A DNA stretch of 64,000 nucleotides from Panorpa germanica (lineage: Eukaryota; Arthropoda; Insecta; Mecoptera; Panorpidae): contig OY783219.1 of assembly GCA_963678705.1 (NCBI GenBank), positions 14,384,001 to 14,448,000 of the forward strand, written 5' to 3'. The notes below the pieces were generated by a model, which was not told the DNA's origin, ran no database searches, and saw nothing but the letters and a program-made list of their open reading frames with translations. This document shows, one piece after another, positions 1 through 64,000 of the stretch (the stretch's first letter is position 1; the number at the start of each line of letters is the position of its first letter). The position numbers and the translations under genes were made by a program.

Positions 1-1708
1 AATGGATTTAAATTAAATGAAATTATTAATTTACTATTATTTAAGACAATCGTCAACTTATAAAAGATTTGCTTTTTAAATTAGTTTGCATTTAAACAAA
101 TAAAATGCATTTTTTTTTGGTGTTTAGTTTCGTTTTTTCTGTAAAAAGTAAAATGGCGGAATACGCTTATAGATTAAAGTAAAAGCTTATAAAAGTTTTG
201 CATTATAAATTAATTGGAAATTAAAATAACTTTTCTTTACTTATATTTGTGTCAGTGCAATGTGTTTATATGTGACATTCGTTTATTAATTGCAGTCTCT
301 CGCTGATGTCATTGGAGTATGCAGTCTACAGTCGATCTGGTGTACCTTGAAATGGTCATACATCTTTAAAAAGGTTAGTACATCATATATTGTATAACTT
401 TGTTTGTTTTGTGTGTATTTATAAAACAACAGGTCCGCATTCACTTCCACAGCATATCCACCCGAGGTACTTTTAAATTATCAGGTCCCGTAGTTTTTAT
501 AATTAAAAATTAACTTTAGTATAGTCAAAGTTACGATAGATCGGCGATGACGTATGCCTAGGAAATGCCTGGACTTAGATTTGATGAACGTATTTTTCTA
601 ATTATACAGCAAATTATATTTTATAACAGCATCATGTATGAGAGCTATTGTGAAATAATTTAAAAAAACTATATGTACGAATATGTTTAGAAATTATTTA
701 TATTGAAATTAACTATTTTTTACTAAATAAACTTATTAAGGAGGTACAGGACGTTAACGTAAATGATGAAAACGTTGTGAAATTTGGAGGGTCGATACAA
801 ATAGTTAAAATACATGCTGTCTCAAAATTTTAGAGACCTAGGGTTCATAGTTTTCTTTTTATACATGATTAAAAATAGTCATTTTCCATACAAATCATAA
901 TTTTTAGCTCTATTTCACCACATAATATAACTTTTAACTATAAAAAAAATGGTGACACGGCTTTCAAAAACTAGGTGTATATAGAAGAATCTTTTCTGTA
1001 ACTATTGGAAAAAGAAAATTATCAAAAGGATACCTATTTACGAAAATATTTAAATAAAACCAGTAAGAAACAGTAAATGTAGGTTATAAGCCGGCAACGC
1101 TGCAAATGACAATTTGAACGGGAAATTGAAAATCTCAATAAATGTTATATAAAATGTAACAATTTATTGGTAAAAAAACCAAATCACGCATGCGTCAACA
1201 CACGTAAATTTAACGCGTTGCCAAATTTATTATTCCTTTTTCAAAATATTTAATTTGTATTTAAATTGAAATAATATAAATTTGATATTAATTACAGGTA
1301 ATTTTTAATTTATTAAACTATTATATGCATAAAAAATCATTTTAACTAGCACAAAGCAGTTTAATAGGGAATTAAAAAATTCATTTTCAAAGGTTCCAAT
1401 ATTTGCTCGTCCCTCATGTACTTCGTATTTTGCATTTCGTATTACCGAGAGATAAACTTTTTGCATTGACGGTACGTCCTGTACCTCATTAAGGAACACA
1501 CGCTGTACAGTCTGGTTCATTAAATCACTTAGATTAAGATTGTGTTTTTCTTTGAACTTCTTAATTGTAAGAATTACAACAAAAAGTTTATAGTAATGGT
1601 TTTCAAGATAAACAAACAAAAGAGAATGATTACAATCTTATTTGCAAGATGGCGACCGAATGGTGGAGGCAATCTTCACAACGAAAATTTAAATTTAGGT
1701 TTTGAATC
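1..1708. other. Intergenic AT-rich sequence
   Basis: No gene was recognised here. It holds one copy of a short interspersed repeat (338-520, listed separately) and an unremarkable 104-codon minus-strand open frame (1305-1619) that matches no family I know. A short inverted pair around GAGGTACAGGACGT (about 735-755 and 1468-1490) hints at an old element. The right edge is the target-site duplication of a hAT insertion. Confidence 0.5.
338..520 (+). repeat. Interspersed repeat, copy 1
   Basis: This stretch shares long near-identical blocks with 3295-3516, including CAACAGGTCCGC, CACTTCCACAGCAT and CCCGTAGTTTTTATAATTA. Copy 2 carries about 45 extra bases in the middle. No terminal repeats or coding content were seen, so the class is unknown. 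Both copies lie in the same orientation around the hAT insertion. Confidence 0.75.
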
Positions 1709-2777
1709 CTTTACACCAGCGGTTCTCAAACTTTTTACTTCGAGCCCCTGCATTATCCAGCTGTAAGCCGGGCCCCCCTAAATGTAAGCGTTTTGCACAT
1801 TCTATGCATACTCTAATGGGGCAATAGGTTTAATCGTAATCTAACAACAAATTCTATACAAAGAATTACAATTTATGTAGGTATTTTAGCTACTATAGTA
1901 CATAATTGTTATTTGTAACTCAAAGCAATAATAATAAAAAGAGCTTCAGTGTGAAGGATGTGCTTGTTTTTTTTCTGCGCATAGTTTCTTGAAACGCGGT
2001 GTCAATTCTGATAAAGCTATTCTGAATTCCTTGGTCACATCCAGTCTTGAGCGATATTTACTCTTCATGACAGCTAGACCAGAAAACTCAGTTTCACAAG
2101 AGTGAGTGAATATTGCGAATGGAGTGAGTATTTTCAATGCCCTTTCACTCAAAATTGGATGTTCCTTTAGTACACCAATCCAGAAGGATGTGAGAGAAGA
2201 TTCTTTAAACTTCATTTCAAACCCAGTGTCACCTTGGAGGTCAATGAGATTTTCTTTTCCCTTCATATTGAGGAAGCACTCATCGACTGACGGTTTGAAC
2301 GGGTTTTGAATCCATGCCAAACCATCCAAGTTTTCATTAAAATATTTTTCAAAACGAGATTTGAGGATTTCTAAGTGTTTAAGAAAGCATTTCTTTGCAT
2401 TGATTAGAATAGTTTTAAGATACATTTCTTCAATCATAATTTTAAGATTAGGAAATAGCTCCAAATTGTCACTTTTCAGACCGCACTCGTACAAACTTAG
2501 CTTCATTACAAAGCTTTTCACCTTTTCAGTCCATTGCAGAAGGTTTGCATCTGTTTTCTGTATTTTCTGATAAACTAAAAAAAAAAAATGTTCGGCACTC
2601 TTACGACGTTGACTAAAAATTATACACTTGTTGTAATTTTAAAAATAAAAAAGTTTGCATTATTATTTTGTAAGTAAATTTAATTAATTTTTCAACCAAG
2701 CTTTGGCCCCCCCTTGAGCCTTCATTGCGCCCCCCTTAGGGGTCGCGCCCCACACTTTGAGAACCGCTGCTTTACAC
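1709..2777. mobile_element. hAT-family DNA transposon with 8-bp target duplication
   Basis: The element proper is 1717-2769. It starts with CAGCGGTTCTCAAA and ends with the inverted counterpart TTTGAGAACCGCTG. It is flanked by a perfect 8-bp duplication, CTTTACAC (1709-1716 and 2770-2777), the hallmark length for hAT elements. The subterminal regions are C-rich (GGGCCCCCC and GCGCCCCCC). At 1053 bp it is internally deleted: only the C-terminal part of a transposase remains on the minus strand (see next entry). The perfect duplication suggests a fairly recent insertion. Confidence 0.93.
1946..2566 (-). pseudogene. Truncated hAT transposase C-terminal part
   Basis: The frame is open from about 2566 down to a stop at 1946. 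It contains no catalytic N-terminal half and no BED finger. The end of the protein (LTPRFKKLCAEKKQAHPSH) and the stretch LLQWTEKVKSFVMKLSLYE match, from family knowledge, the conserved tail of hAT transposases related to the ZBED5/SCAND3/GTF2IRD2-like lineage. A GTG at 2521 is the first codon that ORF callers would accept, but it is not a real start because the homologous frame continues upstream. The element needs an autonomous relative to move. Confidence 0.85.
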
Positions 2778-3011
2778 GATGGGAAAGTAAAACCACTGCC
2801 TCCCCAAAACGTGGGGTTCAATGAGGGATGTATCCGGTTGTAAATGATGTGTTTGAAAAGTGTTGTTTTTAAAATGGTCTCCTGTATTACTTATTCTATG
2901 TGTGCTTTGCAGTAAATGAACATGTTTTTAATAGTGAAGTCAAACGAAACTTAAATGTGTCCGTAATTTGGAAGTCGATCAATACCACTGTGATCAGGGA
3001 CTTAGTAAAAA

Positions 3012-3195
3012 CTTTGTCTCGTTTGTTCTCATATTACACGCACACATAAATGCTTCTCGCTTACTCATTCATTAATATCAGCGAAATAAAATATTGGTTT
3101 CCTATTATTAGAATGAAATGTATAATGTATGAAAAATATATTTTAGGTGAGAAGCACTTATGTGTGCTTCGTATGAGAAGAAACGAGACAGGTAT
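3012..3195. repeat. Small inverted repeat (MITE-like)
   Basis: The arms at about 3012-3062 (with TTTGTCTCGTTTGTTCTCAT and CACACATAAATGCTTCTC) and 3147-3195 (GAGAAGCACTTATGTGTG, then GAGAAGAAACGAGACA) are inverted copies with a few mismatches, around a spacer of about 85 bp. I could not define a target duplication, so the class is open. Confidence 0.65.
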
Positions 3196-3294
3196 ATAAT
3201 TTAATTTTTCGAATTTTTAACTTATTTCCCGATTAGACCGTTAAAGTTTGATTTGTTAAGGTTTTAATATTTTAAAATAACAACATTTTAAAAA

Positions 3295-3516
3295 CCTGGT
3301 GTACTTCGAAATACAAAATATCTTTAAAAAGGTTTGGTGTCATATATTGTATAACTTGTTTGTTTGTTTTGTGTGGTCACGACAGGTTAATAATGGCACT
3401 TATAGATGTTGTCCCGTGTATATTTATAAAACAACAGGTCCGCCTTCACTTCCACAGCATTTCCACCCGTGGCACTTTTTAATTTTCAGATCCCGTAGTT
3501 TTTATAATTAACAATT
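3295..3516 (+). repeat. Interspersed repeat, copy 2
   Basis: Second copy of the repeat at 338-520, same orientation, with an extra internal stretch around 3375-3420. No terminal inverted repeats were seen. The two copies bracket the hAT insertion at a distance but are not part of it. Confidence 0.75.
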
Positions 3517-5642
3517 AACTTCAGTTCACAGATATATTTTGGTTATGCATTTTTACCAGTTATTATTCTTCAAAGTATTTTGAACCCTTTCATTATTAAA
3601 CTAGTAAATGTAAATTCTATGCAGCGCATTTTTGTAAAAGATTGATTTAGTGAATCCGCCTCTGGATAATAGCCTCTTTGCCCACTTAGTGAAAATTTCT
3701 TTGATATTTATTTCTTTTTATAGTGTTCTGTAATTCAATAGTCAGTGCCATTAGAAGTGTGTGTTTTATACGGCCCTTTATTTTATGGCTCATACGTATG
3801 TAGTACAAAGTGCCGCCTTCCCTTTATGCAGGGTATTGTATGTTTTATGTTGTACGTGCAGCTGACCCGTATAAAAAGAAGGCAGTATTCTGATCTACGT
3901 ACAAATGAACCATTTTATGAATATGAACGAATGAAATAGATACTTCTTTTGACGCAGTGGTGTATTGATAAACATTAAAATAGAATAACTACTTCTGATG
4001 AAGTGTACTAACTTTACTACGCCCTAAACAATTTTAATAGTTAAAATCTTGTGTGAATAGAGGGATGAATGTGAGATGCCTCCTCCCCTATTTCTTAATA
4101 TGTCCCTTCTATTTATAGTCCATTTTTATTTCCGTGTTAAACGATTGTAAAGTATCTGTAGCATTTTAGAAGAAAATAACTTCAGGCAAAATAATTATTA
4201 TATATTTCTGGTCTATGCTTATTCGTTTCTCAGGCCGCTGTATTTTAAGTCTGTTATGTATTGCATGTATTTGGATTTGTGAAAATAATATTGAATGAAT
4301 AGTCTAACGCTGCTCTTACACTGGTATCGATTACTTGTGACTCCGTCTTTTTCAGTACGTTATTTGGGATGTTCGCATTAGCTTACTTTATCATAAGGTG
4401 AAGATTTTTTAATGTTTATCAATACATTCCTGTTGTAATATAATCACAGACGTAAGAACTGATGATTATTTCACAACAGTGGTGTATTGATAAACATTAA
4501 AGTACTAATGCATCTACACTCTACTGATATAGTAGCAAATGTGAGAGAGACCTTATATAATTTGTCTAGCTTACGTCTGTGTATTTTCAATAGACTGTCT
4601 TATAATTTAGCCAGATGTAAAATGTATATTTGAGTGATTTATTCTGTCTAACAGTTTGCTGTGTTCGTAAGTGGGGTGAAATGAATATTATAATAAACCT
4701 CTGTGCCTAACATGTCTGTTAATATACTACTGTATGTATTTCTTACGTCTGGATATCAAAGTGCCGTGAGGAGATGTACTTCATGTTGCATAGATCACAA
4801 CAATGTTGGATCATGCATCTACGTAAATGACGTGAGCAGTGTCAATGACATCATTGCGTTTATTATTTGATATGGGCGAAACGGTTAGAGGTAAAAGCAA
4901 TACAGGACTGACATTAGAGTACAAATGTACAATTATGTATTCGTAAATATTAAAGATCATCTCATGATACAGTTTATTAATGCGAAACTATTGGAATAGG
5001 CTCGAACAGACCCTTCCCAATCGCAGCCCGATTATCCCGGGGTTTTCCTCCTCCTTTTTTACTCATTTTTATAAGACTAAATTTCACTAAATTTATCCAA
5101 AAAAATTTAACTAGAACAACTTAAAATAACTCTCTCGATGTACCAGAATTTTGTTTTATAAAATATTTTTTTTTGTAGAAACTAAGTATACTAGAGATAT
5201 GTAGAATATACCACGTGATTTTTAAAATAACAGATTGTCAGATTGTATTACGTCAAATTTTCTCTTTTTAATTTAATTATCGATTTAGTTTTTTTTTATC
5301 AGACATAGGAATATTGCCTTTTTATCGCAATATGTAATTATATTTATATTATTTCTTTTTTTATATATCAATTTTTTGATATTTCGTTTTTTATCTTAAA
5401 ATATAGATAAACGGATGATTGAATTTTTCTGTTTTTACATCCTAAAATGTGGTCTATTGACCTTTCTTCACTGTTTTTTTTATTAATAGTAATAAATAAA
5501 ACAAATATTTCTTGTAAACATCATGTACAATATATTAATTCTTCTCATTATTTGTATAAAATTAAAAATATATAAAACCATGTTTCGATCAGAAATTCAG
5601 TTTGATAAAATAGGGAATGAATGAATGCAGCAGCCACAGAGT

Positions 5643-6886
5643 TTATTTCATAGCTTCATAGACCTTATCTATCCCGTTGAACCCCCTCATCCCGACTTTT
5701 GCGCCCGCTATTTGACACCCGAATATTAAACTTTCTTGTACTGATTTTTTATTTGTCAACGCGTATATAACAGACGCACAGAAAGTATCTCCGGCTCCCA
5801 GAGTATCGGTTACTAGGTCTGGAGGAAATGCTGGAGATGTCACTATTTCTCCATCGTCTTCTTGTGCTGCAGCACCAAGCTCTCCCCAAGGACAAATCAC
5901 TATTGATCTGAAATCAAAACAATATATAGTTTTACGTAATTGTAATGTAAATTTGAAATAATCACAAGTTGATACTGACTTGGGTTTTGCAAATTTTCTT
6001 ATAAAGGTTACAGGTTCCATCATCGTGTTACACCCTCTGTACTTTGCGAAATCTTTTGACACGAATACGACATCTGCTAAAGGAATGAGCTCTAGTAACT
6101 GTTGTCTTGGCTTCTCTACATCGACTGATATAATTACTCTATTGTCCTGTTGCTCCAACAAACTATTTTGTGTTGAAATGTGTTCCAGCATTTCTTTGAC
6201 AACGCTGACATTGCGATGAAAACCCTATAACAAATATTCCTTTTAATCAGTAGAACAATATTTTTAATATCCAAGATTCAAACCTCAAAGTGTATCCAGC
6301 GATAATCTGAAACTTGAATATTTTTAAAATCCTGAAATGTTAATCCTGGAAGATTAGGATTATTGTGAAGAATAGTTCGAGATCCTGTGTCTTCTGCCAG
6401 TATCACAGTCGACATCGGGGATTGACAATTCGCGTGGTGGATACAGTGTTTTGTGCTTATTCTGAATTTTTTAAGATCATCCAGAAGAAATCTCGTTTGT
6501 GCACTTCTTGGATCGCCGAAGGTACTCAGCAGCTCGCAATCGGCTCCAAGTTGAGATAAGACGCTGCAGTTGTTGGATGCATTTCCTCCTCGTTGCTAGT
6601 ACGCCTTCAATGATCTAATAAATAAAGAGTATTTATATATTCAGAGTCGGTACTACATATTTTTATAGTTTTCTTCTATTTGGCAAACTGAGTAACTTAA
6701 ATATTTTTTAACTTGTACACCATTAAATTCGAAAGACATCATATGAGACGCACGGCCCGTTACCAAGGCACTGATCTGTCATTACGTCAATTACCTTTTA
6801 TCGGAGTCTTCTGTTGGAAATGTCGCACAAACTTGAACAATATCTAAAGTACAAACACCCACGCACAATATTTTTTGTTTTACCAT
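5643..6886 (-). pseudogene. Khk: Ketohexokinase (PfkB family) with one premature stop
   Basis: Ketohexokinase phosphorylates fructose to fructose-1-phosphate in the cytosol. Four exons join in phase: 6795-6886, 6284-6614, 5980-6224 and 5643-5907, giving 310 codons plus stop, close to the usual 300 or so. The start is ATG at 6884-6886, followed by [16 protein letters not shown]. Family marks are QRGGNASN in exon 2, YRWIHFEGFHRN across exons 2-3, VICPWGELGAAA, and the PfkB signature DTLGAGDTF with its catalytic Asp in exon 4. All splice sites are GT-AG. Codon 37 is TAG (6596-6598), exactly where the family has Trp just before QRGGNASN. Everything else is intact, so this is a very young null allele, a young pseudogene, or a base error. 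Confidence 0.9.
6596..6598 (-). other. Nonsense codon in ketohexokinase
   Basis: TAG replaces the Trp codon that precedes QRGGNASN. One G-to-A change on the coding strand explains it. The frame upstream and downstream is correct, and no alternative acceptor removes the codon. Confidence 0.85.
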
Positions 6887-7637
6887 ATTGAAAGTTATTC
6901 CCTAATTTAGCTCTACGGGCCTGACTATATGAATGTCATGAAGTAAAATTATATAAAGGCTCATACATTTGATAACAGATTAAAATCGCATAAAAAGTTA
7001 ATAAAGTCAAGGTTAGAAGTTTGTATTATTTATTTACATATCACTAATACCGTGTATGGAATGTAAGAGTTACGTAATAAATGCTGTGTGGACTATTCTT
7101 AATTTAACAATATCAACTGCTTCATTGTATATTCTTGGTAATTGTTTTTATTCAAGTAAAGTCTCATATAGAAATTATTATTTTTAATTCAACATTATTA
7201 AACATATTTTTTAGTTATTTTTTAACCTAACTTTCACAGCTGGTAGGTTGAGGCGATAAACTTCATTTTACTGAGCTATGCTGACTAAACTGTATGATAG
7301 ATTTTTTAGAATTGTGTTACTTTAATCTATTACTTTTACGACAATATAAAGCAGAAGGTTCTATAGTTTTTATCACTTATTCTTTAGGAAAGTATATTAC
7401 GTCTTAGTTTTTAAAAGGTAATTATTTACTAGTACTATAGTTGATAATGCCACATTTTTAATATTGACTTTTCTTATTGATTTCATACTTCTTTACACTT
7501 ACCTAGCTTCTGTAAAACAACCATAATTTATAGGGCATTCCCAGACTTTCTAACATTAAGTAAAATAACTTAGTCTTTTTAAATAACAATTATTTTATTT
7601 GTTTAATTTAGAAAACATTTACAAACACTTAAATTTT
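6887..7637. other. Intergenic sequence between ketohexokinase and the zinc-finger gene
   Basis: AT-rich, with no gene or repeat recognised. It should contain the ketohexokinase promoter on its left side and the 3' untranslated region of the zinc-finger gene on its right, but no clear TATA box or initiator stood out. Confidence 0.5.
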
Positions 7638-9592
7638 TCACAGTATTATTTCATTACTATGCATTTTCTTTTTATGCGATGAAAAATTCGAATTCGCCGC
7701 AAAAGTTGATGGGCAATACGGGCACCGATATAAGACTTCTCCAGTGTGACTTGCAGTATGCTCCTGGAAGAAATATATTTAATTTTGTAAGATGTTTTTA
7801 TTAAAGCATTGAAATGGTCCAACTAGTTGTAGCACTTACTCTTAGTTCTCCTCTTTTCTTGAATTCCTTAGGGCACATTGTGCAAGTATATGGCTTTATA
7901 TTAGAGTGTACGTATTTTTCATGAACACGTAGTGCTCTTTTACTAGGAGATAATTTTCCGCATTGGGAACATGGGAAAGTACCCCCTCGATGGACGCTTT
8001 CAGTGTGAACCCTCAAACAACCGGAATTCTTTAACCTTTTTAAAGAAATAAAATTGAGATATCACAAAATAATTTGTGTTATAAAAAGTATAGAATTTAC
8101 CAAGCTCCGCATTGCTGACATTGCACTCGGAACAAACCATCTTCATCGTGCGTATGTCGGTGCTTTACCAAACTATCTTTAGTTTTAAAAGACTTAGCGC
8201 ATACGTCACAAATATGTTCTTTGTATTTGATATGCACAGACTTTTTGTGTGTTAATAATATTGACTTCAAACCAAATCTAAAACAAAATTGTTATCAATA
8301 TATGAAGGGTCTTACAGCAACTACAATTAGGAAGTTGTCTTAGTGTTATATTTTATAAAATGGTCACAAAGTTAGATTTCAGGTCCCACAGTATTGTAAC
8401 TATTAAAAGTGAATCGCATTTATATATTTTCTTACGCTTTTCCACATTCCTCGCAGACGTGTTTCTTTTGCTCAGGTGATAGGTGTGTTATTTTATGCTG
8501 ATGCAGATACTGCCGTCGCACAAATCGTAGGGGGCACTCTGGACATTTCAGGGGGCGCTCTTCGTTTGGAATGTGAACATCCATATGTAAAGCCAGCGTA
8601 GCTTTACCAGACAATACCTTGCCGCATATTTTACATCTACAATACAATATTACAATCTTAAATGATTAATCTACAATATACGTTTTTATTACATTTAATT
8701 AAATTAGCTGACTTATAAGCATCGGGCTGCAAATGGTTCGTGAGGTGGTACAATACGCGACATCTTCTAAAGAATTTCTTATCACAACAATTGACATATC
8801 CTGGTATTCCATGGACAAGTTTGTAATGAGATAAAATTAATCTGAATGATTGGAACCGTGGTCTCTCTGAACATAAATCGCACTCCAACTTAAAGAAGTC
8901 TCTAATTTGAGCGTCTAGCTTTTTACCGTCTTGAACTGGTTTTCCATCAACGACTATCTCTGTATCCAAAGATAAATCTTTATATTTTTTCTTCTTATTA
9001 ATTTTCTTGATTTTTAAGTTCTTTGGTATGGGTTTTATATCACAGTCAGATGTACTATAGTTATTGTCGTCGATCTCTCTTTCATCTTCAGTAACTTCTT
9101 GTAGAACTGTTTTCTCTGTTATAATTGTTTCTAATTTAAGTATATGCTCATTCTCTGCAGATTTGTTAGCAAGAAGCTTTTGATTTGACATAACTGTTTC
9201 ATAGAATGCATGAAATTTTTTGCAAATAAGTTGAAGTTGCAAATAAGAGCAGGTAAATTGTCGTATTTATTTATCTGGAATACCACAAATACTGATAACT
9301 ACCATTTTATTGAAAGGCATTTGTGCAAATATCTTTATGCTTGCGTATGTTATAAAAATAATTTAACATAGAAAGCTTAACTCATTGTAGTCACATTCAA
9401 CTAGACTAAAAGTATAAACCAAAATCAACTTGATAGCATAAATTAGTTAATTCTTGTAACTTCCCTTACCGTGAGAGCAAAATGTGTAAGTAATAAATAT
9501 TCTAAATCAATTTTCTGTGCAATTTCATTATGTACATCGATTGCAGTATTGTCAGTCAGTAGACAAAGTCTGCAAATTGTTTGTTCAACCAT
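7638..9592 (-). pseudogene. ZAD-C2H2 zinc-finger transcription factor (grauzone-like), frameshifted
   Basis: Predicted nuclear DNA-binding protein. Six exons: 9470-9592, 8713-9274, 8436-8636, 8101-8277, 7840-8035 and 7638-7763. Exon 1 opens the ZAD dimerisation domain (MVEQTICRLCLLTDN). Exon 2 completes it (DNLPALIC) and starts the fingers, with the unusual GYVNCCDKKFF finger typical of grauzone relatives. About nine further C2H2 fingers follow, ending in [10 protein letters not shown]. Splice phases agree throughout, but exon 2 is one base short: the ZAD frame and the frame of all later fingers differ by one near 9240, beside a direct repeat of TTGCAAATAAG. With that base restored the protein would be 461 residues. 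Slippage, assembly error and pseudogenisation are all possible. Confidence 0.85.
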
Positions 9593-10000
9593 TGTTAAAT
9601 TATTAATAACTTTGTCTTTTTAATAATAATTTATAAAACATATACAAAACTAATATTGTGTAGTCGAGTTGTCTAAAAGTGATTGCCAGTGATTACTTAA
9701 TCTACTTAACAGCTGATCAGGTACTAGGTTTTGTAAAAGAGATGGCGTTAGTAGTGTGTTGAAGCTTTACATCTCAAATACGCAGAATTTTTAAAAATTT
9801 GTTTTGCGACTATTTTTTAAATAAAATACATATATATTTTGAAATAATTTTATTATTAAAATATTGTGATACGAGAAATAATACTTATATAGATTGCTCT
9901 AATAATACTGAACATATTCAATTAACAACGTTTGTACAATTCATAGAAAAACCTCTTATTAAAGTTATTATAATTTAAACACAAAAACGAATATTAATTA
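9593..10000. other. Intergenic spacer, zinc-finger 5' side to WDR35 3' side
   Basis: About 400 bp separating two minus-strand genes in tandem. It should hold the zinc-finger promoter and the WDR35 3' untranslated region. AATAAA-like motifs are present on the minus strand, but nothing decisive is visible. Confidence 0.45.
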
Positions 10001-13000
10001 TTAAAGATGAACAACGGTATGACAAAGTGGGCAACATTTCTTTATCGTCATTTCTTGTGGATAAGCACACCGTCGACATTTCGAGCATCTCCATACGTTA
10101 TTCGGATCCGGTGGGATCCGGTAAGGGTCTTCCGGTTGCTAGACATCCGGGAAATCGGACGCCACAGCTAGGGCAAGTGGTGCACCTATAGGATTTTTAA
10201 AGCAATTTTTTAAAAACTTGAACAAAATCTGAACGATAAAGAAAATGTATCGAATTACCAATCAGGAACCAAAGTCTCGCAACTGATGCATTCCAACGAT
10301 TTGTGCGGGAATCTTTTGGAGGATTTTTAGTAAAAATCTAAGTCTTCATATTCTTGCCTTTTAGCTTCTGTAATCTGAAGTACAAACTAAGTAAATAGGA
10401 AATCATAATATTATTAATTGATTTAATGGGTAACTGACGTGTGTAAGGCCTTCTAATTTAATGAACGCTTTTGAGCACGTTGCGAAGGATCTGTTCGCTG
10501 CACTAGTCAACGCTAAAATACAGTACAAATCCTCAACACAAAGAATGTCCTCGTATTCGCGGAGCCTCATAGCTGTCTTCATCGCGTTGTCCAGGAGTCC
10601 GCCGTACAGTTGTCTCTGTGTTAGCAGCGAGTGGAAGGCTTCTGCACCACGCCAACTAGATTCAATAACTGATATATCCTGGGGGTTTAAACCAACACCC
10701 AACATAGCCATTCCTCGAGCAGCTCCTTTAAAAATAAAGCAATTGTATTCGAGTTTCGTGAGACTCAGTTCTGGAAGCTGGAATCCTGGACCAACCTGCT
10801 CGGGGTGAATCCTTCGCGGATAAATTTAAATGGTCTTCAACTAGGAGCCCTGCAAGGACGTATAGCTTCTTCACTCTTAATGGATCGGATCGTTTTTCAG
10901 CTTCTGCGTCAGTTAACTGGAAAAACAAACTAAAATGAATAATGCTTTCAATAACAAATAGGCTTACCATATTGTATTGTACCTTCTGCATCAACCTAGC
11001 TGCATCTAGATATCTGTTGGCTTTGCGGTAAAGTTCCACAGCTTCTGTAACTTTATTATTTTCCAACAAGTGGTTTGCGTACTTCGCCATTAGTGCCCCG
11101 ATTTGCGGCATTTTGAATCGCTGCGCCAACGCTACTGCTTGATCCCATTGATTGAGACCCACACACGTGTCCACCGCTGATTTGATGTCGCCATACTTGA
11201 TGTAAGCATTTACCGCCTGAGAGCACATTCCCACCGACGCTAGCATTTGTCCAAGATTATTTAGAAAAGGGGGCTTCTATCTGGTAGTTTTGACACGCAG
11301 CCTTCCAAAGCGTCGTAATCCTCCAATGAATAATAGCATTGTATTAACTTTTCTTGATTACGCGCTTTTTCGTAATATTCTTTTGCATTTTCCCTAATAC
11401 GAAATATTTATAATTATAAATTGTTTTAGCTCTAATATGTATTGCCTTTTACCAATTTTGTCTTTCGGCGAAATAGTCCCCGATGGAGTTGAAAGCTTGT
11501 TCTACTTGAAGATCAGAGCCGCCTACTCCCATTCTCATTAACTGCAACACTCTGAACCAATCTCCCAGAGACTGACGAAGACCAATAGCTAAATCTCTGT
11601 AAAATGTTATTTATATTTTACATCACACATAGAAAAGGAAAGGGAAGTTTAGTTTTTACTACGACTACCTTCTATCAGAATCTAGATAAAGTTTTTCTGC
11701 TTCATCGAACTTTTTGAAATAAGCTGCAACTTCAGCTCTTTTTAACTGATCATTCTGGATGTTTTTAAGTTTCTTACACAATTGAATTCCTGGGTAATCC
11801 GCACACCGTACAAAAGCTGCTTCAGCTGAATCCAAGTCGAGCAATTGAACGGACGCCTCTGCCAATAAGCGCCTGAAATAAGAACGCCACAAATATTCAA
11901 ATAATCAAATGATGATACATTCATTGCGTTGTGTTTATCAGGTAAATCGTAGATGTCTTACCACAGTCTGGGGTGGGGGTTATCCTGGATAAACTGTGAC
12001 GCTTCTTTGATGCCAACTTTATTCAAAAGTTCTCTAGTATCTCGTAGACTTTTAACTTCCAAATCCAACAGTTGATCGGCACTAGGAGTCACTACTCCAG
12101 ACACAACATCATCTAACAATACGGCACGTATTTCTAAGTCCTGCGATGTTAATTTCATTTCAAAATTAAAATTACTTTTAATTTTCATTAGTTGAATTCA
12201 CACGTACCTGAAAACTACAGATGTACCCCGAGCTGGAGATAGGTTCTTCTCGATCGCTTCCCCTTAAGACGTACATCCTGGTTTTTTCCATAATGGCAAT
12301 CAGTTGTGGATTATCCGTTGCCCAACACATTGCCCAAACGTCTTTCCTTTCCATTTTAGCAATAGCGCTTGTGTCAGATCTTGTCGAGTCAAGTTTTTTA
12401 TTTATTTGAGCGCTTAGTGATTTCGTCAAAATGTTATCATCGTCCTGTTCCAATTCTATCATGGTCATCATACCGGTCACATCGATTATTGACAACCTGC
12501 TATTAAAGAACAAGGTAAAAAGATTAGTTAACAGTTGGTTTTGGTGTAGTACATTAATTTGAAAACTTACGAGGAATTGTAATTGATTGACATAATATAG
12601 GGCCTGCTGTGTCTCATATAACGATGTGTCAACGCCACCTGTGGCAAGGAATATCTTTGTAGCGCCCCTGATTCCCTTCCAAGGATCAACACAGTGTCGG
12701 TAACCGCCAAACTGCAAATAGGATCCGTTGTGGGTCCTGTACCTGTCACAGGCTCGTATGAACGATCCAGATCTTGAATAACTTCCGCCACTCCGGAAGG
12801 AGTATCATCAACATGATACTTCCGGTCTTTACGCTTTGCTGAAAATTTTTCGTCACTTCTCTATTGAATAATTTTTATAAAGTTTTCAATTTGTTCAAGG
12901 TGTAATACCTGCTACATGCATCGCAGCTCCTTTAGGAGCTCGGTACTGCCAGATTAGAAATTGTGCTCGTGAACACGCTACTACATGGGTGGAATTCATG

Positions 13001-14679
13001 GCTACCCATAGCGGCTCCAGGTCCATGTATTTAGCTGAAATTTATAATCAAATCTAAATATATTTGGTGGGAACACATTAATTTTATTTAGGGTTTTTCA
13101 TACCGTCAACTACAGTGGATATGGTATTGCATAATAAAAGTCCGTACTGGCCGGCCCCCTGATTAGCGTTGGCCGAATCCTGCTCGATGTTATCGCATCG
13201 CACCGCTAGAACGCAGTGCTCCAGGTAGCTGGCAATGCTCAATAGGGAACTCACGGTCTTGGGGTAGCACTGGGGTTAAATTGATCGTTTATTATGTATA
13301 CTTGAATAGTAGTTGTCGTGCTATAAGTCTCAAGGATATTGTTATCTAATTATTATGAAAATTTACAGCCAATTCAGTGTGTCGGTTTGGATCGTATAAG
13401 AGCACGATAACTCTTTAAAATAATATATCTTTCTTAAGGTGAAACGATACTTGGCCATTTTTGACTCGCGAATAGATGGAGACAGCAGGTTAAATATTAT
13501 CAAAAAAAACATGTTTTTTTATGTTTAAATCGTTTTATATAAGTAACTATTAACGCAAATCAAATTCTAAAGCTGCAATTAGTTAGATGAATAACGTATC
13601 TACATTTTAAGCTTTCAGTTCCACTGACTTTTAATGAGTTGGTACCGCAAATATAAGTTTTGAAAATGAATATTACTATATTTTCTAGTTAAATTTCAAT
13701 TTTCATATAACTGGTAACATTTCTAAGGGTTTGTTATAAATTTTAAAACGTTTATTATGGTTCTCAAATTTACGCTTAAGACTTAAGTCAAAATTACGCT
13801 TAAGTCATATAAAAATTGAAATTGCGTCAAAAATGGCCAAGTATCGTTTCACCTTAAGATAGATTGAATTTCTTGATAATTGAAATTCTAAATTGTGATA
13901 ATATTAAAATCAAACATATAAAGTAATCGTTTTTACATGTAGGTTCTTTTACGTAAAATTTTACCAGTAGTTCTGTAACATATATGCATGTGTTTATGCA
14001 TGTAGTCTCACCTGATGACTGACAGTGTCCCAAAAAGTAATATTGGCCCCTTCCTTAGCGGTCTGGTTCACATAAACAACTGTCTTCATAAAATAGGTCC
14101 ACTTATAATCGGGTCTGATATTAGCGAAATATATAAACGAATCAACAGCTAAAGCAATTCTCAGAGATCCGCCTTCCCAAGTACATGCCGAAATTTCACG
14201 TCCAGGCACTTTCAAAGTCCTTACATGCTATCACAAAAAAAATTACCGTAAAATAAAGATATTTAAAATATCAAGATTTTATAATCTTTGTACTTCTCCA
14301 TATGGTGTGTAAAATTGCACGATATTTCCCTCTCGCTCTCCTTCTGTTTGAATCCCTGCAATAGCGAGAATGGTACCAGTATGATTCCAGCTGCACGCCA
14401 CTGTTTGCATATCGGTGTCTATAATTACCGGATCTAAAAGAAGACAACAATATGTAAAATGGTTCCATGTAAAGATGATTCGTGCTTTGCTGAAGTATTT
14501 AGAAGGAAGTACGGTTTACTGTTATCATTCTCTCCTCGCATAATCTGCATCAGCCCGTTTTTGTAACAAATCGCCAGAGTCGGCTGGTCCACTTGTCTGG
14601 GCCCGCTGTACCACTCAATCCCTACGACTGGCGTTGGCCTACTTGAATTCTGGACGTTACATTGTACAGAAATTTTTCT
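10001..14679 (-). pseudogene. Wdr35: WDR35/IFT121, intraflagellar transport A subunit; 5' missing, several lesions
   Basis: IFT121 belongs to the IFT-A complex for retrograde ciliary transport. Fifteen exons: 14520-14679, 14294-14433, 14012-14227, 13104-13269, 12909-13034, 12571-12838, 12208-12499, 11962-12140, 11669-11872, 11453-11596, 10983-11393, 10796-10916, 10439-10725, 10259-10374 and 10001-10185. Together they are about 1,005 codons. Recognisable parts are [52 protein letters not shown], the helical repeats, WRGAEAFH, FATCSKAFIKLEGL and a C-terminal zinc-ribbon pair (CSKC...CCPLCH). The first 190 or so residues (early WD repeats) are absent upstream. Lesions: stop 11261-11263 by frameshift, stop 10327-10329 with two nearby indels, and stop 10098-10100 by frameshift. 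A piggyBac-like MITE sits in one intron. Confidence 0.92.
13434..13857. mobile_element. TTAA-flanked MITE (piggyBac-like) in a WDR35 intron
   Basis: The element 13438-13853 begins GGTGAAACGATACTTGGCCA and ends with the inverted copy of that sequence; the terminal repeats are about 28 bp and match exactly by eye. It is bounded by TTAA on both sides (13434-13437 and 13854-13857), the target of piggyBac-type elements. At 416 bp it has no coding capacity. It also contains a short internal direct repeat (CGCTTAAG...TTACGCTTAAGTC near 13770-13805). Confidence 0.88.
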
Positions 14680-14749
14680 CTAAATGAAAAAATAAGTCAA
14701 TGATGCTTACAATAAATGAATTAATAATGATGAATTTGAGCGGACAGTT

Positions 14750-14926
14750 ATGCTAACAACGCTCGAATTATTGAGAAGCAGTTGGAACGAAAAGGTGGTA
14801 AACGTGCAGCTGTTGGCCCTGGGACACCAGGAGGTTTTGGAGATTCTAAACGACCACGAGGAACTCTTCTTGAGAATTAGAAAGCTGCAGCTCCAAAATA
14901 ATCATGTTCAGTACTATGATAACTAA
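14750..14926 (+). CDS. Unidentified short open segment, two frames open at once
   Basis: From ATG at 14750 a 58-codon frame runs to TAA (MLTTLELLRSSWNEK ... LFLRIRKLQ, ending QYYDN). Its third positions are rich in G/C, unlike the surrounding AT-rich DNA, which suggests real coding use. A second frame is also open, 14740-14880 (ending KRPRGTLLEN), and reads like a basic protein tail. Only one is likely real. I do not recognise either. It lies 70 bp upstream of the first recognised WDR35 exon, on the opposite strand. It could be the last exon of a plus-strand gene whose remainder is lost. Confidence 0.35.
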   Translation: MLTTLELLRSSWNEKVVNVQLLALGHQEVLEILNDHEELFLRIRKLQLQNNHVQYYDN

Positions 14927-15332
14927 TGGTTTGGGGAGTTAAGATTATAAATCGATTTCACCTTTAAATGAGAAGACGGTCGACAATAATATAAATCTTT
15001 TTAATATTAGAAACATGTGAGTTTGCTTTTCACAAAATAAATGTATAAATATATATAAAAATGAAAATACTGAATCGAAATTTACTTTTTTTTTTATTTC
15101 TCTTAGAAAACCTTTTAAGAAATAGAATACTATGATAGCATTTAGTTAATTTTTAAGCTTCAAGTGAATTAAAAATAAATAATATTATTAAAAACGAAAC
15201 TATTACAAATTTAAGCAGATTTAAGCAAATATTAAATTCTCTTTTCCTACAAAGTAACACCTCATTGCAACAGATGTACTAATAAAATGTTATGGTTATT
15301 TATAGATCTTTGCATCTTCTTCACGACATTAG

Positions 15333-15588
15333 GATGCACAAATTTCTGAAAGTGGTCAACTGCAAACATCGGTGGCATATCGATACAAAAGTCTTGATTT
15401 GAGGTAATGATTTTGTTAATTTAATTAGAATTGACGCTTATATTGTCTAATTTTAAGATGAGATGAACCAGTAATAATAATTAAACTATTTGTATTGCTT
15501 TTAGTGATTTTTTGGCAACCAAATTCTCCTTTCCTGGTAAAATAAGAACACCGGAGCAGAAGAAACAATCTATTACTGATAAGAAGAG
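15333..15588 (+). CDS. Two exon-like segments of an unknown plus-strand gene
   Basis: Segments 15333-15403 and 15505-15588 have TAG acceptors and GTAAT/GTAAG donors and join in phase. They read DAQISESGQLQTSVAYRYKS and then SDFLATKFSFPGKIRTPE and QKKQSITDKK. The product is unknown. A diverged copy of both segments lies at 15988-16167, as if the exon pair had been duplicated. Start and end of the gene are not visible. Confidence 0.35.
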
Positions 15589-15987
15589 GTAAGTCAAACA
15601 TATTTTTAAATATATTTATAACGCTTCAGTAAAGAACAGATACGTCGCGATTTTGAATATTTATTTATTTCTATTCTTGTGTACGTATTAGACTTTTTAT
15701 GACATTATCTGTTAATCTCTGCAACTGCAAAGATACATAATCTGTCTTCACATACTTGTGCATAAATCGTTGTCTAATGAAGAGCAGCTTCAGCTCATAA
15801 TAACAATTTTCTGTCTGTCTGAGGAAATTCTTCAAAATTAAGTTGCTTAAAGTTTAGTTGGAATATTCCTGGTACAATTTCAATAGAACAACAAAATAAC
15901 TGCGCAAGTTTTGATACAGAATAAAACCTGATATTAATAAAATGCTATTATTGTTTACAGTTTCTTGCATTTGGATTAACCCTCTAG

Positions 15988-16167
15988 GATGCAGCAATTT
16001 CAGAAACTTCAGACATCGGAGCAGAGAACTTCAAACAGCGATGGAAGATCGATATAATAGCAGTGCAAATGTCTTGTTTGAAGATTCCAGCTTTCTGCTA
16101 AAATGAGAACATCGAGGATGCAGAACGAGATGAATCTTAAGAAACGATCTAGTAACGACAATAAGAA
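15988..16167 (+). pseudogene. Diverged copy of the preceding exon-like pair
   Basis: It begins GATGCAGCAATTTC after TCTAG, matching GATGCACAAATTTC after ATTAG at 15333, and ends AATAAGAA before GTAAGTC, matching GATAAGAAGAG before GTAAGTC at 15588. The intron that separates the two segments upstream is not present here, and the joined frame has stops, so this copy looks non-coding. Confidence 0.4.
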
Positions 16168-17060
16168 GTAAGTCAAAACCTTTTTATCAAATTTTTACTG
16201 GTTCATTAAATAAGAGCAATACATCGATGTTCCTTTAAAATTCAGAGTGCGGTCATTTTCATTAAATTATTTGCAAATCATAGCCGGGTAAATTAGTCGT
16301 TAAAAACAGACCTACCCTGCATTTTGGGCAGCAATTTGTTTGTTTTGTTATGCAAAGGAGTCAAACCTGGATTTTAAATTGTATTTTAGGTATGGAAGAC
16401 ATCCCTATTTCGTTGCCATCTTGAAATAAAGAGTGTGATCAGTTTTTTGTTTATCTTGAAAAGTATTACTGCAACAAATAATTTTGTAGATATATATTTA
16501 TATCAATATATATTATCTATAACTTTAATAATTTCTTTTTGTTTTAACTTTTATAATAAGAGATATAAGCAAATATAAATCTTAAATTAAGTGATGTAAT
16601 TAACAGACTGTACCACTGTAATACACATAAGCATTCATAAACACATTTGAGATTTATTTTTGCTTGTAACATATTTGTAGTACATAAAAGTTACTACAAA
16701 AATGTATTAATAAAAGTTTTAGATAATATTATTGTCTATGTTACTATTACTATACCTACTATACGAGTATATAATAGGATAGGGCAGGGCTACTGATTGT
16801 GTATTCCTTTATTGTTTTAGGGGCTGGAGTTGTTACAACGAGGTGGAGCTTCATAGATGTTTGCTAGATAAAGATTTATGCAGAAAACCTTCCTGATGAC
16901 AAATCAAATTAAAAGGTAAATTTCTTAAATATGAGTAAAAAGTAATGTTGCTGTTTGTGTTTATTAATTTTAGTAAAACATTTAAACGATACATTTCTGT
17001 TACTAGTTACTAGTTAGTGCCATATACTCGTAGATGATTTCATATGACTTTTATTTTCAG

Positions 17061-17121
17061 GATCTACTCGTTAGCAGAACAACGTCCGCGTGGAAGTCAA
17101 ACTCTGAGCAGTAGTAGATGA
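17061..17121 (+). CDS. Exon-like terminal segment, unknown product
   Basis: After a clean TTATTTTCAG acceptor the frame reads IYSLAEQRPRGSQTLSSSR and stops at TGA (17119-17121). It could be the last exon of the unknown plus-strand gene at 15.3-16.2 kb. There is no independent support. Confidence 0.25.
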
Positions 17122-17171
17122 GAACCTGACTGATTGTGTAAGACAGATATATTTAGTTATAAAATTTATAT

Positions 17172-17472
17172 TTCGTCCGCAAAAGAAATGCCTGTAACAA
17201 CATAAATAATAATGTTATACAAATGTATATACAGATTTATATATATATACATTTGTATAACATTATTATTTACAAATGTATATACAGATTTATATATATA
17301 TATATACATTTGTATAACATTATTATTTACAAATGTATATACAGATTTATATATATATACATTTGTATAACATTATTATTTACAAATGTATATACAGATT
17401 TATATATATATATATATACATATGTATAACATTATTATTTATATTGTTACAGGCATTTCTTTTGCGGATTTG
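17172..17472. repeat. Palindrome with tandem AT-rich hairpin units, duplicating a WDR92 exon edge
   Basis: The outer arms CCGCAAAAGAAATGCCTGTAA (from about 17175) and its inverted copy (to about 17469) enclose roughly 250 bp. The interior is three to four tandem units of about 62 bp. Each unit is itself an inverted repeat, ATGTTATACAAATGTATATA ... TATACATTTGTATAACAT, around TA runs. The right arm is the end of WDR92 exon 1, so the left arm is an inverted duplicate of a coding exon boundary. Such a structure arises by hairpin-primed repair, or as an assembly artefact. Confidence 0.85.
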
Positions 17473-17689
17473 AAGCACCGAAAGTAGCACACTTGAACGC
17501 TTTTTTTCTCTCAAATTGTTTTAAACATTGTAAATTTCCTCCATTCAGTTCATAAATTTGACAGATACCAGTACCTTTAGGTAGGTTACCCAGTACAACA
17601 AATTTTGCTGAACAAGGTATCCATTTAGTTTCAAATATCGTATAAGGCAAAGATTTTTCAATGTGACCAATTAATTGTGGTTTATCCAT
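17447..17689 (-). pseudogene. Dnaaf10: WDR92/DNAAF10 first coding exon only
   Basis: DNAAF10 (WDR92) is a WD40 adaptor of the R2TP co-chaperone needed to pre-assemble axonemal dyneins in the cytoplasm. The frame starts at ATG 17687-17689 with MDKPQLIGHIEKSLPYTIFE, continues KWIPCSAKFVVLGNLPKGTG and ends NPQKKCL. This matches the N-terminal 80 or so residues of the family. A GTAACA donor follows AAATGCCT, so the TAA read at 17447-17449 is probably intronic. No later exon (remaining WD repeats) was found on the minus strand down to WDR35. The exon end lies inside the palindrome. Confidence 0.88.
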
Positions 17690-18770
17690 ATCTTTTATTT
17701 TATAAGAAATAAAATCGCAAATAATTCTAAACAATAAACATACAAAAATCGACGCAGTGTTTTGTTCACTCCGTTTGATCAATAAATTTATACTTAGGTG
17801 TTAAGGTTAGTATTCATAATAAACAAGATACAAAAACATAACATGACAAACATAACTTGTTTATAATAATTATGAGTTATATAAATAAATATTTCAATTG
17901 AAGTTGTTATGGAGCTGTCATTCAGATATAACCTTAAAAATTTTAAATGATGTGCAATGAAGTATTTATTTAACAAAACTTATTTGAAGGTTCTTGATAT
18001 TATAATCCAGGTCTAGATATATATCCTAGAGATACCTACATTATTACGGAGGTAAGGAAGCTGTAATAAACTGAAGCTAGAGATATTTAAAAGATACAAT
18101 TTGCTTTCATTTTGTATAGGTATTTTAAAACTACTGGATAGAATCATACAGCTGGAGAAGTTGGACATAAAAAGTGGATAACATGTCACAGGTGTTATCT
18201 CACAAGATGATAGAGGATAACAAATTGACCATGATGGCGAGATGTCTGATTACGTAAATATGATTTCCAAGTACGGGCTTCATAAGGTCTAATAATAATA
18301 ACAGGTATATTGACAGTATAAATTAATCATTTCTAATGTACTCTTGACGGATAGGTTGAGATAGATCTTAGAAACTAAAGCATTTAGAGATAGGTTATGT
18401 TATGTGTAAAATAGTGCGTGGTAAACCAAGATTTAATTAAAAACATGAGTTCTCTTAAGGTCGCACGTTTCACTTAAAATTTGACAGAAATAACTTAATA
18501 TTAGTACGTTCTATGCGTCGGCCTAATTACGATGCTAGTGCTATTATAACGACGTCCTACTTAATCACCTTCTGTATTCATACACGCTTTATGGTTATTA
18601 GAACGACCAACTATTGATAGAACAGACGACCTTGGTACCTTGATAGGAAATCCAGCTATTGAATTGTGGTTTATGTATTTCTAGTTGCATATTTCCAGCC
18701 GTTTTAATATTTTAATAATATTTCAATATACCTTTATTTAATTAATTAATATTTAAATGTTTATTTTCAG
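17690..18770. other. Region between WDR92 exon 1 and the first Domino exon found
   Basis: It should contain the WDR92 promoter and, for Domino, either the upstream intron or the 5' end. No coding exon, repeat or promoter motif was identified with confidence. Confidence 0.45.
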
Positions 18771-19261
18771 CTGGTTTCAACATCAATAAATCCAAACCAC
18801 CAACAACTAGTAAATCGACTTGTTGGAATGCCTCATCAGTCTTTGTCTCAAGCGCAACAGCAGTCGCAGCAACAACAACAAAAATATAATATAACAATAT
18901 CGGATAGTGGTCAAAATCAAAATCAAAATCAAAAACATCAAGTTTTAGTGCATCAGCCTTTAGTGAATCAATATCATCAAACTCATCAACATAGAACTAC
19001 TAATTTAGTGAATAAAGTGAATACGAATTTATTAACTTCAAGTTCGTCAAGTGGTGTTTTAAGTAGTACAATTCGAACTCATAGTGGTGGTGCCAATGTG
19101 TTTGTGAGCCCTAGTGTAAACAGTGGTTTATCACGAACAACAAAAACAATGTCGATGTCGAATGTATCTGATGTAGTGTCGAATGTAACTGTAACTGGTG
19201 GTGTAGATAATATAGGTAAACTTTTCACTTTATTTTATGTTATTATTTATTATTTATTGTT

Positions 19262-19706
19262 AATTGTGTGCATTTCGGCTTTACAAGCTACCGTATTCTA
19301 TTTCTTAATACATTTCATTCCTATATACTTTCAAACTTAAAACTAAACTTTATTTATTTATTAAAACTAAAAAATTATTCTAGACTTTTACTACTTCCAA
19401 AAATGCTTTCTGCTTCTTCTTCTCTTGACCCTCAGATAACGAGATTATTATTTATTGTAATGTTTTTCGTTCCATTTTTCTATTTCCGCCATCCACCTCT
19501 TTCCTTCACTGCGTCCCTTTAATAGCTGCACAATATTCTTCTCGCTCATTACTTTTTCCTGACAAGCAAACTTAATGTGCTCCAGTGTTTCAATCTCCGT
19601 TCCGCACACTCTACACATTCTTTCCTCGGTATTTGCCCAGTACCTGGTTCCTTTCTCCTCGTTTCCCAATCTAAACCTTGCAATCCTTCTCTGTTCTTTT
19701 ATTTTT
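19262..19706 (-). mobile_element. Non-LTR retrotransposon 3' fragment in a Domino intron
   Basis: On the minus strand 19448-19706 reads RIARFRLGNEEKGTRYW, then CRVCGTEIETLEHI, the C-x2-C ... H zinc-knuckle-like tail of a LINE ORF2 protein. Below 19448 lies its 3' untranslated sequence, which recurs alone at 25960-26110. From memory the protein tail resembles LINEs common in Hymenoptera. The element is 5' truncated. Confidence 0.8.
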
Positions 19707-20406
19707 TAGGGTATTGAATATAAAAATCTTTATTGAATTTTGGATTTAATTTTAACTCATTTCTTTATCTTTAGTTATAGAGACTTTTTTTGAAATTTGG
19801 CGTTAGTTTTGTTTTCGCAGAAGAAATAAAATATTTGTAAGATAAGTGTTACCTTTAAGTATATCAGGTTTTTAATAATATTTGCTGCATTAAGGCACAT
19901 TGATATTTCAGCTGCTTCGACACCGATAGTTTAATTACAAATTAATATATATTTATTATAAAATTTATATTTATTTTCAGGTGTTGGAATAACCGACGGT
20001 AGAAGTTTAAAAAGGACTCTTTCTTCAACCGAATTTATGAATTCAGATTCTAGTAGTAGCGGAACATATTCCACAGGTACGACGAGTTCTGATGTAATGT
20101 CAGGTGTAGCAAATAAAAGATTAAAAATGTCTGATGGTACTGTGCAGGATACGTCACCACCTACATTGGGAGAAATAGTTACAATAGTTAATGAAGAATT
20201 TACAACTCTAATAAAAGAGATAAGAGAAAAGTGAGTTTTATAATATTATTTGAATTCAGTGAATAATCTATTGAGTCTCTTGGCAGGGAATCCTTAAGTG
20301 CCAAGAACAATAAATATTTAATTAGTGTATATAATGTAAACACACCCAAACCTCGTTTACGGTCGTCTCAGAATTTCTTAATTTTTTCAATGATATCAAT
20401 ATTATA

Positions 20407-20680
20407 CAGAGATGTGCGTTTTTCAAATACATATGCTCAAAATGCAAATACAAAATAGTAAATACCTATTTTCTATCTTTTAAGAGTATAGAATTTTATA
20501 TTTTATTTGAAAACTTTTACCAACCTATTTCCTATTTGGTAAATACAAAATACTTTTTTCATTCTTGTTACTTCATAGTGTTAATCAGTAAACATTATTT
20601 TGTGAATATAAAACTTAAAACCCCACCAACATTAGCACCACTTATGAACTAAAAGTATCTGCACAATTGTCTTAATAATT
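20407..20680 (+). mobile_element. Partial copy of a hAT-type non-autonomous element
   Basis: It starts CAGAGATGTGCGTTTTTCAA and runs parallel to 54018-54240 (shared ACAAAATAGTAAATACCTAT and GTATCTGCACAATTGTCT). Its right terminus is not recognisable, so it is a fragment lying in the Domino intron 20231-21681. Confidence 0.75.
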
Positions 20681-22793
20681 CTAATTTAAAATGATAGGTG
20701 TGCCTATTATTTTATTATCCTTCCTGTTACTCCCACCATAAGACATCTGATTTTCGTTTACCTAAATTTGTTTATCATATTTTCTCGTTCATTATTTGTT
20801 TTACTACAAGACAATCACTCCACTACATTCCTTACTGAAATATATATACATAAATATATATTATTTTACCTACTAACCTTAATACTTGTTCACTTTAATA
20901 CCTAAAGTACCAAAACTAGATATAAATATTTTCTCCTTTTACAAAATAAAAATAATTCTTGTTAAAACTACCTGCCTTATACTTAAGTTATTAATTATTA
21001 ATTTTTAAATACCAAGATGTATTACTGCATAATATATTGAAATAATAATCAGTGCTCCCATTCACAAATTTTAAATAAACCAAGAAAAACTTGTTACTTG
21101 CTTTTTCAAGTTTCAGTATATCTTTAAATTACCTTTTTAGGTCCCACGCGAAAGCCAATTGGATCTACTCACAGTTACCTTGCTGCCTATTTGAACTTAT
21201 CTTTTTCTTTCAATAAACTACCCAAGTAAAACCCAGATAATTAGATTTTCAAGAAAAAAACCTGTCCACCTCGATGCCAATCAAACAAAAACCTGAAAAA
21301 CACAGGAGTGGGAGCACTAATAATAATATATGTCATGACTTATTTAAAATACAGTCCGCAGGAGTAAACGACTCTGTATAATACTTTTAGTTTAGTTGGT
21401 AACTTATATAATAACTACAAATATATTTAAACTTACCAAGTAACATGTTGGACTCAGTCTATTCCAGTTTATTTTACTCACGCTACATGATATGCAGACA
21501 TTTTATCGGTAATAACACGGAATATGAAATAATATGTATAAAATTATATATATGTTTGTCTATAATATATTTTCCAAATGCATATTTGAAGAGCTAGTGG
21601 AATAGTGAATTTACATATTTATATTAATCGAAGAAGATAAATTAGATGGAATTAATTTAAATGGTGATATTTCTTTTACAGATACAACCAAGAACTATTA
21701 GAGCTTTATCACTTAACGACAATTGGACATATGATGGATATGACGCAGTTAATAAAAGCACCTAAAAATCATATTCATTATTATACCCAATATATAAATG
21801 CAAGACAAATAATGCCACCCGTTGAAGATATCGATTTAAAACTCGATGGAACTATTTCACAAACAGAAATAAAACCACAACTACGAGTACAAGAAAGTAA
21901 TTCACAAGCGCCAGAAAAAAGTCATCATTCGTTACCTCAGGGTGCTGAAATAAAAATTCCAGGGGTTGGAGTAACACCTGTAGCTGTATCTACAACCCTA
22001 CCAGCAGCTGTAGCGCAATTGAATCAACAAGGTAAGACTGTTATACATTTTTTCAATTATAAAATACATTTTAGTTACTATTTAACTACCAGTAACTTAA
22101 TTGTTGTTATTATAATGTATTTAAAAGTAAAAAAAATATGAGATTGTTAATAAAGCATGACATGTGTTTCGGAAACATATAAAGTGAGTTTCAATTTATT
22201 TTCATTATACGATACTCTGCAGTTATGCTGCAGTTAATTAAATAAAATTAAAAACAATAATAAGTTGATTGATCAATATAGATTTGTGTTGACAAATAAA
22301 CAAACCTTTAGAGGAAATTAAACAATAATAATAAACTTAAAGTGGTTCAATTTTCTTTGTTTATATCAGTATAAATGTATTGTCTGTAAAGACAAAATAT
22401 AAGTAGGTTTATTCCGATAGATGTAGGATGTTGATTTTGAAAGATACACTTAAATTTTCATTTAAAAATAAATAAGCAGACTTCGGCTAAGACATGTATG
22501 GCTCAAAATGTTCTAAATGGTGTCAACTATCATCCCCTTAAGGCTTTGCACCTTGCTACCAAACACCATGTATATTCTTCTTCACTATTAATATTTTGAG
22601 CAATTTCGTTAATCTCTTCATGTTCTGACTGTTATTTTTTAACTATTTATAATTTCATTCCCATTTAACACACTCGTCTGGTACTTCCGATTAGGTCAGC
22701 TACCAGGGCGGCCTCAGGGTGGTCGTCACGGAATGGTGTTTCGCACTTCCGGCACTAATATAAGACCCAACCTTACTCCAGCTATTATACCAG

Positions 22794-24593
22794 GTAGCAC
22801 CAATCATCAAAATATCAATTATATACGAGTGATGAAATTTTGTCTGTTATATTTAATGGAGAGCATGAATTAATTGTAATTTTCCGTTTTTATATATAAA
22901 GACTTTAAATTTTAAAGTTTATTATCTGTTTAGCTTTGAATTGCTTGTTTACTCATGAAGAGGTTTATAATTTAATCTTTAGTTACAAATGGCCTGTTGC
23001 TGATGAATGTATTAATATCATTTATTTGCGTCTGATCATTTATGTTTTATTTTTTAACTTTATCTCTGTGTTTATTATAACTTATCATTATTTTTTTCAA
23101 ACAATGCCTTGCATTAGTAATTTACACGTAATTTACGCGAAACACAGACAACTTTGGCGTTTATCAGAAATATGATAATGTTACACTAAAATATTTCAAT
23201 GTACATTGAATTTAATTAATTCTTTTTCTGAATTTCTTGAATCGTCTGAAACTCAAGAGTCCATATATGTACATATTGGGGTCCTCAGAAAAGGGCAGGA
23301 CTTTCAGCTTCCATTCTATATATTGTAAATTTGTCTTAAAGCCGTCAGATGGGGAAGTGCTCCCAACACTTTTAATTTTTTTGTCTTATTGAGGGATAAC
23401 TTTTATATTCATTAACTTTCTTTGCATATATTCTTCTAAAAAGGTTTCTATGATAAATTGTTTAAATAAGATTTTTAAAATTGAGAATACATACTCTTCT
23501 CGATTTTTTCCATTCTTTCCTGTTGCTGTATCTCCTTGTCCCTTCTCCTTAGCTCATCTTCCACACTTGTGCCTCCGCGATCGCCATTCCATTCCTTTCA
23601 TATTACTCCTTTCTCTTTTGCATCTATATGCTTTTCCTTAATTTAAAGATAATTATCTTAGCGTTGCAAACGAAGATACGTTTCGTTAACTTAAAATATT
23701 AATATTTTGTTTTTAGCCATTGCAACTACCATTTACGCATTCTTACGATACGCAATTTTTGCCATTCTTCATGAACAAAAAATAATCATTCATTAGAAAT
23801 ACAATATTGCCTAAAGTTTTGTTCTTTTATTCCTTACGGTATTGAATATAAATCTTTATAGAATTTTTGATTTCATTTTAACTGATTTCTTTATCTTTAG
23901 TTATAGAGATACATTTTTTTGAAATTTGGCGTTAGTTTAGTTCTTTCAGTGGAAGTAAAATATTAGTGATTTAGTTAAATTTTTGTTAACAGGAAACATA
24001 CTGAAATTATTATGTTGTTCAGTAGCATGGTTATTTGTAAGATAACTGTTTCTATTAAGTATATTAAATTTGTTTAGAGAAAATCTGTGTTTTTTTACTT
24101 AACGTCGTCCTATTTCCTATGCTGGCTCATATATTTGGGGTACAACAATACCTGACAAGTTTATGATTATGCATCTACAATTCTACATAATCAATTTAAC
24201 TTCATAATAAACAATACTATAATATATAAATCAGCTTCAAACGCACGACTGTGTCGTCGAGAAAGTTTATTATTCTTGCATTCTGTTTAACTTAGTATCT
24301 TATTCAATAAAATAGCAGATGAAAATGGGACAATGTTATAAGCTCAGTTATAGTAAAAATAATACAGGACAATAGTCTAATAGAATTTACATAACGTATA
24401 TAATATATAATAAAAAAACTAATGATCACACCATTGTTAGTACTTCTTTAATACAACATAACAAAGAAATGACCGCCAACAGTACAGTAATGTGTTTCTT
24501 GTATTTAGAGCATCTATATATTATCTATATTTTTATATCCAAAAATATCAATTCAATTCTACAAACGTAGTAATATCGTTTTTGTATTTCCAG
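22794..24593. other. Long Domino intron with retrotransposon debris
   Basis: This 1.8-kb intron contains a minus-strand LINE piece at about 23480-23640 (frame reading EDELRRRDKEIQQQERMEKI) and a block at 23836-23965 that is also present at 19715-19850. No additional Domino exon was recognised inside. Confidence 0.6.
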
Positions 24594-25959
24594 GGGGTAC
24601 ACCTCTCGTTCCTGAGCATTCTAATAGGATATAAATATCATCAAATAGTCCGGATAGACGATTGTCAAATGCTACGTTAACATCTAGTATAAATAAAAGT
24701 TCTACAGCAAGTAGTACGCCTGCTGCTGGAAGCCAAGAACAAATTGTTGAAAAAGCAAAACAAGTATGTCTTATCCTATATCAATATCTATAGAAATAAA
24801 TATATATGTACATGCAACTCAGTTTTAAGTAGGATTATATATAAAATTGTATTTGTCTTTATTTAGGAGGCTTATGTAATGCAAAGGATAACGGAATTAC
24901 AAAGAGAAGGGCTTTGGACAGAAAAAAGACTGCCTAAACAACAAGAACCTCCTAGACTTAGAGTTCATTGGGATTACCTGCTAGAAGAAATGGTATGGCT
25001 AGCCACCGATTATGCTCAAGAACGAAAATGGAAAAAGAAGGCTGCCAAAACTGTAATTTTTCTTAATCTATCACATAAAAAAAGGTTCCTTTTTTACAGA
25101 TTTATTTATATTATAATTATTTAATTCTAGTGTGCAAAAATGGTACAAAAATACTTTCAAGATAAAGCTATCCAAGCTCAAAAAGCTGAAAAAGCTGAAG
25201 AGCTCCATAGGAAAAAACTTGCAGCATGGGTTTCAAAGGAAATTAAAATATTTTGGAGTAATGTTCAAAAACTTGTTGAATATAAACAAAAGACACGTTT
25301 AGATGAGACGAAAAGAAGACCATTGAATCAACATTTAAGTTTTATTGTGGATCAAACAGAGATGTATTCAAAACTATTAGCGGAAGGAATAAATAAGTCA
25401 TCCACGGAAACTCCTCGAGTATCGGATGGTAAGTTTGTCAGTTCTTTTCATAAATTAATTAATGATATTTTCTTATCTTATTGGATGATATGACATTGTT
25501 CAGATGTTTCTAAATTTATTGTTAATTATAATTGTGTTATAATTAAAATATACAAATTTTATATTGTAGATGAATTTGTCCCTAATGAATATAGTGATGT
25601 GATGAGAAGCGGAAATGGAGAAAAGTGGTAAAACAGTAGTCATTGACGAAGTAGCTGCATTACAACGGGAGTCAGAGTTAGAACTGGAAGACGTTCTTAA
25701 TACATTACCAAATGATTATTTCTCAAACCGTAATGAAACCGAATCAGATTCGGAGGCAGAAGCATCAGTAAGTTGAAATAAAACAGTTGTATTAATTCAA
25801 CTAGTAGTCCATCATATTACTAAACTTTTAAATTTCAATGAAGGACATATTTTAAATCGAGAATAACGAAGAAAGAGCTGAACAACGCGAAGGCAAAGAA
25901 GATTCTGGCCAAGAAATCAATATGCTAAAAGTAAGTAATGTTTCATTATTATTCATTAT

Positions 25960-26110
25960 TAATTGTGTGCCTTTCGGCTTTAGAATCTACCGTATTCTAT
26001 TTCTTAATACATATCATTCCTATATACATTCAAACTTTAAACTAAACTTAATTTTTATTAATTTTAATTTTATTAATAAATTTAATTTTATTTAAAACTA
26101 ATTATTTACT
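25960..26110 (-). repeat. LINE 3' end fragment
   Basis: Near-copy of 19262-19370 (shared CTACCGTATTCTATTTCTTA), the 3' untranslated part of the LINE in the first Domino intron. It lies in the intron 25931-26173, next to AT-rich low-complexity sequence. Confidence 0.7.
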
Positions 26111-29100
26111 TAAAACTAAACTTTATTTATTTATCAAAAATAGTTTTTCTAAGTCTACTATTTTTTTTTTAAGGCTGAGTCTGAAATGGATATAGAAGAA
26201 TTGAGGAAGAAATATAGTAGACCCCTATCATCGGGTCCTTCGTCTCCTCAACCTTTTAAAAAACAACATTTGGAAGAATCTGATGATGAGGATGATGAAG
26301 GTATTTCTTTTCTAATAAATAGTTTGTAGTAGAATTCTATATTATGTAAATATGTAAAATAAATATGGAACGAGTTTACTATTTCAATTAAAAAATGGAA
26401 TTAAAATTTGAAATGAAATTCAATTCACATACAAAAGACGGGGTAAACTCTAGTAATATTTATATTTACGTATAATGAAATTTGTTTACAGAAATTTTTA
26501 CGGATAATGAACTGTCAGAAAGTGAATCCGAAAAAGATGTTTCTATGAATGAAGATATAGATTTAAAATCTTTATTACCAACTGACGAAAATATTTCAAA
26601 AGGGTCACAATCACAATTAGAAGTAAGTAGTCATGTGATTACTTTATTTTTCTATCTCTATTTCGTGAAACCTATATTTATGCTTTTGCTTTTCGTAGGA
26701 AGATGATGACAGTCTAATGAACAATGTTGCTGCACTAGCGGAAAGCATACAACCCAGAGGAAATACACTGTCATCAACAAATGTTGTTACGCCAGTGCCC
26801 TTTCTGTTAAAACACACCTTGCGAGAATATCAGCATATTAGTTTAGATTGATTAGTGACAATGTTTGACAGAAAATTAAATGGCATCCTTGCTGATGAAA
26901 TGGGTCTGGGAAAAACAATACAGACTATTGCTTTGCTAGCACATTTGGCTTGTGCGAAAGGTATATATAAATGTATACAATATAATGATCGTATACTACT
27001 TGCATTTAGACCACATAATAACATTCCCTTTCTGATCCAAGGAGGTATAACTGTATAAATGTTATTTCTCAATGTAGGAAAAGAAAGAAAAAGTGATACA
27101 GTTACCAATCTGTTTATATAAAACAATTATAAAGCAGGGTGCTGTCTCACAACATAATTTATTACCAAATAGAATAAAATAAAAGTTTCATCAGTTTTCG
27201 AGTAATAATTTTGTACTTTCTGAATGTACTAATCATATTTTTATCTTATAGAGAATTGGGGTCCTCATTTAATTATAGAACCGACATCTGTAATGGTAAA
27301 TTGGGAAATGGAAATTAAAAAATGGTGCCCCGGTTTTAAAATTCTTACGTATTATGGAAATCAAAAGGAAAGAAAAATGAAACGAACAGGATGGACCAAA
27401 CCAAATGCATTTCATATTTGCATCACTTCATATAAATAAGTCATTCAAGATCATCAAAGCTTTAGGAGAAAAAAGTGGAAATATTTAATATTGGACGAAG
27501 CTCAAAATATTAAAAATTTTAAGTCTCAAAGATGGCAAATGCTACTAAATTTCCAAACACAACAGTAAGTTTCATTATTTTTTTTTGTAATAACTTTCTT
27601 CAGAATTTCATTTGCAATGAACGACATTACACTAATGAAATCATTTACAGGCGATTGCTACTAACGGGTACGCCGTTACAAAATAATTTAATGGAATTAT
27701 GGTCTTTAATGCATTTCTTGATGCCACATGTCTTTCAATCTCATCGAGAATTTAAAGAGTGGTTTTCAAATCCAGTATCTGGAATGATTGAAGGGAATTC
27801 AGAGTACAACGAGAGTATCATCAAACGCCTGCATAAGGTTCGTACCCTGTACGTACTTTAATATGTATATTTTAAATTCTTTTTCCCTTTTAAAAGATAA
27901 TCCTTATTATGTAATACTGTATAATTAAAATTTCTGTAACAATTTCTGAATGTCTGCTTATTTGTTACTTAGTTTAGTTTATTAATGGTCTTGTGATTTT
28001 GTCTAGGTACTGCGGCCATTTTTACTCCGTCGTCTGAAATGTGAAGTAGAGAAACAAATGCCTAGAAAATTTGAACATGTAATAATGTGTAGATTATCTA
28101 AACGACAGCGATATCTTTATGACGATTATATGGATAGAGCAAAGTGAGTTCTTTGTTGTACATTATATTTTCCATAAATGTATACTTTATTTCAATATTG
28201 AATTTTTAATTTTTAGAACAAAAAAACTTTGGATTCAGGCAATTTATTGAGTGTGATAAACGTATTAATGCAACTGAGAAAAGTTTGCAATCATCCTAAT
28301 TTATTTGAAGTCCGGCAGACAATATCACCTTTTCAAATGGAGTCGATTCAGTATACTGTACCATCAATGGTTTATGGGATGCTGGAATATAATCCATTTG
28401 AGGTAAGTAATTAATTAAATGGAAAATACATGGTAAAGACATGGGTGTCCTTCAATTTTTTCTACTGTTTTAGCACATAGATCTGTTTTCGTTGAATCTC
28501 CTTTTGTCAATGACTGAAGTATTTCTTTCCGCGTTGATGGCACAACGGCTCAAAAAAGTATTTACTCCTAAAAAATTGATTGAAGAAATTGATTCTTCAC
28601 CTGCTCCTAAACCCGAAATACCTCGGAGTGACTCTGTTTTTTATTTACGTTGGGAAGATCCAAATATGCTTCAAAAGAGAAATTTGGGAGTAACAGTAGG
28701 CACTAGCCCAGCTATGAAAATAGACTTACCGCCCATAGAAGGTATGTTTTTGTAATATATTTGCATTGCCAACACCTACTAATATTTGGCGATATTGGCA
28801 ATAATGAATAACAATAAATATGTTTCTGTTAGAAGGTGATGTTAAGCCGAGTACTTCAGGTATTAAGGCAGTTACAAATACCGATTCCAGAGGTAATTTT
28901 TTTAAAATTACCATCTTCAATTATATATAAATAATTAGTCAACAACATTTAAAATAAATATGTTATTTTTAGTGGCGTTATCTTCTCAACAAAATGTAAA
29001 CGGAACATCCCATGTACACGATCAACTGTCCTCAGGTATTCATGCTTTAAAAAAACCTCTGGTTGCGAGTGGATCTCATTATCTTCAAACAACTACAGGG

Positions 29101-30382
29101 AAGCAAATATTACTAAATACAGTTCATAGCTCGTCCACTTTTAATTCCAGAGGTAAGTAAATTGGAAAAGTATTTGCGCCTCCTCATTTATTGACCCGTT
29201 TATTCTTTTCCTGGTATTTATTTTTAATTTGCTTCAGGTCCATCATCAAGCCAACAAAAAGACAATAATAAAGCTAATGTTATCAATGAAGGAGGTAATT
29301 TCAGATCAATTAGACTGTCTTCTGAAAATCAGGTAAAGATATTTTATTTATTAATATGAAATAAATTTACTTATTAAAAATATATATTTAGTATGCAGGA
29401 GATCCATTCTTAGGAATTTTATTCTATCTAGTCACAGAATGTATATGACGTTGATTTAAAGTTATGCTAAACCTTTATCGATAATATATATTTTTTTTAT
29501 ATAGGGTTGTAGTACAATAACAAACGACGTCGCTTCTTCTGAATCACTATTTTCTCAAGAGGGACAATCATGTGTTAAGTTAAATCCACAAATTGTGACT
29601 CAAATTGTGCAGCAATATACTTCCAATAGACCATCCATAACTCAAGCGCAACAGGAACAGATGCATATACAGTCCAAATTTTATAGTGTAAGAGATAATA
29701 TATTTAGATTTGCTGGTTAAAAAATATATGGTTCAGCAAGTTGTTGGTCTCATATATTGAGAATTTTGATTGATTTTAACTATAGATTTATTGTAGTTGT
29801 TATTATTATTTAGTATATTTATTATATATTAGATTATAGTTTACAGATAAAAAGATCTTACAACTTTTTGGTTTACGTAGTCATCATTTTCAGCGTCCAT
29901 TAATCTGTGGTCCAGAGATAATACTGTGGTCATATTAGTAAAAAATAATGGCCGCCAATGGCGTTATCTAGCTCGCGATGTTTTAATGTAAATGTAATGA
30001 GGTGCTCCACTTTTGTGAATAATTACTATAATTAAGTAATATGATTATTGTATTTATAAATCAAGTTCGTAAAGCGTGCAAGTGTTCAAATATATTTTCT
30101 GTCATGTTTCAATCGGAAAAGTTTAACTAGAGGTAGGGTTATGTCTAATAATGTTTTCTTGTAATATTATATCGAGTTTGATACTGTTCATTTATACGCT
30201 ATAATTATTCAATAATGGATTGTATAATGAGCTATACATAAACGTTCGTTCATCAATCATTATTATTTCTCCGCAGTAAAATAATCTTTAAAACAATCCT
30301 TAATATATTTTAAAGTAAATTATGCAAATAACTTCTTATTTTCCATCGGATTTCTTATTTGAAATTGTCCTTCTTGTTGCAG

Positions 30383-30517
30383 TTGCAAGAACTCTTGCAG
30401 CTACTCGAACTCCAGGTGCTACTGTGATGCGTTGACAGATTGGACTTTAAAGTGTATGCCTGTTTACAACATTTCGCTGTTACCATTGCTATTATGGATG
30501 GATTATTACATTTCAAG
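30383..30517 (+). other. Exon-like Cys-rich segment conserved in both arms
   Basis: In the left arm, TTGTTGCAG is followed by 135 bp and then GTAAGTTC. One frame is open throughout, reading CKNSCSYSNSRCYCDALTDW, then a hydrophobic stretch (SLLPLLLW). The right arm carries the same segment inverted (about 37785-37925) with few changes. No family was recognised; it may be chance. Confidence 0.25.
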
Positions 30518-31242
30518 TAAGTTCACAGTTTGAATAATATTTTATCTATTATAGATTTAGGGTTTCCAAAGCTTCTCTTCGTTTTCATTAAGTATCGGTG
30601 ACTTTGACCTCTTGCTAAATACAATTTTAATATTATAATGGGTTTGTGAACTCTTTTTAGGGGTCGTTTTTTTTAATTTTTGATTAAAATAAATTTTAAT
30701 GTAGTGGCGTTTTTATTTTTTTTAAATATCCAAATGATATGTTTTACTTGCATAAAACATTCCAGTAGAAATTATCGAGATATTTCTTATCTCTTTTTCA
30801 CTAGACTCGTCTTTATTAATTAACACAGTTTAATTTATACGTGATTTATGGAAATTACAATAGCTCTTTTATCAAGTAGTGGAACAAGTATTTAATTTTC
30901 CGAAAGAATTTGTGTTATGTTTTTTCTATATAATATAATTTTTTCTTTGTTCTAAGGTCTTGTCCCTGAAATGTTTGGTGTAGTTCAAAGTGGCGCTCTG
31001 AAAAATGAAAAATAGGCGAAATGAAAAATAGATATAATATATATCGAGAAATGCCCATAGGCATAAAATTGGTAAGCTAATGAACTAATAATAAATTAAA
31101 TGCTTTTTACATAAAACATTAGCTAAGTAGTATTCTTATATTTCCAGGGTACATCAGAGTATTTACTATATTCGCGGCTACATCAAAGTTAATCGCTGCT
31201 TCATCAACAGCATATTTTGCAAAAGTTGATGGTCTCTTTTTA

Positions 31243-31360
31243 CGCTGATTTCAAATATGTAATTTATTTTTTGGTAGGCCTCCCGGTTTTCGAGATATCG
31301 GCGTGTCAAGGGTTAAATAATGGAAAGATTTCAAAATGGTTTCCATATTTGAAATCAGCG
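31243..31360. repeat. Short inverted repeat just inside the left arm
   Basis: CGCTGATTTCAAATATG (31243-31259) and its perfect inverted copy (31344-31360) enclose about 85 bp. It looks like a small hairpin element. Its position directly at the inner edge of the left arm may mark a junction. Confidence 0.65.
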
Positions 31361-32425
31361 GGAAATTCTGTAAATTAGTAGTTTAATTTTGATTTTATTT
31401 ACATCAATTTTACACTGAAAACTAATTCAAATTCAACAACTTGTGAATAATTAATATCGTTTCTAACATAATCCTTTGAAATGACTTTATAAATAAATTA
31501 ACGGGTATTTTTATAAAGAAATAATAAAAATTAAAAATACTGTTTAAATGTTAATATTTAAAAAATAAAACAATCATAATATAAAATTTAGGATAAATAC
31601 AATCTTAAGTAAATCACAATTTGTTGCCATAAAAATTAAATTATGTCCATGTTATATATCACACCTAAATTGTAATAAAATATTGTAAACTAAGTTAGAC
31701 GTAAATAAATATATGAACTTTAATTTTGTTAAATTCTACCACTGCCAATAAGTAAACCAATAAATTCAGCTTGAATAATATTAAATAAATTGTGCAGTTA
31801 ATTAGATACTTGTATTGCAGAACAGAAGATAATGAGGACTTGTAGGTGGGAATAAACTTTTATAACGTGATAGATCAAGAGGAATGGAAATAGAGAGTGT
31901 ATTAACACATTTGAAGGAAAGAATGAAGTATTGTATCCAGTCACAATTGTTTTCAACAGAAGCTTTTTTGAAAGGTAAATTCCATTAATTATAAAAACTT
32001 GTGGACGTCATTTTCTGCACTTCTTCGAGATGATAGAAGGCTTGTTAAAAACGATCGAACATTTTTATCATTTCTAACAAGAGTAGACTATAACCTTCTT
32101 TCTTCTCAAGAAATACAGAAATTCTCTAAACACTAATAATTATTTCATGAAACTTCATATAATAAAATTCGTATAACTTCACTTATTATTCCAGGAGTGA
32201 TCCAGGAAGAAATGTCATCAATGCGGGCTCGCTAGCAATTGTGAACTTCCAGAAAAAAACAAAAATAGTTGTTCGAAAAAGAATTAATGAAATTTATAAA
32301 AATGTAAAAAAAAATGAAAATAGAAATATTCTTTTATTTCTACTTCTAAAATCTTAAAAGATATTTGCAGTTTGTATTGTTTCTCTTTTTACATACTTAT
32401 ATAAGTTTTAACTTTTTTTCATTAA

Positions 32426-32496
32426 GACACCGTGGCTCAGTGGCAAAGTGCCAGACTTGAAATCGAATCTCTGAATCAAACCAGAGTTCGAATCCA
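32426..32496 (+). repeat. tRNA-Ser-like repeat, copy 1 (SINE head or tRNA pseudogene)
   Basis: It carries an A-box-like TGGCTCAGTGG, an anticodon-loop-like CTTGAAA (UGA, Ser) and a B-box-like GAGTTCGAATCC in tRNA spacing. The acceptor and anticodon stems do not pair well, so it is not a functional tRNA. Two related copies follow within 350 bp. Confidence 0.7.
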
Positions 32497-32557
32497 AATT
32501 AATTTATATATTTTATTTGTTTTGTATATATTTTTATTATATAAACTTTATTTGATT

Positions 32558-32628
32558 AACACACCATGGTAAAGTACCAGACTTGAAATCGAATCTCCAA
32601 ACCAACCCAGAGTTCGAACCCAAGTTAA
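32558..32628 (+). repeat. tRNA-Ser-like repeat, copy 2
   Basis: It shares CCAGACTTGAAATCGAATCT and CCCAGAGTTCGAACCC with copy 1 but has lost part of the A box (CACCATGGTAAAG instead of CACCGTGGCTCAGTGGCAAAG). It lies 130 bp downstream, same strand. Confidence 0.68.
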
Positions 32629-32698
32629 TTATTTTATTTTCATTATTATTGAGTTTGTCTTATGCTTATATAAGTTAAATACGACTTAATTCTTCGAG

Positions 32699-32783
32699 CC
32701 ACCGTGGCTCATTGGCAAAGTGTCGGTTCGGGTTTTCTAACTCTGCCTTGATTCTAAATAAGATCCAGCGTTCGAATCCGAAA
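32699..32783 (+). repeat. tRNA-like repeat, copy 3
   Basis: It starts CCACCGTGGCTCATTGGCAA, as in copy 1, and ends with a B-box-like GCGTTCGAATCC, but the middle differs and is longer, as in a tRNA with a long variable arm. Same strand and similar spacing as copies 1 and 2. Confidence 0.6.
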
Positions 32784-34330
32784 ATAATACTTTAATTAAT
32801 TAAAATATTATTTCAAGATTCTATTCAATAGTTCCTTAGGAACTACTAGGTCATGACCGCTTGTATATGCACTTGTACTGTGACCAGTACTTGTAAGCGG
32901 TTGTGTATGCATACGACAGTATGCACCAAGCAGCTCTGAAGACGTCAGAGAGGGGGAGGCTAGTAATAGTCTTGCTTCGTACAAAGTTAAGGTTGCATAT
33001 ACACGTAGCTATTCTCATAGCTATAAGAGAGCCTATAGAGCATATAATTTGTATGAAGCAGATACTTTGGTGGAAGCTCTGAGGACGGTCAGACAACGTG
33101 TGGGCCGGAGTGTCATTCATACATTGCATATACTCTGCTCTAGAACTTCTAGACCTTCCAGACCTTCCAGAATCTACAAAACACAAAACTGTTGTTCACA
33201 CAACAAAAAACACACGAAATCGCCACTGATATATATATGATAGTATATATATATCATTGTATGGCGTCACACTGCAACTTACCGCTAAGGTACCACCCAC
33301 AACTACCAACTCCGGTGAATGCGAGTATTGTAGTTAGTGGGTGGATGGAATGGCCTGTTGGCCATTCCATATTTTTTTTCTCTCGTTGACCTTGAAAAAA
33401 TAATTTAAAAAAAATTATTATTTATTAAAAAAAAAAATTACTATTTATTAAAAAAAAAACTCTGATACAATATTTATAGGCAATGAATTGTATTATATTA
33501 ATTTATTGTAAAAAATAAAGAAAACACTTGAAATAAATTTTATATCTTTTATTTAACAAAACGTACTATGGTAGGGATACAAGTTCTTACTGATTCTATT
33601 CTAGTATGTTATACTCTGATACAAAATATCTAATCCTATTCAAGTATGTACTCATACAAGGTAAATAAAAGAAGTTGTTAAATTTAAGAAGCACGTTTTT
33701 TAAAAACGTTTGTGTGTTGCCCCGCCCACGTCTGCTCGTCCACACCCTTACTCCTATACTTAGGTATATCAAGTGCGAGACGTACAACGACTTCGAGTTT
33801 TAACAAAAATTTATACTGCCATCTATGATGAATAAAAGTAAACTCGAAATTGAGATTATCTAAGACAAATACATATATATATCTATATGTATATAAATAC
33901 ATATCTATACGAGACATAAAATAAAATAATATATAATAAACTGCTAATAACTATTGAGAGTTGATGCACTCAATTAAAATATATATTATATTAATATGTC
34001 CGTATGCCAATACATACATTGTAAAAATAATGGACATCAATTGTGACATTTTTTGAGGTATGTAAGGAAAACAAAAAAACAGACAAATTTTAGAGTAAAA
34101 TTTGCAAAAATCATATTCTTTATGATCTTTTTAATTTGTAAGTTTACAAAATGTTTTCATTCTTGATAGGTGGTATAATTTTCACCTTTACATTCCGAGA
34201 AGCCGTTATTTTTTGGCAGTCATCTAAAATTAAAAATTAAATTTAAAATGATGGCCATTCCAACAGGAGCGGTGATGACCCCTTCCCCATGTGGGTATTT
34301 TTATCGGTAAAATTACGTATATGTATATAT

Positions 34331-34542
34331 ATAGTTCAAATTACGAGAGTTCAGTGGCGAATCATACTTAAAACAAGTTGTGGGGTATAAACTGCCGATA
34401 TAACTAAAAAGCACTGACTTATTTTTCTATTATGCATATAGAAACGAATAAGATAAAATTAATTATCGTATTATAGATCTATACCGCTCTTATAACCTCT
34501 TTTAAGTATAAGTCGCCGCCGAACTCTCGTGATTTGAACTAT
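34331..34542. mobile_element. MITE with about 30-bp terminal inverted repeats, family A
   Basis: Left end TAGTTCAAATTACGAGAGTT and right end AACTCTCGTGATTTGAACTA are inverted copies that continue into GGCGA/TCGCC. It is 212 bp without coding capacity. Relatives lie at 49471-49641 and, as a single terminus, at 61688-61714. Superfamily not assigned. Confidence 0.85.
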
Positions 34543-34620
34543 ATTTACATAATATATATATATTTATATAAATATATTATATATTTAACATGTATATATA
34601 CACAGATACATATATATGTA

Positions 34621-34802
34621 CAGAGGTGAGCACAAATACTTTCGGAAAGTATTCAAATACAATTTAGACTCTATAAAAAGACAAGTGCCGGACGCAGGGG
34701 GCCTTTAGTGCTCCGAACGCTTGAGACATTGCCAAAACTCGTCTGGAAGCCTGGTCTATTTTGCATTTAAATACTTTTGAAAAGTATTTGTGCACATCTC
34801 TA
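34621..34802. mobile_element. hAT-type MITE
   Basis: It starts CAGAGGTGAGCACAAATACT and ends AGTATTTGTGCACATCTCT, typical hAT-like termini (CAGAGGTGNGCA). The element is about 182 bp. The flanks are TA-rich, so the expected 8-bp duplication is ambiguous. Related termini occur in the element at 54018-54599. Confidence 0.8.
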
Positions 34803-37800
34803 TATATACATATATGTACAGGGTGTCCTGTCGCCAACTACCATTTATTTACGTGCATGTTAAACACGTAATTTTATCGATAAAAATACCCACATGTGGG
34901 GAGGGTCCATTACCTCTCCTGTTGGAATGGCCACCATTTTAAATTTAGTTTTAGATGACTGCCAAAAAATATCGGCTTCTCGGAATGTAAAGGTGAAAAT
35001 TATACCACCTATCAAGTAATGAAAACATTTTGTAAACTTACAAATTAAAAAGATCATAAAGAAAATGATTTTTGCAAATTTTACTCTAAAATTTCTCTGT
35101 TTTTTTGTTTTCCTTACATACCTCAAAAAATGTCACAATTGATGTCCATTATTTTTACAATGTATGTATTGGCATACGGACATATTAATATAATATATAT
35201 TTTAATTGAGTGCATCAACTTTCAATAGTTATTTGCACTTTAAACAATATGTACGTTTTACCAACATTTTACATTACATATTTTATAATTATTTAACAAC
35301 TATCCTATAATATAATTTCGCTTTTCCATTTTATTTTAGAATAACTATAGCTTCTTCAATAACTTCATTTTTCATCTTTTAACAACAACAACAAGAACAA
35401 CAACTGCACTAGATCTGTACTTTATTGTTGTGTGTTATTTTCCATATGTCGTCCAATTGTTTACTGAAGTCTTCGAGTGCATAACTTTTTATTATATTTA
35501 TTTAATTATACCCATTTTTTTTTTGTATAACCAAACCCAGAAAATAGAATTCTAGTCTGGGGATCAAACCCGAAGACACAACAGTCTATCGCCATGCTTC
35601 AATGCTCACGGACATATTATCTACAAAACGAAACCAAAATATTGCTCTGAGTTGCATAATTCGATAGTTATTGTTGTTTGAATATCACACTTACATAATC
35701 CTAAATGCGTTTCTAATTTTTTTAAAATGGACAACATTCACGACAACAAAGAACAACTTGTAATTTAATAATTTTTAATGATACTACGTACACTTATTTC
35801 CTTAATTGAAAAATTGATCAACTCAGAGTGATGATTTTGTCAATGGTGTCGGTTTGTAGATAATATTATCTCTGTATGTCAATGGAAATTTGCTAGGAAA
35901 TCAAACTTGGGTTTATATTTTCATTTTCGCTTTGGCTATGGCTCTCCTATATTAAAAATAAGGTTCTAATTAGGATGGTGGCCTCCCCGTACCTCACCGG
36001 GTATTCAAATATAAATCCAAGTTTAACTACTTTTCTCTTTACTTATACTTTTCACAGGTCTCTTTTTAACGACTTTCTTTGCAATCTGAAAACGTTTTAA
36101 TAATTAAATATTAAAATTATCAAAACGTTTATAACTAACATAGTCAAGTATTATATTAATACATACATTCAATTATAACTTGAAACAAATTTTACTTTTG
36201 TATTTTAAATAAATTATCAGTCATGGATGAAATTTTAAAATTATTTTCTGCTCTTTAAACTATTACATCGTTAAGATGATGTTTGAAAGTTTCCAATTTG
36301 CATCTCAAATGATTATTGAACTTCTTATTTAGAACAAATATTACTGCAATTGATAAAGCATTTATATATTGCAACAATTACTTTATAATCTCCAATTTAA
36401 TTGTATAAAATTTGTTTCATTAAATTATTAGAAGAGGACTTTCTCAATAGCAGAAAGATTTATAATAAATTACAGTTCAAAATTTTGATATTTCAATAAT
36501 AAATACTTTAGACAATAATATAATAATAAGTATGCAAATTTTATTCAATACTTTTTCGATAATATTCTAAATGTATTTATTTCTTGTTGAACTATTATTT
36601 TCATCTCTTTGTTCTAAACAAACGCAGTAATTAATAGTTTCTCATCAGGTTGAGCCATTTTCCATGAGTATATAAATTATACAATATTATAAATTAATAA
36701 CCAGCACTAATATTGATATTAAGAATAATATAAATTACTATTTGAAAAGGCAAAACTCATTTAATTATGTTTACCAAGTAAAATGTTGTATAAATAGCAA
36801 ATATTTTAATAAACATGGAAAACAATTAAACTATTGTATAATCAAAATACTTAAAAAAAAGAAAACCTTTTGAAGAATACTAAACATTAAAAACTGTGTC
36901 ATATTTTATCTTGAAAGAATCCAGTTACTAATACTTTTCCAGCTTTTTCGTTTCCATTTAAACATAAATTACTCTAAATCTTCTCATAAATCTCTGACGT
37001 CTTCGTATCTCCAAGTCTGATTAATGTGATGTAAAAAACGCCATGCCATTCTTGAGTAAAAGACTTCGTGCCCAAATTACTTGATAACAATATGCTGTTG
37101 ATGAAGCAGCGATTAACTTTGATGTAGCCGCGAATATAGTAAATACTCTGATGTACCCTGGAAATATAAGAATACTACTTAGCTAATGTTTTATGTAAAA
37201 AGCATTTAATTTATTATTAGTTCATTAGTTTACCAATTTTATGCCTATGGGCATTTCTCGATATATATTATATCTATTTTTCATTTCGCCTATTTTTCAT
37301 TTTTCAGAGCGTCGCTTTGTACTACACCAAACATTTCAGGGACAAGACCTTAGAACAAAGAAAAAATTATATTATATAGAAAAAACATAACACAAATTCT
37401 TTCGGAAAATTAAATACTTGTTCCACTACTTGATAAAAGAGCTATTGTAATTTCCATAAAAATTCCGTATAAATTAAACTGTGTTAATTAATAAAGACGA
37501 GTCTAGTGAAAAAGAGATAAGAAATATCTCGATAATTTCTACTGGAATGTTTTATGCAAGTAAAACATATCATTTGCATATTTAAAAAAAATAAAAACGC
37601 CACTACATTAAAATTTATTTTAATCAAAAATTAAAAAAACGACCCCTAAAAAGAGTTCACAAACCCATTATAATATTAAAATTGTATTTAGCAAGAGGTC
37701 AAAGTCACCGATACTTAATGAAAACGAAGAGAAGCTTTGGAAACCCTAAATCTATAATAGATAAAATATTATTCAAACTGTGAACTTACTTGAAATGTAA

Positions 37801-38947
37801 TAATCCATCCATAATAGCAATGGTAACAGCGAAATGTTGTAAACAGGCATACACTTTAAAGTCCAATCTGTCAACGCCTCACAGTAGCACCTGGAGTTCG
37901 AGTAGCTGCAAGAGTTCTTGCAACTGCAACAAGAAGGACAATTTCAAATAAGAAATCCGATGGAAAATAAGAAGTTATTTGCATAATTTACTTTAAAATA
38001 TATTAAGGATTGTTTTAAAGATTATTTTACTGCGGAGAAATAATAATGATTGATGAACGAACGTTTATGTATAGCTCATTATACAATCCATTAATGAATA
38101 ATTATAGCGTATAAATGAACAGTATCAAACTCGATATAATATTACAAGAAAACATTATTAGACATAACCCTACCTCTAGTTAAACTTTTGCGATTGAAAC
38201 ATGACAGAAAATATATTTGAACACTTGCACGCTTTACGAATTTGATTTATAAATATCATAATAATCATATTACTTAATTATAGTAATTATTCAGGAAAGT
38301 GGAGCACCTCATTACATTTACATTAAAACATCGCGAGCTAGATAACGCGACCATACGGCCATTGGCGGCCATTATTTTTTACTAACATGACCACAGATTA
38401 ATGGACGCTGAAAATGATGACTACGTAAACCAAAAAGTAGTAAATTCTTTTTATCTGTAAGCTATAATCCAAAATATAATAAATACGTTAAATAATAATA
38501 ACAACTACAATAAATCTATAGTTAAAATCAATCAAAATTCTCAATATATGAGTCCATTCCCACACAACAAAGTAATAGAGTTTCTATTAGAAAAATGTTG
38601 CACTTCCGTTACAGCAACACATTTTTTCAAAATAACACCATAAAAATTTAAAATGTTTTAAATGTTATTCTTTGCTACTGAATTCGAAAATACGACACTC
38701 CGATAGCTAAAATAAAAAAAAAATTCTCAAATTTTCTCTTAGATAAAGTCAGTAAAAAAAAATTGGTTGATCTAAGTAGATAATTTGAACATTTTCTGTA
38801 AAAATATTTCTATAATAAAGAACAAAATGTAATCTTTGAGCTAATTTTTAAAACCAAGAAGTATTTGAAATACAAAGGACCCTATTTGGGTTTATATTTA
38901 GTATACAATATAAGTACAGTTTATTTTCTTAATCATGAAAGTTTATT

Positions 38948-41541
38948 CTATTCGTTTAATATATTATATTGTATATCATTTCGTTGTGGGCACCCGAACC
39001 ATTGATGCATCGATAGTTGAGGATAGCCTGTTGCAACTCGAATGTAATGATTATTAAACTTCCATACAAAAATGCCTTTAAAGAAGTAGGTCAGTCCTAA
39101 AAATATGCTCCCTGATGTTATACACTTAACTATTTAGTTCACACCACAGTTCACACTAGAATATTAGAAGATCTATTATTCTAATGTGAATGACTGTTTT
39201 TAAACGACTGATTATTATTTACCATCCTTCCACGTTACAGCAGTATCTAAATTATCTGGAATTCCTCTCCATCGTGTTATCGGCAAAGGATATTTTTCAT
39301 CCATTTGTTTAGTGCTTTCGTTGAATCGCCATATTTGATCTCCGCTATATAAATAAGTCTTTCCATTTTTCTGCCACACCTGTATTTTCAAAAATTTCTT
39401 GCATTTCACCATACACATATATATTGTTATACCTGCGCGGCATCAATCTTATCCATATTCGAGGAAAGCCCATAATCGGTGATAGGACGTGGGCTGTCGA
39501 TAAAGTCGTATCCATTATAAACCCAATATACATTTCCTGTACAAAGTTAAAATATCCAACAGTTAGTTGTGCTAATAAAACTAAAATTATGCACCAAGGC
39601 TTAAATTTTCAAAGTATATAAACCTGTAAATAATATAATGGCCCCATCAGTTGGGCGCTCATATGCTGCATCAATTTTAACTACCGATTCCGGTAGCTTC
39701 CAAAATAATTCTCGAAACAAAACTGGGTAACCCTCTTCTATAACGCCTTGTTCACGCAGACGCCAGACGTACTAAAAAAATAATATTTTAAAATAACTAG
39801 ACTATAGTTATGTATATTCATACACAAAGATATTAAAAAAAAATTATGTTTTACCTGATCCTTAAAAACAAACAACTCTTGCCTCAAAAAAGCTACAGCA
39901 TCATAGTTACCATAACAGATATCTGCAGGAGTTTGCGGTCTTGGTGGGTCTAGACCATGAGTTTTGTCATGATTCTAAAAAATGATTAGAACAAAATATT
40001 TATTTTTCTTGAAATATTTCAGGGATTTTTAGTTCTAGTCTTACTTTGTGCTCATCAACAGTTTCATCGTCGCCTACGTATGTTACAGTGGTTCGCCGGG
40101 GCACAGATGTTGGATTTTGTCTTTGTGTAGTGGACTTTGCAGTTGTAGTTGTAGTTGTAACAACATCCTCCTCGTGGTTATTTTCATTTCCTTCGGAAGA
40201 TTCGCTGTCTTCAGGTAACCGTCTCTGAACTAAATATACTTTTTATTGTTTGCTATCTCCTACAAAATCTTTCATAACCAATTCAACATGAATTTACGTT
40301 CTAATAATATGAGAACACTTACTGTATAACTCGTACATTGCTAATATATTGTTGTAGTCCAATTGAAACCCGGCTTTGGTGCCTTTGTAATAAGGAAACA
40401 TTACAGACGAAGTTATCGGAGAATGTGCTAGACCCAATGAGTGACCCAATTCATGGACGGCTACGGTGAAGAAATCAACTTCACCATACTCTATACAATA
40501 CAATATAAAATGATTAATTTCATCGTTATGTTTCAATATTGCTTCTCTGAAAAAAGTTTATCAAAATTTATTTATAAATAATAATTGTTAGTACGAGTAA
40601 ACTACCGTAATTTCTTTCGGAATTTGAGCGCCAGTTTTCATCGTTGTCAAAATGAATATCACCTCCATAGTGGCCCATTTCCAAAGGATAATAGGCATAA
40701 TGTAATGATAATAGGCTAAAATGTTGCCTTGTCAAAGGGATATCTACGAAATAAAAATACTTTCATCAAAATGATTGTGACGGTAAGTGTTATTATTTCA
40801 GAAATAATTAATAATATTTATTACGGGTCTCCGTGGTAGGAACTTCCGAATGCAATTATAATATCTGCGTTATTATCATAAACTCTTCGAAAAGAGAGGT
40901 TTCCATATCCTGCCCAAGCATCGAACGCGTTCTTCATGTCTTCTGCAATAGATTCCTCGCCAATATTTGGTGCTCAATTAGCTATACTAAAATTAAACAA
41001 AAGTGAATATATTTGCGAAGTTTACAATATGGAATAATTTGGAAAATAACTCACTAGTATGTTAGCTGTCTTTTATTCCAGCCTTCCGCACCTATTATAA
41101 ACCTTTTCTGTCTGGTTGTTTCCGGGTTACGTATATCGGAAACACCACATCGTGGTGATGCCATCAACTGCAATTTAATTGCAATTTGTTAGAACAGAAG
41201 ACTATCTGTTAGGCATTTCCTTAGAAACAAACCTTTTTGTTTAGGGTACAGGTATTTCATAGTTAGATGGCGTTACAATGGTTTAGTAATATGATTAAAC
41301 TTATTTATAACCCAAACTTATCCTGATAATAATATATCGCATAAATTAATGGAAGAGCATGTTTATAATTTTAGTATAACATACGTACTTCCAATGTAAA
41401 ATTGTCCATGACTCCTGTCTGAGGAATACCTCCAAATTTTTGCACATTTTTTATAGCTTCAATAACTGCTTCTTCCCTGTACAAAGCTTCTGCATTAGAT
41501 GGCCCGTTTTCCAAATATTCAAATTGACGCATGAATTTAAA
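38948..41541 (-). pseudogene. Matrix metalloproteinase (Mmp2-like), 3' complete, catalytic region damaged
   Basis: Secreted zinc endopeptidase acting on extracellular matrix. Exons found: 41389-41541, 41055-41167, 40825-40986, 40606-40743, 40323-40490, 40045-40229, 39855-39974, 39624-39771, 39433-39536, 39223-39379 and 38948-39096. The order is prodomain (EEAVIEAIKNVQKFGGIP), cysteine switch PRCGV, furin-like RQKR, catalytic zinc site HELGHSLGLAH with Met-turn SSVMFP, a Thr-rich hinge, then hemopexin repeats ending WFGCPQ. The signal-peptide exon was not found. Lesions: in-frame TGA 40974-40976 just after the propeptide, and exon 40606-40743, where a 20-bp tandem duplication and a small deletion shift the frame in the PFDGPGNILAHAYYP region. 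The other exons are intact. Confidence 0.9.
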
Positions 41542-43100
41542 CTATTGAAAAATAAAATAAATACATTTAATTATTTATTGTATAAGAAGAATGAATATTT
41601 TAATATCGACTTAAGTGATACTTTTCATAGGTTTTTATCATTTTATATTTGAAGTTAAGAATCGTGTCACCTCGAGGTCATAAATAAACTTATTATTCTT
41701 GTTTTTACTATTTAGAATATATAGAATACTAATAATAGATAGAATACAGCCAAATTATAATGAGCTACTTTGGCATAAATCGGTCACACACACATACCGC
41801 TTTAGGACTTGGAACATTTTGTTTCAAACTTATCGGACCACTGTTAACAATATTTATATATGTTATACTCGTTACAATTGTAAAACAAATACATCTTTTA
41901 AAGATTATCATTTTTACGATTACTTTTTAATAGTATATTTTAGATTTAAATTAAATTGAATTTTTCAAATATTTATCATACAAAAAAAGAACAAACACTT
42001 ATTTTATATTATTTTGTTAGCACTATCTCTTTATGCTTTTAGAGCACAACTGGCGGCTAAATTCTTACGTTTCTCAAAGTAAACTTTGTTAAAAAAAAGT
42101 TTCGGTTTATCCAGAGTAGTGCGAATTTTTTAAATTGCTTCAGAGAAAATCGTACAATGCTTTATTTATATTGAAGACATGTGAGTGTCAGGTACAGTCC
42201 AATGCGCAAATATTATTGAAGAATAATCACAGTTTTCATTAAACTTAGATTTTCCATAATTTTGTTTATGTTCAGATTTATTTAATATGAAAAATACGTA
42301 AAGAATTCATTTTCTAGTTTTAATTATAAATTTTGTATAATTATACAACCTCATATGCATGTTCATTAGTTTATTAGTAAGACATCTCCCAATTCTATGT
42401 TTTGAGATAAAGACGAAAGAAATCTTCAACTTTCAAGCATTATTCAACAAGTTTATTAACATAATCAAACATAATAATTTTGTTTGGTTCATAATGAGAA
42501 TATTTTAACATATATAGCTGCATATTACAGTTCATTTTAAATTTTTCAGAGATTAATATTCTGACTAATAATTGGACAATCGATGTACGAAAAAACTTGA
42601 TAAGCTAATTTCTCTGAAAATTGTGTTGAATAAGCATTATCGTGGATTATTGTGTTCTTTTTTGTATAACACAGTCTAGTAAACTAGGTTGTGTATAAAG
42701 TGTTTTTTCCTTTGTTCCAGGTAACTAATGACAGAACATCCGGCATGACCGTGACGTCATTTGTACGATTCATCAAAAGGTCATAAGATCTCATTTTTTT
42801 ATATTTAATAAAAGAAACTGAAGTAGCTGTTGGAAATTAGTAGAAGATAGTATTGCGAGATGTGTGACTAATAAACTTGATTATTTTTACAGTTTATAAT
42901 CAGTGTTATTAATTATTACTTATGAAGATTATAATTTAAACTTCTATACTAACTATATTAGTACAATAATTTGAAAACTCACCGATATTCTTTTATTCTT
43001 TTGCTGTATACGAGTATATAATCCTCTCCAAAAATTTTTTCAAATCTAAAACATTAGAGTTTTCTTTTCCTTCTTTGTTCTCGCAATTTCATGCCCTTAC
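41542..43100. other. AT-rich stretch upstream of the recognised MMP exons
   Basis: It should contain the signal-peptide exon of the metalloproteinase, but I found no minus-strand Met plus hydrophobic stretch with a good donor. No repeat was recognised. Confidence 0.45.
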
Positions 43101-43306
43101 TTCGCAGCTAGTAATTAAGATGCTATTGCTTTTCACGCAAGCCTCTGCGAGTAGTACTCTTCTCCGCTTCTTAACATCAATAGTTTTGTCATTTACGCCA
43201 TCAGCTGAGAGATCTCCGTCAATCTGACCTGGTGTACATGAGTATACTTTCTTATGATGTCCATTTCCACGATATTGATCAGCACTGAGCTCAAGCCGCC
43301 ATTTAT
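43101..43306 (-). CDS. Unidentified exon-like segment
   Basis: On the minus strand a TTTTTTAG acceptor is followed by a 206-bp open frame and a strong GTAAGG donor. It reads DKWRLELSADQYRGNGHHKK, then later VKKRRRVLLAEACVKSNS. The sequence is less AT-rich than its surroundings, which supports coding. I do not recognise it. It lies between the metalloproteinase and the divergent CFAP251 start, and could be an upstream exon of either the metalloproteinase gene or an unrelated minus-strand gene. Confidence 0.35.
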
Positions 43307-43625
43307 CTAAAAAACAATTATATAATTTAATATTAAAGCAAAAGCTACACTCTAATTACTCCAACTATTTCAATTTTACTAAATCTTATAAATGTTATAC
43401 CATTCAGAGATAATAAAGTTGTGTTATATAGTATATTAGAGTTGACTTGGTATAAATAATATAAAATTGACTTTCTGCAGTCGTCAACAGCAACCAAAAA
43501 ACAAAATGCTGTCGAGTGTATGCTGCGATTAAAGGCTTAGAAATTATATTTTTTACTAAAACTTTTAAATAGTTATTAATATAAATTTTTTGCAGTTAGA
43601 TTATATAATTTAGAAAGAAGAGACT
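43307..43625. promoter_or_regulatory. Cfap251: Probable CFAP251 5' region
   Basis: About 320 bp lie between a minus-strand exon-like segment and the CFAP251 start codon. If that segment is real, the interval may act in both directions. No clear TATA box or RFX-like X-box was made out by eye. Confidence 0.3.
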
Positions 43626-46600
43626 ATGGGTTCAGTAGATACTTTTTCTGAAAGTACAGTTTCGTCCCTCACCTCTTGCGAAAAACGTTATCAAATGTAA
43701 GAAATTTATAATTTATAATTTTAAATGAAATACATAATTAAAAAAAAAACTCTGTCTTGTTCTCTATACTACAGAGAAAGTGATGCTAAAAAAATATCAA
43801 CAACAGAAAAACCAGAGCCAGAACAAGCTTCTACAAGTAAATCTAAAAATGATGAAGATGCACCTAAACTGACACCATTTGTAAGTAGTTTTTAATTAAG
43901 AAATGTAAGTTAATCGTATATTATTCATTTTAATTTAAACAAACATTTGCAGTATTTAGAATGGTCATTTGGGCAAAATACAACCATTCCATTAATTAAC
44001 TTAACTGCTAGAAACGAAAAGAAAATTTTCTATGCAACTGCTCATGCTGGAATGATATATGATTGCGATGAATGCACGATGAAGTCAATGCAAGGGCATG
44101 TATGTTAAATGAAATATACTTTAAAATCAAATAAGAAGGTCATGTTGTCATGTTCGATGCATTAATATGTTAGACAAACGCAATCGTGAGTTGTGTGGCC
44201 GAAGCATCAGGTCGTTGGGTTGTTACAACTGACCGGGGGCCTGACAATACAGTCGTTGTATGGGACACAAAGACCTATGTACCAGTGAGGACTTTATTTA
44301 ATCCGCATCCAGAGTACGGTATGAATGCAATTGGAATAAGCCAGGATGCCAAATATATTGTTTCAGTGGGGGCAGAACAGAAACCAGAAGTCAAAATTTG
44401 GCTGTGGACTTTCGGAAAAGAAGAACCAAACGGTTGGAACACTTAAACCTGGTATTTGCTAATTATAAAAAAGTTTACCAACATATTTTCCAGATGTAAA
44501 AGAAATGGATGAGAAAGGATGGCGACCGAAATCTGTTTGCTTCAGTCCTGACAAAACCGAATTTTTTATGATAACTCAGGACCGTGGAGTTGTTTTTGGC
44601 ACTTGGGTGAATAGTATGCTAGCAAAAAATTATTTTCTATGAATTATAACAATAATTAATATTAATTTATTATTGTTAGGCGGATCAACAATTAACAATT
44701 GTACGTCCCGCACCTTTTTGGAAACCTAAACACGGTCATCTACTTGCATCAACATATGTAGGAGGTAGCAGTTGGGTTGTTTCCGTTACTGCAAACGGAT
44801 GTGCTTTAATATTTGGGAATTCGGTAAAAAAAAGGAAATACTTACATAATATAAAACGTTACTATTCACAAGATACGGAAGATATTATTAATATCAATGT
44901 AAATTTAGGTTCTAGATAGTGATCCCAAAATCACAAATGAAAAATCATGTATTAAAATAATAAAACTACAACCTTGTGCGATTACTTCGATTGTTAATAT
45001 AGATGAGTAAGTCCACATACACACAAATCAAATGAATACGTACAGCACAATCGAATCGAATAATAAATTCTATATTTGCGTTTAGTGTGGTGGTTACTGG
45101 AAACGATCTGGGGCATATTAGATTCTACGATAAATATTTAAAAATAATGTATTGGTGTCAAACTTTTGATCTGGATCCAATAGCATCAATTAGTTTTAAT
45201 TTACATAACAGGAAATACATTGTTAAGGATCCTCTTAAATTTTCAGGTACATTACTTAATACTTCGTTACTATAAAAAGAATAACTCTTTAATAAGTAAA
45301 TATTTTTTCTTATAATAGATGCTTCAACTTGGCTAACTACTTCGCCCAAGTCACCACTATCCCCAATTTCTCAAAACGAAGAGAAATTAATAGATGAGGA
45401 ATCGGAAACGTCTTATGAAGACGATATAGATGATCGTTCAACAGAATATGAACAAATATTCGATATAGCGATTCCTTCCGATGCTACAATTCAACATAAA
45501 AAATTCATTGTTCGAGATTTCATTATCAGTATTTTCATTTGTAATTTGTAACTAGAAGTGATATTCATTTTTAATGTATAATAACATTTAAAATTGTATT
45601 GTTTTAGTGACAAAAACTGGTCGAATTGGATTAATAGACTTTTTAGCCAATAAATGTGAATTTGTACTTTTAAAATGTCAAGCCCATGTAACTGCATTAG
45701 AATTGCACCCCGAAAAGTAAGTAGAGAAATGAAATAGTTAGTAAAAGAAAAATGATAGAAAAAAACCTAAATTTCTAATCAACTCACCCCCTTTTTCTCA
45801 ATAACCAGATCATTTGTGGTGTATGGAAATCTTCTAGGAGAGTTAATGAATGTAGACTTCATAACTCATCGATTAATCGCAAATGTAGAGCTTCCGAGGC
45901 AACTGGTTAAAACTGGAAGTGAATTTGACCTGGGGGCTCAGAATGAAGAAGCAGTTCTTGCAAGAGTGCCTGTATCATACATCAAATATGCACCAATGGG
46001 TTTGTGTGACTTAACATTCTAAAAATAACGAAAATTTGTTATAATTAATTATACACTAACTAAATAAATTAAACCTTTTAAAAAACTAATTTTCATTACT
46101 TTGGAAATCACAGGTATCCACTTAGCATGTGGTCTTCAGAATGGAGGACTTTGGCTAGTGGAACCAACACTGTTAACACCTGTCGGCGAAGATGACGAAC
46201 CGGAACGTCACACATCATTCAAAATAACGGAAATTGCATTCTCATATGATTCTAAATACATGGCAACTGCAGTAAATAAAAATAATTTGTTTTTCAATAT
46301 TTATTATGTAATTATTCATCGTACGTACCTTCTGATTAACTGTTATTTTTCAGGATGAAGGTTACACAGTTTGTTTATATATTTACAACAGTGGCACGGG
46401 CTACAACTTCTCAGGAAAATATAGAACACATTATGGGGAAATAGTAAAAATGTTTTTCGGAGCTTCACGTCCTGACACACCGTATCCCCGAATGTTAACC
46501 GTTGGTCAAGATAGGTAACAACAAAAATTGTTCAATTAGATAATGTCCTTGACTTTTACATACTTTGATGGAATGAGTTATGAGCTTTACAAATGACGTC

Positions 46601-47639
46601 TTCTTATATAGAATGCTTGTTGAATACGCACTTGGAGACCCAGTGGACGTGAAATCCATAGAACGAATAGAACAGAGTGCCATACCAACAGCAGCTGCAT
46701 GGTACACTGGACCAAATGATAATATGATCATTACTGCTGTAGACACCTACAAATATAAATTAATAAATGATAGCACCGGTATGACAATGTCAACAATGTT
46801 AGGACCAACTTTTGGTGGACACATTAAACATATGCTGGTATAGATTAACAACTTAATTCATTTTAAAAATAATATTTAAATTATGTTTTACTATTTAATT
46901 CGCATGACATAGATGCTAAACGATAAAGAGGATGATTCTGCAAAATACATGATATTTGCTACAAATAAACAAATTGGTATACAAATGATACCTGCAGATG
47001 GTAATCCATACAAAAATGTTGGAATGGTTGGTCACCCCACACTGGTAATTTAAAATAACAAATTAATATTACGAAAGTAAAAATTACCTATTACTTGAAC
47101 TTTTTCATTTTACATTTGTTATAGCTGACGCACATGTGTGTTACTCACGATGGTTCATATTTATTTACAATAGGAGAGAATGATAGTAGTGTATTGATGT
47201 GGCAAATAAATACGAGGTAACGAGATACATATCATATTAGTAACCTACCGTTAAAATACATTTCGACATTTGAAACAAACTACCATTTCTACCACGACTA
47301 CCACCTGTTACTTTATAACACATCACAATTTTTTTAAATTATAATATAATAAATAAACAAAGAGAAAATAAATATTAACTTAATTTCAGAGCTGCAGATG
47401 TAATGCATAAATTAGGGGGTGAAAATTTGAAACCATTTTTTTGTCTTCTTGAAGGAGGAGAACAAGGATGGCTTTATAGAGAAATGCAAGATATGTTTTA
47501 CTATACCCAAATATTGTTGCAAGGACAAAATAGTGATGAACCTCGTCAGGTTTCGCATCAGATACCATTATCTGAAATTGCCGATCTTATGAGAGCTGTT
47601 GGTTTCTATCCAACTGATTATGACTTTTATACGTCATAG
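43626..47639 (+). CDS. Cfap251: CFAP251 (WDR66), cilia- and flagella-associated WD40 protein, intact
   Basis: CFAP251 is a calmodulin- and spoke-associated complex protein at the base of axonemal radial spoke 3, needed for sperm motility. Seventeen exons join without a stop into 875 codons: 43626-43696, 43775-43880, 43953-44099, 44174-44432, 44494-44606, 44680-44823, 44909-45006, 45086-45246, 45319-45528, 45608-45716, 45809-45999, 46114-46271, 46354-46514, 46612-46837, 46913-47044, 47125-47216 and 47390-47639. ATG 43626 has an in-frame TAG 15 bases upstream. Family marks: YLEWSFGQNTTIPLINL, RWVVTTDRGPDNTVVVWDTK, WD repeats with an acidic linker in exon 9, and the C-terminal EF-hand-like part (LKPFFCLLEGGEQGWLYREM, LMRAVGFYPTDY). 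The long Glu-rich N-terminus of vertebrate CFAP251 is absent. All splice sites are GT-AG. Confidence 0.95.
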
Positions 47640-47705
47640 CAACCATCTAACATTTTTTATACATATTTAATATTTTATAATTTTATTTTACAAATTTCTA
47701 AATAT

Positions 47706-47939
47706 TTAAATAATTAATTTTGAATCACTTGAACAAAAATTTAGTATTAACTGTATTTCACTATTGAATTTTGATCTTTCTAACCTATAATTTATGCATT
47801 CAAATATAATATGATCCAAAGTTCCTTCTTCACCACATTGGCATCTATCATCAGATTTAATATTAATTTTGTACAGGTCAGCTGGAGTTTTACAATGATT
47901 ACTTTTGATTCTGAATATAGTTAATACCAATTTGTACAT
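47706..47939 (-). mobile_element. Non-LTR retrotransposon ORF2 tail fragment
   Basis: The frame reads VLTIFRIKSNHCKTPADLYK and then CQCGEEGTLDHIIFEC, the terminal C-x-C ... H-x4-C motif of Jockey-like reverse transcriptase proteins. It begins 66 bp downstream of the CFAP251 stop on the opposite strand, so it may lie in the 3' untranslated region of that gene. 5' truncated. Confidence 0.8.
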
Positions 47940-50900
47940 ATATTAACCTATATTTTAATTTTTATATTAAAAATTTATTTATTATTTCAAATTTGAATGT
48001 GTTTTGTCGTTTGTATCAGTTCTTCATAATACGTCACATGTATATATCTATTACACCGCTGCCTAATAAGTTTATGATATGAAGAATTAAATTTAGAAAA
48101 TATAGCACGGTAGTAGTCTGGCGTAAGGCCAATTGTTAAACACGAAAGATAAGCCAGTAGGACCGATCCTTTAGTTTGAAAACTAATTAATTAATTCCAT
48201 GACTAAATATGCCACAGAAAATATATTTAAAATATTTTATATACAAATATTCTCAACACTATCTTGCATAAGTTTTATTGTATAACTTGTAAAACAAATT
48301 TAAGATCTGGCAAGAAATTAATTCAGAGATTAAATTAAATAATTAAATTACTATCTTAGAAATTATAGTAGTAGAATTATGTTCATTTGTTAATTCGTTT
48401 TATACCACAGAGATGTCACACTATTCGTATGCTAATTCAATTTGATACCAACATTATAGGAAGGTGTGAAATATACTTGCAAATTGATTATGGTTTTAGG
48501 AGATTCAATTTGGAGATTACATACATTTACATAAATAGTTTGGTGCATTAAAAATTTTATAATAATCAGGGATTCTTTCTGATCTAATTAATGTTGTATA
48601 TTAAAGTTTTATATTATAAAATAAGCTATTTAAAATTTGAATTTCTTTTTATCAATTAATTTCAAACCATATTTTTGACGTCAAGCAGCTCCTAGTTTTA
48701 CAGTGTAGAAACTAACCAATATTTCTCACACTCTTAAAGCAACGTTTTAAGAATGGATAAGCTACAAAATTGCACAATCCTTTCTCTAAAATTCTCTGTA
48801 AATTTTCATCAATTTTTATATCCGTGGAACGACTTTTATGATAATTTTCTTGCAGCTGATGTGTTTGTTATTTTAAATCACCATCAAGACGAAATTGTTT
48901 TCCACCGCCTCTCAACACCTAGATCCTTCACACATCAGACACATAGGGTCCTTCATGTAGGCCGAGGTAGGTAGGAAATGAATATCTACGCCTAGGGGAC
49001 GACGCTGGGTTTAACGGTGGCTTCCCGGGATGCAGGGCTTCGTACACACTTTGCATTATTCACCGAGGAGCAGAGTACAGTATTAGACAGTTGGGACAAG
49101 CCAGCGAAGGTATTCGAGAAGACTTGCGAAGATCTCCCTCGAGTGTCGGTATTTCACAGTTCCAACACCAGCTCTTCTTTGGCTTCGGCTTTGGTGAACA
49201 TCTCCTTTTTGGGGATTTCAAGTGAATTCTCTAAAGTCTGCTTTACACCAGGGGTTTTGCATATGGATTTAGTTAATAGATGAGTGTGAATTTGAACTAA
49301 AATCAATTAGGAGGTGGGGAGAGCGTTTATTTCTTAGTTATATCCATTGAACACTAAAGATTTCGATTTCGGACAGTTTTACTTATAGAAACTTAATAAT
49401 TTTTGCATCAGAAGTTTCAATTTTCATATCATTTTTCAACGTCAAAGTTAACGTAACGTCTAACGTCAAGGTTATAAGAGCGGTATAAATTTATAATACG
49501 ATAATGAATTTTGTCTTATTCGTTTCTATATACATTATAGAAAAATAAATGAGTCAGTGCTTTTTAGTTATATCAGCAGTTTATACCCCAGACCTTGTTT
49601 TAAATATGAGTCACCGCCGAACTCTCGTAACTTTAACCATAGTATTGTTTGCTCCACCGCCCAAGAATACGCGTTTGTATGATATAAAAAATTGTATTAA
49701 GAATTTCCTATATGTTTTTATCTTTCAGCTGAAAAGGTTAATCGATGGAGCGGACGACTCAACGAATTAATATTTATAGAGCCTCCCCAAAGCGTGAATT
49801 CATTTTTGTTTTATTTATAACGTGTTTTGGGATGGACATAAAAATAACGTTAAAACGACAAGAGATTCCTCCTTATGGACATAACGTTTTATGATATTTT
49901 AGCTTCATAATTTTATAATCCACAAGTACAATTCTGGTTGGTAATTAGCTAGCTGAACGCGTGTAATTAGAACAGAGTACATAGTGAAATAGAAGTTAAA
50001 ATTAGATCCTAGCACATGCGAGAATTTGTCCTGCTGTAATTGTTGATTGTTGGTGACAAAATTATAGTGGAGGTATAAACTGCAATAGCTGTCGAATAGT
50101 ACAGGAAAAAAAATTAATAGAAATTAAATAGAAAGTTACTCTTATGATAAGATGTGTTTATGCGAAACAACGCAGTCACGTGAGGCTTTTGTTTAGCACG
50201 AAAGGAACCTTCTAATAAGCTCTACTTTGTTACCAAACTTCCAGACATTACAGTAACAAATACACTACACGAGATAATTAAAAATATTTTATTGTTTTCA
50301 TTTTATATAAAGAGAATGTTAAAATGAGCATTCGGTACAGGTTTTACTAAAATGCCTTTTTCCACATGTAATTCAAAACTAATATCACTCTGGTGAAATC
50401 TCTCAAGGGGTCGACAAAAAGGGGTGGTCTAAAAGGGTAGATTTATAAATGGAATGAGTTGGAAACCGGAGTATTACTACAGTGTTACGTAAATACATTT
50501 CAAATGGTTGGGAAAAGGCGAGAGGTGAAGGGAGGGCAGTGAAATTCCAGTTTACAGTGTGGATCCAATCATTCTGCCTGCCGGTAATGTAAAACCCGTA
50601 ATAATAAAATTTAGAGGTTGACAATTTGTGAATTTCTTTATAAAGAATTCGTGAAACAGATTGTTACAAAATAATTTGCTGTTTTAAATTTTTACTGAAA
50701 TATCTGCAATATTTGTAAACATGATACATTCATTAAATATCGGCAATCGCTTGTTTCTCGGTTTAGAAGAATGTAGCAGCAATATATATATTACACACAC
50801 CTACACAAGGTCATTCAATGTCGCTTCATAAAGGAAAGGTATAAATAATTTGAATTCCAAATAAGTTTTCATTACTCCAAGAAAGTTTTGAATAGTTCCT

Positions 50901-51290
50901 AACAAGATATAGGTAGATACAATTAACAGTCCTTTCAAACTGTAAACTTTTAAGTCGGCAACAGTAATAGCAACTGCTCTGTGTAGCTCTGAAACTTATC
51001 TCCCCCTTCCCAAACATCCTTCGTCGTCCGCCCACCCTCCCTGCTTCCATACATCAAGGTAGCGGAGAACAATGAGCATTAATTTATTATTATTCAGCAG
51101 CTACCTCCATTCAAAACAATCAACCATTAATCACAATTGAGATGGATGGTATGTGGTAAAGTTGGGGATGCAAGATGGTCTAGTTCAGTAATGGCGAACC
51201 TTTTGATCTAGTTGGTAACGTGCCTGGGAGGCTTTAATATGAGAAATACAAGAAAAATCTGAGATGACTCTGAAAACAAACCCTGTTGAA
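47940..51290. other. Intergenic AT-rich sequence
   Basis: No gene was recognised. It holds one copy of the family A MITE (49471-49641). The open frames (for example 49017-49283 on plus, 50403-50624 on minus) lack any recognisable motif or splice context. Confidence 0.5.
49471..49641. mobile_element. Family A MITE, one end missing
   Basis: In inverse orientation it matches 34331-34542 through its interior (shared TATAGAAACGAATAAGA read on minus, and CAGTGCTTTTTAGTTATATC on plus) and carries one terminus (CACCGCCGAACTCTCGTAA). The other terminus is replaced by CGTAACGTCTAACGTCAAGG. Confidence 0.8.
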
Positions 51291-51960
51291 CCCGCTGACG
51301 CATTCTTCCAGAATGAATCATACTGGAGGTCCGAAACATCTAGCAAGAAACAAGATCATTACTAACACTAAGTGCGAATGTGGTGAAGAGGAGGCAGATC
51401 CTGAGCACATTCTGTGGCAATGTAGAAATACAGCAATAGCAAGAAATGGACAGAAATGACGCTTCCTGTTAACACTGCCTTTTTGATTGCGACACCGAAA
51501 TTTATAACGACAGTGGCCATGAATAGATCAGTCTTGTTGTCGGGATATACAGTTTAAAAAAAGCAGAACATTATTAGGAGCGAGACGAAAAGGTTACGTG
51601 CTTAGGAAGCCCGCGAAATCATAAATTAAAAAAGAAAAGCCAAAGTTCCACAGCTGCGTATCGCCCAGATCGATGTATCCAACCGATCATTCAAGATAAT
51701 TGACCATTAATGACCACAATTGATCAATTATTAATAACTAATCCATTATGGATATCCCGTGGTTCATAAGCAACAAATTCATCAACAATGACTTCGGCAT
51801 TGAAACTGTTAAAGAAGAAATCAACAAATTCAGCCAAAGATACCAGCAGCGACTAAACAATCATCCAAACTATCTAGCTGTGAATTTACTAGATAAACAT
51901 ACGTCTGACTTTAAAACTAAAAAGAGACATAGTGTGTTAAAGCTACCACAACGTTTTTAA
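51290..51960 (+). mobile_element. Jockey-like non-LTR retrotransposon fragments
   Basis: Two separate plus-strand remnants. 51365-51460 encodes KCECGEEEADPEHILWQCRN, the terminal zinc-knuckle-like part. 51748-51960 encodes MDIPWFISNKFINNDFGI ... LAVNLLD, the conserved tail typical of Jockey-clade ORF2. They are in different contexts and may come from two elements. Neither is autonomous. Confidence 0.75.
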
Positions 51961-52115
51961 TTGGTTCATTTTCATTTTTAGTATAGTTACTTATTGTAAC
52001 AGATTGTAACCTGGCATATAATTTATTAATTAAGAGAAGTGTAATACCGGTACTTAAATGTTCCATGAATTCGCCATCCCTGGTCTTAGATTTTAGGGTT
52101 GTTTTTGGTGCTTAC

Positions 52116-52266
52116 CTTAGATGATCGCTGCGCATAAACCTCTTGTTACAGACGGGACACGCAAAATTCTTCTCCCCTGTGTGTGTGCGGGTGTGTCGGG
52201 CTAATTCGTCCGACCGGGCGAATCTCTTGCCGCAGCCTGACCATGAGCAGGGAAATGGTCGTTCAC
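52116..52266 (-). CDS. Single exon of a KLF-type zinc-finger factor (cabut/KLF10-like)
   Basis: Predicted nuclear activator or repressor binding GC boxes. The exon has a TTTTTCTAG acceptor and a GTAAGC donor. It encodes the second and most of the third C2H2 finger of the KLF/Sp triplet: [20 protein letters not shown], then [16 protein letters not shown] and RSDHL. The linkers and the RSDEL/RSDHL recognition helices are the family signature. The sequence is intact. The first finger and N-terminus must lie at higher coordinates, and the last His pair at lower coordinates; neither was found, so introns here are long. The best subfamily match from memory is insect cabut. Confidence 0.85.
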
Positions 52267-54009
52267 CTAGAAAAACAAAAATGCATGAGGTCAGAATATT
52301 TGTTGGAAGAATTGTCAAGTGAGAATGATACTTCACTAATTTAATGCTATAAGTAAAATATAACATTTGAAACGGTTGTTCGTTTTAACCCGTTCGCTGG
52401 CCATTTTGTTAATTAAATTTCATTGAGATAAATGGAAAATCAACTGACAGTCTATCTGTCACTTCAAATGCCCGTGTGTCCATTGTACATTCGCCGAAGC
52501 GCGTCACGTCGCGAGTTTCGCTGTGTCTGTAGTCTGTAGTCTGTACTAGTATTCGCGGTTGCCTGTTCGACAATTACCCTGACATTTTGACACAATAATT
52601 GTCATTTCAGGTCAGCGGTGAATTAAGCTGCTGTCATTTTCACGGAGGTTTTATATTTTCAACCCATTTTACTTTCTGTACGTGTAAATAAATTATCACG
52701 TTAACTTTCGCTGCACTTATTTATTCATAAGCTTTTTAACGTTAAATTAAGCGAAAACGTGTAAATAATTATACCTAGTAATATATAACAATATACATAT
52801 ATATCATAAATAAATTTAATCAAATATTTGCAAGAAAACAAAAAAGTGTTTCAATAAAAAGTTGAGAAAAAGTATTTCAGAAAAGCTTAAATATTTAAAT
52901 GCATTTCATCCATTTTCCTTTTATTTTCCCGCGAAGTTCTGATATTAAATCTATCATCTACATTTTATACAAAAAAGTATAAGATATATAGAAAGTTTTT
53001 TAGAATGACAAACGGTAAAATTCTGATTAAATAAAAAAATAAATTTAATAAAAAACAATAGTTTAGTTTCATAAAGCTTTGAAAGTGTTTCCAATTTATA
53101 TTCTGCATAATAAATGAAGGTTTGAAAAGCTCAATACATTATTTGTTAGGTCAATTAAAATATTTATAAAACCTTATATATACTACCTTATTTGCGAGTA
53201 CGATGAATTTAAATGAAATCTTACAGTCAATTTACTTCAGACTGGAATTATGAATTGCAATACAAATAAATAAAATATTAAAAAGCTCTCAAGCTTTATT
53301 CTCTTGTTAACATTTCTATGAAATGCAAAGCTGCAATTAGTAAAGAAAATATATTGTTTGTTGATATTGTAAAGTAGCTTTAGTAAAAATAGTAATGGGT
53401 AATAAATTGCTTGAACAATTAGTTTTAAAAAAGTTTCATGAATATTGGAATCAAATACAAAAATTATGTTTGATTACTTTCTTATATATAAGTATATACA
53501 TAATTATTCCACTTACGTAATACAATACGCGGTAGATTGATCAAGCTGTGAAATCATTTCTTGGAATACAATTGGAGTGTCTTGTACAAATGAGATTGCA
53601 TTCAACACAAAATAGCAACCGTATTTCATCTTTTTTGTGAAGGTCTGTATAATGTCAGTGGTATCATTATCCGAGCAACTATTTTTATGTAATATATAGA
53701 TATATAGCGGAGTTATTATTTTGATGGCCTGGCATTATTTCCTTGTCAGAAGTACACTGCGAAACGCTCATGTTCAACGGACGATATTTATGGACGTGCA
53801 GGCAGAGAATGTAGGGCAGTAGTTTTGCAACCGATACCACACCATGTACCCTGTACTATATTGTCATTAGACTATTCTATAACTATATTTATTCCTTTTT
53901 GTATATAGAATTATATTTCAAAATAAAATAGAAAAAATGATATTGGTTATACAGTTTTGAAAACAAACACCAGCGGTAGATTATTGAACTAATGTATACA
54001 TTGCAGATA

Positions 54010-54607
54010 GTAATATGCAGAGATGTGCGTTTTTCAAATACATATACGCAAAATGCAAATACAAAATAGTAAATACCTATTTTCTATTTTATATTTAAAT
54101 ATCTTTTAAGAGTATAGAATTTTATATTTTATTTGGAAAATACAAAATACTTTTTTCATTTTTGTTACTTCATAGTGTTAATCAGTAAATATTATTTTTT
54201 GAATATAAACTTAATGATCTAAAAGTATCTGCACAATTGTCTCAATACCCCCTAGTACCCCCACATGTGACATCCAACATTTATATATTTTCATTCATAA
54301 GTTGACATTATTTAGACATGAGTGTACTAAATGTGTTGTACTTTTAACGTACAGACTAGTGCGACATAAACATGCGACACTAATAAAACCCTTACTTTTG
54401 CTATTTTTAAAAATTGTAGGTAGTATTTTTATGAAACAAAAATATTTCAAAACAAAGTCGGTCGTTATCAAAGAGAATTCTCATATTCATATAAAGAGTA
54501 TTCAATTTTCTCAAAAGTATTTTTAAAATACGTATTTTGTATTTAAATACTAACATGAAATTTAAAATAGCTTTTGAAAAGCATTTGTGCACATCTTTGG
54601 TAATATG
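54010..54607. mobile_element. hAT-type non-autonomous element with perfect 8-bp duplication
   Basis: The element 54018-54599 starts CAGAGATGTGCGTTTTTCAA and ends GAAAAGCATTTGTGCACATCTTTG. It is flanked by GTAATATG on both sides (54010-54017 and 54600-54607), the 8-bp duplication expected of hAT. It has no transposase. A second, partial copy lies in a Domino intron at 20407-20680. Confidence 0.9.
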
Positions 54608-57600
54608 TATGTATTCGCGTTATGTGCGTATGATAGGTGAAGAAGAGGAGCTAGCTGGTAGCGATCCAAGTGGTATATTCATGAACTTTCTGTACGGAAC
54701 TAAACATTGACATTGAATCACCGTTTATCACTGTAATATCTGATTCAATACCAAGACAACTTGTAAATATAACTTCCACAATATGAAACAGTCCAGTGGA
54801 GTTTTTCCAACAGCGAAAACTATTTCCTCAGTGTGTACCAGGTCGACTATACTCGTAGTCACATGGTATATTCACAACGTGGTACAATAGCAGTAAATTG
54901 TAAATTCAAAATCCGGGGCGACATTTCATCAATGGACAGTGGAAGGGGAGGGAGTGTAGGGTAGGAGATGTCGGTGTGGTGGCGTCCAGGTCTATTTCCG
55001 GAGTTGACTAATGTCGAGAAGGATAATATAACGAGAGTCAACAACAACAGGAGCGATTGTGAAATAAAAAAATATATTTAATCAACTGCTAGTATTGAAA
55101 TATAGTAAACACAATTACTTTAATGGGTATCATAACAAAATGAGGACAAGATTACATCATAATCGATGATTAGTACAACTGTTGGAGAACTAGAAGACAT
55201 AAGAGGACTGCAGTGACAAGCAATAGGCATTTGTTCATAAAATACTGTACAATAACTATTACATCATAAACAAGTGCATATATTTTTTAATATAATTTTA
55301 ATCTTGGTGAAAATATTGCATGTTCACTGCATATTGAATATGAAACATGAAATTATGTTTTTTTTTCTAAAATTAAAAACAGGGACAAACAGAATTGTTT
55401 GCTGAGAAGGGGTAAGAGGAGTGTGATAGAGGACTTTTGAGTTTCAAGAGAGAAATAATGAACCAGCCTTATATACAGACACTGGATTATAGTATATACC
55501 CTTATTGCAACAGGATGATTCGAAAGATTTATCCAAACATATGGGGTTAATATATACAGGATATTTATATATAGCAACCGCAAAATAAAACATGGACATT
55601 ACTTTTAAATACACGTAACATTTTACTTAAACGAAATATAGTAATAATAAATCTAAAGGTCTGAATTAGACTTACGTCGGAACATTTCTAACGATAATGC
55701 TTTTATAATTAAATAAGCACAATAATAGTAATGTTGCTAATAAGTTCAAGGTACTCATCGCACAGACAAGGGTTGTAATATGCCTGAGGAATATAGGCAG
55801 ATATTTGAAAGGAAGGAAAGTTTGGAATACCTTATTGACTTTATTAACAAAACTAATTAAGCTCTTTATTTTGAGGACCCATACTCGTATCAATAAGTTG
55901 TAAATGTTTATAAAAGTTTGTCAGAATAGTTGTGGCTGAGATAAAGTGGGTCTCTTTTAAAGCACCCTGTACTACAAGAAGGGTTGCTATAAGTGAGGAT
56001 ATAAATTTAGAACATCATATAATGATACTTAGTCATGTTCCTCCTTGCCTAGAGATAGAATATCACGGCTTTATTATACGTGAGAAGAGGACGGACACAA
56101 ATTTGCATATTTTTTACTAGAGAAAGCATTTTTTGAAAAATTGTACGATGTACTATGAATGGGTATTAAAAAAAAAGAACTTTATCTTATTTAAATATTA
56201 TAAATAACTAGCTGTAACTAATTATCAGAGACTGATTGATCAGTGTGTTAGTATTGATCATTTTATTTTTCAGTAGTCAATCTTCAGTCATAATTGAAGT
56301 TTATAACCTAAATAATGAGTTTTCAAATTTAGTTTTCTTAAAGATCAACCCAAAATGTAACTGAGGTATCTTGCTTGATTAAGCTACAGTTATAGTCAAC
56401 TTGAAAAAAAATAAGAGCTAAGATATACGAGAACTGGTTATTGAAAAATCGATCAAAACAGAGAAAAAAATTAATTAGCAATAATTATCTTAGTTTATCC
56501 CATAAATGTTATTAACTATATTATACATGTGTACAACGCTTATCAGCAGAACGTTGTAATCAAGATGAACCAGCGACGGCAAACTCGACTGCTTTGATGT
56601 TGATAAAATAGGTCACACAAATTAGAAACCCCCAAGAGCGGGCAATTCATAATGTGAAGTGGGGATTCCAGATTTTAATTTGAAGGTACTTTATTTCAAT
56701 CATGCTAATAAGCACTAGAGTTCTTTTTTGCACTACACATGCTTTTCAAATTATTACCTGCTGTTTTTCAGAAATACTTGTTTTATATAATTAAGTTATA
56801 TTCACAAATATATAATTAATTTGAATGGAATAATGGGTTATGAAATGAAGACGTTATTACTACAAAGAAAATTATTAAAGTTTATCATTATCGAGAGAGA
56901 ACTAATTGCTGCAGACGTTCTTGTGACGCATGCCTGGCATAACTATGCTTGCGATTTCTAACCTAACTTTTAGTAAAAGTGTCAGTGTCAAACAAAAGTA
57001 CTCTTACTATGTTACAGTAAAGTTTTGAACATTTTCATTCATACTACAATATTAGAAATAACAAAACCTTTTATTTAAACTTTGTTTTTTGTGTTTCTGT
57101 CATGTTTGACAGATTCATCTATTAACGTTCATCACGGGATGGTGTCTTCGAAAACCTAATAATAATTTCTAACAGCTTTAACATCCATGCATAACGAATC
57201 ACGAAGACTTGTGTACTTAAGTTAAGTTGCATATAAGCTTTTAGTACTTTTGCAACAAATACACAAGAGTTTTAATAACTTCAAAGGCAAAGGATGCTAC
57301 CAACCATTAAAGTTCTTCCTAATTAATGTATTCAAAATCCTCTTAACTATTTTACGAAACTATAACTAAAATAATACTTGCCACAAAGTATCCGGTGTAA
57401 CCAAATTTGTTAAATAAGTATGAGAAGAACAAGTTCTCTAGGGATGAAAATATCGAATTTATGAAGAGAGTACAGTACTCTTAGTGAATATTGGCGTATA
57501 GGGGTTCGCGCTTGAAGATGAAGCTTAAAAAGTAATTTCTTTTGATGCAACCTTGAAGTATATAAATTTTCTTTCATTATCATTAAAAATAGCAGCAGAA

Positions 57601-57950
57601 CAGCAGAAGGGAGCCAAGAATTTGTAGATACATTAAGAAAATTAACTAGTTGAAACAGAACTGCGCTAAAATGATATTAATAAGAACAAGAACAATGGAA
57701 CAAACTTCAAGACCACTGCTCCGGTTGCAACCGTCGTCTATTTGAGTTAGAAGTGGTTTATGAAACATAGAATAATCCTGCAAGAATTAAACGCTGTAGT
57801 TCGCACACGTAATTAAAATAATAGTGACTAGTGACGTCGAACTCGGATATCAACGAATGCCAATTTATGCTATGAGTCAGAAATGCAGTTATTTCATAAA
57901 TGTAGGTTGATGCGGATGTTCTGTATGACATGGTAGCTGACGCGTTCTCG

Positions 57951-58303
57951 TTATGCCGGTTTCACACCAGAGAAACAGTTCTTAAAATATTTTTGTCTTT
58001 AAAAACTGTTTTAGTAAACAAAACACATTCCTATTTGGAGTCGGTAAGATCGAAGGAAAACACGTTTATTGTTGTTTTTAGTCTGCTTGCTTTGAACACG
58101 CAGTTTTGTTTTTTGTGAACATTTGCGCTTGTCAGTTGTTGTTTATCATGTTTCTAATTTTTAAAGGACACACAGAAAAACACTAAAAACAAAACCATGA
58201 ACAATCTGTTTTCGAAAACAGAAATGTTTTACAACTAAACAAAACATGATTTTGTTTTGTATTTTCTCAACAAAACTGTCTCTCTGGTGTGAAACCGGCA
58301 TTA
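57951..58303. mobile_element. Harbinger-like MITE
   Basis: The element 57954-58300 begins TGCCGGTTTCACACCAGAGA and ends with the inverted copy TCTCTGGTGTGAAACCGGCA. It is flanked by TTA on each side, the 3-bp target usual for PIF/Harbinger. It is 347 bp with no transposase. The interior is rich in repeats of AAAACAAAAC and its complement. Confidence 0.88.
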
Positions 58304-59647
58304 AAGCCCGTTAAAAACAAAAGTTTATATTCATGTAATATTTTACTTAAACAAAACCTAGTACCTACTTAGTATAGAAGATCTCCTATATTCTTAATTT
58401 CAAATTTCGTAACGAATAATTAAAATTTATGTAACAATCATTTTAACCGGCGAATATTTTCTGAACTACTGTCATATGGTATTCAACTCTTATGACGACT
58501 ATAAAGCGGGTTGCACGGTATAAAACACCGTGTGGTAGTGGCAATGGCATCGCCCTCTGGGTCTACTTTACGTGGTGAATCAATAACCCTCTGGACCGAA
58601 TAAGCGGACGAGGTTCACGGCGTGCAGGTAAACTGCAGGTAGAGGCACAGATATGTGGGGTCGCACATCTACCCCTTGTGTGCGTGGGGCTAGAGATACT
58701 ATACGTACGTATAAGCACATATAATATTGACACACTTAACTTCGATTACAATTGCCAGAATTTATCAAACCATCAGATCAAATGGAATGACACGTCAGAA
58801 GTGGGATCAGCACCTATTTGATTATTTTATGCCAATTATTGACCTCGTTTCCCATGAAAGACCTTAACCTTATGCCTTATCCATGTTTTATAGATAGTTG
58901 CAGAATAAAACGATTAAGATTTTAGGTAGATTAGTATATTACTAGATTTCCCAAGGTCCCAAGGTTTCATACTCCCTAATACAATTGCAGTACAACGATT
59001 TACAGATCACTCATAGAGGGATGAGTGATTTAAATCCATCCCTCTATCACTATCTCACCCTTTGTACACATAAATCACTATTTAAATTGTTATATTTTCG
59101 TCATGATTCCTGAATGATACAATTAGATTTACATATATGAATGTTTGTCATACAAATACAGCATACGCGATTTACCAGCGACATGACATCTCTTATTTGA
59201 TGTATGAAGTTAAGCCGATTCAATATGTCACACCTGTTCCGCATTTGTAAGATGGGAGATGGAAGAATAGATGAATAGGAATGGGAACAGGAATGGGATG
59301 TTGAAAGGAAGCAGTAGGGGATACAGGATGTAGGATATGACCGTGACATACTGATAATACCGAACAATGCTTATCATACGTATCAGAACGTTTGTGCTGA
59401 ATTTGGATTCCCAAGATGCATTGCTGTATTAGGATGACGATTTGAAGCACCGCGCCACTATACACTATACAAATAGGGAAACGTTTCTAGCTATTAAAGT
59501 AAGCGTTTACACGTTGGCTTTAAAATATAAATAACATAATACATTAAATATAAAAATATGACACATTAAAGATATTGGACAAGTAGAAATGTGTGATTTT
59601 AAGTAGAAACAGAAGAATAAAGAACATCGCCACCAGTAACATATAGT

Positions 59648-60328
59648 ACCCAGTAAACAATTTGGTGAAGTGTCCTATTTGGTGAAGTTCGAGTCACTCG
59701 TACAATTCTATTCTAACGCTTTACAAGTTCTCTACCTGTCACAGATTTTGTGTTAGTTTTTCATAATAATATTCTTTCTTTTTCCAACATCATTCATTAA
59801 GTATTTCTGTTTCTTTCCCACATGGGTATATTTTTATTATCCGGTCATAAATCATAAACCTACTCCGCTTTTAATTCAGCAGTGAACCGTCGTTGCAATG
59901 TCTGTAGCTCATAAAAAGGACCTTTCCTATGAACGACTGAATAGAAAACGAACACGTTCCAGACAAAAAATTCATGATATGTAATAGAAATTAAGTAGAA
60001 TTTACTCCAAAATGTTTACTGGGTACATTTCAAAAATTAGAGCAACGAATACCGATGTTTCCCCAGCAAACATTTTGGAGGTTAATTCTATTACTTTTCA
60101 TGACTTTTTTGTCATGAACGCGTTTGTTTTCTATTCAGTTGTTCATAGGGAATGTCTCTTTTATGAGCTACTTACTGTTGAATAAAAGCGACTCCTGTGA
60201 CAGGTAGGGATTCAATTTGAACTAAAATTGATTTTCTGTGTGTTGCTCCAACTTGTAAAATGTTAGAATTGAAATGTACGAGTGACTTGGACTTTACCAT
60301 TCTATTTCACCAAATGTTTACTGGGTCC
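59648..60328. mobile_element. Palindromic foldback element
   Basis: The outer ends ACCCAGTAAACAATTTGGTG (59648 onward) and CACCAAATGTTTACTGGGT (to 60328) are inverted copies, and the two halves mirror each other. CTCCAAAATGTTTACTGGGT near 60003 faces CCCCAGCAAACATTTTGGAG near 60061, with TGAATAGAAAACGAACACG and its inverse around them. The whole could fold into one long hairpin. No coding capacity. Confidence 0.82.
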
Positions 60329-61687
60329 AAAATACTTATCAAAACAATCAGGGTATTCACTTTTCATCTTTCGGCTCGCAATGCTAAAGCACATGTCAAA
60401 CCATCTTCAGCTAAGACATGTTGAAGGGGTGAACCGTATTAGTGACGTGAATGAAATCTGGGATATTACACTCGCGATTACTTCAAGATCTGGATTGAAT
60501 ATAATAATATGATATTAATATATTTACTTATAAGTAAGTATACAGTGTCCAGATTTGAGTCAATTAATTATTAATATAGTAGGCATCATTTTATGAAAAG
60601 TATACTGTGGTTACGCTAGTGAGGACCGTTACTTTTTCTCCTATAACAGACTTATTTATATTTAAAATAAAACCACCAAATACACAAATTAAACTAGCTA
60701 TTTGTATAAAATGTAATAAAATTTGATTTAAAATTTAACATAATATATTAACACGTTTACAAATTTGGTGAAACCTTTAATATGAAGGTCTACTTCCTCC
60801 CTACCACCGCCTCACCCTCCGTTCCAGCACCTATGCCTTCTATACTTTCAATGCCGTTAGGGTCGTCTGTATCAGTAGAGCCTCTATACTGAATTGTATT
60901 ATATGTATATTTCTTGTTGAATTCCCTCTTATAAGATTGATGACGTTCAAATTGAATCCGCAACTGCGAAACTGTTTTGAATTCAATTTGGTAACCCCAT
61001 CTCCTCAACCACCTACTCCCCTCCCCCCCATACTCTTCATCGACGCCATAAAGCATACAAACCGGGGCACTATGTGATGTTTTGGTTATATACGCCTGTA
61101 TACGTGTAAAGGTCTTATCACACAAGAAGACAGATTACAGAGTAAAAAGTTTGCAAATAGGGTAAAATAGTTTCATTCTTGAATTTAAAAGTGAAACCCT
61201 TTTGGATTAAATATTACAATGATTTGTTAAGAAACCCCTATTTACGTACACAAAAATGTTGCTATTATAAATATCTTATTCATTCTGTATTTAGAACCTG
61301 TATGAAAATTTAGTCTTGAAAATATAAAATCCGAATTAGAAGAAATTATAAAATACTATCCAACATATGTCCATTATGTAATAATACCTTTATAATAAAT
61401 ATATATACGAATATAACTGAAATAACATATATGTATATGAAAATCCAAATTCAATATAAGAATACATAAATAAGCACAGAATGAAAGAATATTTATTGTA
61501 ATGATCAAAAAGCCGCTGATATGACTATATGTATATAATAAATGTATTATGTATACACTGACTCTTATCAATAGATAATATATTTAATATTTTCTAGTGT
61601 TCATTTAAGTAAAAAGTGTAAATTGATTTTGAGAAATGCACGGTGTTAATACGACAGCACATTTGTAATTTATTTCGTGTGTGTAAC

Positions 61688-61714
61688 CGCTGAACTCTCG
61701 TAATTTGAACTATA
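61688..61714. repeat. Solitary terminus of the family A MITE
   Basis: CTGAACTCTCGTAATTTGAA matches the right terminus of the element at 34331-34542. The rest of the element is not recognisable nearby. Confidence 0.7.
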
Positions 61715-62149
61715 CCTCAGTTACACTTAATAAATCAAAAGCAAATAGAATTTCTATAAAAAAAACTTCTACATCTTAAAAATGTTTTTACCTAATATTT
61801 GTAAATCTAAATCATATTTTATGTGTCACTTATACTAGCAGTAGATTGACGTCTGTCCTAAATTTATATCCACAAAATGTCAATAACAAAGCATGACGCC
61901 TGACGTCTGACGTATTGACGTCTGAAATGATTATGTTTACAAAAAGGAAAGGTAAAAAAACAAAAACCGAATTGTAAAAGAAAATAAATTTAAACGAAAA
62001 CGTGAGAAAAATAAATATATAATTATATGTATTACACAAGGATTCAAGGATCTCAGTCTATGTCTTCACAGATTTAAGCTGATAAAGGAAAACTAAAGAG
62101 TTTATTAAAGGACTTTATTAAAAATAACGAAAAGTTACTTGATGCTGTC

Positions 62150-62235
62150 AGTAAAGGGGCTCGTCGTTCAATGAGTGGGCGACGGGCGGCGGCGTTGGGC
62201 GTCGGACAGACTTCTTCGCGGGTTCAGTGACTTCG
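62150..62235 (-). other. GC-rich patch, possible first exon or promoter
   Basis: This short GC-rich island in very AT-rich DNA has CG dinucleotides throughout. On the minus strand one frame is open (EVTEPAKKSVRRPTPPPV). It could belong to the 5' end of the minus-strand KLF gene. There is no splice or similarity support. Confidence 0.3.
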
Positions 62236-64000
62236 CGTAATTAGTTTTATTAGAAAAGAACATGCCTGAAATATGCTGGAATAGAAAAGACACTGAAGCA
62301 GTGCTTGATTGTGGCAGAAATTTCTTTATCGTTTAACGCAGGATCAGGGACAGTTCATTAGATTATCTAAAGGTAAGAGTCCAAATGTGCACAAGGTTCA
62401 GCAGTGGATGTATCGATGTCGCATCACTTAAATATTTAAAGTTTTGATTATATTGTAATTACCAATAATTAAATCTGGTACTAAACTGAAAAAAAAATAT
62501 ATTTATTTATTTCTGATTTATTTTTTATCTCATTGCCTTAGTTGGCGTTTCATAATTAATTAAATACGATTTATTACTCGTTAATAAAAAGTAACTTAAA
62601 TTAAGTAAGACAGAAATAAGGTAATGATTAGTATAAACTAGAACAAATTAACTCTTAATATTTAATAGATAAAATTATTGAAGATTTTTAAATTGATCAT
62701 CAATAACTTGAATGTTAGCTAAAAATTTAGCATTTTTTGACGCCAATTTTTTTTTTCATTAGCTACACGTTTTCTTTTAAATTTTCCGATTTATTTCATT
62801 TTTAATTTTAAATATAATATACTATATATGAAATAGTTGCCGCAATCAAATTCCCTGATATTTCTAGGTGCATTAAATTTCCTCATAATTCCCGGATTCC
62901 CAGGTTTTCCAGGTCAACAAAAAAGTCCCAGTCTCCCTTAAATGTTAATGAGCACTATTTAAAAAAATCTTTGATAAATCTGCAATAGAATAAAAAGAAC
63001 TAAAGTAAAATAAAAAAAGTAATTTTACATTTCCATGCAATTTCCTTAATTTTTAATTTATATAAAGTAATTTCATTATCAACGAATATAAAAAAATAAT
63101 CAAAACATTTGACTACAATTAAACGAAAAAAAATGTATAAAAGTGTGTTTGTATTTTTCAGCTAAAATAATACGTTTCCAATGACGCGAATCATATGTGG
63201 ATGTAATATAAAATAGAGTTGAAAATATAACGAGCTGAAACGACCCAATATCGCAATTTAATCACTGAGGAAATTGTATACACTTCGACTATAATTGCCC
63301 CCAGTTATTACTCATTAGTGTACAGTACAGGAACGGGGTTACGGGACAGGAGTAGGGGGTAGGAGTGAACGCTGCCTCTGCTCTGTTCGCTAAACTGGCT
63401 GGATGTACTCGTACAGATAGATAGAGATACATAACATAGTTGGGTGGGTATTGAACTGTGGATACTCTTTTCTATTGACTATTAAACCAACAGCGCAGAT
63501 TTTCTTTAAAATACTCTTGTTGAATTGACCTTTAGATATATGTTAGACACGTAAATACTGGTTGAAATTTTCTGCTTTTTTTTACACGTAAATTTGAAGA
63601 TTTGTAAAATATTTAAATAAAAGTTAATCATCCTTTTAAATGATTATGATATTTATATATCATAATAGGTTTTACAAATGCCTGCAAAATTGTCATCCGT
63701 TGTTTTGAATTTTTAATAATTTTCAGTGAAGTGCTCTGCAGCTTAATATTTATCAGATATATAAAATAATGTTATATACAAAAATTATAGGAAATTGAGC
63801 CCTCTATCATATTGATAATAACTGTTTTTACCATAGGGCCCTATGATAAGAAGATATTGCAAGGAAACCGTTTTTTTCTTAATGTCGGACGTCTTGTATG
63901 TTCTTCGATGGAAAAAACTTGAAATTTTAATTACAATATGTAAAGAAGGGCCTTATTATTTACTTCTGCTACTGTATTCTCATCTTTCTACGATAATGAT

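Follow-up and report, generated by a model that had tools for sequence, protein, structure and literature searches.

Intron-bearing gene copies that decay while a sperm gene seems to be spared are familiar from degenerate Y and neo-Y chromosomes, and the original prediction for the scorpionfly DNA analyzed here (64,000 nucleotides from Panorpa germanica, referred to as the window) was a duplicated or non-recombining segment of this type, in which only a sperm-flagellum gene, CFAP251, stays under selection. The segment differs from a degenerate Y or neo-Y in being autosomal, in occurring at many chromosome ends and in having a truncated sperm gene. In human subtelomeric duplicons, as in the window, patchwork blocks are common to chromosome ends and divergence varies by block (PMC2323237); the scorpionfly, however, is an insect in which (TTAGG)n was absent from the scaffold ends examined (24 of 42), the sources of its copies are identifiable as interior or near-end genes, and its blocks lie at one end per autosome (14 autosomes seen). 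The subtelomeric segmental duplication of Plasmodium falciparum likewise involves a conserved segment copied among ends (PMC2279139), although in another organism, whereas the genes that decay in the scorpionfly are housekeeping and ciliary ones. Subtelomeric plasticity in Schistosoma mansoni also involves copies of genes at the chromosome ends of an animal, there tied to gene family expansion (PMC10900676); any function of the scorpionfly copies would be putative. Chromosome-end duplicons are a known kind of structure; in the literature searched, we found no account of them in scorpionflies, nor any work joining P. germanica with subtelomeres.

The window (C16:14384001-14448000 of 14495396; chromosome scaffolds are called C1, C2 and so on) lies on chromosome 16, 47-111 kb short of the right scaffold end, and contains no N bases. 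It is a mosaic of intron-bearing gene copies from chromosomes 1, 4 and 2, joined to repeats common to many scaffold ends (Table 1): chromosome 1 is the donor of ketohexokinase, a ZAD zinc finger and WDR35, chromosome 4 of Domino, and chromosome 2 of a metalloproteinase and CFAP251. The part of the original prediction that saw a duplicated segment is borne out by these source loci (on C1, on C4 from ~9.68 Mb and at C2:28.78-28.79 Mb), and the genome search that it proposed for second copies of Domino, WDR35 and ketohexokinase did recover them. Source copies have open reading frames wherever they were compared, and the window copies are broken, save CFAP251. Stops or frameshifts had been noticed in ketohexokinase, the ZAD gene, WDR35, Domino and the metalloproteinase; disabling lesions were confirmed in each of these genes against the source copy in the same genome, and the earlier figure of about a dozen lesions agrees with our count of 12 disabling ones. 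An origin as processed pseudogenes (retrocopies) was rejected because introns are kept in the ketohexokinase/ZAD, Domino, metalloproteinase and CFAP251 copies. Rescue of the W-to-stop codons by A-to-I editing was also rejected, since the source copies plainly read W.

Table 1. Features of the window (positions are those of the window)
Feature	Positions	Strand	Basis and remarks
Chromosome 1 segment	5600..14739		DNA search and alignments; ~94% identical to C1:30341822-30350998
Ketohexokinase copy, 4 exons	5643..6886	-	Pfam PfkB match and comparison with C1
ZAD-type zinc finger copy, 6 exons	7638..9592	-	Comparison with C1
WDR35 (IFT121) copy, 5' end cut off	10001..14739	-	Pfam and PDB matches, comparison with C1
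Multi-copy chromosome-end segment, including putative WDR92 first exon (17447-17800, - strand)	15268..18458		DNA searches
Domino (SNF2 family) copy	19690..29745	+	~95% identical to C4:9682772-9692907; ends at 29745
Left arm: inverted copy of chromosome 2 piece seen at 37089-38556	29745..31216	-	DNA comparison; 98.8% to C2
Chromosome 2 segment, holding metalloproteinase and CFAP251	34161..47623	+	~97-98% identical to C2:28.780-28.793 Mb; left limit is the edge of the source locus compared, and the true limit may be further left
Matrix-metalloproteinase-like copy, 11 exons modelled	39223..41911	-	Comparison with chromosome 2 source and four copies
CFAP251 copy, 17 exons, 875 codons, 3' end cut off	43626..47639	+	Gene model, protein matches, chromosome 2 comparison
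Junction	47621..47623		Chromosome 2 homology stops at 47623 and common chromosome-end block starts at 47621; 3-bp overlap
Common chromosome-end block	47621..57600	+	95-100% identical near scaffold ends of chromosomes 3, 7, 8, 11, 12, 13, 15 and X; unplaced C123; C18 at 1.13 Mb

The pieces diverge from their sources to different degrees, by 5.7% for chromosome 1 and ~1% for chromosome 2 (both outside modelled exons) and by 2.6% for Domino (over 5.3 kb aligned). Within the chromosome 1 piece, ketohexokinase has one nonsense codon (codon 37, TGG in the source and TAG in the window copy). The zinc finger gene, which we take to be of the ZAD type in line with the earlier naming (a Pfam scan of one of its exons gave no match), has a 4-bp frameshift deletion plus 6 bp in frame relative to a source that is open over 464 codons. 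WDR35 had been described as truncated, and its 5' end is indeed cut, with homology extending to 14739. In the 12 exons compared (13257-10001), over which the source is open, the reading frame is shifted by insertions of 2 bp and 10 bp and by deletions of 8 bp and 1 bp, besides a change of 3 bp in frame, and the 10-bp insertion is also found on C13. Some of the lesions, including one in WDR35, alter length within or beside short homopolymers. A gttggt intron is present in WDR35, and a candidate break near 10.8-10.7 kb was rejected as being an unusual intron that is present in the open source copy too.

Over the 7 exons compared, out of 10 intended, the Domino copy has two nonsense codons and a 20-bp (1 + 19) deletion relative to its source, as well as an apparent 83-bp length difference. 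Its TAA stop is also found on C8, and its 831-bp tail (28915-29745) occurs at 17 further places, all of these fragments likewise ending at 29745. The metalloproteinase, presumably of the matrix-metalloproteinase family on the basis of a motif, shows three lesions relative to its source over 11 exons: W131 has become a stop, a splice donor is damaged, and a deletion of 4 bp is accompanied by an insertion of 14 bp. It is open on chromosome 2 and broken in all five chromosome-end copies, and the 4-bp/14-bp change is also present on C2b, the chromosome-end copy on chromosome 2 that is separate from the chromosome 2 source.

CFAP251 had been regarded as intact, and its 17 exons are open over 875 codons, with all 16 introns GT-AG as modelled; a frameshift hidden in exon 4 was rejected, since the weak gttgga donor is identical on chromosome 2 and the exon has no indel difference there. 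However, the chromosome 2 source has three more exons, which are absent from the window past 47623, where chromosome 2 homology stops, and the last codons and stop of the window copy are supplied by the joined chromosome-end block. The window protein matches CFAP251 to about residue 870 and the C-terminal part of the full-length protein is absent, while the source product aligns past the cut to all six chains among the matches listed (five named CFAP251 or FAP251 and one deposited as adenylate kinase 7). The window copy is a truncated relative. Six CFAP251 loci were identified on five chromosomes (C2 twice, C3, C6, C13 and C16), and the last three exons are absent in all five chromosome-end copies. 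Four of these five also have a further frameshift, stop or changed splice donor, the C16 copy of the window, which can be told from the others at 45237, being the exception: those on C3 and C6 have in common a 1-bp deletion and a stop, with frames ending at codon 777 of ~869, that on C13 has a 5-bp deletion, with its frame ending at codon 838 of ~869, and in C2b the modelled donor of exon 4 has A in place of G.

Near-identical copies of the window's blocks were found on several non-homologous chromosomes, concentrated near scaffold ends. Among the chromosome matches listed (at least 95% identity and at least 400 bp), 61 of 67 were no more than 350 kb from a scaffold end, zones that make up 3.4% of chromosome length, and the other six were 0.7-1.7 Mb from an end; these 67 are the best-scoring candidates only, and they cluster. 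Among the matches listed, 14 autosomes had the same blocks close to one of their ends and X had them close to both, and copies were also present on unplaced scaffolds (C100, C123, C203, C221 and C239). The junctions recur as well: both 29745 and 47621-47623 are found on other scaffolds, and on X, C8, C11, C12, C7 and C123 block homology begins at 47621, where chromosome 2 homology ends. At the end of C13 the block runs on to window position 63488. Terminal stretches of 1.2-3 kb from 24 of the 42 scaffold ends held no TTAGG or TCAGG tandem arrays, three of them having a satellite (372 bp), and in view of the fact that no telomere repeat was found the scaffold ends are not proven to be chromosome ends. 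Misjoins are conceivable for near-identical blocks that exceed the length of the reads from which the assembly was made, 12-20 kb (PMC11464959).

An alternative to passive decay is that the truncated CFAP251, having multiplied at chromosome ends, has or once had a function, for example in sperm, and that selection keeps the window copy open amid its decaying neighbours. The open frame of 875 codons favors this, as does the late end of the frames in the damaged C3, C6 and C13 copies, and the substitutions point the same way: relative to the source, nonsynonymous to synonymous differences are 5:10 in CFAP251 and 12:2 in the adjacent metalloproteinase (Fisher p 0.008), which is at a similar distance from its source. 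Among CFAP251 differences 3 of 13 fixed ones (p 3e-5 against neutrality) and 4 of 9 variable ones (p 0.026) are nonsynonymous, so that these differences arose mostly under constraint. However, the ratio is likewise low (0.04) in WDR35, a dead copy, and a low ratio is therefore no proof of present function. The fixed differences are uneven (28 in 43.5-45.6 kb and one in 45.6-47.7 kb), on which basis we attribute the constraint signal to allelic divergence before copying, although this is not proven. The expectation of about three chance lesions in CFAP251 becomes ~0.6 without selection when the chromosome 1 piece is scaled to the distance of CFAP251 from its source, and ~5 at the metalloproteinase's own rate (3 in 1,552 coding bp; hand arithmetic); by length, the chance of all three lesions landing in the metalloproteinase is ~0.05 (hand arithmetic). 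Since these yardsticks disagree, some doubt on the absence of selection remains. Against a function are the loss from all five copies of the last three exons, which include a conserved region, the further disabling changes in four of them, and their recent coalescence in the CFAP251 part. Non-coding differences among the five copies are 0.04-0.26% there, whereas in the metalloproteinase part next to it they reach 0.9% (0.7-0.9% between C16 plus C2b and C3 plus C6 plus C13), which makes the CFAP251 part the most recently shared. It is no closer to the source (0.9-1.1% non-coding, versus 0.8-1.0% for the metalloproteinase part), only the distance between copies being smaller, and one four-gamete site pair was seen among the five copies, in keeping with a mosaic. 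On balance we consider a functional CFAP251 here distinctly unlikely, and there is little support for the claim that it alone stays under selection.

The remaining explanations concern where the DNA comes from and whether it was read correctly. PacBio DNA came from the abdomen of a male, a body part that can contribute germline, Hi-C was from the head and thorax of another male (PMC11464959), and copies of the blocks are present on unplaced scaffolds, all of which would suit the wrong scaffolding of a Y, B or germline-restricted chromosome. Conversely, the scaffold is an autosome in an assembly (ijPanGerm4.1) with 20 autosomes, X and no Y (PMC11464959), the same blocks are near the ends of 14 autosomes and both ends of X, and the window is without N and has junctions that recur in other scaffolds, so that this origin is very improbable. 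The original prediction had also held assembly error to be a real alternative for the stops and frameshifts. The homopolymer setting of some lesions would fit such errors, but with a QV of 59.9 from HiFi reads (PMC11464959), clean source copies within the same assembly, and lesions common to separate scaffolds (the WDR35 10-bp insertion, the Domino TAA and the metalloproteinase 4-bp/14-bp change), we regard assembly error as very unlikely.

Thus, the window is very probably a patchwork of chromosome-end duplicons. We infer that unrelated sequence was copied or joined in to repair breaks near chromosome ends, as suggested by junction overlaps of 1-3 bp. The resulting composite would then have spread, with ectopic recombination or gene conversion between ends overwriting it piece by piece. 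On this view the genes are passengers that decay over time, with CFAP251 a 3'-truncated passenger that looks intact because its part was shared most recently among copies. More doubtfully, scorpionfly ends, at which TTAGG was not found, might be maintained or renewed via recombination between shared end blocks, the gene-bearing duplicons and end satellite being substrate or by-product of this process.

These results indicate that scorpionfly chromosome ends have large gene-bearing blocks in common, with captured gene pieces from elsewhere, and the decaying copies of different ages make exchange between ends measurable. They are also a warning that chromosome-level insect assemblies hold near-intact end copies that can pass for sex-linked genes or for functional genes that have been amplified. 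According to a review, TTAGG is not evidenced in the scorpionfly order and an alternative motif was not detected either (PMC9693754), and our findings raise the testable question of how chromosome ends are maintained in such an order.

The window is very probably a patchwork of chromosome-end duplicons. The copies in it retain their introns and come from several sources, their junctions are shared with copies elsewhere, they lie near a scaffold end, and their divergence is mosaic.

Features of the window and their matches in the same genome
Feature	Window position	Source or other copies	Identity
hAT-type transposase dimerisation region	1946-2638
Chromosome 1 piece	5600-14739	C1:30341822-30350998	94% (DNA match)
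WDR35 copy	10001-13257
Segment with putative WDR92 first exon	15268-18458	near many scaffold ends
Chromosome 4 piece (Domino), stops at 29745	19690-29745	C4:9682772-9692907	95%
Domino tail, 831 bp	28915-29745	17 further places among the matches listed	98-100%
Inverted copy of chromosome 2 piece (1.47-kb inverted repeat)	29745-31216	37089-38556 of the window	96%
Second inverted repeat	33937-34318	34866-35242 of the window	94%
Chromosome 2 piece	34161-47623	C2:28.780-28.793 Mb	97-98%
Metalloproteinase-like copy	39223-41911 (-)
CFAP251 copy	43626-47639	gene from C2:28789037
Common chromosome-end block	from 47621 on	chromosomes 3, 7, 8, 11, 12, 13, 15, X; unplaced scaffold C123; C18, 1.13 Mb	95-100%
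C2H2 zinc-finger exon, within common block	52112-52384

The match to the common block begins at exactly its first window position on X, on chromosomes 7, 8, 11 and 12 and on C123, and homology to chromosome 2 stops two bases further on. Every further match to the Domino tail likewise ends where the chromosome 4 piece stops, 12 of them on chromosomes (including C16 again, at 14449328) and five on unplaced scaffolds, with one starting 17 bp shorter; no other gene piece that we saw in the window was copied as often. Directly abutting Domino is inverted chromosome 2 DNA, which forms the left arm of the outer inverted repeat, and the second inverted repeat is nested within that pair. The transposase region scored below its family cut-off. 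The zinc-finger exon, presumably KLF-like, has a normal splice donor, and the copy on C18 may be its source.

A Y-like, B or germline-restricted segment had originally been suspected. The scaffold is autosome 16 (C16; 14,495,396 bp), the right end of which is 47-111 kb from the window (C16:14384001-14448000), and the longest scaffold of the assembly measures 47,989,005 bp. As described in the genome report, ijPanGerm4.1 derives from a male specimen (HiFi 52-fold, QV 59.9), with a chromosome set of 20 autosomes and X (PMC11464959); C21 is X. The location of copies was assessed from 67 matches, comprising chromosome matches of at least 95% identity and at least 400 bp together with the six CFAP251 loci (window and chromosome 2 source included); lower-identity matches, short matches and unplaced scaffolds were left out, as was the chromosome 1 source (<95%), and the chromosome 4 source was not among them. 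Among the matches listed, which are the best-scoring candidates, cluster and are not independent, 61 lay no more than 350 kb from a scaffold end, a zone making up 3.4% of chromosome length. The six others, on C2, C17 and C18, lay further in, at 0.7-1.7 Mb. On 14 autosomes the near-end matches listed occupied a single end, and on X both ends. Panorpidae and Bittacidae most often show AT-rich heterochromatin at one bivalent end (PMC7416072), and the duplicon-bearing end may be that heterochromatic end.

Lesions in the neighbouring genes, originally put at about a dozen, proved real when scored against source copies within the same genome; we counted 12 that are disabling, and the search for paralogues located ketohexokinase and WDR35 on chromosome 1 and Domino on chromosome 4. 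The ketohexokinase copy has TAG where its open source has TGG, and the ZAD zinc finger has 4-bp and 6-bp deletions relative to an open source of 464 codons. Across the 12 exons compared, which follow the 5' exons and in which the source is open, the WDR35 copy has insertions of 2 and 10 bp and deletions of 8, 1 and 3 bp. In seven of the ten intended exons, Domino has a 20-bp deletion and two nonsense codons, besides an 83-bp length difference. The metalloproteinase copy has a stop at W131, a 4-bp deletion with a 14-bp insertion, and a damaged donor.

CFAP251, originally described as intact, does have an open frame of 875 codons across 17 exons (16 of 16 introns GT-AG as modelled), but it is truncated: the chromosome 2 gene has three more exons beyond the junction, and the last codons of the window copy are supplied by the joined block. 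The window product matches six PDB chains up to residue 869-872; five of them bear the name CFAP251 or FAP251, and the sixth was deposited as adenylate kinase 7. With the three extra exons joined, the product aligns beyond the cut to all six. Besides this source (C2a) there are five chromosome-end copies, four of them further damaged: those on C3 and C6 have a 1-bp deletion and a stop in common, that on C13 has a 5-bp deletion, and in the second chromosome 2 copy (C2b) A replaces G of the modelled exon-4 donor. The window copy is the only one without a lesion besides truncation.

That the truncated copy is functional, or once worked for a time, is improbable, although several comparisons favour it. 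Had CFAP251 decayed as fast as the metalloproteinase (3 lesions per 1,552 coding bp), it should carry about five lesions, and by length all three would land in the metalloproteinase with a probability of ~0.05 (both hand arithmetic); at the chromosome 1 lesion rate, 0.58 would be expected, with a 0.56 chance of none. Non-coding distance to the source is alike for the two parts (0.9-1.1% for CFAP251, 0.8-1.0% for the metalloproteinase), only the between-copy distance being smaller. Window CFAP251 differs from its source by 10 synonymous and five nonsynonymous changes, against two and 12 in the metalloproteinase (Fisher p 0.008), and nonsynonymous changes make up 3 of 13 fixed (p 3e-5) and 4 of 9 variable differences when set against neutral expectation. 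This synonymous bias indicates that constraint acted while most differences arose. However, the clearly dead WDR35 copy also has a low dN/dS of 0.04 (52 synonymous and eight nonsynonymous differences, despite four frameshifts), as though its death were recent or its origin a diverged allele, and a low ratio here is thus no proof of present function. Moreover, since the stretch at 43.5-45.6 kb holds 28 fixed differences and that at 45.6-47.7 kb one, we think that most CFAP251 differences are allelic and predate the copying.

In the duplicon patchwork, the pieces differ in divergence from their sources: 5.7% outside exons for chromosome 1, ~1% outside exons for chromosome 2, and 2.6% for Domino over 5.3 kb aligned. 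In non-coding DNA, the chromosome-end copies of the metalloproteinase part form two groups 0.7-0.9% apart, whereas all five copies of the CFAP251 part are within 0.04-0.26%. Sharing or overwriting between ends is thus more recent in the latter part, which would explain why CFAP251 looks intact. The five copies contain one four-gamete pair, and with C2a included there are seven (the first among them); these fit exchange, though recurrent mutation is also possible, as is misassembly of blocks that exceed the read length. Broken ends would have been repaired by joining or copying (overlaps are 1-3 bp at two junctions), with subsequent spread via ectopic recombination or gene conversion and then decay of the copies. 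Duplicons of this kind are known and the mechanism is ordinary; in the literature searched, we found no earlier description of a scorpionfly chromosome-end duplicon.

TTAGG or TCAGG tandems were absent from all 24 terminal stretches (1.2-3 kb each; 24 of 42 scaffold ends), and according to a review there is no evidence of TTAGG in Mecoptera, nor has another motif been detected in its place (PMC9693754). Three of the 24 ends, the left of C6 (1-3000), the right of C1 (30636172-30639171) and the left of C2 (1-1200), have a satellite that alternates between a ~186/372-bp unit and a 46-bp array and runs outward in one orientation at all three (in part only on C2). In Mecoptera, for which no end repeat is known, this satellite is a candidate.
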